A stretch of 64,000 nucleotides of DNA from Perkinsus olseni (lineage: Eukaryota; Perkinsozoa; Perkinsida; Perkinsidae). The position numbers and the translations under genes are program-made. Under the pieces are notes generated by a model, which was not told the DNA's origin, did no database searches, and saw only the letters and a program-made list of their open reading frames with translations. Location: contig JABANP010000022.1 of the NCBI GenBank assembly GCA_013115135.1, positions 124,001 to 188,000 of the forward strand, written 5' to 3'. Shown piece by piece: positions 1 through 64,000 of the stretch (the first letter of the stretch is position 1; every line of letters starts with the position of its first letter).

Positions 1-276
1 AGGGCTGTGAAGTCGGTTCTGGCGTGAAGATGACCAAGTGTACTGTGGCGAAGGGTGTTAAGATGATGAAGGCAGGGGAATATGAGGAGGAAGATTTCGA
101 TCGCAATGTGTCTAGCTGAATGCCAAGTTTCCGCTTTCACGCTGATCTGTGCACTGATACCACCGGCCGTTTCGTAGGACGGCGCAATGTAAAAAGCGCT
201 CGCCCAAAAGTAGTAGTCTTCGAGCGGTCGCCAATGATGAACTGTTTAGTTAACACATCTTGACAAGTTAATTCTA

Positions 277-1506
277 ATGTCGTTTACTGGTCCGACGGAG
301 GTGCTGAGCTCGCCGCCTCCTGTGGCCACGAATCTGCCGAAGTCGTTCTCTATGCCGGAGACAGCGCGATCGTCGTGCTCGTCCTTGGCCTCGATGAACT
401 TGGAGCATCATCGGAAGGGCTCATCTCAGAGGTCCAAGGGGAGGAAGAAGAAGAAGTCTTCTGTTAGACGACATAACAGGGATTATGAGGGCACGGCGAG
501 GCGGACTTTTGATTGCTATAGCTGTATTAAGAGGATAAGGGCCCATCGGCCGATATACCTGCGGAATGATTTCACGTATTGCTCGAGGACTTGCAGGGAG
601 AGGGGCGTGTCTGAGCTCTTCGGGAAATTTGCCCGCCACGACGGACTCACTCCGGAGGAGTTGGATAACCTCTCCGTGCGTCAGCTTGGGATACTGCGGT
701 CGAAGGCTGTTGATGTCTGTGCGGCTATGGCGGTGCAAGCGATAACAGTATCGGCTATGCGGAGGTATGACGGTGGTGGCGGCGATCCGGGTATTGCCGC
801 GCGAACCTACCTCCATCCGGAAGACTACTCGACCGGAGCACAGAGCGCTGATAGGGACGGTCAGTTCGATGATGATGAGGAAGCTGCTGCGGTAGAGGCC
901 GAAGAGACTGCTCGAGAGAAGCTAGAGAACCAATGGCGCGATAGACCGATGACGATAATGGAGGCGGCGCAGGCGCGGGCCAGGATGATGATACACAACC
1001 TGGCACGGCGGCTGAGCAGCAACGCCTTGGTCTCGCGAGCTGTGAACACCTATTCGACTAGCAGGGAATGGGGTCAGGAATTAACGAAGAATACTAGTGT
1101 GGGTATGCTGTTTTCGTACTTGCCGGAATTACAGGGCCCGACGTTACCGCAGGACAGGACTGATGCTAGCTTAGCGGCACGGGTGGAGCTGGAGCAGGAG
1201 GCTGCGATTGAAGCCAGCATGTACTGTCCGGTGGGCGGGTCGAGTTGCTCCAGTATGTATATGGACAGTACGATGGAGTCTAGCGGCATGTTCCGGGATC
1301 CGGAAACGTATCTTCCTTCACAGAAGCGGGCCGCGGGAGCCTCACTCTCGGGCCGAACAGGTAGTGTAGTTGGGATTTGCGGGATTTGTGGTATGTCTGT
1401 TCATTCAGTATCCATCATACGGTTACGAGATGAAGATGATGATAGCGGCCCGGCAATTGGAGTTAAGGCTGTGGAGCCACCACGACGGGCCCTGGGAATT
1501 TTTTGA
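277..1506 (+). CDS. Protein with FCS-like (FLZ/DUF581-type) zinc finger
   Basis: Open frame of 409 codons starting at ATG 277. Seen: a Ser/Pro-rich N-terminus, a basic Lys/Arg stretch (residues about 46-66, possible nuclear signal), then Cys80-x2-Cys83-x18-Cys102-x3-Cys106 with the pattern aromatic-D-C-x2-C-x-K-x2 ... IYLRNDFTYCS-x2-CR. In plants this layout (C-x2-C, an I-Y-x-R-x-D-x2-F/Y-C-S core, then ECR/TCR) defines the FCS-like zinc finger, an adaptor that binds SnRK1-type kinases; I infer only the fold here, not the partner. After the finger comes an acidic Asp/Glu segment (about residues 195-215) and a Ser/Cys-rich tail. An intron near the 3' end cannot be excluded, so the stop at 1506 is tentative. 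The next gene starts about 0.5 kb downstream on the same strand. Confidence 0.6.
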   Translation: MSFTGPTEVLSSPPPVATNLPKSFSMPETARSSCSSLASMNLEHHRKGSSQRSKGRKKKKSSVRRHNRDYEGTARRTFDCYSCIKRIRAHRPIYLRNDFTYCSRTCRERGVSELFGKFARHDGLTPEELDNLSVRQLGILRSKAVDVCAAMAVQAITVSAMRRYDGGGGDPGIAARTYLHPEDYSTGAQSADRDGQFDDDEEAAAVEAEETAREKLENQWRDRPMTIMEAAQARARMMIHNLARRLSSNALVSRAVNTYSTSREWGQELTKNTSVGMLFSYLPELQGPTLPQDRTDASLAARVELEQEAAIEASMYCPVGGSSCSSMYMDSTMESSGMFRDPETYLPSQKRAAGASLSGRTGSVVGICGICGMSVHSVSIIRLRDEDDDSGPAIGVKAVEPPRRALGIF

Positions 1507-2032
1507 CATTATTAGAAAGATACCCGTAGAGTGCATAGCGGTAGTACTCGGTGCAATAAGGGTGGTGCCTGCTCTTGCTGCTGATGACTAGAAAACGCTG
1601 CGCTGCTGATGAGTCGACTAAGTCAGGCGGGGTGGCAGTTCATATTATTCGGTCGCCTTCTTCTTCTTCTATCTTTTCTGTACGACTTTTTGAACGATCG
1701 TCTCCTACTCTATCTCTTTTGCCGTACCTGTTGTATAGAGCGCTGCTGCCATACCGGCTGAATGCCGAGCGGTGGGTGCCTGAGGATGCTGTCACTACTA
1801 CTGCTACGGCGGCGAAATGCAATTCTGCTACTTTTGATTATCACCGTACGCTACCGTTAGAGTTTGGTCACGATGATGAGATAAGAACATTGACGTACTG
1901 CCTGCAGGTGTCGCGTTGTACCTTCAATTCTGGTGGGGGTATTGACCAGCACTGGAGGCCTTCCGCTGTGGGCGACGGGAATGCAATCGGAATTCGGCGG
2001 TTGCAGTTCTGTTTAGTCAATCTTTTTCCGTG
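1507..2032 (+). other. Interval between two + strand genes, no convincing gene
   Basis: An open frame of about 150 codons (1575-2033) covers most of this interval, but its product is low in recognisable structure and rich in Ser/Arg/Leu runs with no motif. It could be the 3' end of the upstream gene or the leader of the downstream one. I see no RNA gene or repeat here. Confidence 0.3.
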
Positions 2033-5000
2033 ATGGTGGGAGATTCAGCGTCACCCGGGCCTGTGCTGGAGTCATCGAAGTCTGAGCTGGATGACCATGG
2101 TGAGAGGCTATTATCAGCAACCTGATGACGCTCCACCAGTACTCGTGTATCGCCTGTCTTAGATCTCTGTGGTAATGTGAATTTGGTACGAGAGGCGAAT
2201 GTCCAGCGACGCGAAGAAGAGATCAAGGGGAGGCAGAGGGAGCGTCTTGAGAAGAAGCACAAGCTGTGGCAGGTAATGAGGAGTCGCTGGTGGGGAGGCT
2301 TCGAACGATGGTTTGATGAGCTCGGGGGCAGCATTGGAGGGGCGTTAGCTTCTTAGATAGTGCAGGAGAGTGCCGCTGCTCGGAAGGATGAGTTGAGAGA
2401 ATCTCGGTTCGCTAAGAGCGCAGCAAAGGCTCGGCAGTCGCGGCTGCGGGAACTTGAGAATGACTACAAGGAGCGATGCCGGGAGGTGAAGATCGTGGCT
2501 CGGCAACAGGTGCGGTCAATGGTTGAATTCCCGTGTTGACTGCTGGGTCAGGATTGGCTGATACGAGCAACCGAATCGGTGTTGAAAACGGTGGAGCGGC
2601 ACAGGAAGGAGGACGAGGTCCAGGAGGAGGTTGTGAGGGACTACAAGCTCATGAGGCGTAGCTTTCTTAATGAGCGTGCCGAGGTCAGAAAGAGACGCCA
2701 GGAGAGATTGGACACTAGGGAGAGGAGAAGGGTAGTAGTTGAGGGGATTTGTCGTCGGGCCCACTCTGGACGATGCTGTCTCCCTTTTGAAGGGGGTACC
2801 TTTCTGGGCAAGCCTTGCGTGTTAGGCCGTTAGCGTCGAAGGGAGGGATGCAGTGCGGCAACGGCGAGAACTTTCAAGGGTCCATACTTTGAGGGAGTTG
2901 GTGGAGACAGAGAGAGCTCAGAGGATGGATGAGTTTGCCAATGCCATGGACAGCGGTATCATTCCCCGCTTCTTGAGGTGATGCCCAGATACCATCGCGG
3001 GTCTTCTGCTGATTGGTGCGTTCAGTCTGTTACCTGGTCCTGAGGATTGCCAGGAGGTGCTTTGACCTAGCATGCTATTAGACGCCATTGTTGCAGACGA
3101 AATCATCCGGTGTTCGATGTGAATGGCTGAGGGTGTTGTGCTATGCAGTCAATTTTGAAGGGTAGTTACGCTGGCCACGGGAAGGGCCGGCGGCGGTGGG
3201 GTCGGTGGGTGGATGGGCAGTACTGATGAGTTCTGGCAGTATGAATGATTCTTCCGTGTCCCACCCTGACAACTCCAAAGTAGCATCGACTCCTCACGGG
3301 AAGGTATCGGTGCTCGGAGTTGAATCCAGTGCTGGGGAGCTGGAGAAGGGAGGAAGCATCTTACAGGAGGATTATGGTAATACTCTAGCGGTCGGCTTTC
3401 CTTGGAACGCCGAGATCGGTCATGGTTGATGATACCTGTTTGCGTGGGGAGGGGAGCAGGGCCAATGAGGGTGCGGTAGTAATTGTCCTGGCTGCGCGCG
3501 GTAGAGTTGTCGTTGGGCTAGCGATCTCTGGAATGATGAGTGCTGCTGCTAGGGAATGAATGGACTTTTCTGTTGGGAGTGGTGCTAGACCTCTTTCCGG
3601 TGTGGCCGCTGTCTACCTCTCCTAGTACAAGAGGTTATGATTCCATATGGCCTTGTGTGTAGAGGTGACGAAGGCCTCCTCGCCGACGGTGGCAATGGCT
3701 GTGATGAGGGAGAGGCTTGAGAGCAGTCTTAGGGACAAGGAGATGATGCGGGAGAGGATGCGCCTGCTGGAGGAGGAGCTGGCTCTGTGCAAGGTCCGCG
3801 GGTTTTATGCCTTACAGGGGATGCCCTTGCTTCCAACGCGCGCAAGTCTCATCACTCTCCGCGAGCAAGGAGGGCAGCAATACTTTGTTTGTTGATCTCA
3901 TCACCAAGTTCCGCCTTTATCCTCGCCCTACGGCCCTCTCCACTATGGGCACCTTGTGAAGGGTCTCGCTAGCCAGGAGTAGCGGAGAAGCGTTTTTGAG
4001 GCGAATACTGGAGAGACGGAAAAAGTTTCGTGTATAAGTTGGCTCTCATCAGGTGAAGAAAAAACGGTCGTATAGGGCCGATGCTCACCGTTTGAAGGAG
4101 GATGTTGAGACGCTGAGGGCCAGAGCAGCGTGCTTGGGGGAGGAGACGTCGAGTAATGTGGAGGAAGTTAAGTATTGGCAGAAGACAGCAGAGGAGGCTA
4201 ATAGACATATCAATGAGTAGTCGTGCATAATTTCGTGGCGCGCGGGAAAAGTTTTGGTTTGTAGGATGAGCAAGAGCTTCACTCACGAGGTTCGGCTGTT
4301 GCAGCGGGCTTTGGAGTGTGCTAGGGGTGGTGGTAAGCAGCAGTTCAAGCTGACTGAGAGCGCTGATCTTGTCGAGAGGCTGGGCAGGGCGGTTCTACAG
4401 AGGGACGATGCCTACCGGGATAAGATCAGGCTCGGCGCTAAAGTGAGCAGCCTGCCGCACCAGCGAGCCTGGTCGAGTCCCTTCGTCTTCGACGTTCTCT
4501 GACTCCGAATCTCTTCTGCAATAGCAACAACCCCCGGAGCAGGGGCGAGTCTCCCCGTTAAGAGTTTCGGAAAAGTAGGTACGAGAGTTCCGTCAGCAAT
4601 TGATGGCTCTGCAGAGCGAGCGCAACTCCTTGGCACTGAAGTTGAACTCGGCAGCACGACAGATAGACACTCTCAAGGAGTCCAACAGGCTACTTATGAA
4701 TGGTAGGCCTTGGTCGCTGATGATGAGGGAGGGGTCGCTGGTGGTCAGGTTCAATGCTACAGGAAGGCACAGTAGTTGTGGTGAAGGATGGTGATAGGAT
4801 CGGCCAGAAGAAGGGTAGGCTATAGCGGGCATGGGAGTGAAGCAGAAGACTGCGTGGATCAGCACAGGGGAGGGTAGAGGACGTGGCTTTAGGGACAGCC
4901 TCCGCACTGGAAGCCGGCACGGTCGTTCTGGATGATGATGATTTTGAAGTGGAACTACGGGCCTTCGAGCAGCGGTACATGATGTTGGGTGAAGGAAGCG

Positions 5001-6199
5001 AAGGTTGGTGTAGGTGTGGTATTAGCGTGGCCTGTTCTGCCTGCGATCAGGTGCCGAACAGTTGACGACCAAGCTGCACGCAGAGTGCAAGATGCTACGG
5101 AGGGACGTGGCACGGTGCAAGGAGGAGGCTGAATCCCTGAGGGCCGATCTCACACGGTGGCGCGACTTGGCTGAGGACAGGCTGGCTGAGGTACTCGACT
5201 TGGAGGCGAAGGTGACGAGTCTGAACGAGACCATAGAGGAGCAGAAGGCACATCTGGAAGCAGCGGCTGCTGCTGCTGTGGGGGAGAGTGAGCAGGAGTT
5301 GAGGAAGAGGGATAGTGTGGAGGCAAGGGAGACCCGGGAGCTGGCCAAGTCCTTGACGAGGTCTGTGACGGATAAGTGGCTACGGCAAGGCGAGGAGGAG
5401 TGCACGTCGCTGTACAGAGGGGTTCAGGAGATCAACACGGGAGAGACTGTGGAGGTGCTCAACGCTCTTCCATCTGCTGCTGCTGCCGCCTAGTCCTGAA
5501 CCAGGTATCGGTAGTGGAGCGTCGGGTCGAAGGCGGCGAGGGGTCCTCCACTTATGAGGTCATGGCTACCGTTGATGGTGTGACTTACACCATCACTGTG
5601 GACCCTCAGTACCGGGCCTGGGTGTTGCTGCTTCGGTCATGCTCGGTGCTTGCTAGATACTACCAGGACTGCCCTCCAGAGGATAAGTCCTGGATTTCAG
5701 AGGTCGTCACGCTCCTCGGCCTCATTGATGATGGAGAAGGGGGTTCGAAGCGTCTGGTCGTGCCGGAGCCTGGTGGTGCGTGGTGGGGGATGTTGCTCGC
5801 TGGCTGAGTCCTTCCATGTTAGGTTCGGCGGAGCTGGAGGGTGGTGTGAGTGTGACAGTGTACCAGTACACGCCTACTGTAGTTTTACGTGACAGCGTAC
5901 GATGGTGATTCGGGCGCTGTGGGGGCCACCACCTTGGACCTGGCTGCGGAGGCTATAGGTAACGCCTACACTGGCCGTTTCAATGGGCGGGCGAGATCTA
6001 GAGAAGATATCTTGAGAATCTTCGCGGTGCGCACCCTGTTGTAGATACCTCCTCCTTGTCGAGTTGTGATGCAGCACAGTGGGTACTAAGTCACCTGGAA
6101 TTGTCCCGCGAGACCGATCAGAATACCATCCGCTTGGCTCTCTCCCATGCCCCTCCTGTTGTTGGTGAGCCGACCCCTCCTGCCGCTGCTGTTGATTGA
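2033..6199 (+). CDS. Multi-exon coiled-coil protein, function unknown
   Basis: Discontinuous open segments on the + strand share one style: long charged heptad-rich helices. Start taken at ATG 2033 (acidic Ser-rich opening), then exons around 2160-2330, 2360-2520, 2570-2750, 3650-3800, 4080-4220, 4260-4450, 4570-4700, 4880-5470 and 5510-5790, with a last frame ending at TGA 6197-6199 after a Pro/Ala-rich tail. The clearest block, 5062-5470, is an uninterrupted helix rich in Glu/Arg/Leu (residue pattern L-x2-E-x3-L-R-x-D) followed by an Ala run. Exon borders are approximate and one or two genes could be merged here. It abuts a dynein heavy chain gene in the same direction, so a flagellar role is possible but is inference only. 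No family recognised. Confidence 0.42.
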
Positions 6200-6259
6200 C
6201 CTGGACGGGGGTTGTGTTGAAGTTGTCAATATTCCAAATGCCTGGTTACAGTAGAGGGA

Positions 6260-9200
6260 ATGACTATCGGTGGCAACGGCACTGCCGGAGTGCTAGACGT
6301 AGCCTCCTGTTCGGCGTGGTTTCAAGCCAGGCTGCAGCTCCCAGGTCTCGGCAATAGACAAGTCAGTGTGGGTAGTGAGATCATCAGGTTTCACCCCCGA
6401 TAACTGGAGTGACCGAGTGGCGAAGAAGTGCTTTGATTGGGCTATCAATCCTGATGCTGTGAGTCTGTGTCTGTGGCAGAGGGAGGATGGGACTCTGAAG
6501 GCCTTCAAGCATACTCGTAGGGCGCTGATTTGGTGGATTTACTCTACTGTCGGGTAGGGGAATCCGAGAAGAAGGCTACAGTGGCTGAGCGGCTCCCTAA
6601 GGCGATACACTCTGGGCGAGTGAAGGAGTTCGCTGCCTTCTACAAGCGGACCCCCACCGCTTGCACCAGGGAGAATATCTCTGTGAGAAGGAGGATGGTC
6701 GTCTGATGGAACTTGGTCATGCCTGCAGGACGTGGTGATGTTCACCGTGGTGAGGGGGGACATCCTCCGTGATGGGCCGATGCTCATGCTCAACTCCATC
6801 TATGCTCCGATGACTACCCATGACCGTGGCTGGCCGGATAACGTCAGGAAGGAGTTTACGGAAGAGGTGGTGTGCGCAATTACCGTCCTTTTTCAACGGA
6901 CGGTCTTTGCTTCTGTCCACACTGTTGGTCAAAGCACTTCGCTCTGTCTAGGAAGGGGTTCGGGGAGGATATTGTACACTTCCCCTATGCGGTCGCTCTC
7001 AGTTCCAACGGTTCATATCCGCCAGCGTGGAGGCGGCCAACCTCGCCAAGGGGACGACTGTCCTCTACATACCGGTTGACGATCTGAGTGATGTTGATGC
7101 AGCTAGCAGGGACAAGGATCTGGTCCAGCGTCTGGAGAGCTGCCTTATACATTGGGTAGGCCGGTGACTACCTTTGCCATTCTATGGTCGTCATCCTGTT
7201 GCAGACCCGGCAGATCAAGGATGTGACGAGTTCCCAGGGGGTATCGTCGGGGGCCTTCGCCAGTGACTCTGACGATCCTGCCAAACAGGGTGAGCGCTGG
7301 GATGAGCCTTAAGTCCGCTTGGGATGTTTCTTTCTCGACGATGCGTCGTATCCTGACTGATAGGTCCCCTGAGCGAGATCGAACTGTGGAGTATGAGGGA
7401 TGTGGATCTGTCGAGGCTGAATGATCAGCTGCAGTCACCTGAGCTGCAGCAAGTGTTGAAGGTCCTAGAGGCCGCCAAGAGCCCCTACCTCAAGCAGTTT
7501 AAGTCCTTGGAGGACAGTATCCATGCTGGCAGCCTCGAGGCGCGGGATAATCTCAAATTCCTCTCTGTGAGTTCGGCAACGAGTGGTACCAGCTATCGGT
7601 GTTGTCAAGATTATCAGGAAACCGTTACAGCATTGTTCAGGTTTTGAAAGAACCTTGTCTGGAGCTGGCCGAGGCTGGCCCGGCAGGGCTCCCTGCCATG
7701 CTGCCGAAGATACTCAACTGCGTCCGTCTCGTGTGGTCTATGAGTACTCATTACAACACTCCTGATCGGATCATTGGCCTCTTGAGGAGGCTCAGTAATG
7801 AGATTATATACCGCTGCCAAGAGGGGATATCGGTTGAGAATATCTTTCAAGGTAATGAGGGTCAGCAGCTACGCACTCGGAAGATTTGGGGCTCTTGGTA
7901 GGCCCTAAGGTTGATGATGCAAAGAGGGTCTTATCGGACTGCATACAATGTGGCAAGGCGTTTCGAGAGGCCTACCAGCGTGTTGTGAGGCTGATCGCCG
8001 CAGGCAAGGCGGCCAAGCCATGGGATTTCCCGGAAGGTTCCATCTTTGCACAGGTGCCCTCGAGTGGGGGCTTTTTCTGCTACAGTCTGGTTCCTCTCAG
8101 ATCGATGCATTTGTCCAGCGCTGTGCTGATCTGATTGACGTATGCGTAGGAAGGGAACAGTTCGCCATTATGAGCCTCGGGCGAGACCCTCCCGTTTTTA
8201 CAGGTAGCATTTAACAGCCCTGTTGGTGTTCGATGGCGTTGCTGCTGCTTGGCAGGCACTAAAGCCGATGAGATAAGCAAGAGCTTGAGCGAGATAGAAT
8301 TCACGTTCTTGCGGAGTGCCGATCGATTGTGGATCGCAGATTATGATATATTGGACGTTAAGGCGGGGAAGTGGCATGAGGACTATGGCGTGCTGAAGCA
8401 TCAGATGAAGGATCTTGAGGTCAGCCCATTCATGATTCGGTCGTCTTGCTGGAATCTTTACGGACCCATTTCGATCAGATTATGTACACAAACGCCATCA
8501 ACTCCGCCTTTGAGAATGTGTCGACAGTGCAGGCAGCATGCGACCTCATGTTGAACTTCTATGGGCTAGCCAAGCGGGAGCGAGTCGTGGCGTTTGTCCA
8601 GAAGAAGTCCGTCAACGTGTGAGTGGCATCGAATGGCTCGATTGGTGAGGACTGCCTGGGCTCGCAGGTTTGGCATTTTTCTCGGAGAATTGGCGAGTAT
8701 AAAGAGGGAGCTGGAGCAGTTCCGGAAGAATCCTCAGCTGCCGATTGCGGCGGAGCATCCACAATTCGCCGGCCGGGCCATGTGGGCTAAGGGGGTGGCA
8801 CTGCGGATTCAGAGGCAGTGGGAGGTAGATTTTAGTAGCTTCGCTCCGCTGTCAATGCATGTGAATTTTTCATCAGATTATGGAGGAGCTGATAGAAGCG
8901 GGAGTCCTCCATGCGTCTAAAGAGCAGGCTTCGGCGCGAGATGGCTACCAAAACCTATGCGTCTTGCTAGAAGCCTTCACAGTACAGGTTAGTCGACACC
9001 GACTGTTGAGCTTACTCGAGCTCGACTGTCTCGCAGACCTTCGGGGAGTGGCAGAATGATTTGAAGTCTCTAGGAGAGGATAAGCTGCCTAAGAGGTTGG
9101 CGCAGCATCTCTTATGCCGGTGAGAGGAATCTTTGTCGGGTGACTGCATCAACGGGCTAATTACTAATTCTGCAGGCCGGATGACGGTGGCCGCAACATA

Positions 9201-12200
9201 GCAGTTTCGGCGATGACCGGAGCTCGGGGGTACCATATCGAGAATAACTTCGACAAGGGCCTCTTGCGAGTGCTCAAGGAGGTTTACTACTGGGAGAAAA
9301 TACAGGGCTCGGGTAGTGTTTACCGCTGAGAGTGCTGTGGGTATTTTCAGCACAACTCTCGGGCTGCCTTTCTGTTAGGTATTGTTGTACCGTACGCGGC
9401 CCATGACTTGGCGTCTCATAGGGAGCATATTAGAGTTGTCAGAGAGCACGTCATGCGTGTTGTGAGGGAGTACAACGAGATCATCGATGCGCTCTCGGCG
9501 GAGGAAAGGAAGCTATTCGCGCAGCATTTGAAAAATTTGGATCGGAAGATCGGACCAGGCCTGCAGAAGTGAGTCTCTGGTCGTGCAGGGTGTTGCTGTG
9601 AGTGTGGCCATGGTTACAGGTACACCTGGACCTCGCCAGGCATCAAGGAGTACTTCGTACGGGACGCCTGTCGAGAGTGCTCGAAGGTGTATGATATTGT
9701 GAAGCAGTACAAGTCGAATGATATGAAGATAGTGGAGGCCTGCGCGGCGATGGAGCGGAAGTTGCTGATAAGGATTGAGAAGAAGGTTGTCTATCGAGCG
9801 TCGGAGTTCAAGCAGATGCAGGCTAGCTATAAGGCCCACGTGGAGGGGTATCTTTCACAGCACCATCAACGCATTACGGAGCTCCTCATGAGGACGTACC
9901 AGTTCTTCGAGGTAGCAAGGAAGAGGGCAAAGGGAAATTCGGTTGGTATGCCGTTCGTACTGTACCGCTATTGTCAACAGTATGTTCCACAAGTCCGTCC
10001 AAATTCGGCAACAAACTCCTAGAGAAATTGATGGCAGTAGACTTGTGGGTTCCGAAGGGACTTGGAGAGCGCTCGGAGGGTGTCAAGCAAGGCGGCTGTG
10101 GAGCGTCCGAGCTCTGCTTGATCTCTTTGTGAGTATGGCAGTGTTGTCGGTCGATCAGGCTCATCCAGCGGAGGTCCAAACTGAGTGGCGACGGTATGTT
10201 GACTCAATAGACCAGCGTATCTTGGAGGCTCTGAAGCGGTCCATGAAGAATAGTCTCCGTGACCTGAGCCGAGCCCTCAATGGTGACACCAAGACCGAAG
10301 TGAAGCCATTGTTCAAGCTATTCGCTATGCTCGAGGGACATCATATGGATTTCAATCCGACAATGAATGAACTCAAAGAGCTACTGCAGAATGTGAGGCT
10401 TCTCTCGGGTTCGGAGCGGGGTCGAAGATTCTTTCGCAGGTTTGCCGAGACATGACGACGACTCTGACTGTAATGGTCAGACTGCCGCGGCACTTTAGAA
10501 AGGAGAAGGTAAAGGACGCCCGTACAGTTGTCGTTTTCCGAATTTGTGGTGATTGGCATTGCGATGTATCAGTCTCGATCAGCAGTGAGCTGTCATCACT
10601 GTGATGATGATTGTGGTAGATTGCCCGGGATATGAAGAAGAAAGAGCTATTGTTGAAACAGGGAGAGACTCAAGCTGCTGCTGCAATAATCATACCCACT
10701 GCCGAGGATGTGAGTGCCGCTGTTGCCATGCGCAGGGGGAAATGACGTTGGGTTTGTGCAGGATGCTGCCTTTGAGGAGAGTCTTACCAGTAAAGGGACG
10801 TACTTCGAAGACATCTCGAAGGACGATGACTGCGTTATCAAGTGAGTGATGGAGAGGGAGAGGTTTGAGTAGTCGGTCTAGCAGGTTTGTGAAGGAGATT
10901 CTCAAGGGGTTCAACCAGTGCGCTGTTAAACTGGGCGAGAGGTTGAAGTGGTGGAGTACGAGTTACCAGCCCATCATCAGTCAAGATAAGGACGCCTTCA
11001 TTCGCCGATACGCCAAGACTGAGAGGCCTTTACATGTGATTGGGGAGGACATTCAGAGGTGGGATTCGTCGCTCCTGCGTTCTTATAGAATAGCCTCACC
11101 TGCGGTAGGCATGCAGTCTTCTGTGCTCAGCGGACTTGTTATGTTGTTGCATTCCCTCTTTTTCATTCCCTCTCGCTTTGGAAGGCATATCACCGTAGTC
11201 TCTTTTAGTAGTAGCCCCTCATTCTCGATTCGTGAATGTGCAGCCGTGGCTCTTGGAGGTCATCCGTTTTGGCCAGGTATAAGCGTCTCCAGATGGACAT
11301 CCAGCAGCAAGAGTTCAAGGTCGTCGTGGACTTCATCGACGCGGATTTCACTCACCTGATGAACGAGCTCATCAAGCATTGCCAGCAATGGCATGCCAAG
11401 CTCACAGAGCTACTGCATCAAAACGCAAAGGAGCAGCTGGACTCGTTACTCGGGTGAGAGCTTTTCCCAAGGCTCTACTTGTCTCTCGCTGGCCGCCTCA
11501 CGACGATCCAGCGTAGCGCATCAGCCTGACTCTATCACACTCCATTAGACCGTACGGTGATGCAGAGGATGTAGCACGAAACCTCGCTCCAGTTGTGAGT
11601 TCGGTTTGTTGTACACTGTCGATAAGTGCTGGTGTATGATCGTGATGCGGGGGCCCGCTATAGGTCCTCGTAACCGCTGTAGTTTTCCCATTCGTCAGGT
11701 ACTTCACCAATAATACTCGTGTTCTACTCTCGACTCCTCGAAACTTCGACCAACTTCGAGATCGGATAGGACTACTGGACACCTGTTCGAATGACGTGGG
11801 GACTATGGACGAGAGGATCCAGCCTGTTGAGGATATGTGAGTGTCGGGGGCTACTGGTCCGTATCTAGAGCCGCAGCCTACACCTCTGTGGTCGAGCTAC
11901 CCTTGCCAGGGGGATAGCGCGTTCTTGCCTCACGCTTGTTGATTAGGTCTGAGCAATAACGTGGCGTTGGGAAAATTATCACGCTCTGCAAAAGAGTGTT
12001 GTCACAACACTCTCTTGCAGAGCGTGATAATTTTCGGAAAATTCACAACACTTTTGTGATTCTCGAGGTGACGTTAATTCGTTGCTGAAGGTACCAGAAG
12101 TTGGCTGACTTTGACGTTTCAACTAGCGATGTCGAGGCAGCCCGTAAGGCCTCGATGAGACCGCGCCTCGAGAGCTTCAAGGAGAGCCTCGTGGAGGCAG

Positions 12201-15200
12201 AGGAGGTAATGCTGGGCGAGGCCCAGTGGATGGAGCAAGACTAGCGGGAGTATCAGATATTGTCTAAGAGCAAGAAGGTTATGAAGGTGCAGCTTGAGAA
12301 CGAGCTGCAATCATTCGCCACGTCGGTCAAGGGCTTACACGAGGACTTCAATAAAAGGGTAGCAACAGCAGCAGTGGCAGTGCTCCCACCATCGACCGTC
12401 TCTAGGGGACTTTCCTGTCGTCTTTACGTGAATTCGAATTACCTGTCATTCAGGCTCCGTTCTCTTCGGACGATATGAGCATCTCCACGGCTATGGACCT
12501 TCTGGAGGACTTCACGCAGGAGCTGGGCCAGAAGCGGAAGCAGGAGGCGGACTTCCAGCCCAATCTTGATCTATTCAAAATGGACGTAACACTCTGAAGG
12601 TTTAAACGCGGCCATGTCACGGATCATCTCAGGCGGCCGTCTACAAGGAGCTGGAGAAAGTGAGCGAGCAAGTGGATTCTTTGAAGACAATCTGGGGCTA
12701 CACAGCCGACTGGGACGGGCAGCTTGATAAGATCAGGAGAATTCAATTCCGAGACCTCCAGGTAGGGCCGTTCGAAGGGAGTTAAGAGACGCGTGACCGC
12801 CCTTCGTTCTAGGTGGAAGATATGGACACCATGGCGACAGGATATCAGAAGAAAGTAGTACTGCCTGTGTAGCTGGCCAGCCGAGAGAGTTGATGAGGTG
12901 TATCCTCGTTGGCATCCTCAGTGCGTGAAGCTGAGGGGCGTCATGGGTAATTGGAACGTGTGGCAGAATCTAAAGAAGGGGATAGACGAGTTCCGCACAG
13001 CCATGCCTCTAATAACGAACTTGAGGTCGGTCCTGGGTGAAGGGGGAGGGCGAAAATCTGGCATGCTCAGGTCGGATGCGATGCGGCCTCGTCACTGGCA
13101 AGCCATTATGGAGGAGATAGGTCGCGAGTTCGATCCCCAGGCCGACGATTTTACTCTTGGAAAGGTACAAACCGTTGTGGTAGTCAATACACTGTACATT
13201 TGACGATAGGTATTCGAGTTGGAGCTACACAAGCACTCTGACCTTATAGCTCGGCTAGCGGATGAAGCACGTAAGCAGTACGAGATCGAGTCGAGTCTGG
13301 AGATGATCGAGGGCGTGTGGGCTACAATGGCGATCGAGATGGGAGAGTACAAGCAGAGCTACGTGAAGATCAAGAGTGAGTGTCCTTTGGGGACTTCTCG
13401 CGCTGTGCTTCGTCTTCTTTGTGAAGCCAGGGGGGATGTTCGTGTTCGGGTAGAGGATGTCTGCAAAGACAGGAATCTATTCTTTGTGATACAGACTCGA
13501 AAGGTTGATGATGGGCCTTCACGGTGTGCTCAGGACTCATCGAGTGGCGGCACTGACTGCGACCCATGTTGCTCTCCTGTAGGTACTGAAGAGATGTTCC
13601 AAACTCTCGAGGAGCACGTCCTGAAGCTATCCGATATGAAGAGTTCTCAATTTTATCTGCCCTTCGCTGAGAAAGTTGAGAAGTGGGAGAGAGCAGCTGG
13701 CCAGTGTGAGCGAGATCGTGGAGACGATCTTGGCTGTGCAGCGTGCTTGGATGTATCTCGAGAATATCTTTGTGGGCAGTGATGATATCAGACCGCACTT
13801 GCCGACGGAAAGCGCGTGGTTTGATGATGTCAATGCTGGCTTCCCGAAGATGCTCCGAGGGCATTTACGAACGGCCGAACGCGGTCGAGTCATGCGCGGG
13901 GGAGAACTGCGGTGAAATGCTTGAGGATCTGAACTCGTTTATGGAGAAATTGGAAAAGATACAGAAGGCTCTGGACGACTACCTGGAGAGGAAGAGGATG
14001 CTCTTCCCAAGGTTTTACTTTCTGTCGAATGACGATCTGCTGGAGATCCTCGGGCAGGCCAAGGAGCCGGAGTTGGTGCAGAAGCACATCAAGAAGTGCT
14101 TCGAAGGGATCAAGGTGTTGGACTTGGTGAAGACTGATCAGGAGGACAGGGTGCTGTGTGAGGCTGTAGGGATGATCTCTCCCGATGGCGAGAAGGTCCC
14201 CTTCTCGAAGCCTGTGGTGTTGGACCCGCCTGTGGAGGGGTGGTTGGTAAAGGTTGAGAGGAGGATGAAGAGTACGTTGACGAAGCTGCTGAACTCGTGT
14301 CAGCAGGCGAACTGTTCTCCTCCGAAGGGGCTCAAGAAGGATAAGTGGGTGCTCAAGTTCCCTGGCCAGCTGCTCATCACGGCTGGTCAAATATCCTGGA
14401 CAATGGGCTGCCAGAACGCCCTGGCGAAGATAGCTGAGGGGAGCAAGAACGCGATGAAGGTGTGCAGGAAGCGGCAGACGAAGACCATAGCAAGGCTGAC
14501 TGATATGATAAGGAAGCCTTTGAGTGAGGTGGACCGGAATAAGGTGGTGGCCTTGATCACAATCGAGGTGCACGCTCGAGACGTCCAGGAGAGGCTGATT
14601 GCGTTGAAGTGCGAGTCTCCACAGCACTTTGATTGGCTGTCTCAGCTGAGGTTTGAGCTCAGAGAGCCCGTTGAGGGTGGTAGCGATGCTGCCGTGATCT
14701 CCGGCATGGCGGAGTTGACTGGCCAGCAGAAGGACCCGGGTTCGATCCCGTCATGTGTCGTTCTACAGACTAATACGATGAATCCGTATGGTTACGAGTA
14801 TCAGGGCAACAATGGACGCCTCGTTATCACGCCAATGACAGACCGCTGTTATATGACCTTGACGACGGCGATGCACTTGAAGAGGGGAGGCGCCCCTCAG
14901 GGTCCGGCAGGGACTGGCAAGACCGAGTCTGTGAAGGATCTGGGCAAGGGCATGGCGAAATATGTTATAGTGTTCAACTGCAGCGATGGTCTCGACTACA
15001 AGTCCCTTGGGAGAATGTTCAGCGGTTTGGCCCAGGCTGGGGCTTGGGGGTGCTTTGATGAGTTCAATCGGATTGAAGTGGAGGTGCTCTCGGTGGTTGC
15101 GGCACAGATCCTGTGCATTCAGGTGATCAGGGCACGTGCTTGTGGCTTGGTGATGGTCTCTCTTCAGACGGCGCTGCGGGAGGAGAGGGAGACTTTCATG

Positions 15201-18200
15201 TTTGAGGAGAACGTCATACGCCTGGACAAGAGCTGCGCTGTCTTCATCACGATGAACCCAGGATACGCCGGCCGTAGCGAGCTGCCCGATAACTTGAAGA
15301 GCCTGTTCAGACCAGTTGCTATGATGGTCGGGGGTCCGCTGCTGCCGCGGTGCCCACCTTGTAGGGTATCCTGGTTCAGGTGCCGGACTTGGCGATGATT
15401 GCGGAGATTATGCTGGTCTCTGAAGGGTTTATGGACTTCAAGCCGCTGGCCAAGAAGATGGTCACGCTTTACACCATGATGGTGCAACAGATGAGCAAAC
15501 AGGTGACAGCATCCCTTATTGGTGTGAGCACTCCTCGCCGGAGCCACGATCGCCACTTGAACTTGTTCGCTAAGCTAGGGTTGGAATATATGAAAACCAT
15601 ATGCTGTGGTAGTCGATAGTCTCGACAGTGCCCCCTCAGGACCATTACGATTTCGGTCTGAGAAGCATCAAGAGTGTACTCAACTGTGCGGGGTCTCTCA
15701 AGCGCAGTGAGCCGGACATGGATGAAGCTGCCATTCTCATGAGGGCTATCAACGATATGAATGCCCCTAAGTGGGTGTCCCAGGTAGGCGTTAGACTGAA
15801 ACTGCTTGGAAGGGAGGCAGCAGAGTCGCCTTGTGTTCAGGACAAGCCTCTGTACGCTGCGTTGCTGGGGGATCTTTTTCCTGGTTTGGAGCTCCCCGAC
15901 CCGGACTATGGCGACCTCGAGAAGTGCATCAAGGAGGTCTTGCTCGATTTCAAGCTGCAACCGACGGACCATGCTGTTCATAAGGTAGAGGTCCCTTGAA
16001 GAGGAATGGTTGAGGGTCCGCCAGGTCATTCACACGTACGAGACCAAGATAACCCGCCATGGTAATATGCTGGTTGGGGCGAGTCTAGGCGGCAAGAGCA
16101 CGGCCTGGAAGGTGACAGCTGTAGTGGCAACTGGGGTAAACTGGCCATGGTAGGTCCTGGCCGAGACCAAGACAAGGCTTTGTAAGCGGAGCGTAGCTGG
16201 GTATGACAAGGTGATGTACTACATACTCAATCCGAAGTCCATCACAATGGATGAGCTTTATGGTGCATACGACTTGACTACGATGGAGTGGACGGATGGT
16301 GTCTTCTCGACGCTGATGCGACAGGCTTGCCAGGTGGGCTGCTGCTGCTCACAGCGATGGTACGGCCTTTATCGGTGGTGTAGGATGAGAAGCCAGATGA
16401 GAAGTGGATCGTGCTGGACGGCCCAGTTGATACACTGTGGATTGAAAGCATGAATACAGTGTTGGACGACAATAAGGTGAGAGCAGCTACGGCAGGTTGA
16501 GCGAGGCTAGGTCGGCTGTCGTGAAGGTGCTGACGCTCATCAATGGTGACCGTATATCGATGCCGCCACAAGTGTCATTGCTGTTTGAAGTCGAAGATCT
16601 GAGCGTTGCCTCTCCGGCGACCGTCAGCCGTGCAGGTGAGTACCTCTCCGTCGCCTCGGATACTCCGTGTATCCTCGGCCCAGGTATGGTCTACTTCGAC
16701 GTGCATGACCTGGGCTGGATGCCATACTCTACATCATGGTTGGAGAAGCTCGGGTCAACCAAGCCGGCTGAGTTCACTGCTGAGCGCCTGGCTGAGATGG
16801 CGGATCTGTTCCAGAAGTGGGTACCGAAGGTGTTGAAGGCTAAGAAGGGCCTATCGGAGCTGGTCCCGATAAGCGAGATCAATGGGGTGATGTCAGAGAG
16901 GGCTTAGGGGTTGAAGATGAAGGGCGGTCTCGGGCAGGTGATGAGCCTCTGCCGGCTATTCGAATGCTTCGGGATGGATTTGAAGTACGACAGCTTCGGT
17001 GACAAGGCGAGCGATGTCCTAGAGAAGGTCAGGGTTAACCTTGAATATCGCCTGCTGACTGGATTGCCTCTGCTAGGTGTTTGTATTCTGTCTAGTATGG
17101 TCTTTGGGCGGGTCAGTGACTGAGGCTGGCAGAGGGGACATGGACGCCTCAATACGACATGTCGACAGCAGCGTCTTCCCTCATGGGCAGTCAGTGTACG
17201 ACTATGCTCTGTGGAACTTGGAGAAGACGGCAGAGTTCTGCCTCTGGGAGGATCGCCTGCCGAATCCCTTCAAGTGAGCCCCGACCCTCCTTCCCGGTTT
17301 CCGCTGACCGAGAAGCCTCTTTTGGCTATGCTGGCCCATCTACGCCTCGCCCTTCCAGTCGTCAGCGCTGTTTTATTAGGCCCGGCGACTTGCCCTTCCA
17401 CAAGATCATAGTCCCTACTGTGGACACTTTGAGGCACGGAAACATCATCTCCACCCTGGTGGCTCAGCATCATCATGTTCTCCTCGTTGGTCATACGGGC
17501 ACAGGGAAGACTGTGGCGGCACAGCAGGTAGAGTAGAAGGTGGCCGGGTATAAGGCGACGCTCTCGTGGGTTAGGTCCTATCTGGCTGTAATGAAGACAA
17601 GTCCAAGTGGTGCAGCTTGGTGATCAATCTTAGTGCTCAGACCAGTAGCGCTATGGTTCAGGTAGGGGGAGGGCAGCGGCATTGTTGGTGACTGGAGGAG
17701 TGCAGGATATCATCGAAGGCCGAGTCGAGAAGAGAATCAAGAATAAGTTCGGGCCGCCTATGAACAGGAGGATGGTCATACTTGTCGACGACTTGAATAT
17801 GCCTAGAAAGGATCTCTTCGGGAGTCAGTTGCCACTGGAGCTACTCCGTCAGTGGATGGACTACGAGTGTTGGTAGGGTTGGGAGGGAGGTGTGGTGGAG
17901 GGAGGCTGCCACAGGTATGACCGGAAGAAGCAGACGCTGAGGTATATACAGGACATCCAGTTGCTGGGGGCCATGGGGCCTCCGGGGGGTGGTAGAGCCG
18001 TCATATCGAGGCGTCTCCAGAGCCGATTCAATCTCCTCTGTGTGGTAAGTAGGAGGGTCGACGATGAGCCTCTCGGCCTGCTGAGGTGCCTTTAGGTGAA
18101 TCCAAGTGACTCCCAAGTGAACAGAGTGTTCCAGACTCTATGTTCGCATAAGTTGGAGTCGGGCTTCCGTGACGACTTGAAGGCGATGTCGGAGCTCATC

Positions 18201-21200
18201 ACCACCGCCACCACCACACTGTATGCCGTCGTCCAGGTAGTAGGCTGCTTGCACCCCTCAGAGGGCTACCGCCAGCTTGGGTCCATCAATTTAGGAAAAG
18301 TTCTTGCCTACGCCAAGCAAGTGCCATTATCTCTTCAATCTTCGAGACGTCAGCAAGGTCTTTCCAAGGCATATATTTGGTAAGAAGGAAAGTGGAGCTC
18401 GAGCTCCGACTGCCATTGGTGTGACCAGGCCCAGCCGACGCACTTCGAGGAGAAGGAGAAGTTGCTGCGACTTTGGGTGCATGAATGCTGCCGAGTCTTT
18501 ATGGACCGCTTGATTAGCGAGGAGGACAGGATACACTTCGTCTCAGAAATTGACAATGTCATGGACCAGACCATGCAGATCCGTCTGAAGGAGGTCAGAT
18601 CGGATTTAGGGTAGTTGGGAGTTGCTGCTGGAGTTGCCTTGCTACAGGTTCTACAACAAGATGAGCATGCGCAGGATATCGTCTTCGGTGGCGTTGACTT
18701 GAAGAACTACGAGGCTGAGGATCCGCCTTATGACCAGATGGTGGACAAGAAGGGATTGAAGTTGTTTATGGAAGCTAAACTTGAGAACTACAATGATGAG
18801 ATGAAGGGGAAGGCGATGGATATTGTCCTGTTCAAGGATGCTATTGAGCACTGCCTCAGAGTTCTCCGGTAGGCAACAGTAGTCGACTGTGCGGCGTCGT
18901 CGGGCCTGTCGTAGATGTGATACCCAGGGAATTCATCCGCGTTTGTGGCGCAGTACATTCGCCCTAGGTGTGGTCTCGATAAGGAGGAGTTGCCTCCTGA
19001 ATCAGGCAGCTATTTTCTCCTGACTGATACAATCTAGATTTATGAGGTGTGTGACCCTTTGTAGGGTGATACGCATGCCCCGGGGGAATGCCTTGCTGGT
19101 GGGCGTTGGCGGAAGTGGAAGACACTGCCAGACACGTCTTGCCTCGTATATCGCCGAGTACAAGTGTTTCCAGATAGAGATCAATAAGAACTACAACCAT
19201 CAGAAGTAGTTGCGGGAGCAGGTCCCTTGGGTGCTCTGGGAAGCGGGGTCAATGGCAGGTTCCGAGAAGATATCAAGGCGGTCTATGAACTGGCCGGAGT
19301 GAAGTCCCAGAATGTCGCTTTCCTGTTCAGCGATACTGAGATCTGTGAAGAGAGCTTCCTGGAGGACGTTTCAAATATACTCTCTAGTGGGGAGGTTCCG
19401 AACCTCTATGCAGCGGATGAGCTCAACCAGGTGGGCGTCCGATCAATAGCCAGTAGCCCGAGGAGCTATGTGAATGACAGCGTGAAGAGGGGTTGTGTGT
19501 AGGTCCGCACTGCCCTCGAGAAGCCAGCGAAGGAAGCAGGAATTGCCTTTCGGGCCCGAGGCGATCTACGACTTCTTTCTATCGAGGATTCGGGAGAACC
19601 TGCATGTGGTATTCTGTGCTAGTCCTATAGGGGACAGCTTCAGGAATTACTGCCGAATGTGAGGCCTCCTCGAAGCGGCACCGCTCCGCTGTGGAGTTGG
19701 GCAATTGCACAGGTACCCATCCCTGGTGAACTGCTCTACGATAGACTGGTTCCTGCCTTGGCCGAATGAGGCCCTCACTGAAGTCGCCATGAAATTCCTT
19801 TCGGGAGCGCAGGGTGAGCGTGCAATGGGAGGCCTGCTGCTGCTGCTGCCCTGAGTGCGAGTGCCGCTAGGCCTTCCGCAAGCGCATGTTGCCAACGTGG
19901 CTGCGGTGTTTGGTACGGCTCATACGGCCGTCGTCGAGTACAGTGAGGTCATGCTGGAAACACAGAAGAGACATAACTACGTCACTCCAACCAACTACCT
20001 GGAGCTGGTGCGCTCCTGTTACTGTAGACGGCCGCTACAGATTGATCGACTCAGGTGCAAGGCTACGTCGCTGCTCTGCGGGAGAAGGGTGAAGCCATTG
20101 GAGGCTCGGCAGACAAGCTCCGCAATGGTCTGTCGAAGCTGATGGAGGCTAGAACGCAAGTAGAGGAGATGAGCGTCGTGCTAGAGAAGAACCAAGTAGG
20201 GGCTCAAGAGCTCCTCCCTGGCAGTGTGCGTCGTTGTATAGGAAGTGGTGTCAAGGAAACAGAACGAGTGTCGAGAGCTGATGGTTGTTATTGTGGAGAA
20301 GAGGGCTAATGCAGCGGAACAGGAGAAGGTGGTCAGGGCTGATGAAATGAGGATCCAAGCAGAGACCAAGGAGACCGAGGTAATGGGATTCTATGGCTGA
20401 CTGTCATGACGGTTCTGAAGTTCCCGTGGGCGGTACGTAGGTTCTCGCGGCCGACGCTCAAGCTGACCTCGATAAAGCAATGCCGGCCCTGCAAGCATCG
20501 GAGGAGGCACTGAACAAGCTCGACAAGAAGGCTATTGCGGAAGTGAAGGTGAGGTGTAACGGTGCAGCAGGACTGGCTGAGCCGTAGTGATCACGGCTGG
20601 CCTGATAGGTGTATGCCAAGCCTCCTGAGCTGGTCATGAAGACCATGTGTGCTGTGATGACTGTGATGGACAACCCGCCGACTTGGGCCCAAGCTAAGTT
20701 GGAGCTCAACGACGTCAACTTCCTCCATAGAATCAAGACATTCGACAAGGATAACATCTCCAACACTACTGTTAAGAAAATCGAGAAGTAAGATCTCTCG
20801 GCGTCTAAGGAGGGTCATCATTGGCTTTTTCCCTTAGATTTACGAAGGATCCAACCTTCACACCGACTGCTGTAGGGAAGGTCAGTGTCGCTGCTGGGGC
20901 CCTCTGCCAGTGGGTTCACGCGATGAAGGTGATGAATATCCTGCCGATCATCGTCATCGTTTTTGATTTGACGTTTGGTGCAGGTGTACGCGGAAGTGTT
21001 CAGGGAGGTGGAGCCGAAGCGATTGAAGTTGAGGAGAGCAGCGGAGACTCTCCATGTTAAGCAGAAGCAGCTTGCGGAGGCTATGGAGAAATTGCAGAGC
21101 GTCCAGGAGACATTGGCTGGTCTGAAGAGCCAGTTTGATGAGAGTAACGAGGAAAAAGAGACTCTGACGAAACAGGTGGGTGCGTCACGGAACGCAGCAG

Positions 21201-24200
21201 CGAGTGAAGGTTCTGGACGGTCTAGGCGGAAGACTTGAAGACGAAACTAGAGAGAGCTGAGAAGCTAGTGTCTGGGTTGGCTGGAGAGAAGGATCGTTGG
21301 GAGCTCAGCCTTGAAGATTATGACGAGCAAATAGGTCATCTTGTTGGGGACTGCTTGGTAGGCTGTGGCCATGCACACGTGCCAGCACAGCAGGCGATGG
21401 TCGGCTCAGGTTGCCGCTGCTTTCCAAAGCTACGCCGGGCCCTTTGGGTCGGCCATGAGAGACGCTCTAGTTCAAGATAAGTGGATGCCCATGGTCCAGG
21501 ACCTTGAGATACCCTTCTCGGACGGCTTCGACTTCCAAGACTTCATGGCAGATCCAGCAGAGGTCAGAATATGGAACCTGCAGGTGGGGACTGCGTAGCG
21601 ATCTCACAGCGTTGGAGGCTGCGCTGCTCGCAGGGGTTACCGACCGATCGGTTTTCCACTGAGAACGGCGTACTGGTTACGAAGTCCCGACGATGGCCGT
21701 TGATGGTGGACCCGCAGAACCAAGCTAACCGGTGGATCCGGGACATGGAGAGCAAGAATGATCTCCGGATATTCGACCCGAACACAGCCAACTTCATGAG
21801 GACTATCGAGCGGGCGATCGAATATGGCAAGCCTTGCCTGATGGAAAATGTTGGCGAAGAGCTGGACCCGTCGCTGGAGCCGGTTTTGGCCAAGAACATC
21901 ATCAACACAGGAGGCAGCCTCAGCATACAGATCGGCGAGTCGACACTCTTTTACAACCCCGATTTCAAATTCTATCTGACGACGAAGTTGGGGAATCCCC
22001 ATTACACCCCAGAAGTGTCGACTAAAACTACTATCGTCAATTTCGTCGTTGTCGAGGAAGGGTTGTCGAGTCAGCTGCTAGGCGTCGTGGTGAAGAAGGA
22101 AGAGCCGCAGTTGGAGCAGCAGAAGAGCGATTTGGTCGTGCAGGTGATCAGGAGTTGGCGGGCCAGGAAGCTGCCACAGAGACCTCTTCGTGCAGGTTTC
22201 GAAGGGAAAGAACCGTCTGGCGGAGTTGGAGAATGAAATCCTCCGCCTGCTGTCAGAGAGCAAGGGGTCGTTACTGGATGATCTCAACTTGGTGAACACC
22301 CTTAACGAGTCCAAGACCATCAGTGAGGCGGTCACAGAGCAGGCAAGCCGCCGCTGTGCATGTCCAACAGAACCTCGTATGATGGGTTCATGCTTAGGTT
22401 GAAGATGCGGAAAAACTATGGTCCAAATTGACGCTGCTCGAGAGAACTACAAGTCCTGCGGAGACCGCGCGGCTACTTTATTCTTCGTTCTCAATGACTT
22501 GGTAACGGTGGACCCCATGTACCAGGTAAGCTAGGCCACTGCAGGACGATGGCAAGCTTCGCCGTGTAACGTAGTTCGCCTTGGAACCTTACATCAAGCT
22601 CTTCCAGTCGAGCATCGATAAGTCATCGGAACAGAACCCCATGACCTGCGGGGTTGACGAGCGTGTCGAGGTACTGACCGCTGTCCGCAGATGGCGGGCG
22701 AGGCTCGGGCTGTCTTAGGTCCTCAACGACTTTCATACCTTGGCAGTCTATCGTTTTGCGTCTCGAGCGCTGTTTGAGAGGCACAAGCTCCTCCTGTCGT
22801 TACACATAACCACTCGGATTCTGGCCAGCAAGAGCGCGCTCTCGCCCAATGAGTTTGCTTTCTTCCTTCGAGGAGGGCAAACACTCGATAAGTCAACTCA
22901 GGTGGGAAGAGCATGGGGTGCTCTCGAGTGCCCTTGCAGTAAAGTCGTTGTCAGGCCGTGAACCCCTCGCCCGATTGGATCACCCCAGTTTGTTGGGATA
23001 ACATCACGTCACTGGCTGTGGCATCTCCGGACGCGTTCAAAGGTTTCCAGTCCGCGGTCGAGCAGGGGCTCCGAGAGTGGAAGCGCTGGTAAGCCGCTTG
23101 TTGGTCCTTGGTTGTTACGTCCCTGCAGGTACATGGCTTCCGAGCCGGAGAGCGAGCCTTTGCCGGGCGAGTGGGAGTCTAGGCTGGATCCCCTTCAGAA
23201 GCTCCTGTTGGTTCGCGCGTTGCGAGGCGACCGAGTCCTCCCTGCCGTGGGAAGGTTTGTGACGGCCAAGATGGGTCCGAGGTTCGTGGAGCCGCCCAAC
23301 TTTGACCTCGAAGCAATATACGATGAGAGCGATGCTAGGATTCCCCCTTGTCTTTGTGCTGAGCCCTGGGATGGACCCCACGCCCCTCCTCCGAGGTTTG
23401 GCCCTCAGTAGAGGGACTGAGTGGAAGACCATATCCCTCGGTCAAGGGCAGGCACCGAAGGCCGAGGCCATGCTCAGGCACGGTGTTGAAGCGGGCTTCT
23501 GGGTGTTCTTGGCCAACTGCCACTTGTCGGTCTCGTGGCTCCCGGCTCTAGAGAAGTTGGTGGTACATGAGCTCGAGGAGAAGACGCCGCACGCGACGTT
23601 CCGGCTTTGGTTGTCCTCTGACCCGACGCCCAAGTTCCCCATCGCTCTGTTGCAGAAGTGCATGAAGATGACGACGGAGCCGCCGAGAGGATTGAAGGCC
23701 AATATGGCCAGGCTTCTGATCAACCTCTCCGAGGACCAATTCACGCGGTGCACGCAGGCGAACGAGTATCGCAAACTACTGTTCTCGCTGGTGTGGTTCC
23801 ACGCGATCCTACTGGAACGCAAGAAATTCAAGAATTTGGGCTGGAATGTCGCCTATGATTTTAACGATTCTGACTTTGATATCTGTGAGAATATATTGGC
23901 CATGTATCTGGACGAGTACCCGAACGAGATTCCGTGGGAGGCGATACGCTACCTCATCGCTGACGCTAACTACGGTGGCCGCGTGACGGAGTATCCGGAC
24001 AACAAACTACTACGGGCGTATGTGGACGAGTTCTTCTGCCCTGAAGCCATAACCACTTCGAGCTTCCCTCTGTCGCCGCTGCCGACCTATTACATCCCGG
24101 AGGAGACCACTCTTGACGGGTAGTACAGCTTCCACGGCTTGGGTATTGAGGACCTTCTGTAGGTATCGTATGTATGTGGGGGAGCTCCCGCTCAACGAGC

Positions 24201-25451
24201 CGCCGGAAGCATTCGGACAGCATGTGAATGCTGAGATCAGCTCAGCTCTTGCGGATGCAGAAGCGGTAGTCGAAGAGTAGATTAGCAGTCATTTGCAAAA
24301 TCTTCTGTTGCTGCAGTTGCTGAGTACCGTTATTTCTATTCAGCCAGCTGGCGAAGCGTCTCAGGCAAATAAGAGTAGTACCGCACGCGTGTACCTGGCT
24401 GGCTAGATGCTCCATCAGGCGACGCTGGAGGTGGTGGCAGCGGCTCCAAAGACGATACGGTCATGAAGGTCTGCGACAATTTACTGGAGAAGCTTCCTGA
24501 TGACATTGACTTCGCGGACATCGCGAGTCGCAACGAAGGGGACACCAGTCCTCTCAAAATTGTTCTCCTGCAAGAGATCGAGAGGTCTTGACAATTTTTC
24601 TCGCATTTTTTGCTTTGGACATCGTTCGTGGTTTCAGATACAATTTACTATTGCGGAAAGTCCGCGTGTCGATCCATGAGCTGAAGAAGGGTATCGCTGG
24701 GTTTGTTGTGATATCAGAGGACCAGGAAGCGGTTATGCAATCGCTCTCTGAAGGGAAGGCAAGTTCCCCAGTGCAGGCTGGACGCGTCGACTGATGAGGC
24801 TGTGGAGGCCCCTGCCAGGTCCCGGGTGCGTGGCATAGCGCATATCCATCACTGAAGCCCCTCAATGCTTGGATCGTCGACCTCATCTCTCGCATAGATC
24901 AGCTTTCCCAGTGGGGCCTCTACGAGACGCCCAAGGTCTTCTGGCTGGGAGGACTCACTTACCCCACGGGCTTCTTAACAGCTGTACTGCAGCTTTCCGC
25001 CAGGAAGAATATGGTCAGCGTGGACACGCTCTCGTTCGACTTTGTCGTACTGCAGGTAAGCTCCAAGGTCCAGCCTGTACTGGTCTGTGTAGCTATTTGT
25101 CAGATTCACGATGAAACCTCCGTCACAGCAGCCCCTAAAGAGGGCGCCTACGTGTCGAAGATGATCCTTGAAGGCGCGTCGTGGGATGTCCAGCATAGTC
25201 ACCTGGCAGAGCCAGAGCCGATGGAACTGTTCTCACCGATCCCTATCGTCCATTTCAAGCCGGCAGCGAAGAAGAAGACCACCGAACAAGTCGTGTCCAA
25301 CATATACCCCTGCCCGCTGTATCTCTATCCTATCAGAACAGGAACCAGAGAAAGGCCTAGTTTTATGATTTGGGTTGACCTGGAAGCGGGTGAGCGTAAT
25401 GCCTCGTTCTGGACCAAGAGAGGCACAGCGCTCCTCCTGTCAATTGCCTGA
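6260..25451 (+). CDS. Axonemal dynein heavy chain (DNAH2 / inner-arm I1-beta-like)
   Basis: One gene of about 19 kb with several dozen short introns encodes the whole motor: DHC_N1 tail, linker, AAA1-AAA6, stalk and C-terminal cap. It is an ATP-driven minus-end microtubule motor of the flagellar axoneme. The C-terminal end (24990-25443) reads like the DNAH2 class, with the steps [36 protein letters not shown] and a [11 protein letters not shown] close; the subclass is from memory, so moderate. A sample intron is 15327-15379 (53 nt), spliced between Met-Met and Val-Pro-Asp. The first exon is uncertain: ATG 6260 is a proposal and homology becomes clear from about 6390. Four apparent +1 frame jumps lie near 13690, 13862, 15990 and 23344. 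The gene may be intact with assembly errors, or decayed. Confidence 0.93.
6390..13900 (+). other. Dynein tail (DHC_N1) and linker exons
   Basis: Recognisable landmarks in order: W-P-D-N-V-R-K-E-F near 6830; an IHW|TRQIKDV junction near 7150-7210; G-P-L-S-E-I-E-L-W near 7365-7390, the classic DHC_N1 block; [19 protein letters not shown] near 7750-7805; the [12 protein letters not shown] splice near 8045-8115; and an N-N-F-D-K-G-L-L-R block near 9240. The linker begins near 12930 with [14 protein letters not shown], then RPRHW near 13090, W-M-Y-L-E-N-I-F near 13750 and the [16 protein letters not shown] block near 14005. Intron sizes vary; one near 11.8-12.1 kb carries a large hairpin. Confidence 0.9.
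11971..12043. repeat. Large hairpin in a dynein intron, 32-nt arms with a 1-nt loop
   Basis: Left arm 11971-12002 and right arm 12004-12035 are reverse complements with one mismatch, separated by a single C at 12003. A second turn follows at once: 12029-12035 and 12037-12043 pair around a single G at 12036. CACAACAC then recurs at 12003-12010 and 12044-12051. It lies in an intron-like stretch of the dynein gene. It may be a foldback insertion or a very small mobile hairpin. Confidence 0.9.
14901..19128 (+). other. Dynein AAA1-AAA4 nucleotide sites
   Basis: AAA1 Walker A is GPAGTGKT at 14901-14924, followed by [13 protein letters not shown] and the Walker B neighbourhood CFDEFNR near 15050, so the main hydrolytic site looks complete. 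AAA2 has G-A-S-L-G-G-K-S at 16076-16099, a valid GxxxxGKS. AAA3 has GHTGTGKT at 17489-17512. AAA4 has GVGGSGRHC at 19102-19128; the lysine is arginine, which is common at AAA4, but the His-Cys pair replaces the usual Gln-Ser. The AAA2 region also contains the [10 protein letters not shown] block (about 16607-16630) with an intron just after it. Confidence 0.92.
20055..25451 (+). other. Dynein stalk, microtubule-binding tip, AAA5-AAA6 and C-terminus
   Basis: The ascending coil runs through about 20055-20550. The microtubule-binding tip lies near 20610-20940 (A-K-P-P-E-L-V then W-x-Q-A-K and KDPTFTP after an intron). The descending coil is at about 20985-21350. AAA5 begins near 21500 with IPFSDGFDF and contains the PQNQANRWI and [12 protein letters not shown] blocks up to 22030. 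AAA6 and the cap cover 22960-25443, including the P-L-L-R and WVFLANCHL blocks near 23390-23530. A frame jump at a run of five C (23341-23347) separates DESDARIP from LVFVLSPG; both sides are strongly dynein-like, so the jump lies inside one domain. Confidence 0.9.
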
Positions 25452-25603
25452 TGAACTCACATGCGATTGTGATTGCCCCGTTTAAGATCGTGTTGAGTTA
25501 CGTACTGTGCAAAAAACTGATCGAGCTCTTCTGTTTGAAAGAAGCTCCGCTACGCACCATATTACCGAAGCACCTGCCGCCTCCTCGCGAATAATAAACT
25601 CGA

Positions 25604-25625
25604 GGAGAAAATTTCTCCGAGAAAT
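25604..25625. repeat. 22-nt double-turn palindrome (8-bp site type)
   Basis: Core GAGAAA (25605-25610), single A, inverted core (25612-25617), single C, core again (25619-25624). The two single bases are the complements of the bases flanking the cores, so the structure equals N1-N7 + reverse complement of N1-N8 + N2-N8 for the 8-mer GGAGAAAT. It lies about 150 bp beyond the dynein stop codon. Confidence 0.9.
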
Positions 25626-25698
25626 TAAAGGGAAGACTGCACACAAGGATAGTGTCAGGCAGGCAGGCGGAGTAACATCACTTTAGCAGCCTGGGTTT

Positions 25699-25843
25699 TG
25701 CCCTACTCTCTGCCTGAGCGCAGCTCTCCGTGCTCAATACCCATGCCCCAAACTCATCCCTCTTGAAACAAGAAACATCGGTGCTTGTCGGGCTGAGCCG
25801 GTTTTCGTCGTTGGACCCAAATCTCACACACATTGTCGCACAA
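25699..25843 (+). repeat. Dispersed repeat, copy 1
   Basis: This stretch resembles 34379-34517 over about 140 bp. Shared blocks include the pattern around GCCCTAC, TGTGCTCAATA (CGTGCTCAATA here), an exactly shared CTCATCCCTCTTGAAACAAG, then AGCCGGTTT and TCTCACACACA-like ends. Both copies sit a few hundred bp beyond the 3' end of unrelated + strand genes. No terminal repeats or target duplication seen. Confidence 0.75.
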
Positions 25844-27483
25844 TAATGAAATTTCATTGTAGGAAGATAAGCGGAACTCCGTTCTTGCTTCTCTGAGACA
25901 CTTTCCTAGGCTCTCAGTAAATCAGCGTCTAGCTCTCCGATGATGAGAAGTTCTGGGGGACAACCTCCAGGAGCCCATGAGGTGCATCAACGGGGAGGGC
26001 ATCTGCAAGAGATATCCTTATCAGAGCCACCGCCTCATACACGGATGTCTGCGTGCAAGCCGAAAAACGCCACATGGTAATCACTTTTGGAGGGGCGTAG
26101 TGATGACCGCACCCCAGGTCAGTAATGGTCACACATCAGCCACTCCCGCTCCCATCACGGAAGTTCAATACATATCTTAACCTTTCACCAAACTGTATAA
26201 CACAACAAGCTCTTATTCAACGTAGCTTTTAGCAGATTATCTATCGGGATATGAGGTAGGCGCTCAATGTACCCTCACTGATCTATACAGCAGCGAAGCA
26301 ATGAAGCTAGGACACGAGACCACTCACAATAGGAGATATCATCGTGACATCACTCATTACTACAGCGCTGATATGGACGACGATACGTATACATATTCAA
26401 TGAGACAGCAATATCAAATCAGCGTGCGATAATCAACCAGACTTATGCCGGGCACGACAATACAATTGAATTCGCAGCTGAGACGACGTTGTTAATGAGA
26501 ACGAGTGGGCCGAAGAGAACACTATTGCTGATGACGAGCAGCAGCAGCAAGATCGGAGCGGCCGCAGCGGTAGGGAATAATAACTCTATGAATCAATGGT
26601 TCCATGAGCACAACGTGGACAACAGCAATGATCATAGCATAAATTACCACGGAAAAATACAACGTGAAATGTTGCAACCGTAACAACAGATGACTGATGC
26701 TACAGAAAATACGGTGGCAGTAATGCTAACTAATCATACTGGAAAATAGTAGCCCTTGAAGTGTGACGGGCCGCAGCCCGAGCGACCGATGGGTAATAGT
26801 AGCAATCGAAGAGCGACGTTACGATGTCTACAACTTGTCGAAGGGCGTTTATTACAGTCGAGTGCTCACTAGACGATATCAAACCACCTCGAGGGGCCCC
26901 GGAGGAGTGCACGGTGATATAGAGAACAACGATTCATTGATGAAGGAGCTCATGCTACTGGCCAACTCGATAAGAGCTAATGAATGCTGCTACTGCTCGC
27001 TGCTCTCGTTGATGGCTTTGTTGGACGCTGTTGTAGTAGTGGTAGTATCGGAGACCAACCAGCAATAGTGTAGGCCACACCATCTCACCTATAATTCATG
27101 ATCATCATCATCGACAACAACAACAACTGATACGCAAATAAAACAATATCAAAGATTCAGCATATTACAGGGAATAACTATATCGGGTTAATGGTACAGA
27201 GAATAACGAAAGGAGGGAGAATGAGGAGGAGGGAGAGAGACCCGGATAATCATAATAATACCATCACCAAACATGGGACCATAGCAGCAGCCATAACCAA
27301 ATAGCTGCAACCTCAACAACTACGACAAGTAGGCATGTACTACCGTCTAACGCTAGGACAACGTCATTGCATCATCATCAGCAGCGGCAGCGAGGGAGCG
27401 GCTTCTCATCCAACCAGCAAATCAGGAAGCGAGCGATGAGCAATCACGAAGTCACATAGCGTTAGAAAAGACCATATCGACCG

Positions 27484-29010
27484 CTAAGGCCCCCCTCGAG
27501 AGGAGTGTACTCGGATAGGAGGGGGCGGGCCTTCGTAGCGCAGCAGTTTGCCATTAGGACCATTGAAGCCAGCAAGTCCTCCACTAGGTGGGGAGGGATG
27601 GTGCCGATGCTCGAAGGTTGCTGGTGGTGGTGGCGGCACTGGCGGAGGGGGTGGCGGAGGAATCGCCGGTGGCGGCCCTCGGTAGCCCACTGGCGGCATG
27701 GGAGGGGGAGGCGGCGGCGGAGGGCCCGCTGGAACACATCTCGGCTTAGCAGGAGGCGGTGGGGGAGGGGAGCTCCCGCCATAGACTTGCCCGGAGTAGC
27801 GAAAATCATGCCGCTGTTATTGGCGATGGTACGGTGACCCGATGGGTAACTATTCTCAGCAGACGGGGCTATCAGCAAGAGGGCTGCCTCGAGTCTTCGG
27901 CGTGAATGCAGCGAATTGTCGATACAACCTCGGGAGTCCGGAGGGTGCTCGACATTGACGCTAGTAGTACCACATCTATAAATGGAGCTACGCCAGAGGG
28001 ACTTAGAATAGCGTTGACTACTGCCTTCCACACTCGATGAAGTGATGACGCTGCCGCTCGTCCTACTGGAACTTGTCGAGCAATCCTCGTCGCCTGGCTT
28101 GTCAAGGTTACCGAAGAAAGCATCTATGATACGGACAGTGTCACCCAGGTCATAGGCCGAGTAGCTCAGATTGGACACAGCAGGGTCTCGGCCTAGGATC
28201 TTGATATCATAGAGCCGCGGGAAGTACTCGGCCACGAGCTCACTGAACTGGCTGTGGTGGTCGGGCAAGGGCTTGCCAGTGAGAATTTTCAGCAACGACG
28301 CGAAGACGATACCACCGGAACTGACCAGCCACGCAACCTCCTCCGATAAAACGATCCCGCTTGACATGAGAAATTCCCCAAAAACGTCGTGTTCGATTCC
28401 CCTGTGCATCGCCACTGCAAAGTCGAGGCCCGCCCCGCCAACTTCCACCGAGCTGCCGAGCACTTCAACCCTATCAGCCGCGTAAAGATCCGTGAGTAAG
28501 TTGAACTTGAAGTTGAGCTTCCAACAGCACCGCCCCTGGTCCGAGGTTGGGATGGGGCGCACAGTTCCCTCGAGCGTCGGCAAAGGAGAAGCATACTTGA
28601 ACTATTTTAACGAGGTCCACGTTGGCCTTCATAAACCGGTAATTGTACTCGTCAGTATTCTCGAAAGGACCTAAGGTGCGGAAAAGTTGGTATTAGAGCA
28701 CTGCTGTTGCAATCAAGAGCGAGCGTAGCGGGTAAACCCATCCCAGCCCTGTCCGCGGCGTACCCGTTGGCCTGGCGACAATTCCCGGCAGCCTGACGTC
28801 CATCGCTATGTAGGGGTACTTCTCCACCACGTTACGCATTATCTCAGCCTCTTCCTCGAAGTTCGATGCCCAAACATCAATCACTTGTGCCTTCTCTCTA
28901 CTACCACCCCCTGGATCCCCGACCGGGCACTGGGGACAACTAGATTGAGCCCCTAGGGAAACCGCGTTCAATACGCGAGCTGTTTGCTGTTTGAAGTCCA
29001 GATATCTCAT
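27484..29010 (-). CDS. CAF1/Pop2-like deadenylase fold, probably catalytically dead
   Basis: Reads as the CCR4-NOT nuclease family (CNOT7/CAF1). Exon 1 (from about 29010) carries VIDVWASNFEEE and Y-I-A-M-D-V-R-L-P-G-I-V-A-R-P; a middle exon (about 28670-28600) reads TDEYNYRFMKANVDLVKIVQ; then FNFKFNL-like, EFLMSSGIVL and LLKILTGKPLPD blocks. The family uses a D-x-E pair here and an Asp in SGYDFGY. In this gene the first Asp stays (28798-28800) but the Glu is Arg (AGG at 28792-28794), and the second block reads SSGGIVFASLLK with no Asp. So mRNA deadenylation by this copy is unlikely; a scaffold role in CCR4-NOT is inference. The last exon is best read in the proline-rich frame ending at 27484 (runs of 6-8 Pro), reached through an intron ending near 27812. 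It is divergent from the next gene, sharing about 200 bp of upstream DNA. Confidence 0.82.
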
Positions 29011-29208
29011 GGGCCTGGCCGATGGCCGTGAGGGAAGTAAAGGACACTAAGGAGAGGAAATTATAGGGGGTTACTGGCGATTGACGCACGATTCCAAAAT
29101 CACTGTCGCACGCCTGCCCATCTTGAAATCTTGTCAAATCTTATACTTTCTCAACGCATACCATCATGATTCGCGTTTGAGCATCTGTGCGGGATCAAAT
29201 CGCTTTCT

Positions 29209-30796
29209 ATGCTGACGAGTACATGCGTGTTAGTAGGGTGGTTTGTATTGGGACAATCGTCCTTCCGCCGGGCTATGGGAGGCGACGCGTCACTGAGTGG
29301 ACGGCAGCAAGCACGTCATAGTGCCTTATTCGACTTCATCTGTCAGCCCATGAAGCAACTAGCATGTAATACCCGACTTGGGCGGCTATCACTACTCAGG
29401 GACCTTCCTTCAGGCTGGCAACTGGTGGCGGGATGCCTCTGGATGGCTGCTTGTGCCTACGTAAACTGTATCTCCCAGGTGGGCCCCTGCCCCGCTGGGC
29501 CTCCGCCCATCACCTCTCCTCAGATCTATGTCGACAAGTTTCAAAACGAGCACTACCATGGTCGGACACCCCGGAGCTGCTACCGGACTTTAGGCTTCTA
29601 CTTTCTACCCCATATTGAGATACCACACTTGGCAGACTACTGGAACGTGGCCATTGTAGTGGGCACCATGGTCCCGGTAGTAGCACTGGGCGGAAAAAAT
29701 AAAATCGGCTTTCGCGGGGAAGTTTAGTTCCGTGTTAATCGAAATCAAATCTGCAACTCAAAATCGACTTACACGCAAATGCAGCTGCAGAATCTGCTGC
29801 TAGTTCCAGAATTATTTTGGGGACATTCCCGATGCCACGCCTGTGCACAGTGCAACCCGATGGAACTGTTAAACGTGTATCCCTCAGGTTGTGTTATTCC
29901 ACCCGAAGCGGCGGAAAGTGGTAATACCCCTCCTCTTCCTCCGCCCCCAGTTCGGACCCATGTCTGTAGATTTTACGTTTCCTGGCGATCCAGGGCTCGG
30001 TATTCCTGCTGCGCAGCGCCACTATTATCGTAACATTATTGCCACCACCTTACCAACTTTGCGTCAACGTCTCAAGCCCTGACGAGAATGTACGTCCTAT
30101 CGGCAGCACAGTCGCGTGACAGCAACGCTCCGCCTGTTAGGTTTTTCTAGAGGCCGTCAAAATCGTCCTGGGCATTCGCTTCACTTGCGGGGACATCCTT
30201 TTTTCTGGTAATCTCAGGAGTATTCTCATAATCGCAAAACGCCTTGCCGTAGGTCACGCCGCGAATTTCACTTTGATGGCCCTCATCTGGTCGGAGTACG
30301 GCTACGGCTTCCTCGCAGTGGACGCAAGTACTGCCCTACCGGTGATTTGCGACCGGCCTTGCATGTCTCATGCTCAGCCACTCGGGGATATTCAGCACTA
30401 GGGGGAAGCAACCGCGGGCAGATTGGCGGTCGGCATCGCGGAGGCCCTGTCCTGCATTTTGTGTTCCGTCGGCTGCTGCCTTTGTTATGGTGGGCAGCAG
30501 CAATCTCGGGGTAGGCTTGGCCGGTCTGGTCTGCCCCTCAGCCCCCTGCCTTGCCAGGTACTTCGTCATCGTAGCGACACGGTTCCACTACACTGTGGAC
30601 GTTTTAGTAGCGATCATAATAGTGACCAAGCAGTGGGGGCTGTACCACATGTAGGGCTGGCGGTGGTCGTATCGTACCAAGACTCTCTCCCAGGTACATC
30701 CGGACGCCCCGGATTATGAGACGGCTTGGCTTCTTGCGATGGTACGAGCAGAAGCAGGACCTCGCTTCGGCCTCGGCGAAGAAGTACGGAGTTTAG
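29209..30796 (+). CDS. Sphingomyelin-synthase-like (PAP2_C) lipid phosphotransferase
   Basis: Multi-pass membrane enzyme family that moves a phospho-head group onto ceramide or a related acceptor. Seen: a hydrophobic helix LVAGCLWMAACAYVNCIS (about 29420-29475), a helix near 29640-29680, then CGDILFSG (30186-30207) joined by a 45-nt intron (30208-30252) to HAANFTLMALIWSEYGYG, giving the family motif CGD-x2-F/Y-SGH. The second active-site block is RFHYTVDV (about 30576-30605), keeping the His and Asp of H-Y-T-V-D. A last small intron (about 30653-30695) leads to a basic cytosolic tail ending at TAG 30794-30796. The start could be ATG 29209 or 29275. The stretch 29690-30145 between helices is not explained and probably contains an intron or insertion. 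Substrate unknown. Confidence 0.75.
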
Positions 30797-31135
30797 TAAT
30801 GTTGTTTGGAAGTCATTCCCTTCATACAGGACCCCCAGGATGTCCCCGGTGGGAGCGCGGACACTGTCGATTGAGATGGAGCCAATACCAGAACACCCCG
30901 ACCTCGAGGCTCTAGAGGCTGGGAAATTGGGCAGTGAGTCCACAGCATCGTTCTCCGTATTAACTACTGATTTCAACCGCAGGTTCTGAAAGTTCGACCA
31001 AGGAGAGCAGCACCGCGGCGGGGCCTCAGCTGTATGGGAGATCTCGATCGAGTAGGGAGGCACTTGCTTTCTAGCCCGCACGCTGTTATCTTTCTTAGCT
31101 CGGTTTAGCAGCGACTTCACCGACATAGACGACAC
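30797..31135 (-). CDS. Possible small Ser-rich protein, minus strand
   Basis: An open frame from an ATG at 31135 encodes about 110 residues rich in Ser/Asn/Arg before it runs into the antisense of the lipid enzyme gene. It opens with a basic helix (S-V-K-S-L-L-N-R-A-K-K). No domain recognised. Codon texture looks plausible but nothing else supports it, and the plus strand is also open over 30726-30989. Confidence 0.22.
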
Positions 31136-31982
31136 TTTTGTGATCGAGGACTCCGCCTCTGAGGTCCTGGTGTGACCCTCTCAGGATGTTCCTGTTTGTT
31201 GAAGTTGTACTAAAGTTTGCTTTTCTTGCCACCCGCTACACCCCAGGCTTTACAGTCAATACCATTCCTTCCGTAACATTCAAGTGTACGATTACTACTT
31301 GCCGCGACAGCTTATTCAGAGACGGTAGTAGTGGTGTTCAGTTCCGATGCTTTCCCTCACACGAACGTATCTATGCTGGCAACCGAAGGAAGCGTTGCTA
31401 GCTGCAGGTTGCTGAATGCATGACGGAGCGGAGGTCTCGGGCGCCCACCTCAAGCTTCCATGGTTCTCGAGGATCTTCTCGCGAGCTAGCCCCGGCCCGG
31501 AATGCTGCCTGGCCCTCCTTGATGCCTTCACTGCTGAGTACACACACCTGTTGTGGTGGCATCGACCCCCTCCCTGTTAGACGGGACACTCTGGGGCGGA
31601 GGGACAGCCGACCACGAGAGCGACTGGTCACTCTGTTGAATACGTTAGGCGAGCATCTGGCTACGTCGCTGGACGAGTGAGCTAACCCTTTTGAACGCCC
31701 TTATCGAGGCATGGGGCTAGCATCGAGGTACGGGAAGATCAAGGCAGCCGCGGCCACGGAGAAGGGTGAGGTCAGTGGGCAAGGGCAGGAAGGTATGTCG
31801 AGACCACCACAAGTAGCTAGGCTGTTGACGCTTCCGTGATGGAAGGCCCCCTTCGTAGTTGCGGGAGTTCGGAAGGTGAAGAAGACCCTTTTGGGGCGTC
31901 TCATGGCAGCCACCAACTCTGAGCAGGTGGACGACCCCTAGGGGCCGACTGACTGAGTGTTTGGTAGGCCCGGTCAGCGTTG

Positions 31983-34070
31983 ATGGAGGTTGAGAGATCG
32001 CTGAGCCGATGGGAGGCCGTCACGGACCTTGACGATTTGTGGACCAAGTCGGTGATTGCCAAGCTTGCTTCCTTCGTTGCCTACATTGCCGCATACTCGA
32101 GCCAGGAGAACGACGGTAGCCGACGGGCGGCTGAGAGAAACTCGCATCCGCCCCTGCAGAGGGCCATACTCCCTACTTCGACCCGCCTAAGTCCACCCTC
32201 AACTCGATCAAGACAGACGAGAGATTGTCGACGTGCAAGGGCAGGGTTATCGAGGTATCCTGAGGGGCTCGGAGGAGGCACGGAGAACAACACCACTATC
32301 TAGGTTGCACGAAGATTCCTCGAAGACAACCCGTACCTGTCGGCGGTGGTGGACACGGAGCTTAGAGGATCTGGTGTCTTTCTAAGTGGCAAGTATTCTG
32401 ATCGTGTTGCCGGTCATCCCTCTCTGGACGGGTCTTAGGCCCCTGGACGAAGCCCCGTGGGGGTCGACCGTCGGTGAGGATTGCGCGTTGATGCGGAGGT
32501 CTCTGCTGGCGGAGGTGTCCTTCTTCGCGTGGGTGCCTCCGATACACCTGCGACGCGTCACTCGGCATCAATTCACGATCGGGATGGTAGGAAGTCAGGT
32601 TGAAAGTCGCGAGCCTTCCCCCAGTTGGTGCGCAACACCAGGAGCTGCGCGCTCGCCACAGGAGCCTCCACAAGTGCGCTTCTCGGGCCCGGCGTGGCTG
32701 CGTTCGATGAGTATGTTGGTTAGGTCGATTCTGTGGTGGGAGCTTCCGAGGAAGTGTCTGGAAAAGAACAGAATTCACTCTGGAGTAGATCGGACGCCCA
32801 CCCAGAAGGACGCGGTCTTCGCCCGCGAGTTCGTGTGAGTTCAGCGACGGAAGTACCGTTGTAGCCCGGGATAGCAGATTTTTCGAAGTTGAGGTCGAGC
32901 AGCATGTGAAGCCTTTCCCGTGGCAGACAGACGCGGACTTTCACGCATTCTTGGATGAGGAGAAGGCCCGCTGTGCGTCCACTCGCCCTGAGGTCCACAG
33001 GACGCCCCCACGGCTTGCTCAGCGGAGAGCTCAGATTCTGCAACCGGGCCTCGGTTACCTGACCGCATCACACGTCCACGCCAGCGGCGCTACGAGTCTG
33101 CGGATAACTGCCGACATCGTAGGCGTTGCTGCCGCTGTAGCGATGCTGCCAAGCACAGCGGCAGATGTCGATCCCCGGGCTGGTCGAGAAGACGGCTCAG
33201 CTGTGCCGAGATCTCGTGTGGCTCGACTTGTCGGGGTGCGGCATCGGATACGGGGAGCTGGCAGGGATCTGTGACTCTATCCCCGCCGGGAAACTACAAG
33301 TTCGTTGGTCGTCGGTCATCAGATGAATCGACGATGGCGTCCATCAGGTGGTCGACTTGTCGAAGAACAAGTTAGACGACCGCTGTTCTCCCCTTTTGTG
33401 TTCCCTCACACACAGCCTCCTCGGCAGCCTTCGAGTCCTCAACCTGGCCGATAACCCTGGGCTAACAGGCATCACTGCAGCCTCGCTGGCCAAGTGCATC
33501 GACGGTGCAAGAAGTTCCGAGCAAGACACTCCAAATGACGTCGTTGAAGTAGCTTGTTCGAACGGGAGCGGACGAGCGAAGCCACGGCAGCTGGAGTTCA
33601 TTGACTTTACTGGCTGTGGTGTGGACGAAGAGAGCATCCAGGAAGAGCTGGACCAGGTGACTGAAGCGACAACGATCTCATCGAAGCCTCAACTTTCAAT
33701 GTTAAGGCCTTGGGAAGCTCCGGGAAGAAGCTGCCTGCTTATCGTCGACATCAGAACGACGTACAACCACCGAGATATCCTTCCAAAGTCAAAGAAGGCT
33801 TCAAGTCTGTGGATGACCTCACTTTCTTGTAGATCCCCGTTGAAGCAATCAAGCGTCATATACAGGAAGTTTTCCAGCGTGAAGATGACGTACGGTAGGC
33901 TGGAGGGCTGCTGGTTAACACGGCCTCTTTCTCTCAGGCCTCTGCATCATCGGACAAAACAAGGAAACGTTTGTTATTACTGCGGGGCACCGCCGAGCGG
34001 CATCCGATGCTCAACATGCGTGAAAAGGGCACGTGAAGTGGTGAGAAGACGAAGATATGTTGCGTTGTAA
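31983..34070 (+). CDS. Leucine-rich-repeat protein with C-terminal zinc ribbon
   Basis: Split open segments on + make one likely gene: VERSLSRWEAVTDLDDLW (31983 on), EKLASAPAEGHTPYFDPP (about 32138 on) spliced near 32260/32304 to VARRFLEDNPYLSAVV, then ARDSRFFEVEVEQHVKPF near 32860. Ribonuclease-inhibitor-type repeats follow: LVWLDLSGCGIGYGELAGI (about 33215) and VDLSKNKLDDRCSPLL ... LRVLNLADNPGLTG (33351-33470), then IDFTGCGVDEESI. A final intron (about 33896-33935) leads to an exon with CYYCGAPPSGIRCSTC, a C-x2-C-x8-C-x2-C ribbon, and an Arg-rich end at 34070. RI-type repeats bind proteins; no partner is suggested. Upstream open pieces at 31420-31920 may be earlier exons. Exon borders are approximate. 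Confidence 0.5.
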
Positions 34071-34378
34071 TCGGTTGTGGTTGTTCCAACCCGTCGGAGT
34101 GGTACCCCGGTGGCGGAAGCTCCTCGACGGAGTAGAACGTGGCTGAGCCGGTACGATGTTTCCAGTGTTGCACCACTTGGCCAAGATATTTGTGTCCTCG
34201 TCAACCCATTCGAGCCAATTAATGGAATTGCAATCGGTCTCGAACCCAAGCCTGATTGAGCGAAGAAAGATTCGGAACCTAAGGGCCCACTTTGAAGCCG
34301 GTGACACGAGCGTTCGAGGTGCTCGGGCTGCGAAGTTCTAGCCTCATCAAAACCTTTTTTGCGAAGGCCAAAGATCGA

Positions 34379-34517
34379 TTGCCCTACCCTCTGCCCGACC
34401 GCTACTTTCTGTGCTCAATAAACTTGCATAAACTCATCCCTCTTGAAACAAGATACATCAGTGCTAGTCCGGCTCAGCCGGTTTAATGGCGTCGGACTTG
34501 AAACTCACACACACAGA
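34379..34517 (+). repeat. Dispersed repeat, copy 2
   Basis: Second copy of the element at 25699-25843, same orientation, about 300 bp after the stop of the LRR gene. It shares the exact CTCATCCCTCTTGAAACAAG block at the same relative position. Confidence 0.75.
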
Positions 34518-34892
34518 TCGAGCTGTGCCGAGCGACACGTTCCATCGGCAATTTACACCGGTTATTTTTCCAGTCGAAATCGTGCGCTGTTTGGACGATG
34601 TTCGGATGTTTCATCGACAGCCGGTAGGACAAGTGGACAAGTTGTGTCAACGGCAGCTTGCGGACGTTGGTAACGTGTTCTTGGGATAGGCACAGAGTAT
34701 GAACCAACGCGACAGTGTCGCGGCGACACCAGTGAGAAGGAAGGAATGAACACAGATGAGATATGAAAAGCAATCGGAATTATGATGACTCGTGCTGCTG
34801 CTGCTGCTGCAAGTAGCGGCGGAAAACTACCATGCTATCCGGAACAACCTCTGAAGCATCCATTGCTAGAATCTGAGCAGACATCGTGTGAT

Positions 34893-35543
34893 TCAGAAGA
34901 ACAGCCCAGGATACGGCACCTCCTCCTTGGTCATCAACTTGCACTGTTTCACTTCGCACTCTTGAAGTTTGAGCGATTCCACTGGTAAATCAGTGTCACA
35001 GAGGAAAACATGCCCGAAGACTCGAAGCGGGGCTGGAAATGTTCAACTCACTCAGGTACCGATAAAGAATTTACCTTCGTGAGAGATCTGCTCGAAAAGC
35101 TTCTCGAAGCCGCCCTCGGCGATATCAATGCCCATCTCTTCCTTGAGTTCCCGATGAGCATTTTCCTCTGGGGTCTCCCCAACCCCCATAGTACCGCCGG
35201 GTACAGGATCCTGACAGCAGCAGCGTGCCCGACCGATACCCGGATCCTGATGACTACCCATCTCCCGGGCATGTAATCCTTAATATCCGTCCGCTGTTGC
35301 ACATAATACTTGCCGGTGGGTTTGTTACGGATAATCAGGTAGGTACACCTGAGCGTTCCAGGACATCCGCGAGGGTAGAGGTTAGTCGGCCGCGACTCAC
35401 GCATGGTAAAGTATCCTTCTCCTCATCTCACATCGCACCACAGCACCGATGCAATGCCCTTCGGGGGAGTACACGGGAACAACTTCATCTGAAGGAGCAT
35501 ACTCACGGTGGCGGCCGACGATCTGGAGGAGTTTGCAGACTGG
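34893..35543 (-). CDS. Nudix hydrolase
   Basis: Nudix enzymes hydrolyse nucleoside diphosphates linked to another group. Exons on the minus strand: EYAPSDEVVPVYSPEGHCIG then EMRRRILYHA (about 35505-35405), an intron, TYLIIRNKPTGKYYVQQRTDIKDYMPG (about 35360-35275), a short intron, then DPVPGGTMGVGETPEENAHRELKEEMGID (about 35215-35125). The last contains the Nudix box G-x5-E-x7-R-E-L-x2-E-E-x-G-I with all metal-binding Glu residues. A third intron leads to RVFGHVFLCDTDLPVESLKLQE and a stop at 34893. The opening D-E-V-V-x-V-x-S-P-E-G and H-R-like step recall the IPP-isomerase-like/YfcD group. The true start is upstream of 35543 or in another exon; not found. Confidence 0.8.
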
Positions 35544-35559
35544 TTATTGAAATGAATCC

Positions 35560-36330
35560 GAAAGGGATTCATCCAGGGCGAGGCTGTGCGAGAGGAGAAC
35601 CTGCCTGCGTTCAAGGCGTTGTTGTTCTTCGTGAACGATTTGCCCAATTCCCTGTGCAAGTAGATCCACCAGGCGATGATGTCCGCCTTCGGAGTCGGTA
35701 CTGGTAGCACCTGTTCAGCTCGTTCATGACCGAGAACCACGAACTTTGGAAGTCCTCATCACGCTGTTACTTCGCCTTATGACACTACCGACCTGACCAC
35801 CTAGTACCTTAGTGCCCGGACATACCTCCTCTGACTGACGACAGAGTGGGCATTTAGTATCATCACCAAAACGGAGCGTCTGACAACCACACCACCTCCA
35901 TAGCGAGAGTGCTGGAGAGCTCACATGCGTTATGTCCCGATCGCCCGTGCTCCTCTGGACTTGACTTTGGAACACAAGGGCCACTCGACTGACCAGCCAG
36001 TTCTTGTCACCGAGCTCCTTCTGGAGTTCGAAATCCTTTTGCTCCTTCGCCTGATTGACGGTGCTAGTCCGTTGAGGCCTATTGAAGCCAGCCTCTATTA
36101 CCTGCAATTCCTCGAGCCATTTGTCACCGGTGCCAGTGAGATCAATAGCCCCGAGGCTAACAAGCTGGTCCAATACAGGACGAACAGCGGCCTTGCCTGT
36201 GCAACTGCAGGCATGTACATTCACAACGTGGATACGGCAGAATGTTACTGGCATGGGATCCGCACTTAAAAGAAAACTGAGATACACAACACTGGAACTT
36301 AGCCGCCTAACTACCGGTCTAATCATCGTC
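35560..36330 (-). CDS. Unrecognised minus-strand gene pieces
   Basis: Open minus-strand segments include one with GKAAVRPVLDQLVSLGAIDLTG and WLEELQVIEAGFNRP (about 36200-36080), one with C-G-C-x13-C-P-L-C that could bind zinc (about 35885-35835), and one with ADIIAWWIYLHRELGKSF (about 35680-35620). They may be exons of one gene upstream of the Nudix gene. I cannot name a family, and the exon plan is not resolved. Confidence 0.25.
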
Positions 36331-36927
36331 ACAGTCGGCGCCCTAGTGAGCCTGCTTCAACCCCCAGCCATCCAGCGTGACAGCCACAACCCTTTCGCGG
36401 TGTTGTGATGAACCCGTTAGGGAACGACTGGCGAGTCAATCCCTCACGAGTGGCGATCGACGGCTCCACTAGCCAGTTAGTGAGGAATCGCAGGAGAGTA
36501 GCCGTTGACCACAGAACGCGACACGGTTTGATAAGAGAATACGGCTTGCGCAACTGATAGTAATGTATGAGATATTCCTGGACGACCGCTGCGCCGGTGA
36601 TGATGTTGAATAGGGTATAATGATGTCCTATGGGTCGACACGCTGACTAAGATAAGTCTATGCCTCCCTGATGCTCTAGTGGCCCTTAAATAGCTGCAGG
36701 GGCACGGCAGATGAGCCGATCGACTGACTTGTAGGTTGGGCAACTTCGAGTCACGGGAGAGGTTGGCAGCGGTCGCGAGGCTCGTAATAATGCGGGCATC
36801 GCAACAATGATATAGCTTATGGTGGTATGCCGTGCCACTGGGAGAACGAAGCCGAGGTTGACTTCGCACAGACTTCGTAAAAATCCCTCGGTGGGGCGAC
36901 GCAGTATGAGCAAAGAGCCTGATGGAG
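36331..36927. other. Interval with no convincing gene
   Basis: Only short overlapping open frames on the minus strand, without motifs. Likely the 3' flank of the elongase gene and the 5' flank of the minus-strand gene to its left. Confidence 0.4.
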
Positions 36928-38076
36928 CTACTCCTTCTTGGCCTTTCGATTGCCACCCTTCACATAGCGACCAACGAAGAACTGCGCGAAAAGAACCAGG
37001 TAGGCCGTGTACCTGCAAAATGGGAAATGAACAAAAACCGCTGGAGGCAGAAGGTGGCAGTACATTAGGAATGCTGCGAGCAGATCTTCAGTGGCCCCAT
37101 CACAACGAGGAACTGTCCTCAAGGAATAGTAATGGACGGCCACAACAAACATGCCTGAGAAAAACAATCGATCTCCCGACAGACTCATTCATGATGGCAT
37201 CGCGAGAGCAGAGAAGTGACGCGCAGCTCTGACGGCTCGACTACTGAACACTTACCGATCAACATTTGAGTGATCTGTAGAATGGTGACAGTGAGACCCC
37301 ACTTGGGCTTATGGCCAACTGAAGATAGGAAGTAGTAGAAGTACATGATAGAGTGGACCATGTAGTTCATAGTGGCAAAGAAAATACCGGTAGGCTGTTC
37401 GTAAGCCCCGGCATGCCAACAGTAGAGCAACACAGTAGCATGATGGAACCAATGGAGGAAGTTAACGTTCTTCTTCCTCAAGACCAAGAACGCTGTGTCG
37501 ATGAGCTCGAAGTATTTGCTAAAAATGAATAGGCCGACCCAAGCCCCAGTAGGGCCGGGCGCGTAGGAGCCACCGACGTTACGGCAAATGAAGTAGAGTG
37601 GGCCGTTGGTGAGGGTTCCATTGATGAGATGGGGCAATGTACGAATCATGCCGATGACGGAGAAGATAGCGACTCGCTATTAGCGAGGAAGAGGTTCCAC
37701 AGGGCTAGAGGCTTCTTCAAGTTGAATGCCGGACGGTTCTTCATAATACGCTGGCCAACCGGTATGGCGATGAGGTAGCAGGCAACCACCACATACGAAA
37801 GCCACCAGTAATGGCGCATCACCACCAACTGAAAGAATGACTTGTATTGGAGGGTTCACATCACGGCCCCCCACTCACCATCCTTGCCAGTAGTGTTTCT
37901 GAGTTCTCCCAGGCGGCTGGACCGATGTAGGGCAGGGCCCACTTGGCCAGGTCATCGGTATAGACAGGGTCGACGAAGCCGTACTCAGTACGGTTGTTAA
38001 TTTCGGCGCGCAACCAGATTTGGTCCCAAACCTCGGGGGAGCGGTCCATGACATTATCAAGGGGCAGTTCGATCAT
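36928..38076 (-). pseudogene. ELO-family fatty acid elongase, copy A, frame broken by a 14-nt insertion
   Basis: ELO enzymes condense malonyl-CoA with an acyl-CoA in the ER membrane. Exons: 38076-37879 (ATG chosen by match to copy B), 37828-37256, 37154 to about 37072, and a last exon ending at 36928. All introns sit where copy B has them. The catalytic box HWFHH is present (about 37445), as are the family steps ELIDTAFLVLRK and MNYMVHSIMYFYY. The C-terminus ends in Lys-rich KAKKE, a possible ER retrieval signal. At 37666-37687 a double-turn palindrome adds 14 nt after ...WNLFLA and shifts the frame to a nearby stop; without it the frame continues into IFSVIGMIRTLPHL exactly as in copy B. The rest is intact, so the break is recent, allelic, an assembly fault, or removed in some way. 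Confidence 0.85.
37666..37687. repeat. 22-nt double-turn palindrome inside the ELO copy A exon
   Basis: Core TAGCGA (37667-37672), single C, inverted core (37674-37679), single T, core again (37681-37686). The single bases complement the flanking G and A. Copy B has the uninterrupted 8-mer ATAGCGAG at 39534-39541 at the same codon, which gives the pre-insertion state. Confidence 0.95.
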
Positions 38077-38800
38077 GATCGAATAGTTCACGAGAGTGAA
38101 GGGGCACGCTAAAACAACAACTAGTTACAGCGGAGCGAAGCACCATCCACTTAGAGACCACTAATGTTATCGCACTAGAAACTCAAGGCCACATGCATGG
38201 GACTGGTAATGCCTCAGCGGCGCTGACGGCAGCGGTAGACGACGAGACTGAACCATTGTATGATATACGAGTTGTTATTGTAGTTGTTGCAGGAATCAAT
38301 GATATTATTACGACGGATCAATCGCGTAGTGGTTGTACTTACAACGTTCTAGCAGCAGTAGCAGTAATAGGAGGTAACAACGACGACGACGACAGTATAC
38401 CGATCCACTTCACGCCTCGACTCGGCAGCGGCAGCAAATACACGGTCTGTAGTAACAACAATAGGGTCGGCAACAATCTGGTGCATCCAGGAGCAGTTGC
38501 AAAGCACGGTAGAACGACACTTCCACCAAGACTGCTACTACCACAACTGCTGCTGGGCAACACCTACTACCAACAACTCTTCTACAGGCCATGATTCGCT
38601 CGCCTACTGACAATACCGAACACGAACCAGCACCACCATCATTGTCAGCTACTACTGCGATGACTGGGCATTAATGGCTGCGAATAAAACGGTATTATTG
38701 TTATTATTCTCAGAGATGAAAAAACATCAAGTATCTCTAGCATGATAGGAATTCTGTTCAACGAAGGAGAGGCGGCGGCGGAGGCGGCAGATGCATGAAA
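38077..38800. other. Spacer between the two elongase genes
   Basis: Holds the presumed promoter of copy A and the 3' end of copy B. Open frames on both strands (38193-38594 and antisense) are low-complexity and unsupported. No repeat of note. Confidence 0.4.
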
Positions 38801-39939
38801 TTAGTTGGACTTCTTAGAAGCGCTGACGGCGGCCTTCTTGGCACTGGCAGCCTTCTTAGGAGCCACGTAGCGACCAACGAAGAACTGTACGAAAAGCAGC
38901 ATGTAGGCGGTGTACCTGCAATGACAAGAACAGAACATGACAAGCGAAACCTCGGTGAGTAGTAGTCAAAGGCTCACATAAGGAATGCAGCGACCAGATC
39001 CTCGTAGGCACCGTCACAGTTGGTGACGTGGGAAATCGAGTAGTAATGCACAGCCACTATGAACATACCTGGACAAAGGAGGAATTACAGTGCGGCAACA
39101 AGAGGAAGTCGAGCAGCACTTACCGGCGAACATTTGAGTGATCTGTAGAATGGTGACAGTGAGACCCCACTTGGGCTTATGGCCAACTGAAGATAGGAAG
39201 TAGTAGAAGTACATAATAGAGTGGACCATGTAGTTCATAGTGGCAAAGAAAATACCGGTAGGCTGTTCGTAAGCCCCGGCATGCCAACAGTAGAGCAACA
39301 CAGTAGCATGATGGAACCAATGGAGGAAGTTAACGTTCCTCTTCCTCAACACCAAGAACGCTGTGTCGATGAGCTCGAAGTATTTGCTGTACATGAACAA
39401 GCTTATCCACAGGCCAGCGGGTCCGGTACCGTAAGAGGCACTGGCGTTACGGCAGACAAAGTAGAGAGGACCATTGTACCAGATGCCACCCAGGAGCAAC
39501 GGAACAGTTCTGGTGACACCAATGAAGGAGAAGATAGCGAGGAAGAGGTTCCACAGGGCTAGGGGCTTCTTCAAGTTGAACGCCGGGCGGTTCTTCATGA
39601 TACGCTGGCCAACCGGTATGGCGATGAGGTAGCAGGCAACCACGACCCAAGAAACCCACCAGTACTCGCGCATGATCTGGGTCTGAAATAGGGAAGGAAT
39701 TGCGAGAGAGGCCGATCCGCTGACGATCTCGCTACTACCGTAAACTTAGTGTACTCAGGCGACCAGTTGTCCCAATCGGTCGGGTAGAGGATCTTAGTCA
39801 ACCAGGCTGGGGTGACGTCTTGATAGGTGAGATCCTTGAAGCCGTAGATGGAAGAGTCGGATATCAATGGCTTGATCCAGATGTCGTTCCAGTGGTTGGT
39901 ACGATACTCCTGCATCAGATTGTCGGCTGGGAAGTTCAT
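38801..39939 (-). CDS. ELO-family fatty acid elongase, copy B
   Basis: Intact paralogue of the gene 1.9 kb to its left. Exons: 39939-39739, 39681-39124, 39068-38978, 38915-38801; introns are GT-AG and short (57, 55 and 62 nt). Start ATG 39939 gives MNFPADNLM. Seen: HWFHHATVLLYCWH with the HxxHH active site (about 39308), several membrane helices, YMVHSIMYFYY, and a Lys/Ala/Ser-rich tail (KKAASAKKAAVSASKK) fitting ER membrane retention. Expected role: the condensing step of long-chain or polyunsaturated fatty acid elongation; substrate not readable. Most of exon 2 is about 99 percent identical to copy A over 265 nt, while the N-terminal exon and a middle block differ strongly. Confidence 0.95.
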
Positions 39940-40488
39940 TGTAGACAACGGCAGCAGAAGTAGTTGAGTGGGAGGGAGGAAACTAACAAATTAGCTTCAT
40001 CACGTTGTAACAATGATACCATAACTTCCGAGATTCCCACCACAAGTTCGCGCCACTATCTTGTACGACAATCAGCAACATTCAAACGGCGGCCCTTGTC
40101 CAGAGAGAATGCACCCAGCCCAGTAGTGATGGGCGATATGATTACGCGAGACGTGACGCTGGCGGGGTAAACCGACAGGCGAGTAGAAGCCGGAACAGTG
40201 GAGCTACGATAACGATAGAGGTTCACGCTCACAGCGAACAGCAGCGGTCATTCAGACTACGACTATTGGAGTGGCTCAGTGGACTACGACACAGCGAAGA
40301 CATCGCTCTGCTCAACGAGGGAGCAGACTCTTAGCGACGAGTTTCGTGGCGCGCGACAACTCAAGAGACGGGAAGTGACACTCAGGAGACTGTATAAAAG
40401 TATTCATAATGGTAGCCAACTTGAGGGGGTATCGGTGCGGGCAGTGTCATGATGATTGCATGACGTTTACCAACCTGAGCAACACAAG
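39940..40488. other. Intergenic, presumed elongase promoter
   Basis: No gene supported. It is the upstream region of elongase copy B and the 3' flank of the Arl1-like gene. Confidence 0.4.
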
Positions 40489-41444
40489 CTAGACGGTTCG
40501 ACGCAGCTTAGAAAAGAGGCGACTCAACGTCGGCATAGCTCGCACTCGAAAGGTCCCGGGTTCGAATCCCAGCGACGATATTTTGAAAGAAGTCGTACAG
40601 AAGACGCACCAGTCTAATCCTTCTTTGATACCATCTCCTCGAACTGCACTGGCTTGATATATCGCCCATTGACGAGATCTGACAAGACGCCACGAATTCT
40701 CCCGACAACTTTCCCACGACCGATTCTCAGGTACCTAATTTGGGTGAGTCCCAGTCCCTCCGAGACTTCAACGCTGCTCATGGCATCCGGTAAATCCTGT
40801 TTGTTCGCGAAGACTAGCAGAGCAACACCCTGGAGCTCTTCCTCATCCAACAAGTTGTTCAATTCTCGCCGTGCATCCTGGGAGTCGATCCCGATCTGAA
40901 AAAGACATAAGCAAGATAGGGTCTCCTGTCTCATCTACCCACCGGCCGAGTCCACGACGTAGACGATGCCATTAGTGTTCGGATAGTAACACCTCCAATA
41001 GGGCCGTATGCTGCTCTGACCACCTGCCAAGGGGACTGCTCCTGCAGCAGGACGGAGTAAGCCGCTGCCGTCATTTTACCCAAGTCCCAGACCTGCAGCT
41101 TCACGTTCTTCACTTGTATCGTTTCCACGTTGAAGCCAATGGTGGGAATAGTCTGTACGATATCATCGACTTGCAACCGGTCTGAAGACAATGCAGAGAA
41201 GCATCCCCCAGCCCATCACCGTCGAGAGAGCGGGCCTTCCAAAGCTGGCAATTCGGTCGGCCAGAGGGTCGATCGAGGCACCCCTGGTTGAGACAATCTC
41301 AAGGACGATAGACTGCGACAGCGCGACCAGACAGGGCTTACACAGTATCGTTGTTTTCCCTGCATTATCGAGGCCTAGGATGAGTATCCGAACCTCCTTC
41401 GTGCCAAAAAGCCGACCAAAGAGTGAGGAGAAGAGGACACCCAT
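40489..41444 (-). CDS. ARL1: ARF-like small GTPase, Arl1 type
   Basis: Golgi-associated GTPase family. Exon 1 (41444-41342) reads [32 protein letters not shown] with Gly2 for myristoylation and the P-loop GLDNAGKT. A 160-nt intron (41182-41341) is followed by IPTIGFNVE (switch I) and VWDLG|GQ split by an intron (switch II), then [23 protein letters not shown], an intron, and VFANKQDL (NKxD). After another intron comes [22 protein letters not shown], matching the SA-x4-G-x-G/I-x-EGL end of Arl1. One base seems extra around 40888, between DRDR and SQDARREL. Beyond EGLDW the frame continues about 35 residues, antisense to a tRNA-like sequence, to a stop at 40489; this tail is not part of the family. 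Confidence 0.9.
40527..40580 (+). other. Truncated tRNA-like sequence (tRNA remnant or SINE head)
   Basis: Has a B box (GGTTCGAATCC, about 40559-40569), a T-stem with one mismatch, and acceptor halves AACGTCG (40527-40533) and CGACGAT (40573-40579 region) that pair at six of seven positions. TAGCTC resembles the start of an A box. The D-loop and anticodon arm are mostly missing (total about 54 nt), so it is not a working tRNA. It overlaps the antisense of the Arl1 tail. Confidence 0.65.
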
Positions 41445-42454
41445 TCGAGCAGGCTTGAGAAAAAACACTGAGAGAGCAACAGTCATCACATTCGACAAGC
41501 CCGAGCGCGGCAGCGAGTGTTCATTCTCTATATATACCCTCTGTTGAATGCCAAGACAGGATGACCGCTATTGTCATGTCCAGAGACTCTCATGGACGGC
41601 AGCGTCCGCTGTGCACCAAGAAATCAACCCCAACAAGGCTACGGTGACACTTTTGAAGGTGTCTCTGGTCACTAGCGAGTACTTGAAAAGGCCAACAAGG
41701 TGTATCGCGAAACCAAACCCGAGCCCTGTCATGGAACGGTAGCCATCCCGCTCTCACTGAGTAACGCAAGACCACCAAGTTATCGAAAGGGTCCACAGTA
41801 GGCTGAAGCTGCCGCAATGGACATACAAGGGAGAGGAGAGGACACAACCGATGGATCATCATATGCAATTCACATACTCGCCCTAGCCGAACGTTGAGAC
41901 ACGCGGGTACCGAGAAGAAGCTAGCCTTGATAGGCTGAACAATAACGCGAGGGAGGGAGCATTCGCTGACGCCAACGGGAGCATGCTGCTCGATCCACGG
42001 TAGAGTGGCGTCGTTGAGAAGGTAGGAACAAGGGTACTACTACTATTTATACTACATATCAGTCACAATAAGGACCAACACAAAAAGCTGCGATAATGGG
42101 GTTGTAGCTCAGCAACAGCCGCAAGGGCGACGACATAATATTCAGAAACCGAGAAGATACACATAGGAACAGCTCGGACCGCAAAAATAATTATCATACC
42201 GCACTATGAACAACAAAGAAGGCCATCAGAGGCACCAGAACCTCCAACAGCAGCGGCAGGGAAGGACCGCGCTGGCCCTATCTACCTCGCTGCTCGCCAG
42301 GGCAACTATACGAAACGCGCTGACGCTACACCCGGGCTACCACTAACAGCACTATCAACCTCACCCGGGGGGCACACGATTGGGAGAATCCGCATTAACT
42401 TCCGCCAAGACCCGACCAGCCGCCCTTCGCAGCTCCACCTCAACGTTCGGATCA
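41445..42454. other. Interval with no supported gene
   Basis: About 1 kb between two minus-strand genes. Short open frames only. Presumed promoter of the Arl1-like gene on the left, 3' flank of the membrane-protein gene on the right. Confidence 0.45.
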
Positions 42455-44095
42455 TCACTGATGTACTCTAATTGAGCAGCAGCAGGAGAAGAGCATACAG
42501 TGGAAGGCATGGACGCATCTGGACTGGGGTAAAGCACCACCGAAGGTGCAGGGGGCTATAGGAGCGGAGATATCGAGTAGCTCTAGAGGGTCCACGGACT
42601 CGAGGTCAATACAGTTGTCATCCAGCGTCTGCTCATCAGGGTCCATGGCTGCCGCGGTGGCGCCCACTAGATTCCTCTCTTCCTCCTTCTTTCCGACGAC
42701 AGAGCTTGAAAAGCATCCAAGAGGTTAGGAATCCCAGGATAGCGGCGAGAAGGACGCCACAGGCGATCCCTGCTATGGCCCCTGGACCGAGATGGTTGCC
42801 TGGCTTTACACTCGAACCAGAATCACTATTATCCGCTTCGCTAGGAGGCTCTTCCCGAGGGTCTGAAGAAGGAAACCACGATTTCAAATCACGCTGACCA
42901 TGGACTCCAAGCGCTGCACTACTTGGCGTCTCCGTCGGAGGTTGAGGTTCGGGACTAGTTACCAGTGATGTCGGTGGCGCCGGCTGGACCGACGGGGCAG
43001 GTGCTGGTGGCTCTGGAGCAGGCATAAAGGGCTGGGTAGTCGGGTAGATGAAACCATCATGATCTAGAAAGAGATGGAAGAGGTTGATACGAGTTTGAGG
43101 AAGTTCGGGTTACCATTACCATCAGAAGCCACATCGTTGCTGTAGGTGACCAGGCGGTTGAACAGGGTCTCATTGTCACCCTCCTTAAGGCAGTAGTTGA
43201 GGTCAATGACTACTAGCTGCCCCACGTACTGTCCAGTACTATGATCATTGCCGAAGAGGACCAGGTCATAGGAGCCCACAGAAAGGGAGTAGGGGGCGTA
43301 GGTGAAGACCTGAAAATCTGCTTGGCACGCTGCTATAAGCGAACTTGTTATGCTATCAGTACAACACCAACTCTGGCAAACCCCCCAGAGAAAATCAGGA
43401 AACACATCAAGCAGAGTACTGCAGAGCTACTAGAGCCTCTCATGACAAGAAACGCAGTCAGAGAGCCAGCGTGCAACCAGTGGCGCGGATTGGGCACCGT
43501 TTTGGTCCAGGGAGCAGCTTTGTACAAGCACCCCACTCATGCGTCTACCTCAACCACCGAACACGCTTGGTTACTACCTTCACGACTACGGGATTCAGGG
43601 GATCCTCGGAGAGTATTTCACCTTCCTGGGTAGGGGCCTTACGCCGGCCTTGAGGACCAGAGAATCCAAAGTTAACTTCTTGGCCGAAGCCGGACCTACC
43701 AGAGGACCGACCTAGCGCAGAGTTGGACAGCACGTGAATCTTACATCACTCTGCGGCCATTCTTGTATATTGGATGGGCTATGAGGGTGGAGGCAGAGCT
43801 ACGGGGAACGTACAGCGAGATCGAGCACGCGTCCATTGAGGGGCACACTAGCTGTTTGAACCCAGCTGGCCAGGGTGTGGGGCCAGGCGTCGAGCGATCA
43901 TCACTAGAAGGGGTAGCCGTCCCTGCTAAGACACCCTCGCTAGGAGGAGTAGCCGTCTCTATAGAGATGGTAGAAGGAGGGACCGTCCCAACAGTCGTCT
44001 CCCGTGTGGAAGAGGGAGCATCCGCTTGGTCCCACTGCTGCTGCTCATCTGAGTCCTTCCCCTTCCCACTGTCACCGTGACTCCTGATAGTCGAG
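42455..44095 (-). CDS. Probable type I membrane surface protein, Pro/Thr/Ser-rich
   Basis: Minus-strand exons in order: a Ser/Thr/Pro-rich stretch (about 44090-43750, with ETTVGTVPPSTISIETATPPSEG), GFGQEVNFGFSGPQGRRKAP (about 43690-43635), an apparently folded segment with YSLSVGSYDLVLFGNDHSTGQYVGQLVVIDLNYCL (about 43300-43190), a Pro-rich stalk (about 43020-42900), and a single membrane helix GAIAGIACGVLLAAILGFLTSWMLF (about 42785-42715) with a basic stop-transfer. The best cytosolic tail is in another frame (MDPDEQTLDDNCIDLESVDPLELLD, ending 42455), so a small intron or a 1-base shift lies near 42715. No family recognised. The start and signal peptide are not located. Confidence 0.5.
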
Positions 44096-44763
44096 ATGGC
44101 GCCCCCACTGACGGTTGCCCAGCGAGCCTAAGCTGCGGCCCAGGGCTCCTCCCTTTCAGCCTAGTACCTACATAAACAGGGGATCTACTCCGAGAAGAAT
44201 CTAGTGGTAGACCGACAACTGCAACCCAATTCCACGACTCTCGCGACTACCATCAACCGCGGATCCTTTACAAAAAATACCACTGAAAAATCCTACTACA
44301 GTACGTCAATGCCATTACACAAGAAGGTCGAACGCCCCATATCGCCTGTCTATTTCCGGTTGTTATTACTAGAGGCCGCAAGAGCATCGGCGATGGCCCA
44401 TGGAAGTAACAGGAATAATACGAGTAGGGGAGCGCTCCTACGGTGAAGGCGAGCCCCCATTCATAAGAATCAACCTGATGCACACCACAACCATCCCTAA
44501 CCGACACCACGGCTGAAGAGGCGCTAGCGGCACAGAGGGCCACTTCACTGCGTTATAATTGACTGCCCTCAAGTTCAGCTGTTTCTCCCGCCTCGCTGCT
44601 TCTGAGTTCCCAACTGATCCGTGAACACAACCATCGAACTGGTGTAAACTTACTTTTTCCGGAAAAAATGACGATGACTGAGATAAATGCGGCGCAGGCA
44701 TGGGCCTCACGGAGCCCATGTGTCTACGCGAAGGAGTGTAAGACAGATAGATGACCATTGCGA

Positions 44764-45084
44764 TCACAGAAGACCCACCCCACCTCCGCTGCTGCAATTG
44801 CAGTACACCGGGGTATTCGGGAGACGGTCACAATCAACGTTCTTGGTGTTCGACAGGCAGATCTCGAGAGGGCCTTTCCTGTGGGGCGTGTTTACATAGT
44901 ACATGTCCCTACACCTTTGAGGGAAGATCTTGCAGCGACATCCTACTCTAGTCTGGCCTGTTTTAGTGCAAATACCATCACCAACGTAGTCGCAGAAGGT
45001 AAGGCAGTCGAGTGGAACGATGACCTGTTCGCCCATGGAAGTGGAGAGGATGCCGAGTAGCAGTGGGATGATGCGGTACGACAT
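44764..45084 (-). CDS. Small secreted cysteine-rich protein
   Basis: From ATG 45084 the frame gives a signal peptide (SYRIIPLLLGILSTSMG) followed by a mature part with about ten Cys in about 80 residues (C-L-T-F-C, G-I-C, V-G-C-R-C, Q-R-C, I-C, D-C, Y-C-N-C) and a stop at 44764. Spacing suggests a disulfide-bonded extracellular domain. Family unknown. A further exon to the left is possible because the frame ends close to a GT. Confidence 0.5.
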   Translation of the reverse strand: MSYRIIPLLLGILSTSMGEQVIVPLDCLTFCDYVGDGICTKTGQTRVGCRCKIFPQRCRDMYYVNTPHRKGPLEICLSNTKNVDCDRLPNTPVYCNCSSGGGVGLL

Positions 45085-45822
45085 AGCCAATGAAAGAAGC
45101 GATTATAACGCTCAAGATGATGATGGTGATGAGCTGGCAGGAACTTGGCCGCCCCTTGCACGCATGCTCAGCAGACGCGTGCAAGTTCCGCCATACCTAC
45201 CGACCAATTGATTTGCTCCAGACCGCTTCCTAAGCGGACTCGGTTCAGTAGAAAGCCGGAGCGAATGAAATCTGCTGGTGTTGGCGTTATCGGGTTCGGG
45301 CTGCCATTAGGATGTGCCCCGGGAGAGGAAGACAATCATGCATAGCAGTAGAGACAGATGCTCTCGCCGACGACAGCTTGTCTCACGATGAGAGCCGCCT
45401 GCAATGTCTCTACGAGAACTCTATAATACCCATCGCAGCGTTACGCTAGCACCTAACCAGCTGTCCTCTGCAACCACCCCCGCAGCTATTCTGTATCATT
45501 CCACCGAATACTCCCTCTTCAGCCTGATGCCATTGTGCGCTACTGCACTGAGGCGCGTGCGGGCGTGCTGAAGACCAGAGCCCCACGGAACCTTCGCCCT
45601 CCTGAGCTCCTCCTCTATCTGGGTAGCCCTACATCGCATTGGAGGGCGTATGATCAACGAGGTAATGGACAGAACCGCCGGCGGTTCACCCTTAACTTGC
45701 TATCACAAATAGTGCGCGGCGATTTTCACACCCTTGAGCCTCGGCCATGGCAGTGCTCCTAGACCGGAAAGCCGTTACACATGATAATACGATGAGCTAG
45801 AGAGCAGGTCAGGCTGGGAGCT

Positions 45823-45844
45823 CATGCCATTGGCATGATGCCAA
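45823..45844. repeat. 22-nt double-turn palindrome
   Basis: Core ATGCCA (45824-45829), single T, inverted core (45831-45836), single G, core again (45838-45843). Single bases complement flanking A and C. Outer symmetry extends one base further at the first turn (8-nt arms). Confidence 0.93.
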
Positions 45845-46085
45845 CCACACTTTCGACAACAGTCAAGCATGTAGGCTGCTCTTCTCGTAGTGTGGGCTGC
45901 TGGCGTAGAGAGCTAAGGAAGCCTCTACTATTGTGCTACTGTCTCCCTTGGCGGAGTCACGCCCAAGTAGGGCCAGCCGGAGATTCCAGTGCCCTGTTCC
46001 CCACCTGCCCACCACGGCTAGCAGGGAGTGACCGCCGAGTACCCCTTTCTGCACAAGACCCATTGCGCACGATTTGAAATAACGA

Positions 46086-46107
46086 GTCATATGATATGAC
46101 TCATATC
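46086..46107. repeat. 22-nt double-turn palindrome
   Basis: Core TCATAT (46087-46092), single G, inverted core (46094-46099), single C, core again (46101-46106). Single bases complement the flanking C and G. The first turn has 9-nt arms (46084-46102). Confidence 0.93.
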
Positions 46108-46341
46108 GTTCTAATCAAAATGAATATCATTATCATCGGCGGTTGGCATGCCCTCTGTAGAGGGCTGCGCAGCTGCAGCAGCACCTTCTCTTCCAGGGGA
46201 GCTGTCACCCAGGCGGAATCCTGAGCATAGTACCACGACTACCACCCAGCGATGGACGGAGGGCTGTTGCTACCCTCTCCAGAGAAGGCTTGGAACGTCG
46301 AGCCTTGAGTACCGAACACCCCGCGATCGATGCCACTGCCC

Positions 46342-47240
46342 TCATTTCTCGAAGAATCGCCTCTGAGACGGTCCGGGCTCACGTTGTTGACCTAAGAGAA
46401 GTCGTGACCTTGCAGCACTGTGTGAACGAGGCCAGCCTGGCACGGTCGCAAGGCCCGATGCGTGAAAGTGTTCGACAAGCCTCACATTGGTCGCCCCAGC
46501 TATGTAGCTGTCTCTAAGCTCCTTCAACAGGGTCCAACCGTAGTAAACGCTGGCCATGTTCAGCACTGGGTGCAGTATGGCAGCCAAATGAAGGTAGTTG
46601 ACAATGAGGGGAGCTGCACCAGCGAAGATGGGCCCGTGACCATATGCGAAACGCTCGATGAGGCCGAGGAACTGAGCACAGCCCGTGCCGTTGGCCCAGC
46701 CTATGGCGCGCTTCCCACTTGAATGGAGCCGTTGATGAAACAAATAATAGTGTAGCTAGGCAGCCAGGAGACGCCTTGAGGTTGAGTTGAATACCTAGAA
46801 AGAAGTCACTGAAGAGAGTTGGCACCGAATGTGCCACTGAGGTACATTCCAATGCCCGCCATGAGCGTGTTCACGAAGCCTGTAACCAGATCGCCCATCA
46901 AAAACTCTATCACACCTGAGAGGCATGGTGACCACGGTGTAGCACATCTCTGCGAAGTACCCACCGAGGGAGCCTTGGAGGACACTGCTGATGAGTAGAC
47001 CCTTCATGGCCGACTTACCGGCGTCCCTAGCAGCAAGACCAAGTGTCACGCGCCGAATGAGGGCGGAAACGCAGCCGAGGATCTCACGTTAACGGAAATC
47101 CCATCCGGTCCACTTCGATAGTCAGTGGTATGACTATCGGTATACAAGCGACAGCGAGGGGGACTGGGGCAGTAGCAGGTAAGGCCATGGCCGCCTGCAT
47201 GCTCACCACTGTCGTGGAGAGGGGCCTATCTACACACAAC
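46342..47240 (-). CDS. Putative multi-pass membrane protein
   Basis: Minus-strand segments read as hydrophobic helices: MQAAMALPATAPVPLAVACIPIVIP (about 47200-47125), KGLLISSVLQGSLGGYFAEMCYTVV (about 47010-46935), then in another frame SGVIEFLMGDLVTGFVNTLMAGIGMYLSGTFGANS (about 46915-46815), an intron, and IGWANGTGCAQFLGLIERFAYGHGPIFAGAAPLIVNYLHLAAILHPVLNMASVYYGW (about 46705-46535). The Gly/Ala-rich paired helices recall channel or carrier proteins, but I recognise no family. The frame change at about 46920 needs a short intron or one base shift. Confidence 0.42.
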
Positions 47241-47630
47241 GCCATGCCACCAACGGGAGTAAAGAGGATTCATGTTCGGCTGCAATTAGCCACGTTGTCA
47301 CCGTATGAGCATGGACCACAAACCACCATAGGACCACACTGCATGGGTGAGGGACGAATGAGAACAGGCGATAACAAGAACCGCAGCACAAGAGACCCTT
47401 CGGAATCCCCCAAACTCGCGGTTCGTTCTTTTAGCGGTGAATACACTAACAAGAAGTACCATCTAACTGTTCTCAAGTCCCCCCAGACCACACGGAGACT
47501 ACCCCTGAAGCTACAGTCCCTCTGCCTTGAATACCCATAGCATTCTACGCCATCCCAGCAGTATTCACTCTCCGTCCCTCCCAATGACCCGGGATTGCAA
47601 CGACACGACCTCACCAGTTGCATAATCCTA

Positions 47631-48700
47631 TCATTCAACTTCACTGATAGTAGAGCGCCCGTTTCCCTCCGACCCCTCTTCCCTTCCGCCCCAGGGGACG
47701 GCCCTAGCCAAAAGTTCCGGGTCTGCGGATGAGCAGTACATCGTGAGTCTGCGCTTGGTCCTACCCTCCCCTGTGTCCGCTTGATCTTTGGCACTGCAGC
47801 GTATCCGAATATGAACTCCATTCCAACGCTGCGGTCTGAGCTGCCCTCCGCCCCAGACGCCCGCGAGGAGGATGCCATCAACGGTGTCAAATACCAGCCA
47901 GCACCCTACTACGGCCGTCGCGATATCCACCGAGAGCTCAGCGGTGGTGCATTGACTAACAGACTGAACGCAAAAGGCCGAACTTGCCAGGCCAAAGGGC
48001 CAAGCCAACACATTATCAACATGAAACTCATCATTCCGCACGAAGATGCTTCTGTCGTCTACTACCATTGTTAATCATCTCCATCCTTCTCACCACCTCC
48101 ACACTTGGACTAGGGTACAGCATTGGCCCGCTCACCGGTGCAGAATACGGGGCCGCTGCTGCCACTGTCATTGGGGCAGGTGTGGCCGGGAGGCTTACCA
48201 TCACCCCACCAGTATCATCGGTCCCTTCAGCTGTGATGCAGAGCGTGTTCAACACCCCTTCCCAGGTAACTTTCTTCGAACCGTCAAACCAGAACTTCTT
48301 CTGTTTTCTACGACGGACATCTTCCGCGTGCGCCAAGGCTGCATCAAAGATATCTTTGCACGTGGTCAGACCACTGGCTTCCGGTGGCGTGAACAATTGC
48401 ATCAGATCTTGTGAACGGGACAGGTACACTCGAGTGAACCTGACCGACGCACCTTCCGCCCATAGTTGTCAAAGCCACTTACGCCTTCCCCTGGCCGCAC
48501 GAAAAAGAGTCCAGCTCGAAGGGGCCGTGGTCAGGGTCATCATTTTGTCTCTTTATCGATATAAACCTGTCATGTCCGATGTCCTGCGTGCAGGTGCCGG
48601 TGTCCGGCAGGTCACACCCCCACAGGGTGATCGATATCGCTGCTGCTGCTACGACGAGCAGAGTCCTAGCCTTATACGTGTTATAAATACTGCCAGACAT
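47631..48700 (-). CDS. Possible secreted or anchored protein, unknown family
   Basis: ATG 48700 opens with a hydrophobic signal (TLLVVAAAAISITLWGCD) and a Cys-containing mature part; after an intron the frame LMQLFTPPEASGLTTCKDIFDAALAHAEDV ... KKVTWEGVLNTL (about 48400-48270) continues, then VDIATAVVGCWLVFDTVDGILLAG (about 47925-47855). The plus strand is also open here (47984-48727), but its product is Arg/Ser-rich without structure, so the minus strand is preferred. Exon plan tentative. Confidence 0.35.
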
Positions 48701-49090
48701 TTTAGTAGGGGCCTTCGAAAGAACTGAGAAGAGATTGGTGGTTCGAGCGAGACCTGTTCATTGATAACGCAGGACACCACCCGACACTTGAGAGCAATTG
48801 TGAATCAACACACGTACGCGTGGGTGAATATGGTAGGTAGCAGACTGAAACTGCTAATAGAGCAACTTGTACAGGTGCAGGAGCTACACTCGAAGGGTCA
48901 TATCTGACCCGCCTGAAATGCACAAGGCAAATATAACCTCCTCGTGGCCAGATAGAAGGGCGGTTCGCGATGATGATGAAAAACACCGAGTGCCCGCGCC
49001 TACATCAACTTGAACTACTGGCTTTGCCGGGGGAACCTCTCCCCATGGATCTGAAAGGCCCATCAGATGCAACGGAGCCGACACCCGAGA

Positions 49091-49960
49091 CTACCTACTT
49101 CCAACTATGTTGTCCCTGAGGGGGAGGAGGGTTCCTAGGAACATAGACACTGCGAAAACAATACCAATGGCGATGAACAGGCCTGACAAAGCGAGGCGCT
49201 GGGCAGAGATCATTGGCGCTGATAGGCGTCAAGATGAAGAGGGCTAGACTACAGGGTGGCGCGGCTAAGGCAATGAATTTGGGAGTAATCAGGGCTGGTA
49301 ACTGAGAGTTACGCGACGAAAGATCCTCATGAAGCCGGCGTGGTTGCCGGGGTCTACTCGAATGTAATGTCGCGCATCTTAGATTGGGGAGCTTGAAGAT
49401 TTCAACTCCCAGTTCGTTATGCTCAGTGGCCCTCCTAGTGTCCGTCAGATCTCGCAAGCGATCAGCTCACATGATGAGGGGGCCATCGGTATGGCTCGAC
49501 ACCATGACTTGAAATCGGTGCAACAACTTTTGATACACAAGGTTCACGATTCGGCAGACGGCGAGCAAGGAAACAGGGCCATCGTAGAGCCTCTAACCCC
49601 TCATTGCCAATCGCAGGCTATTCGCCTTTCCGGTCGTGACTGCTCTCGCCATTGGCGAGTTTGGCGTGAGCATCCCCGGAAAGCAGCCAGTATCGGTTAC
49701 ATCCCACGACCCTCGATGTATGGTCTAGAGACGGGGAGCAACGAGTTTGATATTACTACAGGGTCGCGCCTCATCGCAGGTGGAGGTACCCACTGCGATC
49801 CAAAATGGCTTAAAACCCCGACGAGACCGAGTAGAAGAACGTTGGAGAAAGCCCGCATCCTACACTTCAACATAGCCGTCCGTGACTCATCCTCTCGCAT
49901 GCGCCGCATGGCAGCGAGCTTCGACTGGTCAGATGCCGTTCGAATGAACTGCATTGTTGT
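49091..49960 (-). CDS. Putative membrane protein pieces
   Basis: Minus-strand segments contain three hydrophobic helices: AFSNVLLLGLVGVLSHFG (about 49860-49805), ALITPKFIALAAPPCSLALFILTP (about 49300-49230), and LSGLFIAIGIVFAVSMFLGTLLPLRDN (about 49190-49110) just before the stop at 49091. The plus strand over 49419-50033 is open for 204 codons but looks like a shadow. Family unknown. Confidence 0.35.
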
Positions 49961-50587
49961 AACGCCACCTCCACGTCTTGACCAGGACTTGGCGGAGTTT
50001 AAAGACAGACGACAACTGAGAGAATTTGCCTGAGTGACATGTACCTACCCGCGGCTATCCCGGTATCAACACGAGGACCGATACAGACAGAAACAGCTCA
50101 TCCGCATGCCCTCAGAAGGAGTTGAAGTTTTCCAGCAGCCGCCTGAATGACGAGGGTACAGGGCCGTCTCCCGAGTGGCAACTCCTTACCTCGTTACTGG
50201 TGATGCCGGTGGTATATACCGCTTCTTGAACACATTACGCGGATACGGTGCAGCATTCCTCTTCATCCTAGTGTCCAGTCGCATAGCTGATTAGCATGCA
50301 TCAGCCGTTCGACACGACGCCCCAGCCTAGTACCTTTTTCCCGGGGCCTCAGAGCGAGTATGGCCCAGGAAAGGCCTAGTGCCACTCCAGCCAACTGCAG
50401 TGGGGACAACCGGACAGGGAGTGTTGACATTCAAAGCTTGTTTTTGAGTGGAAGCGGAATTATGCATGTCTGACATCTGAAATTTGGTTCGACCTGTCAA
50501 GGGCGTCGAGAAACCAAACCTTGCGCTGGAGTAAGGGAAAAATAAGAACGCGCAAGAGGGCAAGACGATGGGGGCATGTTCGTTTTC

Positions 50588-51236
50588 GGCACAAACATCG
50601 GCTGTCACTAAATTCTCTGTCCTAATCACTAAATCTAGCGCGCGCCCACCTGATCGATATCTGCGCGCTTTCCTACTGCTGCCGCCTCTTCCGGACTCCG
50701 GTATCCGGAGCCGATTAAAGTGCCCTTTGGTAACCCTTTGGGTTTATGGTTGCCTTGGGTAACCAGAAACGGTTTCTGGTTGCCTTGGGTAACCCTTCGG
50801 GTTCCTGGTTGCGCGTGCCCAACTGATCGATATCTGCGCGCTTTCCCGCTGCTGCCGATTCCTCCGGACTCCGGAGCCGATTACATTGCCCCTTCCGGTT
50901 TCTGGTAGCCTTGGGTGAGCCCTCGGGTTTCTGGCTGCCTCGGGTAACCCTTCGGGTGTCGGGTTGCCTTGGGTAACCCTTCCGGTTTCGGGTTGCCTTG
51001 GGTAACCCTTCGGGTTTCTGGTGGTAATTCTTTTGTTTTGCTGCTGAGAGCAAACTTCATCACCATGCCGAGAGCGGAACGTGTTCGCTGGTTGTATACG
51101 ATGGGCCATGTGCGCTATGAGCAGTGCAAAACGCAACACGTGCCTGGGGAACGCGGCGCGCAGATAACGATCAGTTGGGCGCGCGCTACTTTTAGTGATT
51201 AGGACGGAGAATTTAGTGACACTCGATGGACGTGCC
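50588..51236. mobile_element. Non-autonomous Mutator-like (MULE-type) DNA transposon
   Basis: Terminal inverted repeats of about 81 nt: left 50588-50668, right 51156-51236. The inner 66 nt of each end match at 61 positions; the outer end is GGCAC/GTGCC with a few mismatches just inside. The element is flanked by a perfect 9-bp direct duplication TTCGTTTTC (50579-50587 and 51237-51245). Long inverted ends plus a 9-bp target duplication are the Mutator hallmark. Total 649 bp, with no transposase; the interior is a minisatellite. It sits just upstream of the pepsin-like gene pair. Confidence 0.9.
50720..51030. repeat. Minisatellite inside the transposon
   Basis: About nine degenerate units of 24-27 bp built on GGTAACCCTTCGGGTTTCTGG with TTGCCTTG between. 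Each unit contains a short AACCC-TTC-GGGTT hairpin. A non-tandem piece (TGATCGATATCTGCGCGC and about 60 following bases) occurs twice, near 50652 and 50822. Confidence 0.85.
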
Positions 51237-51454
51237 TTCGTTTTCCGTTGTCCACTCTCGCGACGCGGGTAAATGAAGGAGCTCGCCTCTGCTGTGAGTC
51301 ACAGCCTGTGATTCTCGGCATCGTCGCCAAGGTTCAGTACATGCTCGGTGTTTGTGTAATCTTTCAATGCTTCAGCCGTTGAAATTCAGCGAAGGCCTTC
51401 CTCCCGCAGAGATTTTGAACGCATAGTCTTCACAGGGACCGTTCACCCTTCGAC

Positions 51455-52612
51455 ATGACATACCGAACGACTTTTCTCCTCGCTTTGACCCTACAAGTCC
51501 GCTGTTCCGTCAAGTCCCCCGTCTTCTACGAGAGAGGTCACTTTCGCACTGAAATCGCTGTAAACGGCCAGATAGTCCATCCCATAGTGGACACGGGCTC
51601 TGTTAGCTTTCATGTTGTTGGTAAGAATTACTTCGAGGGTTCTTGTCGACGTTTCCCGTTCAACTGTTACAATCTTACCTTCAACGATCTTGTCGACCAG
51701 GCATTAGAGAGTTTCACGGCAGAGGGAAGTATAAAAAAGATCTATGCCAGGCGTGAGTATTCAATGCGCGCGCTGAAGAAGGAAGTCCTGATGGGCATTC
51801 CCGAATCCATCAAAACAAGAATGAAATTCTATGCTGTTGTGGCTGCTCGGAGGCAGATGGAGAGCTTGGAAGCGAAGGCCGATCCCGAAGCGATCCTCGG
51901 CTTGGGTTACCCTCGAGAGGGGACAAACTCCATTCTGGGTCAGCTAGTGAAGTGCGGTTTCATCAGGAATGAAAACCGAGTATTCACCTTGATGCTGCCT
52001 GCTAGTAATTCAGGGATCGGTGAACTCACCCTAGGCAGTTTGAAGCCCGAGGATCCGCTCGAACTCGGCAGCCTAGTTTACTTGCCAATCTTGCATATAA
52101 CCGGAGAGAAGGTGACATGGAAAGTGAAGATGTCTGCCATATCCGTGAACGGTGGGGGCTGTTCCAATATCGATGGACCCGTCTTACTGGACTCTGGGTC
52201 CCCGTCCCTAGCAGGCCCAGCTCATCAAGTAAACGAACTCGTAAGGTTCATCATGACGCGGGCGCGCTTGTCGAAGGGCGAACAAGTGATTCGAAGGACT
52301 ACGTCGGGTTCATACTGGTTGCACTGTGATGATGTGAAGTATATTCCGAGCCTCGAGGTGTCGTTCGATATAGACCAGAGCACATGGGGAAGCATAACGA
52401 TCAGCAGGGAGTTTGTGGTGCGAGAGTTGAGTGACAGAAGAGGAATGTGCTCCCTGGTAGTCAGGGCGCGGAATATCAACTACTGGAGGCTGGGGGAGCC
52501 TTTCTTTCGGAATAGGACGATACGTTTTGATGCTCAAAAAGGGAGGCTGGGTATGAGTCTTATTCACTACAAGAAACCGGTTACAGTATCGGACGCAGCT
52601 TCTGTGGTGTAG
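51455..52612 (+). CDS. Pepsin-like aspartyl protease (A1 family), secreted
   Basis: Single-exon gene of 385 codons. A signal peptide at residues 1-18 precedes the two catalytic blocks: I-V-D-T-G-S in the N-lobe (about residue 47) and L-L-D-S-G-S-P in the C-lobe (about residue 249), each followed by the expected hydrophobic stretch. AILGLGYP and GELTLGSL match the family's conserved strands, and the tail ends RIRFDAQ...GRLGMSL. No clear propeptide, so activation may differ from pepsin. Copy 2 lies 0.6 kb downstream in the same direction, and the 140 bp before each ATG are similar, so the duplication included the promoter. The MULE-like element lies about 200 bp upstream. Confidence 0.95.
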   Translation: MTYRTTFLLALTLQVRCSVKSPVFYERGHFRTEIAVNGQIVHPIVDTGSVSFHVVGKNYFEGSCRRFPFNCYNLTFNDLVDQALESFTAEGSIKKIYARREYSMRALKKEVLMGIPESIKTRMKFYAVVAARRQMESLEAKADPEAILGLGYPREGTNSILGQLVKCGFIRNENRVFTLMLPASNSGIGELTLGSLKPEDPLELGSLVYLPILHITGEKVTWKVKMSAISVNGGGCSNIDGPVLLDSGSPSLAGPAHQVNELVRFIMTRARLSKGEQVIRRTTSGSYWLHCDDVKYIPSLEVSFDIDQSTWGSITISREFVVRELSDRRGMCSLVVRARNINYWRLGEPFFRNRTIRFDAQKGRLGMSLIHYKKPVTVSDAASVV

Positions 52613-52960
52613 GATACCTGACGGGTGCCGAATGTGGCCCAGGTGACATGGGGTAACCGCACATGTTGCGACCAAGCTTGGCCTATCCTTGTTTTCAATT
52701 GCCCGCCGCAAGAAACACCTTATGATGGTGAGTGTTGTTGTCGTAGTGGCACAGTCACTAAAACCGTCACCACATGTTTTGCGCTGTGTTGTTCACATAT
52801 CCGTATTAGGTGTTGCATGATAGTTATTAGCAATACGACATCTGCTCAGCCGAGCCCAGGCTCTGGGCTATCCGGTGACCATCGAAGACAAAACAGCGGA
52901 CCTGGCCTGCGCGATCTTCTTTTCGTTCTATGTTATGAGGTACGGCAGGCGAATCTGCTG

Positions 52961-52982
52961 ATCGCAGACTGCGATTCGCAGT
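52961..52982. repeat. 22-nt double-turn palindrome with a third partial turn
   Basis: Core TCGCAG (52962-52967), single A, inverted core (52969-52974), single T, core again (52976-52981). Single bases complement flanking T and A. A further 5-nt inverted piece turns around 52981 (to 52986). It lies between the two pepsin-like genes. Confidence 0.9.
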
Positions 52983-53202
52983 GCGATTATCACACTCAAC
53001 TGCACTCTGGCAACGCGAACGTGGGAACCAGAGATTAGCTCACCTCCTAGTGCTGTGGCCCTTTTAGCATAGTCGCCAAGGATCGGTATATATTCGGTAT
53101 TTGCGTAATCTTCCATGCTTCAGCCGTTGAAATTCAGCGAAGTCCTTGCTTCCGCGGAGATTTTACACACATGGTATCCACAGGGACCGTTCCTCCTTCG
53201 AC

Positions 53203-54507
53203 ATGACATACCGCACGACTCTTCTCCTCTCTCTAACATTACAAGCCTGCTGTTCCATCAAGTTACCCGTCTCTTACCGTAGAAGTTCTACGAGAAGTTA
53301 CTTCCGCACTGAAAACGCTGTAAACGGGGAGAAAGTCCATCCCATAGTGGACACGGGTTCTGTTAGCTTTTATGTCGTTGGTGAGAACTACTTTGAGGAT
53401 TGGTGTCGACGTTACCCACCCAACTGTTACAATCTGCCCCTCAGCGAGCTCATCGATCAGACGTTACAGAGAGTCACGGGAAAGAGAAGTGTAACGAGGA
53501 GCTACACTAAGCTCACGGGCTCGATGTGTTCGCTGAAGAAGCAAGTCGAACTGGGCGCTCCCGAATCCTTCAAAATTAAAATGCAATTTTATGTTGTCGT
53601 GGATTATGTTGTCGGAGCAAGGTGGACCGCTTGGGAACGGACGCCGGACCTGAAGCGATCCTCGGCTTGGGTTACCCTCGGGAGAAACAGAACTCTATTC
53701 TGGATCAGCTAGTCAAGCGCGGAATCATCAGACATGAAGATCAAGTGTTCACCCTGATGCTGCCTGCCAATAATTCAGGGATCGGTGAGCTTACCATAGG
53801 CAGTTTGAAGCCCGAGGATCCTCTCGAACTTAGTTTACTTGGTAGGTGGTGTCCCCTACCATTTATATAAACTAATTGTTGATTTGAAGCGACGCAAGTC
53901 CTTCAATCAACTTTGTTCGGCCCTCATGCAGTATCTCGATGCTCGCAGGGGCTTATTGTAGTGCCGGGCAGGCACAACTTTTTTTCGCCTCTGTTTTGTA
54001 CGAGGCCCACCATTGAATATTCGCGGAGTATCGACTTCTGGAGGCTATCTGGGTATCGAGGGACCTGTCTCACTGGACTCTGGCTCTCCGGCCCTAGGAG
54101 GCCCAGCTCATCAAGTTCGTGAACTCGTGTCCTTTATCACGACGCAAGCGCACTTGTCCAAGGGCGAACAGGTTGTTCGAAGGACTACGTCGGGCTCTCA
54201 CTGGTTGCATTGCGATGATGCGAAGTTTCTACCAGACCTTGAGCTGTGGTTCGTTATAGACAAGAGTACACGGGGATATCTAACGATCGACGGGGAGTAT
54301 GTGGTGCAAGAGTCAAGAGACAAGAGAGGAAGCTGCTTGCTGGCAGTCAGGCCGCGGAGTATCGACTTCTGGAGGCTGGGGGCACCTCTCTTTCGGAATA
54401 GGACGATACGGTTCGATGTTTCCAGGGGATCCCTGGGCGTGAGTCTTATTCAGCACAAGGACAAGGCGACAGGTTGGAACGCGGCTTCTGATAAAGAGAG
54501 TTCCTAA
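53203..54507 (+). pseudogene. Pepsin-like aspartyl protease, second copy, broken
   Basis: Tandem paralogue of the gene at 51455. The start, signal peptide, I-V-D-T-G-S and most of the N-lobe are present (53203 to about 53615). The frame then shifts near 53610-53625, continues as GPEAILGLGYPRE ... GSLKPEDPLE to about 53835, and is replaced by about 170 bp of unrelated sequence starting GTAGGTGG. It resumes near 54010 with LDSGSPALGGP and the intact C-lobe to the stop at 54507. The middle piece ILHITGEKVTWKV of copy 1 is missing. An intron over 53852-54010 could save part of this, but not the frame shift. Confidence 0.85.
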
Positions 54508-54592
54508 CGGCTGCCGTACAATGTACGGCGTACATGTTGCGACTAACTCTGACCTATCCCTGTGTCCCATTGCTGCTGCAGGGAAGACCTCC

Positions 54593-54618
54593 ATGATGAA
54601 TCATCATCATTGATGATG
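54593..54618. repeat. Double-turn palindrome in ATG/CAT repeats, absent from the paralogous site
   Basis: ATGATGA, single A, TCATCAT, then CATCATCA, single T, TGATGATG. The turn centres (54600 and 54610) are 10 apart. The matching place after pepsin copy 1 (about 52721-52728) has a single ATGATGG. The difference is about 20 nt. Confidence 0.8.
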
Positions 54619-54904
54619 GATGCTGTTGTTGTAGTGGTCACTACGGCACTACATGTTGTGCGCTGTGATGTTCACATATCCGTATCAGTTGCTGTGTGAC
54701 AATGAGGGACAATACGACAAATACGCCTATGGGCGCCTCATTCCAACACGTTGCCTAGGAGGGCGTCATTGTCCGAGAGAATGCTGAGTTCAGGAGCATG
54801 GCTTCCAATTATCCAAGATTTACTCGCGAGTGTCTCGGGTAACTGACTGTTACTGCCATTCATGACCTCCTGACGCAACAACTATCGAGTTCCAATCGTA
54901 CACC

Positions 54905-55120
54905 TCTCAAACTCATCAATACCCATGTCCGACACTCTTAGACTCATCAATACCCATGTCCGACACTCTTAGACTCATCAATACCCATGTCCGACACATG
55001 TCCGACGGTCTGTAGAACGGTTCCCCTTCTTCTTTTCACGCGCCACTTTTTTACTCCGCGCGCCACTTTTTCCCTCCACGCGCCACTTTCTTCCTCCACG
55101 CGCCACTTTTCCCCTGACGC
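54905..55120. repeat. Two adjacent minisatellites
   Basis: First, about three copies of a 31-bp unit beginning ACTCATCAATACCCATG and holding TCCGACACTCTTAG (about 54910-55005). Second, about five copies of a 21-22-bp unit CGCGCCACTTTTT with CTCCA (about 55035-55120). They lie between pepsin copy 2 and the next gene. Confidence 0.85.
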
Positions 55121-55372
55121 GCGGCCTATGGGTCTCCTATCACCAAGCACCGGGTCCGCTACCACCAGTGACCTCCCGAGACCGCCCGACGGCTCCCGAC
55201 TGCGCAGCGCACGTTTTCTGCCCGCGCCCGAACAAACTATTTTCGGTTTTGGCCCTGCGCAGCCATTACTGACTCTTCAGTCGAAAGTCTTGAGCAACAA
55301 GCGTTGAGTTGAGTTAAGAGTCTTGAGTCAAGCCTCTCGACCTTGGTAGTTAGCTTGGTACTTCTCCGATCA

Positions 55373-55762
55373 ATGGCTGGAGGCAAACGCCGTGGCCGAT
55401 GGGCCGATAAGAAAAAAGCCGCGCTCAAAGCACTCGATAGAGTTTGTGCCGAAGCGAACTACGACGTCAATCTGGTTGAACGAGAGATACTAGCGGAGCT
55501 TCCCCCCTATATGCAACACTCTGTTTGCTGTCGTTGGACGAGGCTGGTTTCACTTGGCATGACCAATCGCACACTTGGTCTTGCAACAAGGAGATCTGAT
55601 ATTGCTCGTGTGAGGGCCATAGCTGAAGAAATGGGATCTTTCTTCTCTGCATGGTGTGACAATAATCTTCGGATGTGCCAGTCGACGGTTACTCGGCGCC
55701 CAACTCGAGTCCATAGAGATGCTCCTTCCCCGTGTAATACATGTGCGCCGTGTGAATGTTGA
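55373..55762 (+). CDS. Small basic hypothetical protein
   Basis: Open frame of 129 codons from ATG 55373. It opens with a basic patch (GGKRRGRWADKKKAALKAL) and a helical part (VNLVEREILAELPPYM), then a Trp/Arg segment and a Cys-rich end (CNTCAPCEC). It might bind nucleic acid. No family recognised. Downstream to 55900 are degenerate CGACTCCC-type repeats. Confidence 0.35.
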   Translation: MAGGKRRGRWADKKKAALKALDRVCAEANYDVNLVEREILAELPPYMQHSVCCRWTRLVSLGMTNRTLGLATRRSDIARVRAIAEEMGSFFSAWCDNNLRMCQSTVTRRPTRVHRDAPSPCNTCAPCEC

Positions 55763-55958
55763 TGCCTCCTGCCAGTTACACAAAGATCCGAGGTTGGAAC
55801 TCATTCGACCCCTCCATTAGCGACTCCCCACGACACTCCTCATTCGACTTCCCGTGCGACTCCCCATGCGGCTCCCGAGCCTCAAGAGCCTTCTGATTAG
55901 AGTGTTTGACTTCTGCGACCATACTATGATAACGACTCTGCGCAATCGCGAGCCTTGT

Positions 55959-56689
55959 TCATTCCCTGAGACCAACTAAGAATAGTCTAAGCGCAGCTTC
56001 GTGTCCTGGACTCTTCTCTTCCTCGAGTGCGCTGATCAGGCGGCTCCATTTGACAGGCGCAGTGTAGCAAAAGTGCAGGCCACGATTGTCCAAAGAGAAT
56101 CTGCGACGACAGCTACAATGATTGTTGTAATTATTCCACAGCCATGAGCAACCCGAGGCGAAATGATACCACCATCGATCCACGGTCATAGGATATGCCG
56201 CGTGTCCGACACTCACATGCTGCGCTTGGTTTCGAGAATTAAGCTATGCGCGAGGCTCGAGTATCCCCACTGGGACCCGCGGGCTATACGTCGGATCATC
56301 TCGTATAACAGATACGCGCAGTCCCCCGTAGCAAGCAATTGTGCGAGATAGGACAAATCGTAGAGGCTACGGATCGTTTGCTGTCGTCCTGGTAACTGCG
56401 AACAACGTCGAAACTATACAACAAGTGCAGCAGCTCACCATGCTTACCTGAACGAGCTCGTCTCGGACAATGGGATAGTTCTTCAGAATGAATGGAGCAT
56501 CTATGTGAGCTGGTACGCAGACTCCTGAGTAACACTTACAACCTGGGCTTGAACCAAGGTTCGAATGCGTCGAGAAATGAACTCTTTCTGACCTTTCTGC
56601 CCTTTCCTGTCACATCCCAGGGCTTCCTGGATCGAAACTTCTACGATCGCGGCGAATAAGGATTCCATCCGTCCGAAAGGCTCTGTCAT
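55959..56689 (-). CDS. Unknown protein, three or more exons
   Basis: Start ATG 56689 gives MTEPFGRMESLFAAIVEVSIQEALG and FISRRIRTLVQAQ. After an intron, ILKNYPIVRDELVQ (about 56485-56445), a further intron (to about 56395), then LPGRQQTIRSLYDLSYLAQLLATGDCAYLLYEMIRRIARGSQWGY (about 56393-56260) and a last exon with KWSRLISALEEEKSPGHEAALRLFLVGLRE ending at 55959. The joined product is helical. Spliced frames read much better than any single open frame, which supports a real gene; family unknown. Confidence 0.45.
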
Positions 56690-56823
56690 TTGCACTGAGA
56701 AGGGTCCTCCACGATATCAAGGAGCACTGGGAATCTAGTTGACATCGCTCTTCTCATAGACGTAGGATTATTCTACTGGGTTAATTTTTGAGGAATCATT
56801 CTAGATGCCGGGTTCAAGTCTAC

Positions 56824-57096
56824 TCAATCGATTTCAGAATGCTGCTCACGTCGAACCGACCCACTTTCGACAGTTTCGCACACAGAAGTCGGAGAGCGCC
56901 TCGGGCCGCTCGATGGGATAATCTCAGCTAGGTCCCCGCTAGTGCTGGATTGAAGGGCTTTCTCCCATCTACTATGACGTTGACAGTAGCCCTGCAGACT
57001 TCTGGCGGCAGCTGTGCAGCCAGCGCGGATACAACGTCGACCCCCACCATGAGCAATGCAGTACCTGATAATATTGGTGGTTTCCTCGCCCGCCAC
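56824..57096 (-). CDS. WRKY19-like zinc motif protein, 5' end not found
   Basis: The exon begins after an acceptor CTGCAG near 57097 and reads IIRYCIAHGGGRRC, then IRAGCTAAARSLQGYCQRH. The pattern C-x2-HGGG-x-RC-x4-GC-x-A-x7-C-x2-H is the short zinc-like unit found in tandem in WRKY19-related and many protist proteins. Here only one unit is visible, followed by a Ser/Arg-rich tail to the stop at 56824. More units may lie in an upstream exon to the right of 57130. Role unknown. Confidence 0.5.
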   Translation of the reverse strand: MAGEETTNIIRYCIAHGGGRRCIRAGCTAAARSLQGYCQRHSRWEKALQSSTSGDLAEIIPSSGPRRSPTSVCETVESGSVRREQHSEID

Positions 57097-57169
57097 TGCA
57101 GGGCCACCAGTGCCTCGATAAATTTTCGGCGACCACGGGCAAGTATATTACGGGTTGTTCGTACTTAGT

Positions 57170-57900
57170 AGATCAGCTTGACTTCTTACTTGGCAACATC
57201 TCTGTCTGACCCTTTCCGCGCCAGTTTAGTGCAGTGTTGTACCGCGCAGACGGCGTGCTTTCTAGAACCTGATGGTCCGGGGAACAGATACGCCATGTAC
57301 CCGACACTCTCTAGTCGTAACTAGTTTGCCTCTTGAACCCTCCAACCGCAGCGCAATCGCTTGGCATTTAAAGGAAGTCTCGTTCACACTGAAGCATCAT
57401 CGTTATCATCGGTGGACTTGACGCAAGATTCATATATGCATTTATCGGGAGCGTTGCAGGAACCACAGATGTTGTTGAAGCAATAGTTCCCCTACTAGCG
57501 CGATAGTGCGCCGTTTAAGGAAAACGCAAGGATAGGAAAGGGCGCAAGATAGTCATTTAATTTTGGCTTGACCGTGTCAGCTTGAGTCGATTTTATTGTA
57601 GCTGCACTCTTTCTATAATTTACTGCACGCCCGTATGTCAGCGGTAACATACACTAAGGACATTGCTGAGGACATAAAGTACGTTCGATTACAAAAATTC
57701 CCATACACTCCCTCAAGCCACGACATCAGTACTGACTTAAGATACGGCACGTTTGCCGGCGTACCCCGGTCACAAGAGCCGAGCCGGATTTGGCGGAAGA
57801 ACTGGCAACTTTCAGAGAAAGAAGCAGCGGAACACAGGACTGTGTACTCCTAAGCAAACCAGTACTCAGGATTCGGTATTCCACGCAACAGGTTCTGGAC
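57170..57900. other. Interval with no firm gene
   Basis: A 72-codon frame at 57635-57853 is open but motif-free. The interval probably holds the promoter of the MORN gene on its right. Confidence 0.35.
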
Positions 57901-57904
57901 GTCT

Positions 57905-60365
57905 ATTGACAAGTCAGGGGCCAAGATAATAGGGTGCAGTCCCGAGAAGGCTGCGAAATACGTTGCTTTTGGGTCCTATGTTGGAGGATGGAAGGCCAAT
58001 AGACGACATGGTTACGGCACCCGACGGTAGGGGTCGCAGTGATGGTCGCGAGCCTTCTTGATGAGGGGCGGATGGCCAATGATAGCCTTGTGCGGTTTTT
58101 TGGGAACTGGGTTACACTATGTAGATTAGAGTGGACGCGGCATTATGTCGTGGTGAGGTACGGCTGGTTCGTCGTGTCTTTGTCAGATCCTTCGCCGTTG
58201 GATCACGTTATGATGGGGAATGGAACGAAGGCATGCGACACGGTGAGGGAACGCAGTGGGTCCGATGTAAAAACGGAAAGGGAGTTCGGAAGTGAGTTTC
58301 GGGGTGGCTCAGACGTCTAGCCCTGGACTAGGTCGGTGGTCGTGAAGGTCTTAACTCGACGTTCTTACCACTAGAGAATAATAACCAATGGTTATTAACC
58401 ATTGAATCCTGCTTTGCCTTTTGCAGGTCCTACGCCGGATCGTGGGTGAACGACAGAAGAGAAGGCTTCGGCACAGGTTGCTACGAGGATGGGTCTGTCT
58501 ACAAGGTACCTATTGCCACGCTTGTCGACGCTGTAACACATGTCTGTGTAGGGTAACTGGGTGAAGGACCATCGGGAGGGCGAGGGAACCATGTTCTACG
58601 CCAACGGTGATATCTATCGCGGACAAGTACAGTGACGGGTCGTAGCGCAGTGGAAGTCTGTCCTCTCAGTGGCGCCAAGGGAAGCGCTCTGGCTTTGGAA
58701 CGTTGGTGGTCGGGAGAACAGGAGACCTGTGAGCCGTCAGCGTTGTCCGCTTCACAGCAGGAACCATGGATTAGGTACGAAGGGCAGTGGTTGAAGGACA
58801 GGAAAGAAGGTCCTGGACGCTACTATTATCGGTCGCGGAGGAAGGTACCCTCATCTACCATTCGAATGGATAGCCGATGGTCACGTGTTAGGTGATGGTA
58901 GGGGAGTGGGCTGATGATATGTGCAACGCAGGGTCGGTGTCAGCATACGAGGATGATCTCGAGCGTAAGTGTGTATAAGTTTGTATACTTGGCTTAGTAA
59001 TAGAGCGAACAATGGGGATGTCAAGCGCAGGCTAGCGTTGACAATGTGTGGCGCCGTGAGCTTAGCTCGCCTCAGATGCTGCAGAGCACATAGTCGTTCT
59101 ATGTGATGCTTGGATGCGGCGCCACCGTTCCCGACACAGTATTCGGTTCGATGAACCCTAGACTCCTCCAGCGCCCTGTTTTCAGTGAACATCCCCACTC
59201 TTCGACTTGAGGGCGCTGATGATCTGGTTGAGGGCAAGTTGGAGGAGATCAGGGCAGACCGTTTCGTAAGAAGCTGCGCCCCTCAATAACAATTGCGAAT
59301 GATATTATTTCCAGCTCTTTCGAGTTCTCAACACACCCCTTGCCGACCTCTTCGACTCCACTGATCTGGATCGCATCCGTGGCAGCTATGAGGCAGCCGT
59401 CAACAGTAAGCTGATGAAGGACCCTTCCCTCGTGTAGCACTCCTCAGATTCCCACGACGGCACGATAAGTCTCCTCTCACTGAAGGCGCTGCTGCTGGCC
59501 CTCTTTGGCATACAGTTCGTTGCCGAGGAGCTATGGGAACTGTGCGTCACTGTGGGCGCCATCACCCGCGATGAGGCCCAGCGAGGTAACAGTCACTTCT
59601 CGGGCGCTGCTTATCAATGGCGAGGGCGATGATGGTGTCGAGGGTATCATCTCAGCTTTCCTCCTTACGGAGTCGGAGCTCGAGAAGATACCAGAGTCCT
59701 CCCTTCCCAACGACAACGAGGAAGTCATTGAACGCGTAGTGGACGACTTAGTTGATGATGAGGATGATGACGATGAGAGCAAGGAGCAACGAGAGCAAGT
59801 TGCATACCGTTACTTCACTATCCCCGTCGACGCCTTCACGTTGGACCGTTTCGCCAGGTAGCCAGGTCATGTCGACGAGGGTGCTCACGTGGTTGCTCAG
59901 AATCGTTTCACTCGTTACGGGCAGACTCGGGCCCGGAGCATTGGATGGGATTGATGTGGATAGTGATGCTGATATCGGTAGGAGATCTCAGTAACGACTC
60001 CCGTGAGGTAGAGCTCGGCTGGTCTTCCCTTCAGACGATCAGATCGAAGCGGGCTGAATGGCATGGATCTGTGAGCAGTTGTCTTGGGAGTATAATAACG
60101 AGGTGTCTACGCATAGTGTCGAGTTAACCGAGTCATCAGCTCCCGGATTTGCTACCAGTGGACGAGACATCCACATTACATTCCACTCTAGAGACCATTC
60201 TCCTGCAAGTGATATCAACTTTTGTCGACGAAAGAGGGTGTAATCGTGCGAACTGCCCTGGTGCTGCACCGTACTCGCACTGGCAAGGATCACCTTATCT
60301 CGCTCGCCAGATACGCACAGGCGTTTCAGTCCGCTGACCTTCGACGAGACAGTCGGTCATTATAT
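57905..60365 (+). CDS. MORN-repeat protein, possibly radial-spoke-head type
   Basis: MORN units appear exon by exon: SYVGGWKANRRHGYGT (about 57977-58025), SYAGSWVNDRREGFGTGCYEDGSVY (58429-58504), GNWVKDHREGEGTMFYANGDIYRG (58556-58625), RYEGQWLKDRKEGPGRYYY (58772-58830). The repeats bind membranes or act as structural rods. A non-MORN half follows: LFRVLNTPLADLFDSTDLDRIRGSYEAAV (about 59312-59400), SLKALLLALFGIQFVAEELWELCVTVGAITRDEAQR (about 59480-59585), an acidic stretch DDLVDDEDDDDESKEQ (about 59740-59790) and FTIPVDAFTLDRFA. Repeats first and a helical half after recall RSPH10B of flagellar radial spokes; this is a suggestion only. The start and the exact 3' end are not resolved. Confidence 0.55.
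58381..58402. repeat. 22-nt double-turn palindrome in a MORN-gene intron
   Basis: Core TAACCA (58382-58387), single A, inverted core (58389-58394), single T, core again (58396-58401). Single bases complement flanking T and A; both turns have 9-nt arms. It ends about 25 nt before the intron's 3' acceptor (TTTTGCAG near 58426). Confidence 0.93.
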
Positions 60366-60463
60366 ATCGTCTTAGCCGACACTTCGAGCCGGCCTACTGG
60401 CTCAGCGGCTGAGCCTCAGCCCACCCGCTTCCACCCTATGTGGGAGGTAGGCTGTGAGACTTC

Positions 60464-60516
60464 ACTCAAGCTATACTCGAGTCGAGTATAGCTTGAGTAT
60501 AGCTCGAGTAACTCGA
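60464..60516. repeat. 17-nt-arm palindrome with a 1-nt loop plus a second turn
   Basis: Arms 60464-60480 and 60482-60498 pair perfectly around a single G at 60481. A shorter 6-nt pair turns around A at 60510 (60504-60516). GAGTATAGCT is also directly repeated within it. It lies near the 3' end of the MORN gene. Confidence 0.92.
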
Positions 60517-60519
60517 CGA

Positions 60520-60967
60520 CTCGTAACGACGACGAGTAAGCAAGTGCCAATGACGTCAGATTGGCGCAGCGGCAGGAGTACCGGCCTTTAGTGGTACTGA
60601 AGATAACAGGCATGCAAGCCCTACTGCAGGAGGCTGGCAAGTCAGTGATCCCACCGATCAACATTATCGCCCTCCTCAGCATCACTGTTATCACCGCTAC
60701 CACCAGGCCCAACCTCTGCGCCATGGGAATTATATCGTGCAAGAAAAGGGGATCTGTGATTGACTGGGACACTGAACGCAAGGTTTGCGATCACCCGCGG
60801 GTAGTGGTAAGTTATCGGCATTACGCGGTTATTAAACAGAGTCCTCATCAGTAGCAGCAGCCCAACAACAACAGCAGTAGCCAGTACTGCTGCTATCTCA
60901 CGATAAGAATGTCGTTCAAGTGTTACACGAAGGGAATCTCTGAACATCACCAGCATAGCATATGCCC
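60520..60967. other. Interval between converging genes
   Basis: Both strands have open frames (60561-60854 +, 60416-60781 -) with no motif. It separates the MORN gene and Sec61, which point at each other; probably 3' UTR sequence. Confidence 0.35.
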
Positions 60968-63048
60968 TTAGAAGAGAGCGGCAGCCAGCTCGGGTGGGAT
61001 ACCGCCTTCCCTGTACATAGTCTCGAAGTTCTGGTAGATCGTGGTTACAGCGAGGATGATACCTGACGTTGATGATGGGGAATGGCAACGGCGACGGTCT
61101 TCTAGAGCGGCTCACCTGCACCAGTTCCCACAGCCCCGAGGATCTCGCCGGTCACTGCGATGGCCCCGACAACCACACCACCAACGATAGCACAAGGAGT
61201 GATGTATTTATCGAGAACCTTCAGGAGAATATTAATGACATTCGAGAAGGGATAGCCAATTATTACCGAGATGACGGTCGAGTCTCTGTAGCCACGCATG
61301 GTCATCTGCTGGTCCTTGAGCTGACGAGCGATATCCCTGGCAGCGGTACCCGATACCTAGAAACGATGGATGAGGGAATAGAACCGAATATCATTCGAAC
61401 GATGACATAGGATCTTGACGGCTCGGCCAAGCGTCAATCAGAAAAAGGGCACAGCCTTACATTGAGCCACATTCTTGAGGCAATGCCGCAGAAGATCGGC
61501 ACTGAAGAGGCGAAGACTATCACATTGACGGGGTCGGTGAATATCGAAACGGTGGATTGGGGAGGGGAGAAGTAGTAGGCCAAACCGGCAGTCTGAAAAG
61601 CACAACTCAAAAACTCTCCATTAAGTGCCTGTGCCTCATCGTGAGGTGGATTATTACCGGTCGAGCATATCCAGTGAACTCGCTGTACTCCCATTCACCC
61701 AGGAATCTGATTAGCTTGACCCCAGGGAACCTGATGCGACAGAAATAACCGTACTAGGAGTCGAAGCCGGGACCTACATGGAGTAGAGGATCTGGGATAT
61801 CAGATAAGCATTGGCCATGAAGGCGGCGTAGATGATGATGGGCATACCACCGGTGTAGAATAGCTTGATGGGATACATGCCGGAGTGGGACCTCGCCTTA
61901 ACGTGCTTCACGGGAAGTTCTACTCGGAACACCTGGCAACGACAAGAAGACAGTCATCGTCGGTCCATCGGCCTCGCGCTGAGATGGCTACCTGGAAGTA
62001 GTTGACTAATGCGAAGATGAGAACTGTCGCCAGAAGGGTGAGGACATTGGCAGCACCGGTACGGAACAAAGCCTCTTTCAAACCACTGATACCGTCTCTG
62101 AAGGTCAGCTGGAACAGGGCAAGCACGACACCTGAAGGGAGGGAGTGAAATCATCGTCCAGAGCCCCCATGTTCAGTACCCTCCTTCTCGGGGCCACGAC
62201 CAACATCGATGGTCTTGAACGACAGACCGCTTGATAAGATCTGCTCACATACGCTCATGGCGATGAACGTGTTGATACCAGTAGCACTGAAAGTGGTAGA
62301 GTTGTGTTCGAGAGAGTAGTCGTCGATCCACTACCCGAAGCCATATCCCTTCTGGAGGAGCTCATCCATGGCCATGACAGCGATACTCGAGGTGACCATC
62401 TGGGCCACAAGGAGGAGAGCATTGAGGCCACCTAAAGCAGAGCTCATGCGTGGGAGGCGGGATTGATCCATGTTACCTATGGTCGGGATAGGGCCGAAGG
62501 CACCCGCACCGACAAGGAGAGAAGCCTGGACTAGCGCCACGAGGACCACAATGACCTTCTGGGCACCTGAGGGGACGTTGAGGGGATTCACAGAGAGGTA
62601 GATGTAATACCTTGGAAGAGGGCACGGTCCTCTTTCCTGCTAAGGTCGGCTGAGATAAGCCTGGAACCATAAAGGAACTGCATTATCATACCAGCAGTCA
62701 GTATCGGGGCGACACCTGCCATTGAGAGGCCTACTGAAGCTATGAGATGGTTTTATGCCGTACCTAGCTCCCTCAGTGTCCCCTGCTGACTCCCCATTAG
62801 AGTCCTCAACCAGTAGAAAGGGTCGACAGTGGATCCCTTCTCCATTCCGTACAACCGGATCTCCCCCAGCACCATGAACATGAATAGACAAGTAGCGGTC
62901 CATACCATCTGAGAAATCGACAGAGTCTCATTAGTCAGGGTTGAGTGAGTAGTAGGGGTACCCTTTCATTGAAAGGTATTCTCCTGTCGGGGGTGGTAAT
63001 CTCGGGCAGGAGCCGCATAGCGGGCCGGAAAACATCCAAGAACCTCAT
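60968..63048 (-). CDS. SEC61A: Sec61 alpha, protein-conducting channel of the ER
   Basis: Ten-helix pore of the Sec61 translocon. Exon 1 (from ATG 63048) reads RFLDVFRPAMRLLPEITTPDRRIPF, the typical amphipathic opening; exon 2 W-T-A-x-C-L-F-x-F with DPFYWLRTLMGS and GTLRELG. Later exons give AGVAPILTAGMIMQFLYGSRLI, VALVQASLLVGAGAFGP, DELLQKGYGFG, GINTFIAMSVCEQI, GVVLALFQLTFRDGISGLKEAL, HSGMYPIKLFYTGGMPII, ARDIARQLKDQQMTMRGYRDS, AIVGGVVVGAIAVTGEILGAVGTGAG, and IILAVTTIYQNFETM, ending at 60968. At least eight short introns. Length and motif order match the family, and no break is seen. Confidence 0.97.
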
Positions 63049-63604
63049 CGCGGATGAAAAATAAACTGAAGAGCTCAACGGAGTTCCTCGTGACGAGTCT
63101 CTGCTTCCTCAGATTTGTTCGTGTTCTCCCCTAAAACACCAATGTGGGTAAAACTTCAGCCCGGACGAGCCTCTCGGGGCTTCGTAGTAGAACTGTGATC
63201 ATAAACAATTTGGTGATGACTCCAATGGACGTGAACGAGTATTCAGTATTCTGCAGTCCTTCTACGTGGAGCAGACTGAGATCGAGCGACCTGCAAGTAC
63301 CCGCCAACCGAATACCCCGACACTCCAAGAGGCCCCTTCCCCCTCTAGTAGCTAACCAACCACTCAGCTATGTGCCTAATCCCATGCCGATTTCTCCGTT
63401 GTAACGTTGTCAAGTGAGCCGCTGGGATGCAGCCTCCGGTATATAACCGACACATGCGCCAACGGGCAGATTCTGGCCTACAGTCGACACCACGCGGTGA
63501 AAGAATTACTGCGACTTGGGGACACACCGAATGCCGTCTGGGTCAAGGCGATAGCGCAAATGTCCTTAGAAATCTACGGGCAACAACTGAATCTCGTTCA
63601 TCAT
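63049..63604. other. Sec61 upstream region
   Basis: No gene supported. Contains the presumed Sec61 promoter and leads to the tRNA. Confidence 0.4.
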
Positions 63605-63677
63605 CGGTCCTGTAGCTCAGTGGTTAGAGCGACGGTCTTATGAGCCGTAGGTCGTGGGTTCGACCCCCGCCGGGACT
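63605..63677 (+). tRNA. tRNA-Ile, anticodon UAU
   Basis: 73-nt cloverleaf without intron. Acceptor 63605-63611 pairs with 63670-63676 (with G-U pairs); A box TAGCTCAGTGG, B box GGTTCGACCCC. The anticodon stem ACGGT/GCCGT encloses the loop CTTATGA, with TAT at 63638-63640. Purine 37 is G rather than the usual A, which is mildly unusual. CCA is not encoded, as expected in a eukaryote. Confidence 0.9.
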
Positions 63678-63828
63678 AACTCACGATTCTTCTCCATTTA
63701 TCGCACCTGTGCACATGGCGTTACGTTGTCACGGTGTCAGTATGGTTAAGAGTGTCAATCGAAGCCGTCTTGTACGTTAACAAGGACAACATCCGCCTCA
63801 CTTTCTCAGTCTGGTTGTGTCTCGCTCC

Positions 63829-64000
63829 ATGGCTGCGTCATCGTCCTCATCTGGAGTTCGAAACTCCCTTATCAAGAAGCTGGACACTTTCGAGGCCCAA
63901 CTCTCTGGTTTGGAGGAGCACCTGCAACCATTGATGGATGCTGACTATGAGGAGCTGATGTCCAAGATGACACGTAATGGGGACATTTTGATGGGAGTCT
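63829..64000 (+). CDS. Start of an unidentified helical protein (partial)
   Basis: From ATG 63829 the frame is open to the window end: a Ser run, then SLIKKLDTFEAQLSGLEEHLQPLMDADYEELMSKM. The helical L-x2-E-x2-L pattern with PL-x8-EL resembles the start of C1D/Lrp1/Sas10-type proteins of RNA processing, but 57 residues are not enough to decide. It begins 150 bp after the tRNA. Confidence 0.45.
   Translation, partial: MAASSSSSGVRNSLIKKLDTFEAQLSGLEEHLQPLMDADYEELMSKMTRNGDILMGV

Follow-up and report, generated by a model that had tools for sequence, protein, structure and literature searches.

A 22-nt sequence of uniform geometry in the Perkinsus olseni genome as the probable excision footprint of hAT transposons

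A 22-nt sequence of fixed geometry recurs in the DNA of Perkinsus olseni and probably represents the repaired donor sites of cut-and-paste transposons of the hAT superfamily (estimated probability 0.88). Each copy is composed of the first seven letters of an 8-mer (N1-N7), the reverse complement of the complete 8-mer (N1-N8), and the last seven letters (N2-N8). An excision origin had been proposed in the initial annotation of this DNA and is now supported by hAT transposase genes, elements flanked by 8-bp duplications, a T/A bias within the 8-mers, 14-nt differences between homologous sites, and a broken hAT element that displays one half of the geometry. What is new is the uniformity of the footprint product.

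Geometry of the 22-mers

The window is a 64,000-nt stretch of contig JABANP010000022.1 (positions 124,001 to 188,000) in which six exact 22-mers had been reported. All six follow the rule without mismatch and were recovered again by a scan: 25604..25625 (N = GGAGAAAT), 37666..37687 (ATAGCGAG), 45823..45844 (CATGCCAA), 46086..46107 (GTCATATC), 52961..52982 (ATCGCAGT) and 58381..58402 (ATAACCAT). The count itself was too low, as the scan identified nine perfect copies, the additional three being located at 34708..34729 (CGCGACAC), 54514..54535 (CCGTACAT) and 60400..60421 (GCTCAGCC). With equal base use, the number expected in the window was recomputed as 2.4e-4, in agreement with the earlier figure of about 2 in 10,000. 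The scan of the window produced no copies with repeat lengths of 6, 7 or 9-15.

Two decayed footprints, each with one violation of the rule, were identified by a near-miss scan. One is found at 51291..51312 (N = GCTGTGAC or GCTGTGAT). The other, at 50689..50710, lies within a Mutator-like repeat, and an alignment of repeat copies demonstrated that the same footprint is perfect in several of ten other aligned copies. Thus, this event is older than the spread of the repeat.

Abundance, length specificity and decay

Footprint density was estimated from 264 kb, consisting of the window and a further 200 kb drawn from its own contig and one other, and from pattern counts across the 61.5 Mb genome. 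The 264 kb contain 26 perfect sites of length 8 where 0.001 are expected and no perfect forms of lengths 6, 7 or 9-12, while lengths 4 and 5 occur near chance (71 vs 64 and 6 vs 4 expected). When 289 kb were compared with one block-shuffled version, 42 perfect and 29 one-violation sites were found in the real DNA and none of either in the shuffle. Near-perfect copies in the 289 kb grade into a decay series. Near-misses were also in excess over the shuffle at length 6 (one violation, 27 vs 8) and length 7 (two violations, 49 vs 14), and these may be pieces of length-8 sites and simple repeats.

The claim of one unpaired base per turn is borne out genome-wide, where the pattern TRRRYA-N-TRYYYA-N-TRRRYA has 243 matches (119 + 124) and the same pattern with two-base turns has two (1 + 1). 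The exact rule is kept in 74 of the first 100 of the 243 matches, against 0.4% by chance. The 26 perfect sites from the 264 kb include no member of this pattern class, as against approximately one expected. Palindromes with a one-base loop are in excess (118 vs 16 expected), whereas those with other loop sizes number 10-20 against the same expectation. Extrapolation from the density gives approximately 6,000 footprints in the genome. The sites avoid long stop-free frames, which contain 2 of the 26 as compared to 9.9 expected.

Footprint and unoccupied copies of the same site

At six homologous places, some copies possess the 22-mer while others possess the plain N1-N8 and are 14 nt shorter. 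The footprint is present in three of four copies of CTAGAAAC, one of four of ATATCCTG (where it carries one substitution), one of three of ATTTCATC, nine of 12 of GCGCAGAA, one of 11 of CACCAGAG and one of 11 of ATCACGCG. The sequence predicted by the rule agrees letter for letter in five contrasts and with one mismatch in the sixth. With the duplicated 8-mer as the unit, the footprint copy exceeds the unoccupied one by a net 14 nt in all six. These contrasts are hand-picked copies, two of which were selected because a search table listed a span that was 14 nt longer. The direction of change is ambiguous in three or four of the six, since N1-N8 would also be regenerated by a deletion between the direct repeats N2-N7.

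hAT genes and elements in the genome

A search for hAT-type transposase genes, suggested in the initial annotation along with one for filled sites, was successful. The Dimer_Tnp_hAT domain has 21 matches in the genome and none in 14 control genomes, which are apparently prokaryotic and therefore a weak control. A 581-aa open reading frame with DUF4371 and Dimer_Tnp_hAT domains is a predicted hAT transposase. Filled sites were identified as well: hAT elements with the terminal inverted repeat (TIR) TAGAGATGGGCA or TAGGGGTGGGCA carry 8-bp duplications. In one element with TAGAGATGGGCA, the target site duplication (TSD) GTCCGGAG is exact and the TIRs match in 12 of 12 positions; in two further elements, the duplication matches in seven of eight letters. 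A pair of hAT-like ends examined at L067 was without a duplication. A Pfam search with the longest open reading frame of the GTCCGGAG element gave no match. A general TIR/TSD scan returned 21 rows, mostly chance, of which the only hAT-like result was again the TAGAGATGGGCA element with GTCCGGAG, present as two overlapping loci at one place.

Filled hAT copies (L066 and L079) could be compared with unoccupied paralogs (L077 and L078), and a flank search at this locus identified no footprint. In several homology and flank searches, no locus combined a filled copy with a footprint copy. A broken hAT element nevertheless presents half of the geometry, with N1-N8 at the intact end (CGCGGCAG followed by TAGAGATGGGCA) and the reverse complement of N1-N8 plus N2-N8 at the broken end (CTGCCGCG-GCGGCAG). 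This arrangement was seen in three paralogs and was counted as one event. A search for the half geometry with a distant 8-mer returned 17 rows, and the 8-mer lies beside a hAT end only in the L072-L074 group; the remaining rows look like chance. A hAT end at L070 has a palindromic flank that stays ambiguous because the other side of the element is truncated. Since recognisable hAT matches are far fewer than the footprints, the elements either hopped many times or were lost.

Target preference

The 8-mers also resemble hAT targets, as Hermes prefers to make its 8-bp duplications at nTnnnnAn (PMC10368747). T occupies N2 in 46% of the 85 distinct sites that break the rule no more than once and in 42% of 57 distinct perfect sites, against a background of 23%. 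The genome-wide pattern has 243 matches with T....A and 126 with A....T. The bias at N2 is of moderate strength, with further departures from background at N1 (G) and N3 (T); the footprint 8-mers thus share a Hermes-like preference for T at N2 and A at N7 to a moderate degree.

A model for the footprint

From these observations, we infer a hairpin intermediate, the positions at which it opens and an annealing step. Insertion into N1-N8 would produce an element flanked by two copies of N1-N8. Excision by the transposase would then leave hairpin-capped flanks with the turn one base off the element end, the left flank reading N1..N7-N8'-N7'..N1' and the right flank N8'..N2'-N1-N2..N8. Nicking of both hairpins far from the tip would leave the 3' tail N8'..N1' on the left flank and, owing to the target duplication, a complementary tail on the right. 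Annealing over up to 8 bp followed by gap filling would give N1-N7, the reverse complement of N1-N8, and N2-N8, which is 14 nt longer than the unoccupied site. The initial annotation had both hairpins opening far from the tip and joining through a shared 6-mer; this proposal is supported, but the overlap would extend over all 8 nt (N8'..N1'), and for this reason any pair of nicks with tails that sum to more than 8 nt would yield an identical product.

Other repair products appear to be scarce. P-nucleotide totals of 4-7 and 9-14 gave four matches altogether, compared to 60 for a total of 8, and the classic short footprint with one P-nucleotide per side occurred near background without clear enrichment (6 vs 4.0 expected; length-9 control, 3 vs 1.0). 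Within these classes, an Ac/Ds-like mixture of short P-nucleotide products was not seen. For totals of 0-3 (484, 52, 21 and 13 matches), any signal would be hidden by simple repeats and chance matches. The odds appear evenly balanced on whether repair of hAT breaks in Perkinsus is close to single-product, with every hairpin opened deep, through either a fixed cut or resection, and the tails annealed across the whole duplication. One Ku-domain match and PolA-family matches at four loci are present, and therefore a loss of classical end joining cannot be claimed.

Two side observations concern the same counts. A total of 3 on one side has nine matches in 307 kb where approximately one is expected. 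Several direct-repeat classes with totals of 0-1 seem enriched in the 264 kb and were put down to tandem repeats.

Alternative origins

A replication or repair process free of transposons, such as a double template switch or a mutator nuclease with an 8-nt stagger, might write the inverted copy directly. Within a 480-bp repeat, copy-specific 14-nt gains are seen at two sites where the other copies retrieved have the plain 8-mer and no element; this would suit such a process, as would the lack of a filled/footprint pair in the searches. Template switches, however, are expected to vary in length and offset, whereas only length 8 with one-base turns was observed, and the T....A bias and the half geometry would require separate explanations. 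A mutator with a fixed 8-bp stagger had been said to fit equally well; it keeps a small share of the probability but leaves the hAT-linked half geometry unaccounted for, and direct writing as a whole is considered improbable.

Somewhat less probable again is an origin from a different cut-and-paste superfamily (Mutator-like, Transib/RAG-like, P or Merlin). A Mutator-like 650-bp repeat family does exist, with one copy in the window, but 9-bp duplications, read by eye, accompany that copy and at least three more. The family was rejected as a source on these grounds, and no sites of length 9 occur in the window or the 264 kb. RAG and Transib make a flush cut and a 5-bp duplication. A footprint of this type was also rejected: length 5 is near chance with one-base turns, flush palindromes number 18 against 16 expected, and no flush length-5 products passed the filter in the 264 kb. 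To our knowledge, an 8-bp duplication combined with flank hairpins one base off is known for hAT only.

An assembly or sequencing artefact is very improbable. Fold-back errors could produce inverted copies, and two of the contrasts are each confined to a single contig copy, but sites are common to diverged paralogs, decay through point mutation and have a fixed 8-nt size and base preference unexpected from fold-backs. A short regulatory or RNA hairpin maintained by selection has an equally slight chance: the 22-mers are self-complementary and mostly outside long stop-free frames, but their 8-mers vary widely (88 perfect sites, many of which are copies inside repeats, yield 57 distinct ones), copies decay, homologous positions exist without the 22-mer, and no Rfam match in the window overlaps one.

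Comparison with known systems

The hAT reading finds its closest parallel in Ac/Ds, for which palindromic P-nucleotide insertions in plants, S. cerevisiae and C. albicans are explained by hairpin opening and are centred on the complement of the base adjoining the element (PMC5873905). The insertions described here are likewise palindromic, with a turn base that would be the complement of the element-adjacent base. By that account, Ac/Ds footprints vary (128 in C. albicans fall into 28 types, and arms reach 20 nt in yeast), whereas here the full 8-nt inverted copy with both partial copies dominates the detectable products. Excision repair of mPing (PIF/Harbinger) uses TSD-derived microhomology in a report whose title calls the repair precise (PMC4561436). 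Microhomology from the target duplication would guide repair here as well; unlike in mPing, annealing would take place between the tails of opened hairpins, and the product would therefore be an inverted insertion with a constant size of 14 nt. Hermes and Kat1 are reported to leave flanking DNA with hairpin-capped breaks (PMC10368747, PMC4763223). The 581-aa protein differs from Hermes in its pairing of DUF4371 with the hAT dimerisation domain, and its sequence match to Hermes is non-significant (E of 0.7 and worse). Introner elements of Amoebophrya are described as introns bearing direct repeats of 3-5 nt and inverted repeats of 8-20 nt (PMC7789003); they resemble the 22-mers as short inverted and direct repeats scattered through the genome of a dinoflagellate parasite, but the 22-mers hold no element. 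In the titles and opening lines of abstracts that were searched, annealing of hairpin-derived tails was not presented as the dominant outcome in any genome.

Significance

The hAT footprints described so far are heterogeneous, according to the account in PMC5873905, and such footprints are hard to pick out of the genomic background. In Perkinsus, each departure seems to leave one self-checking 22-nt signature in which 14 letters are redundant. As a result, earlier jumps could be enumerated, mapped and dated even where the element itself is gone. This would allow tests of questions that usually escape them: the rate of hopping without multiplication, where elements land and leave, and how hairpins are opened in a little-studied cell. 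The uniformity of the product points to an annealing step between tails derived from hairpins. Within an exon, each scar would cause a frameshift of 14 nt. The genome seems to contain thousands of such scars, an unusually regular record of past jumps, and if repair does give a single product, the genome would be a readable and datable ledger of thousands of departures with few other outcomes.

Occurrence of the 22-nt form

The initial annotation listed six 22-mers in which N1-N7 is followed by the reverse complement of N1-N8 and then by N2-N8; all six obey this rule with zero mismatches. When the window was scanned for the perfect form at lengths 3–15, nine copies were identified at length 8, including three that had been overlooked (34708, 54514 and 60400), two at length 5 where one is expected, and zero at lengths 6, 7 and 9–15. 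Across 264 kb, composed of the window and 200 kb drawn from its own contig and one other, 26 perfect copies were found compared to an expectation of 0.001. With violations of the rule tolerated and a further 25 kb surrounding hAT matches included, the resulting 289 kb contains 42 perfect copies, 29 that break the rule once and 26 that break it twice, of which some few overlap mutually or represent copies of one repeat. The geometry had been expected to exceed its frequency in shuffled sequence, and one block-shuffled 289 kb indeed gave 0, 0 and 3 copies, respectively. Within the window, decayed forms with one violation are located at 50689 and 51291, and those with two violations at four non-overlapping places (51370, 53118, 53271 and 55320).

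As a proxy for the whole genome (61.5 Mb, 968 contigs), a fixed pattern that is obligatory for every footprint with the core TRRRYA was searched. The pattern produced 119+124 matches, and 1+1 when given two-base turns. The exact rule is obeyed by 74 of the first 100 of the 243 matches and 19 are off by one, while 0.4% would be expected to obey it by chance. Many of these 100 are copies of one repeat; one identical 20-mer accounts for 13, and 51 exact 20-mers are distinct. Extrapolation from density suggests about 6,000 perfect copies per genome, a rough estimate because the sites are clustered (15/26 ten-kb bins are empty) and because 0/26 sampled perfect sites belong to the TRRRYA pattern class, where about one is expected.

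Sites with and without the 22-mer among repeat copies

Copies of this genome's own repeat families were compared at homologous places. The CTAGAAAC site is a 22-mer in three copies and a plain 8-mer in one, the ATATCCTG site is a 22-mer in one of four copies, where it bears one substitution, and the ATTTCATC site is a 22-mer in one of three. A 480-bp repeat had 26 matches in the genome search, 13 of which were examined. In this family, GCGCAGAA is a 22-mer in 9/12 covering copies and an 8-mer in 3/12, and both CACCAGAG and ATCACGCG are 22-mers in 1/11; a few plain 8-mers differ by a substitution, and copies C22 and C882 were chosen for spans 14 nt longer in the search results. The copies differ by 14 nt in all six contrasts, and the 22-mer predicted by rule from the 8-mer was exact in five and had one mismatch in the other. 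The distribution of the 22-mer among copies favours its gain at CACCAGAG, ATCACGCG and perhaps ATATCCTG. For the remaining contrasts, a deletion between the direct repeats N2-N7 could have removed the extra 14 nt.

The 480-bp repeat (L080-L092) also holds about six old footprints, some decayed, and a further two new ones, each specific to one copy. At L032:552, a 22-mer is nested within an older footprint that paralogs carry un-nested. Among this genome's copies searched, no locus paired a filled copy with a footprint-bearing one.

hAT elements and target preference

The initial annotation proposed hAT excision as the source of the 22-mers, and a hAT-type transposase was found as 21 hAT dimerisation-domain matches in the genome. 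One ORF contains both DUF4371 and the dimerisation domain. A hAT transposase ORF shares 95% identity, across 74% of its length, with a P. olseni protein and 69% with a P. chesapeaki protein; together with the best matches of a window ORF, this suggests a Perkinsus genome, either P. olseni itself or a close relative. An element with 12/12 terminal inverted repeats (TIRs; TAGAGATGGGCA) and the duplication GTCCGGAG overlaps one of the domain matches, and its longest ORF is without a Pfam match. Filled and empty sites were likewise found, with a 442-bp element in loci L066 and L079 (GCTCCTCC/GCTCCTTC) at a place that is single-copy in paralogs L077 and L078. A third pair of hAT-like ends, in L067, has no duplication. 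Matches to Ku-domain and PolA-family proteins are present in the genome; therefore, repair pathways are not claimed to be missing.

The clearest link between the 22-nt geometry and hAT is a hAT element remnant, about 285 bp long, shared by three paralogs (L072, L073 and L074). In this remnant, CGCGGCAG adjoins the intact TIR and the broken end reads CTGCCGCG-GCGGCAG, which is the reverse complement of N1-N8 followed by N2-N8; for this to arise by chance, 15 letters would have to match. The structure is consistent with an excision in which gap repair was interrupted on one side and a hairpin was opened on the other.

A half geometry, GGGGACA-C-TGTCCCC, also stands directly before a hAT terminal repeat at L070:163-189 (C206:42962-42988), in an element truncated at its opposite end. 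Either cutting at one end or insertion within a pre-existing footprint could have produced it.

The target preference of Hermes is nTnnnnAn (PMC10368747). T occupies N2 in 46% of the 85 distinct sites that have no more than one violation and in 42% of 57 distinct perfect sites, compared to a background of 23%; N1 (G, 36–40%) and N3 (T, 34–36%) also deviate. The arrangement T....A is more frequent than A....T, with 243 against 126 matches in the pattern search and 9 against 3 among the 57 distinct perfect sites. To explain the sites, a mutator acting directly and with an 8-nt stagger would have to share this hAT-like base preference and also act at hAT ends.

Proposed mechanism and its products

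hAT transposases are described as leaving hairpins on flanking DNA, and the base at a footprint's centre as complementary to the one adjacent to the element (PMC5873905, PMC4763223). Given an 8-bp duplication, the hairpin after hAT excision would read N1..N7-N8'-N7'..N1' on the left and N8'..N2'-N1-N2..N8 on the right. The tails would be complementary once their combined length exceeds 8 nt, and annealing would produce the observed 22-mer with turns 7 nt apart and one unpaired base at each. The hairpin, its opening and the tail annealing are all deduced from the product.

Products were scored in 307 kb, related repeat copies included, for every split of P-nucleotides, the inverted-copy bases from an opened hairpin. 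A total of eight over both sides was found at 60 sites, compared to 2, 0, 1 and 0 sites for totals 4–7 and 0, 0, 1, 0, 0 and 0 for totals 9–14. The total-eight product is dominant among the products that the test detects, since totals 0–3 (484, 52, 21 and 13 matches) are masked by background and simple repeats and deletions are invisible to the test. In 264 kb, the classic product with one P-nucleotide per side occurred 6 times (4.0 expected) and its length-9 control 3 times (1.0 expected).

The same 264 kb contains 118 palindromes that have a one-base loop and arms of at least 7, where 16 are expected, and 10–20 with other loop sizes. Full or slightly decayed footprints account for 74 of the 118. 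The other 44 are single turns, eight with arms of 10–23, and may represent one-sided hairpin openings, about 16 of them being expected by chance. Long examples, their ranges being the listed position extended by arm length, have an arm of 17 (window 60464-60498) and of 23 (L011:4137-4183), and are perhaps openings of this kind. The 22-nt form was unreported in the titles and abstract openings searched, a search that most subscription journals lay outside.

Genomic setting

Some sites are found inside repeats that spread, such as one within a Mutator-like element having 9-bp duplications. This type of element (50588-51236; about 650 bp, about 80-bp TIRs, duplication TTCGTTTTC) occurs in at least 15 more places in the genome. 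A 181-bp repeat (53844-54024) had 23 more places at 95–98% identity in the genome search and no match in Rfam; eight examined copies have common extra flanking sequence that the window copy is without. Neighbouring features include a tRNA gene (63606-63678) and an ORF (51455-52612) whose relatives have an aspartic-protease domain (PF00026), the two best besides its own protein being from P. olseni (83% and 89% identity).

In the 25 kb made up of the eight 3-kb loci around hAT matches there are 16 perfect copies, one site being common to two loci; the 200-kb contig sample has 17 and the window 9. The 22-mers are mostly outside long stop-free frames, with 2/26 perfect sites in frames of at least 150 codons (9.9 expected) and 10 at 100 codons (17.8 expected). 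They look like a sequence class made over a long period and decaying neutrally.
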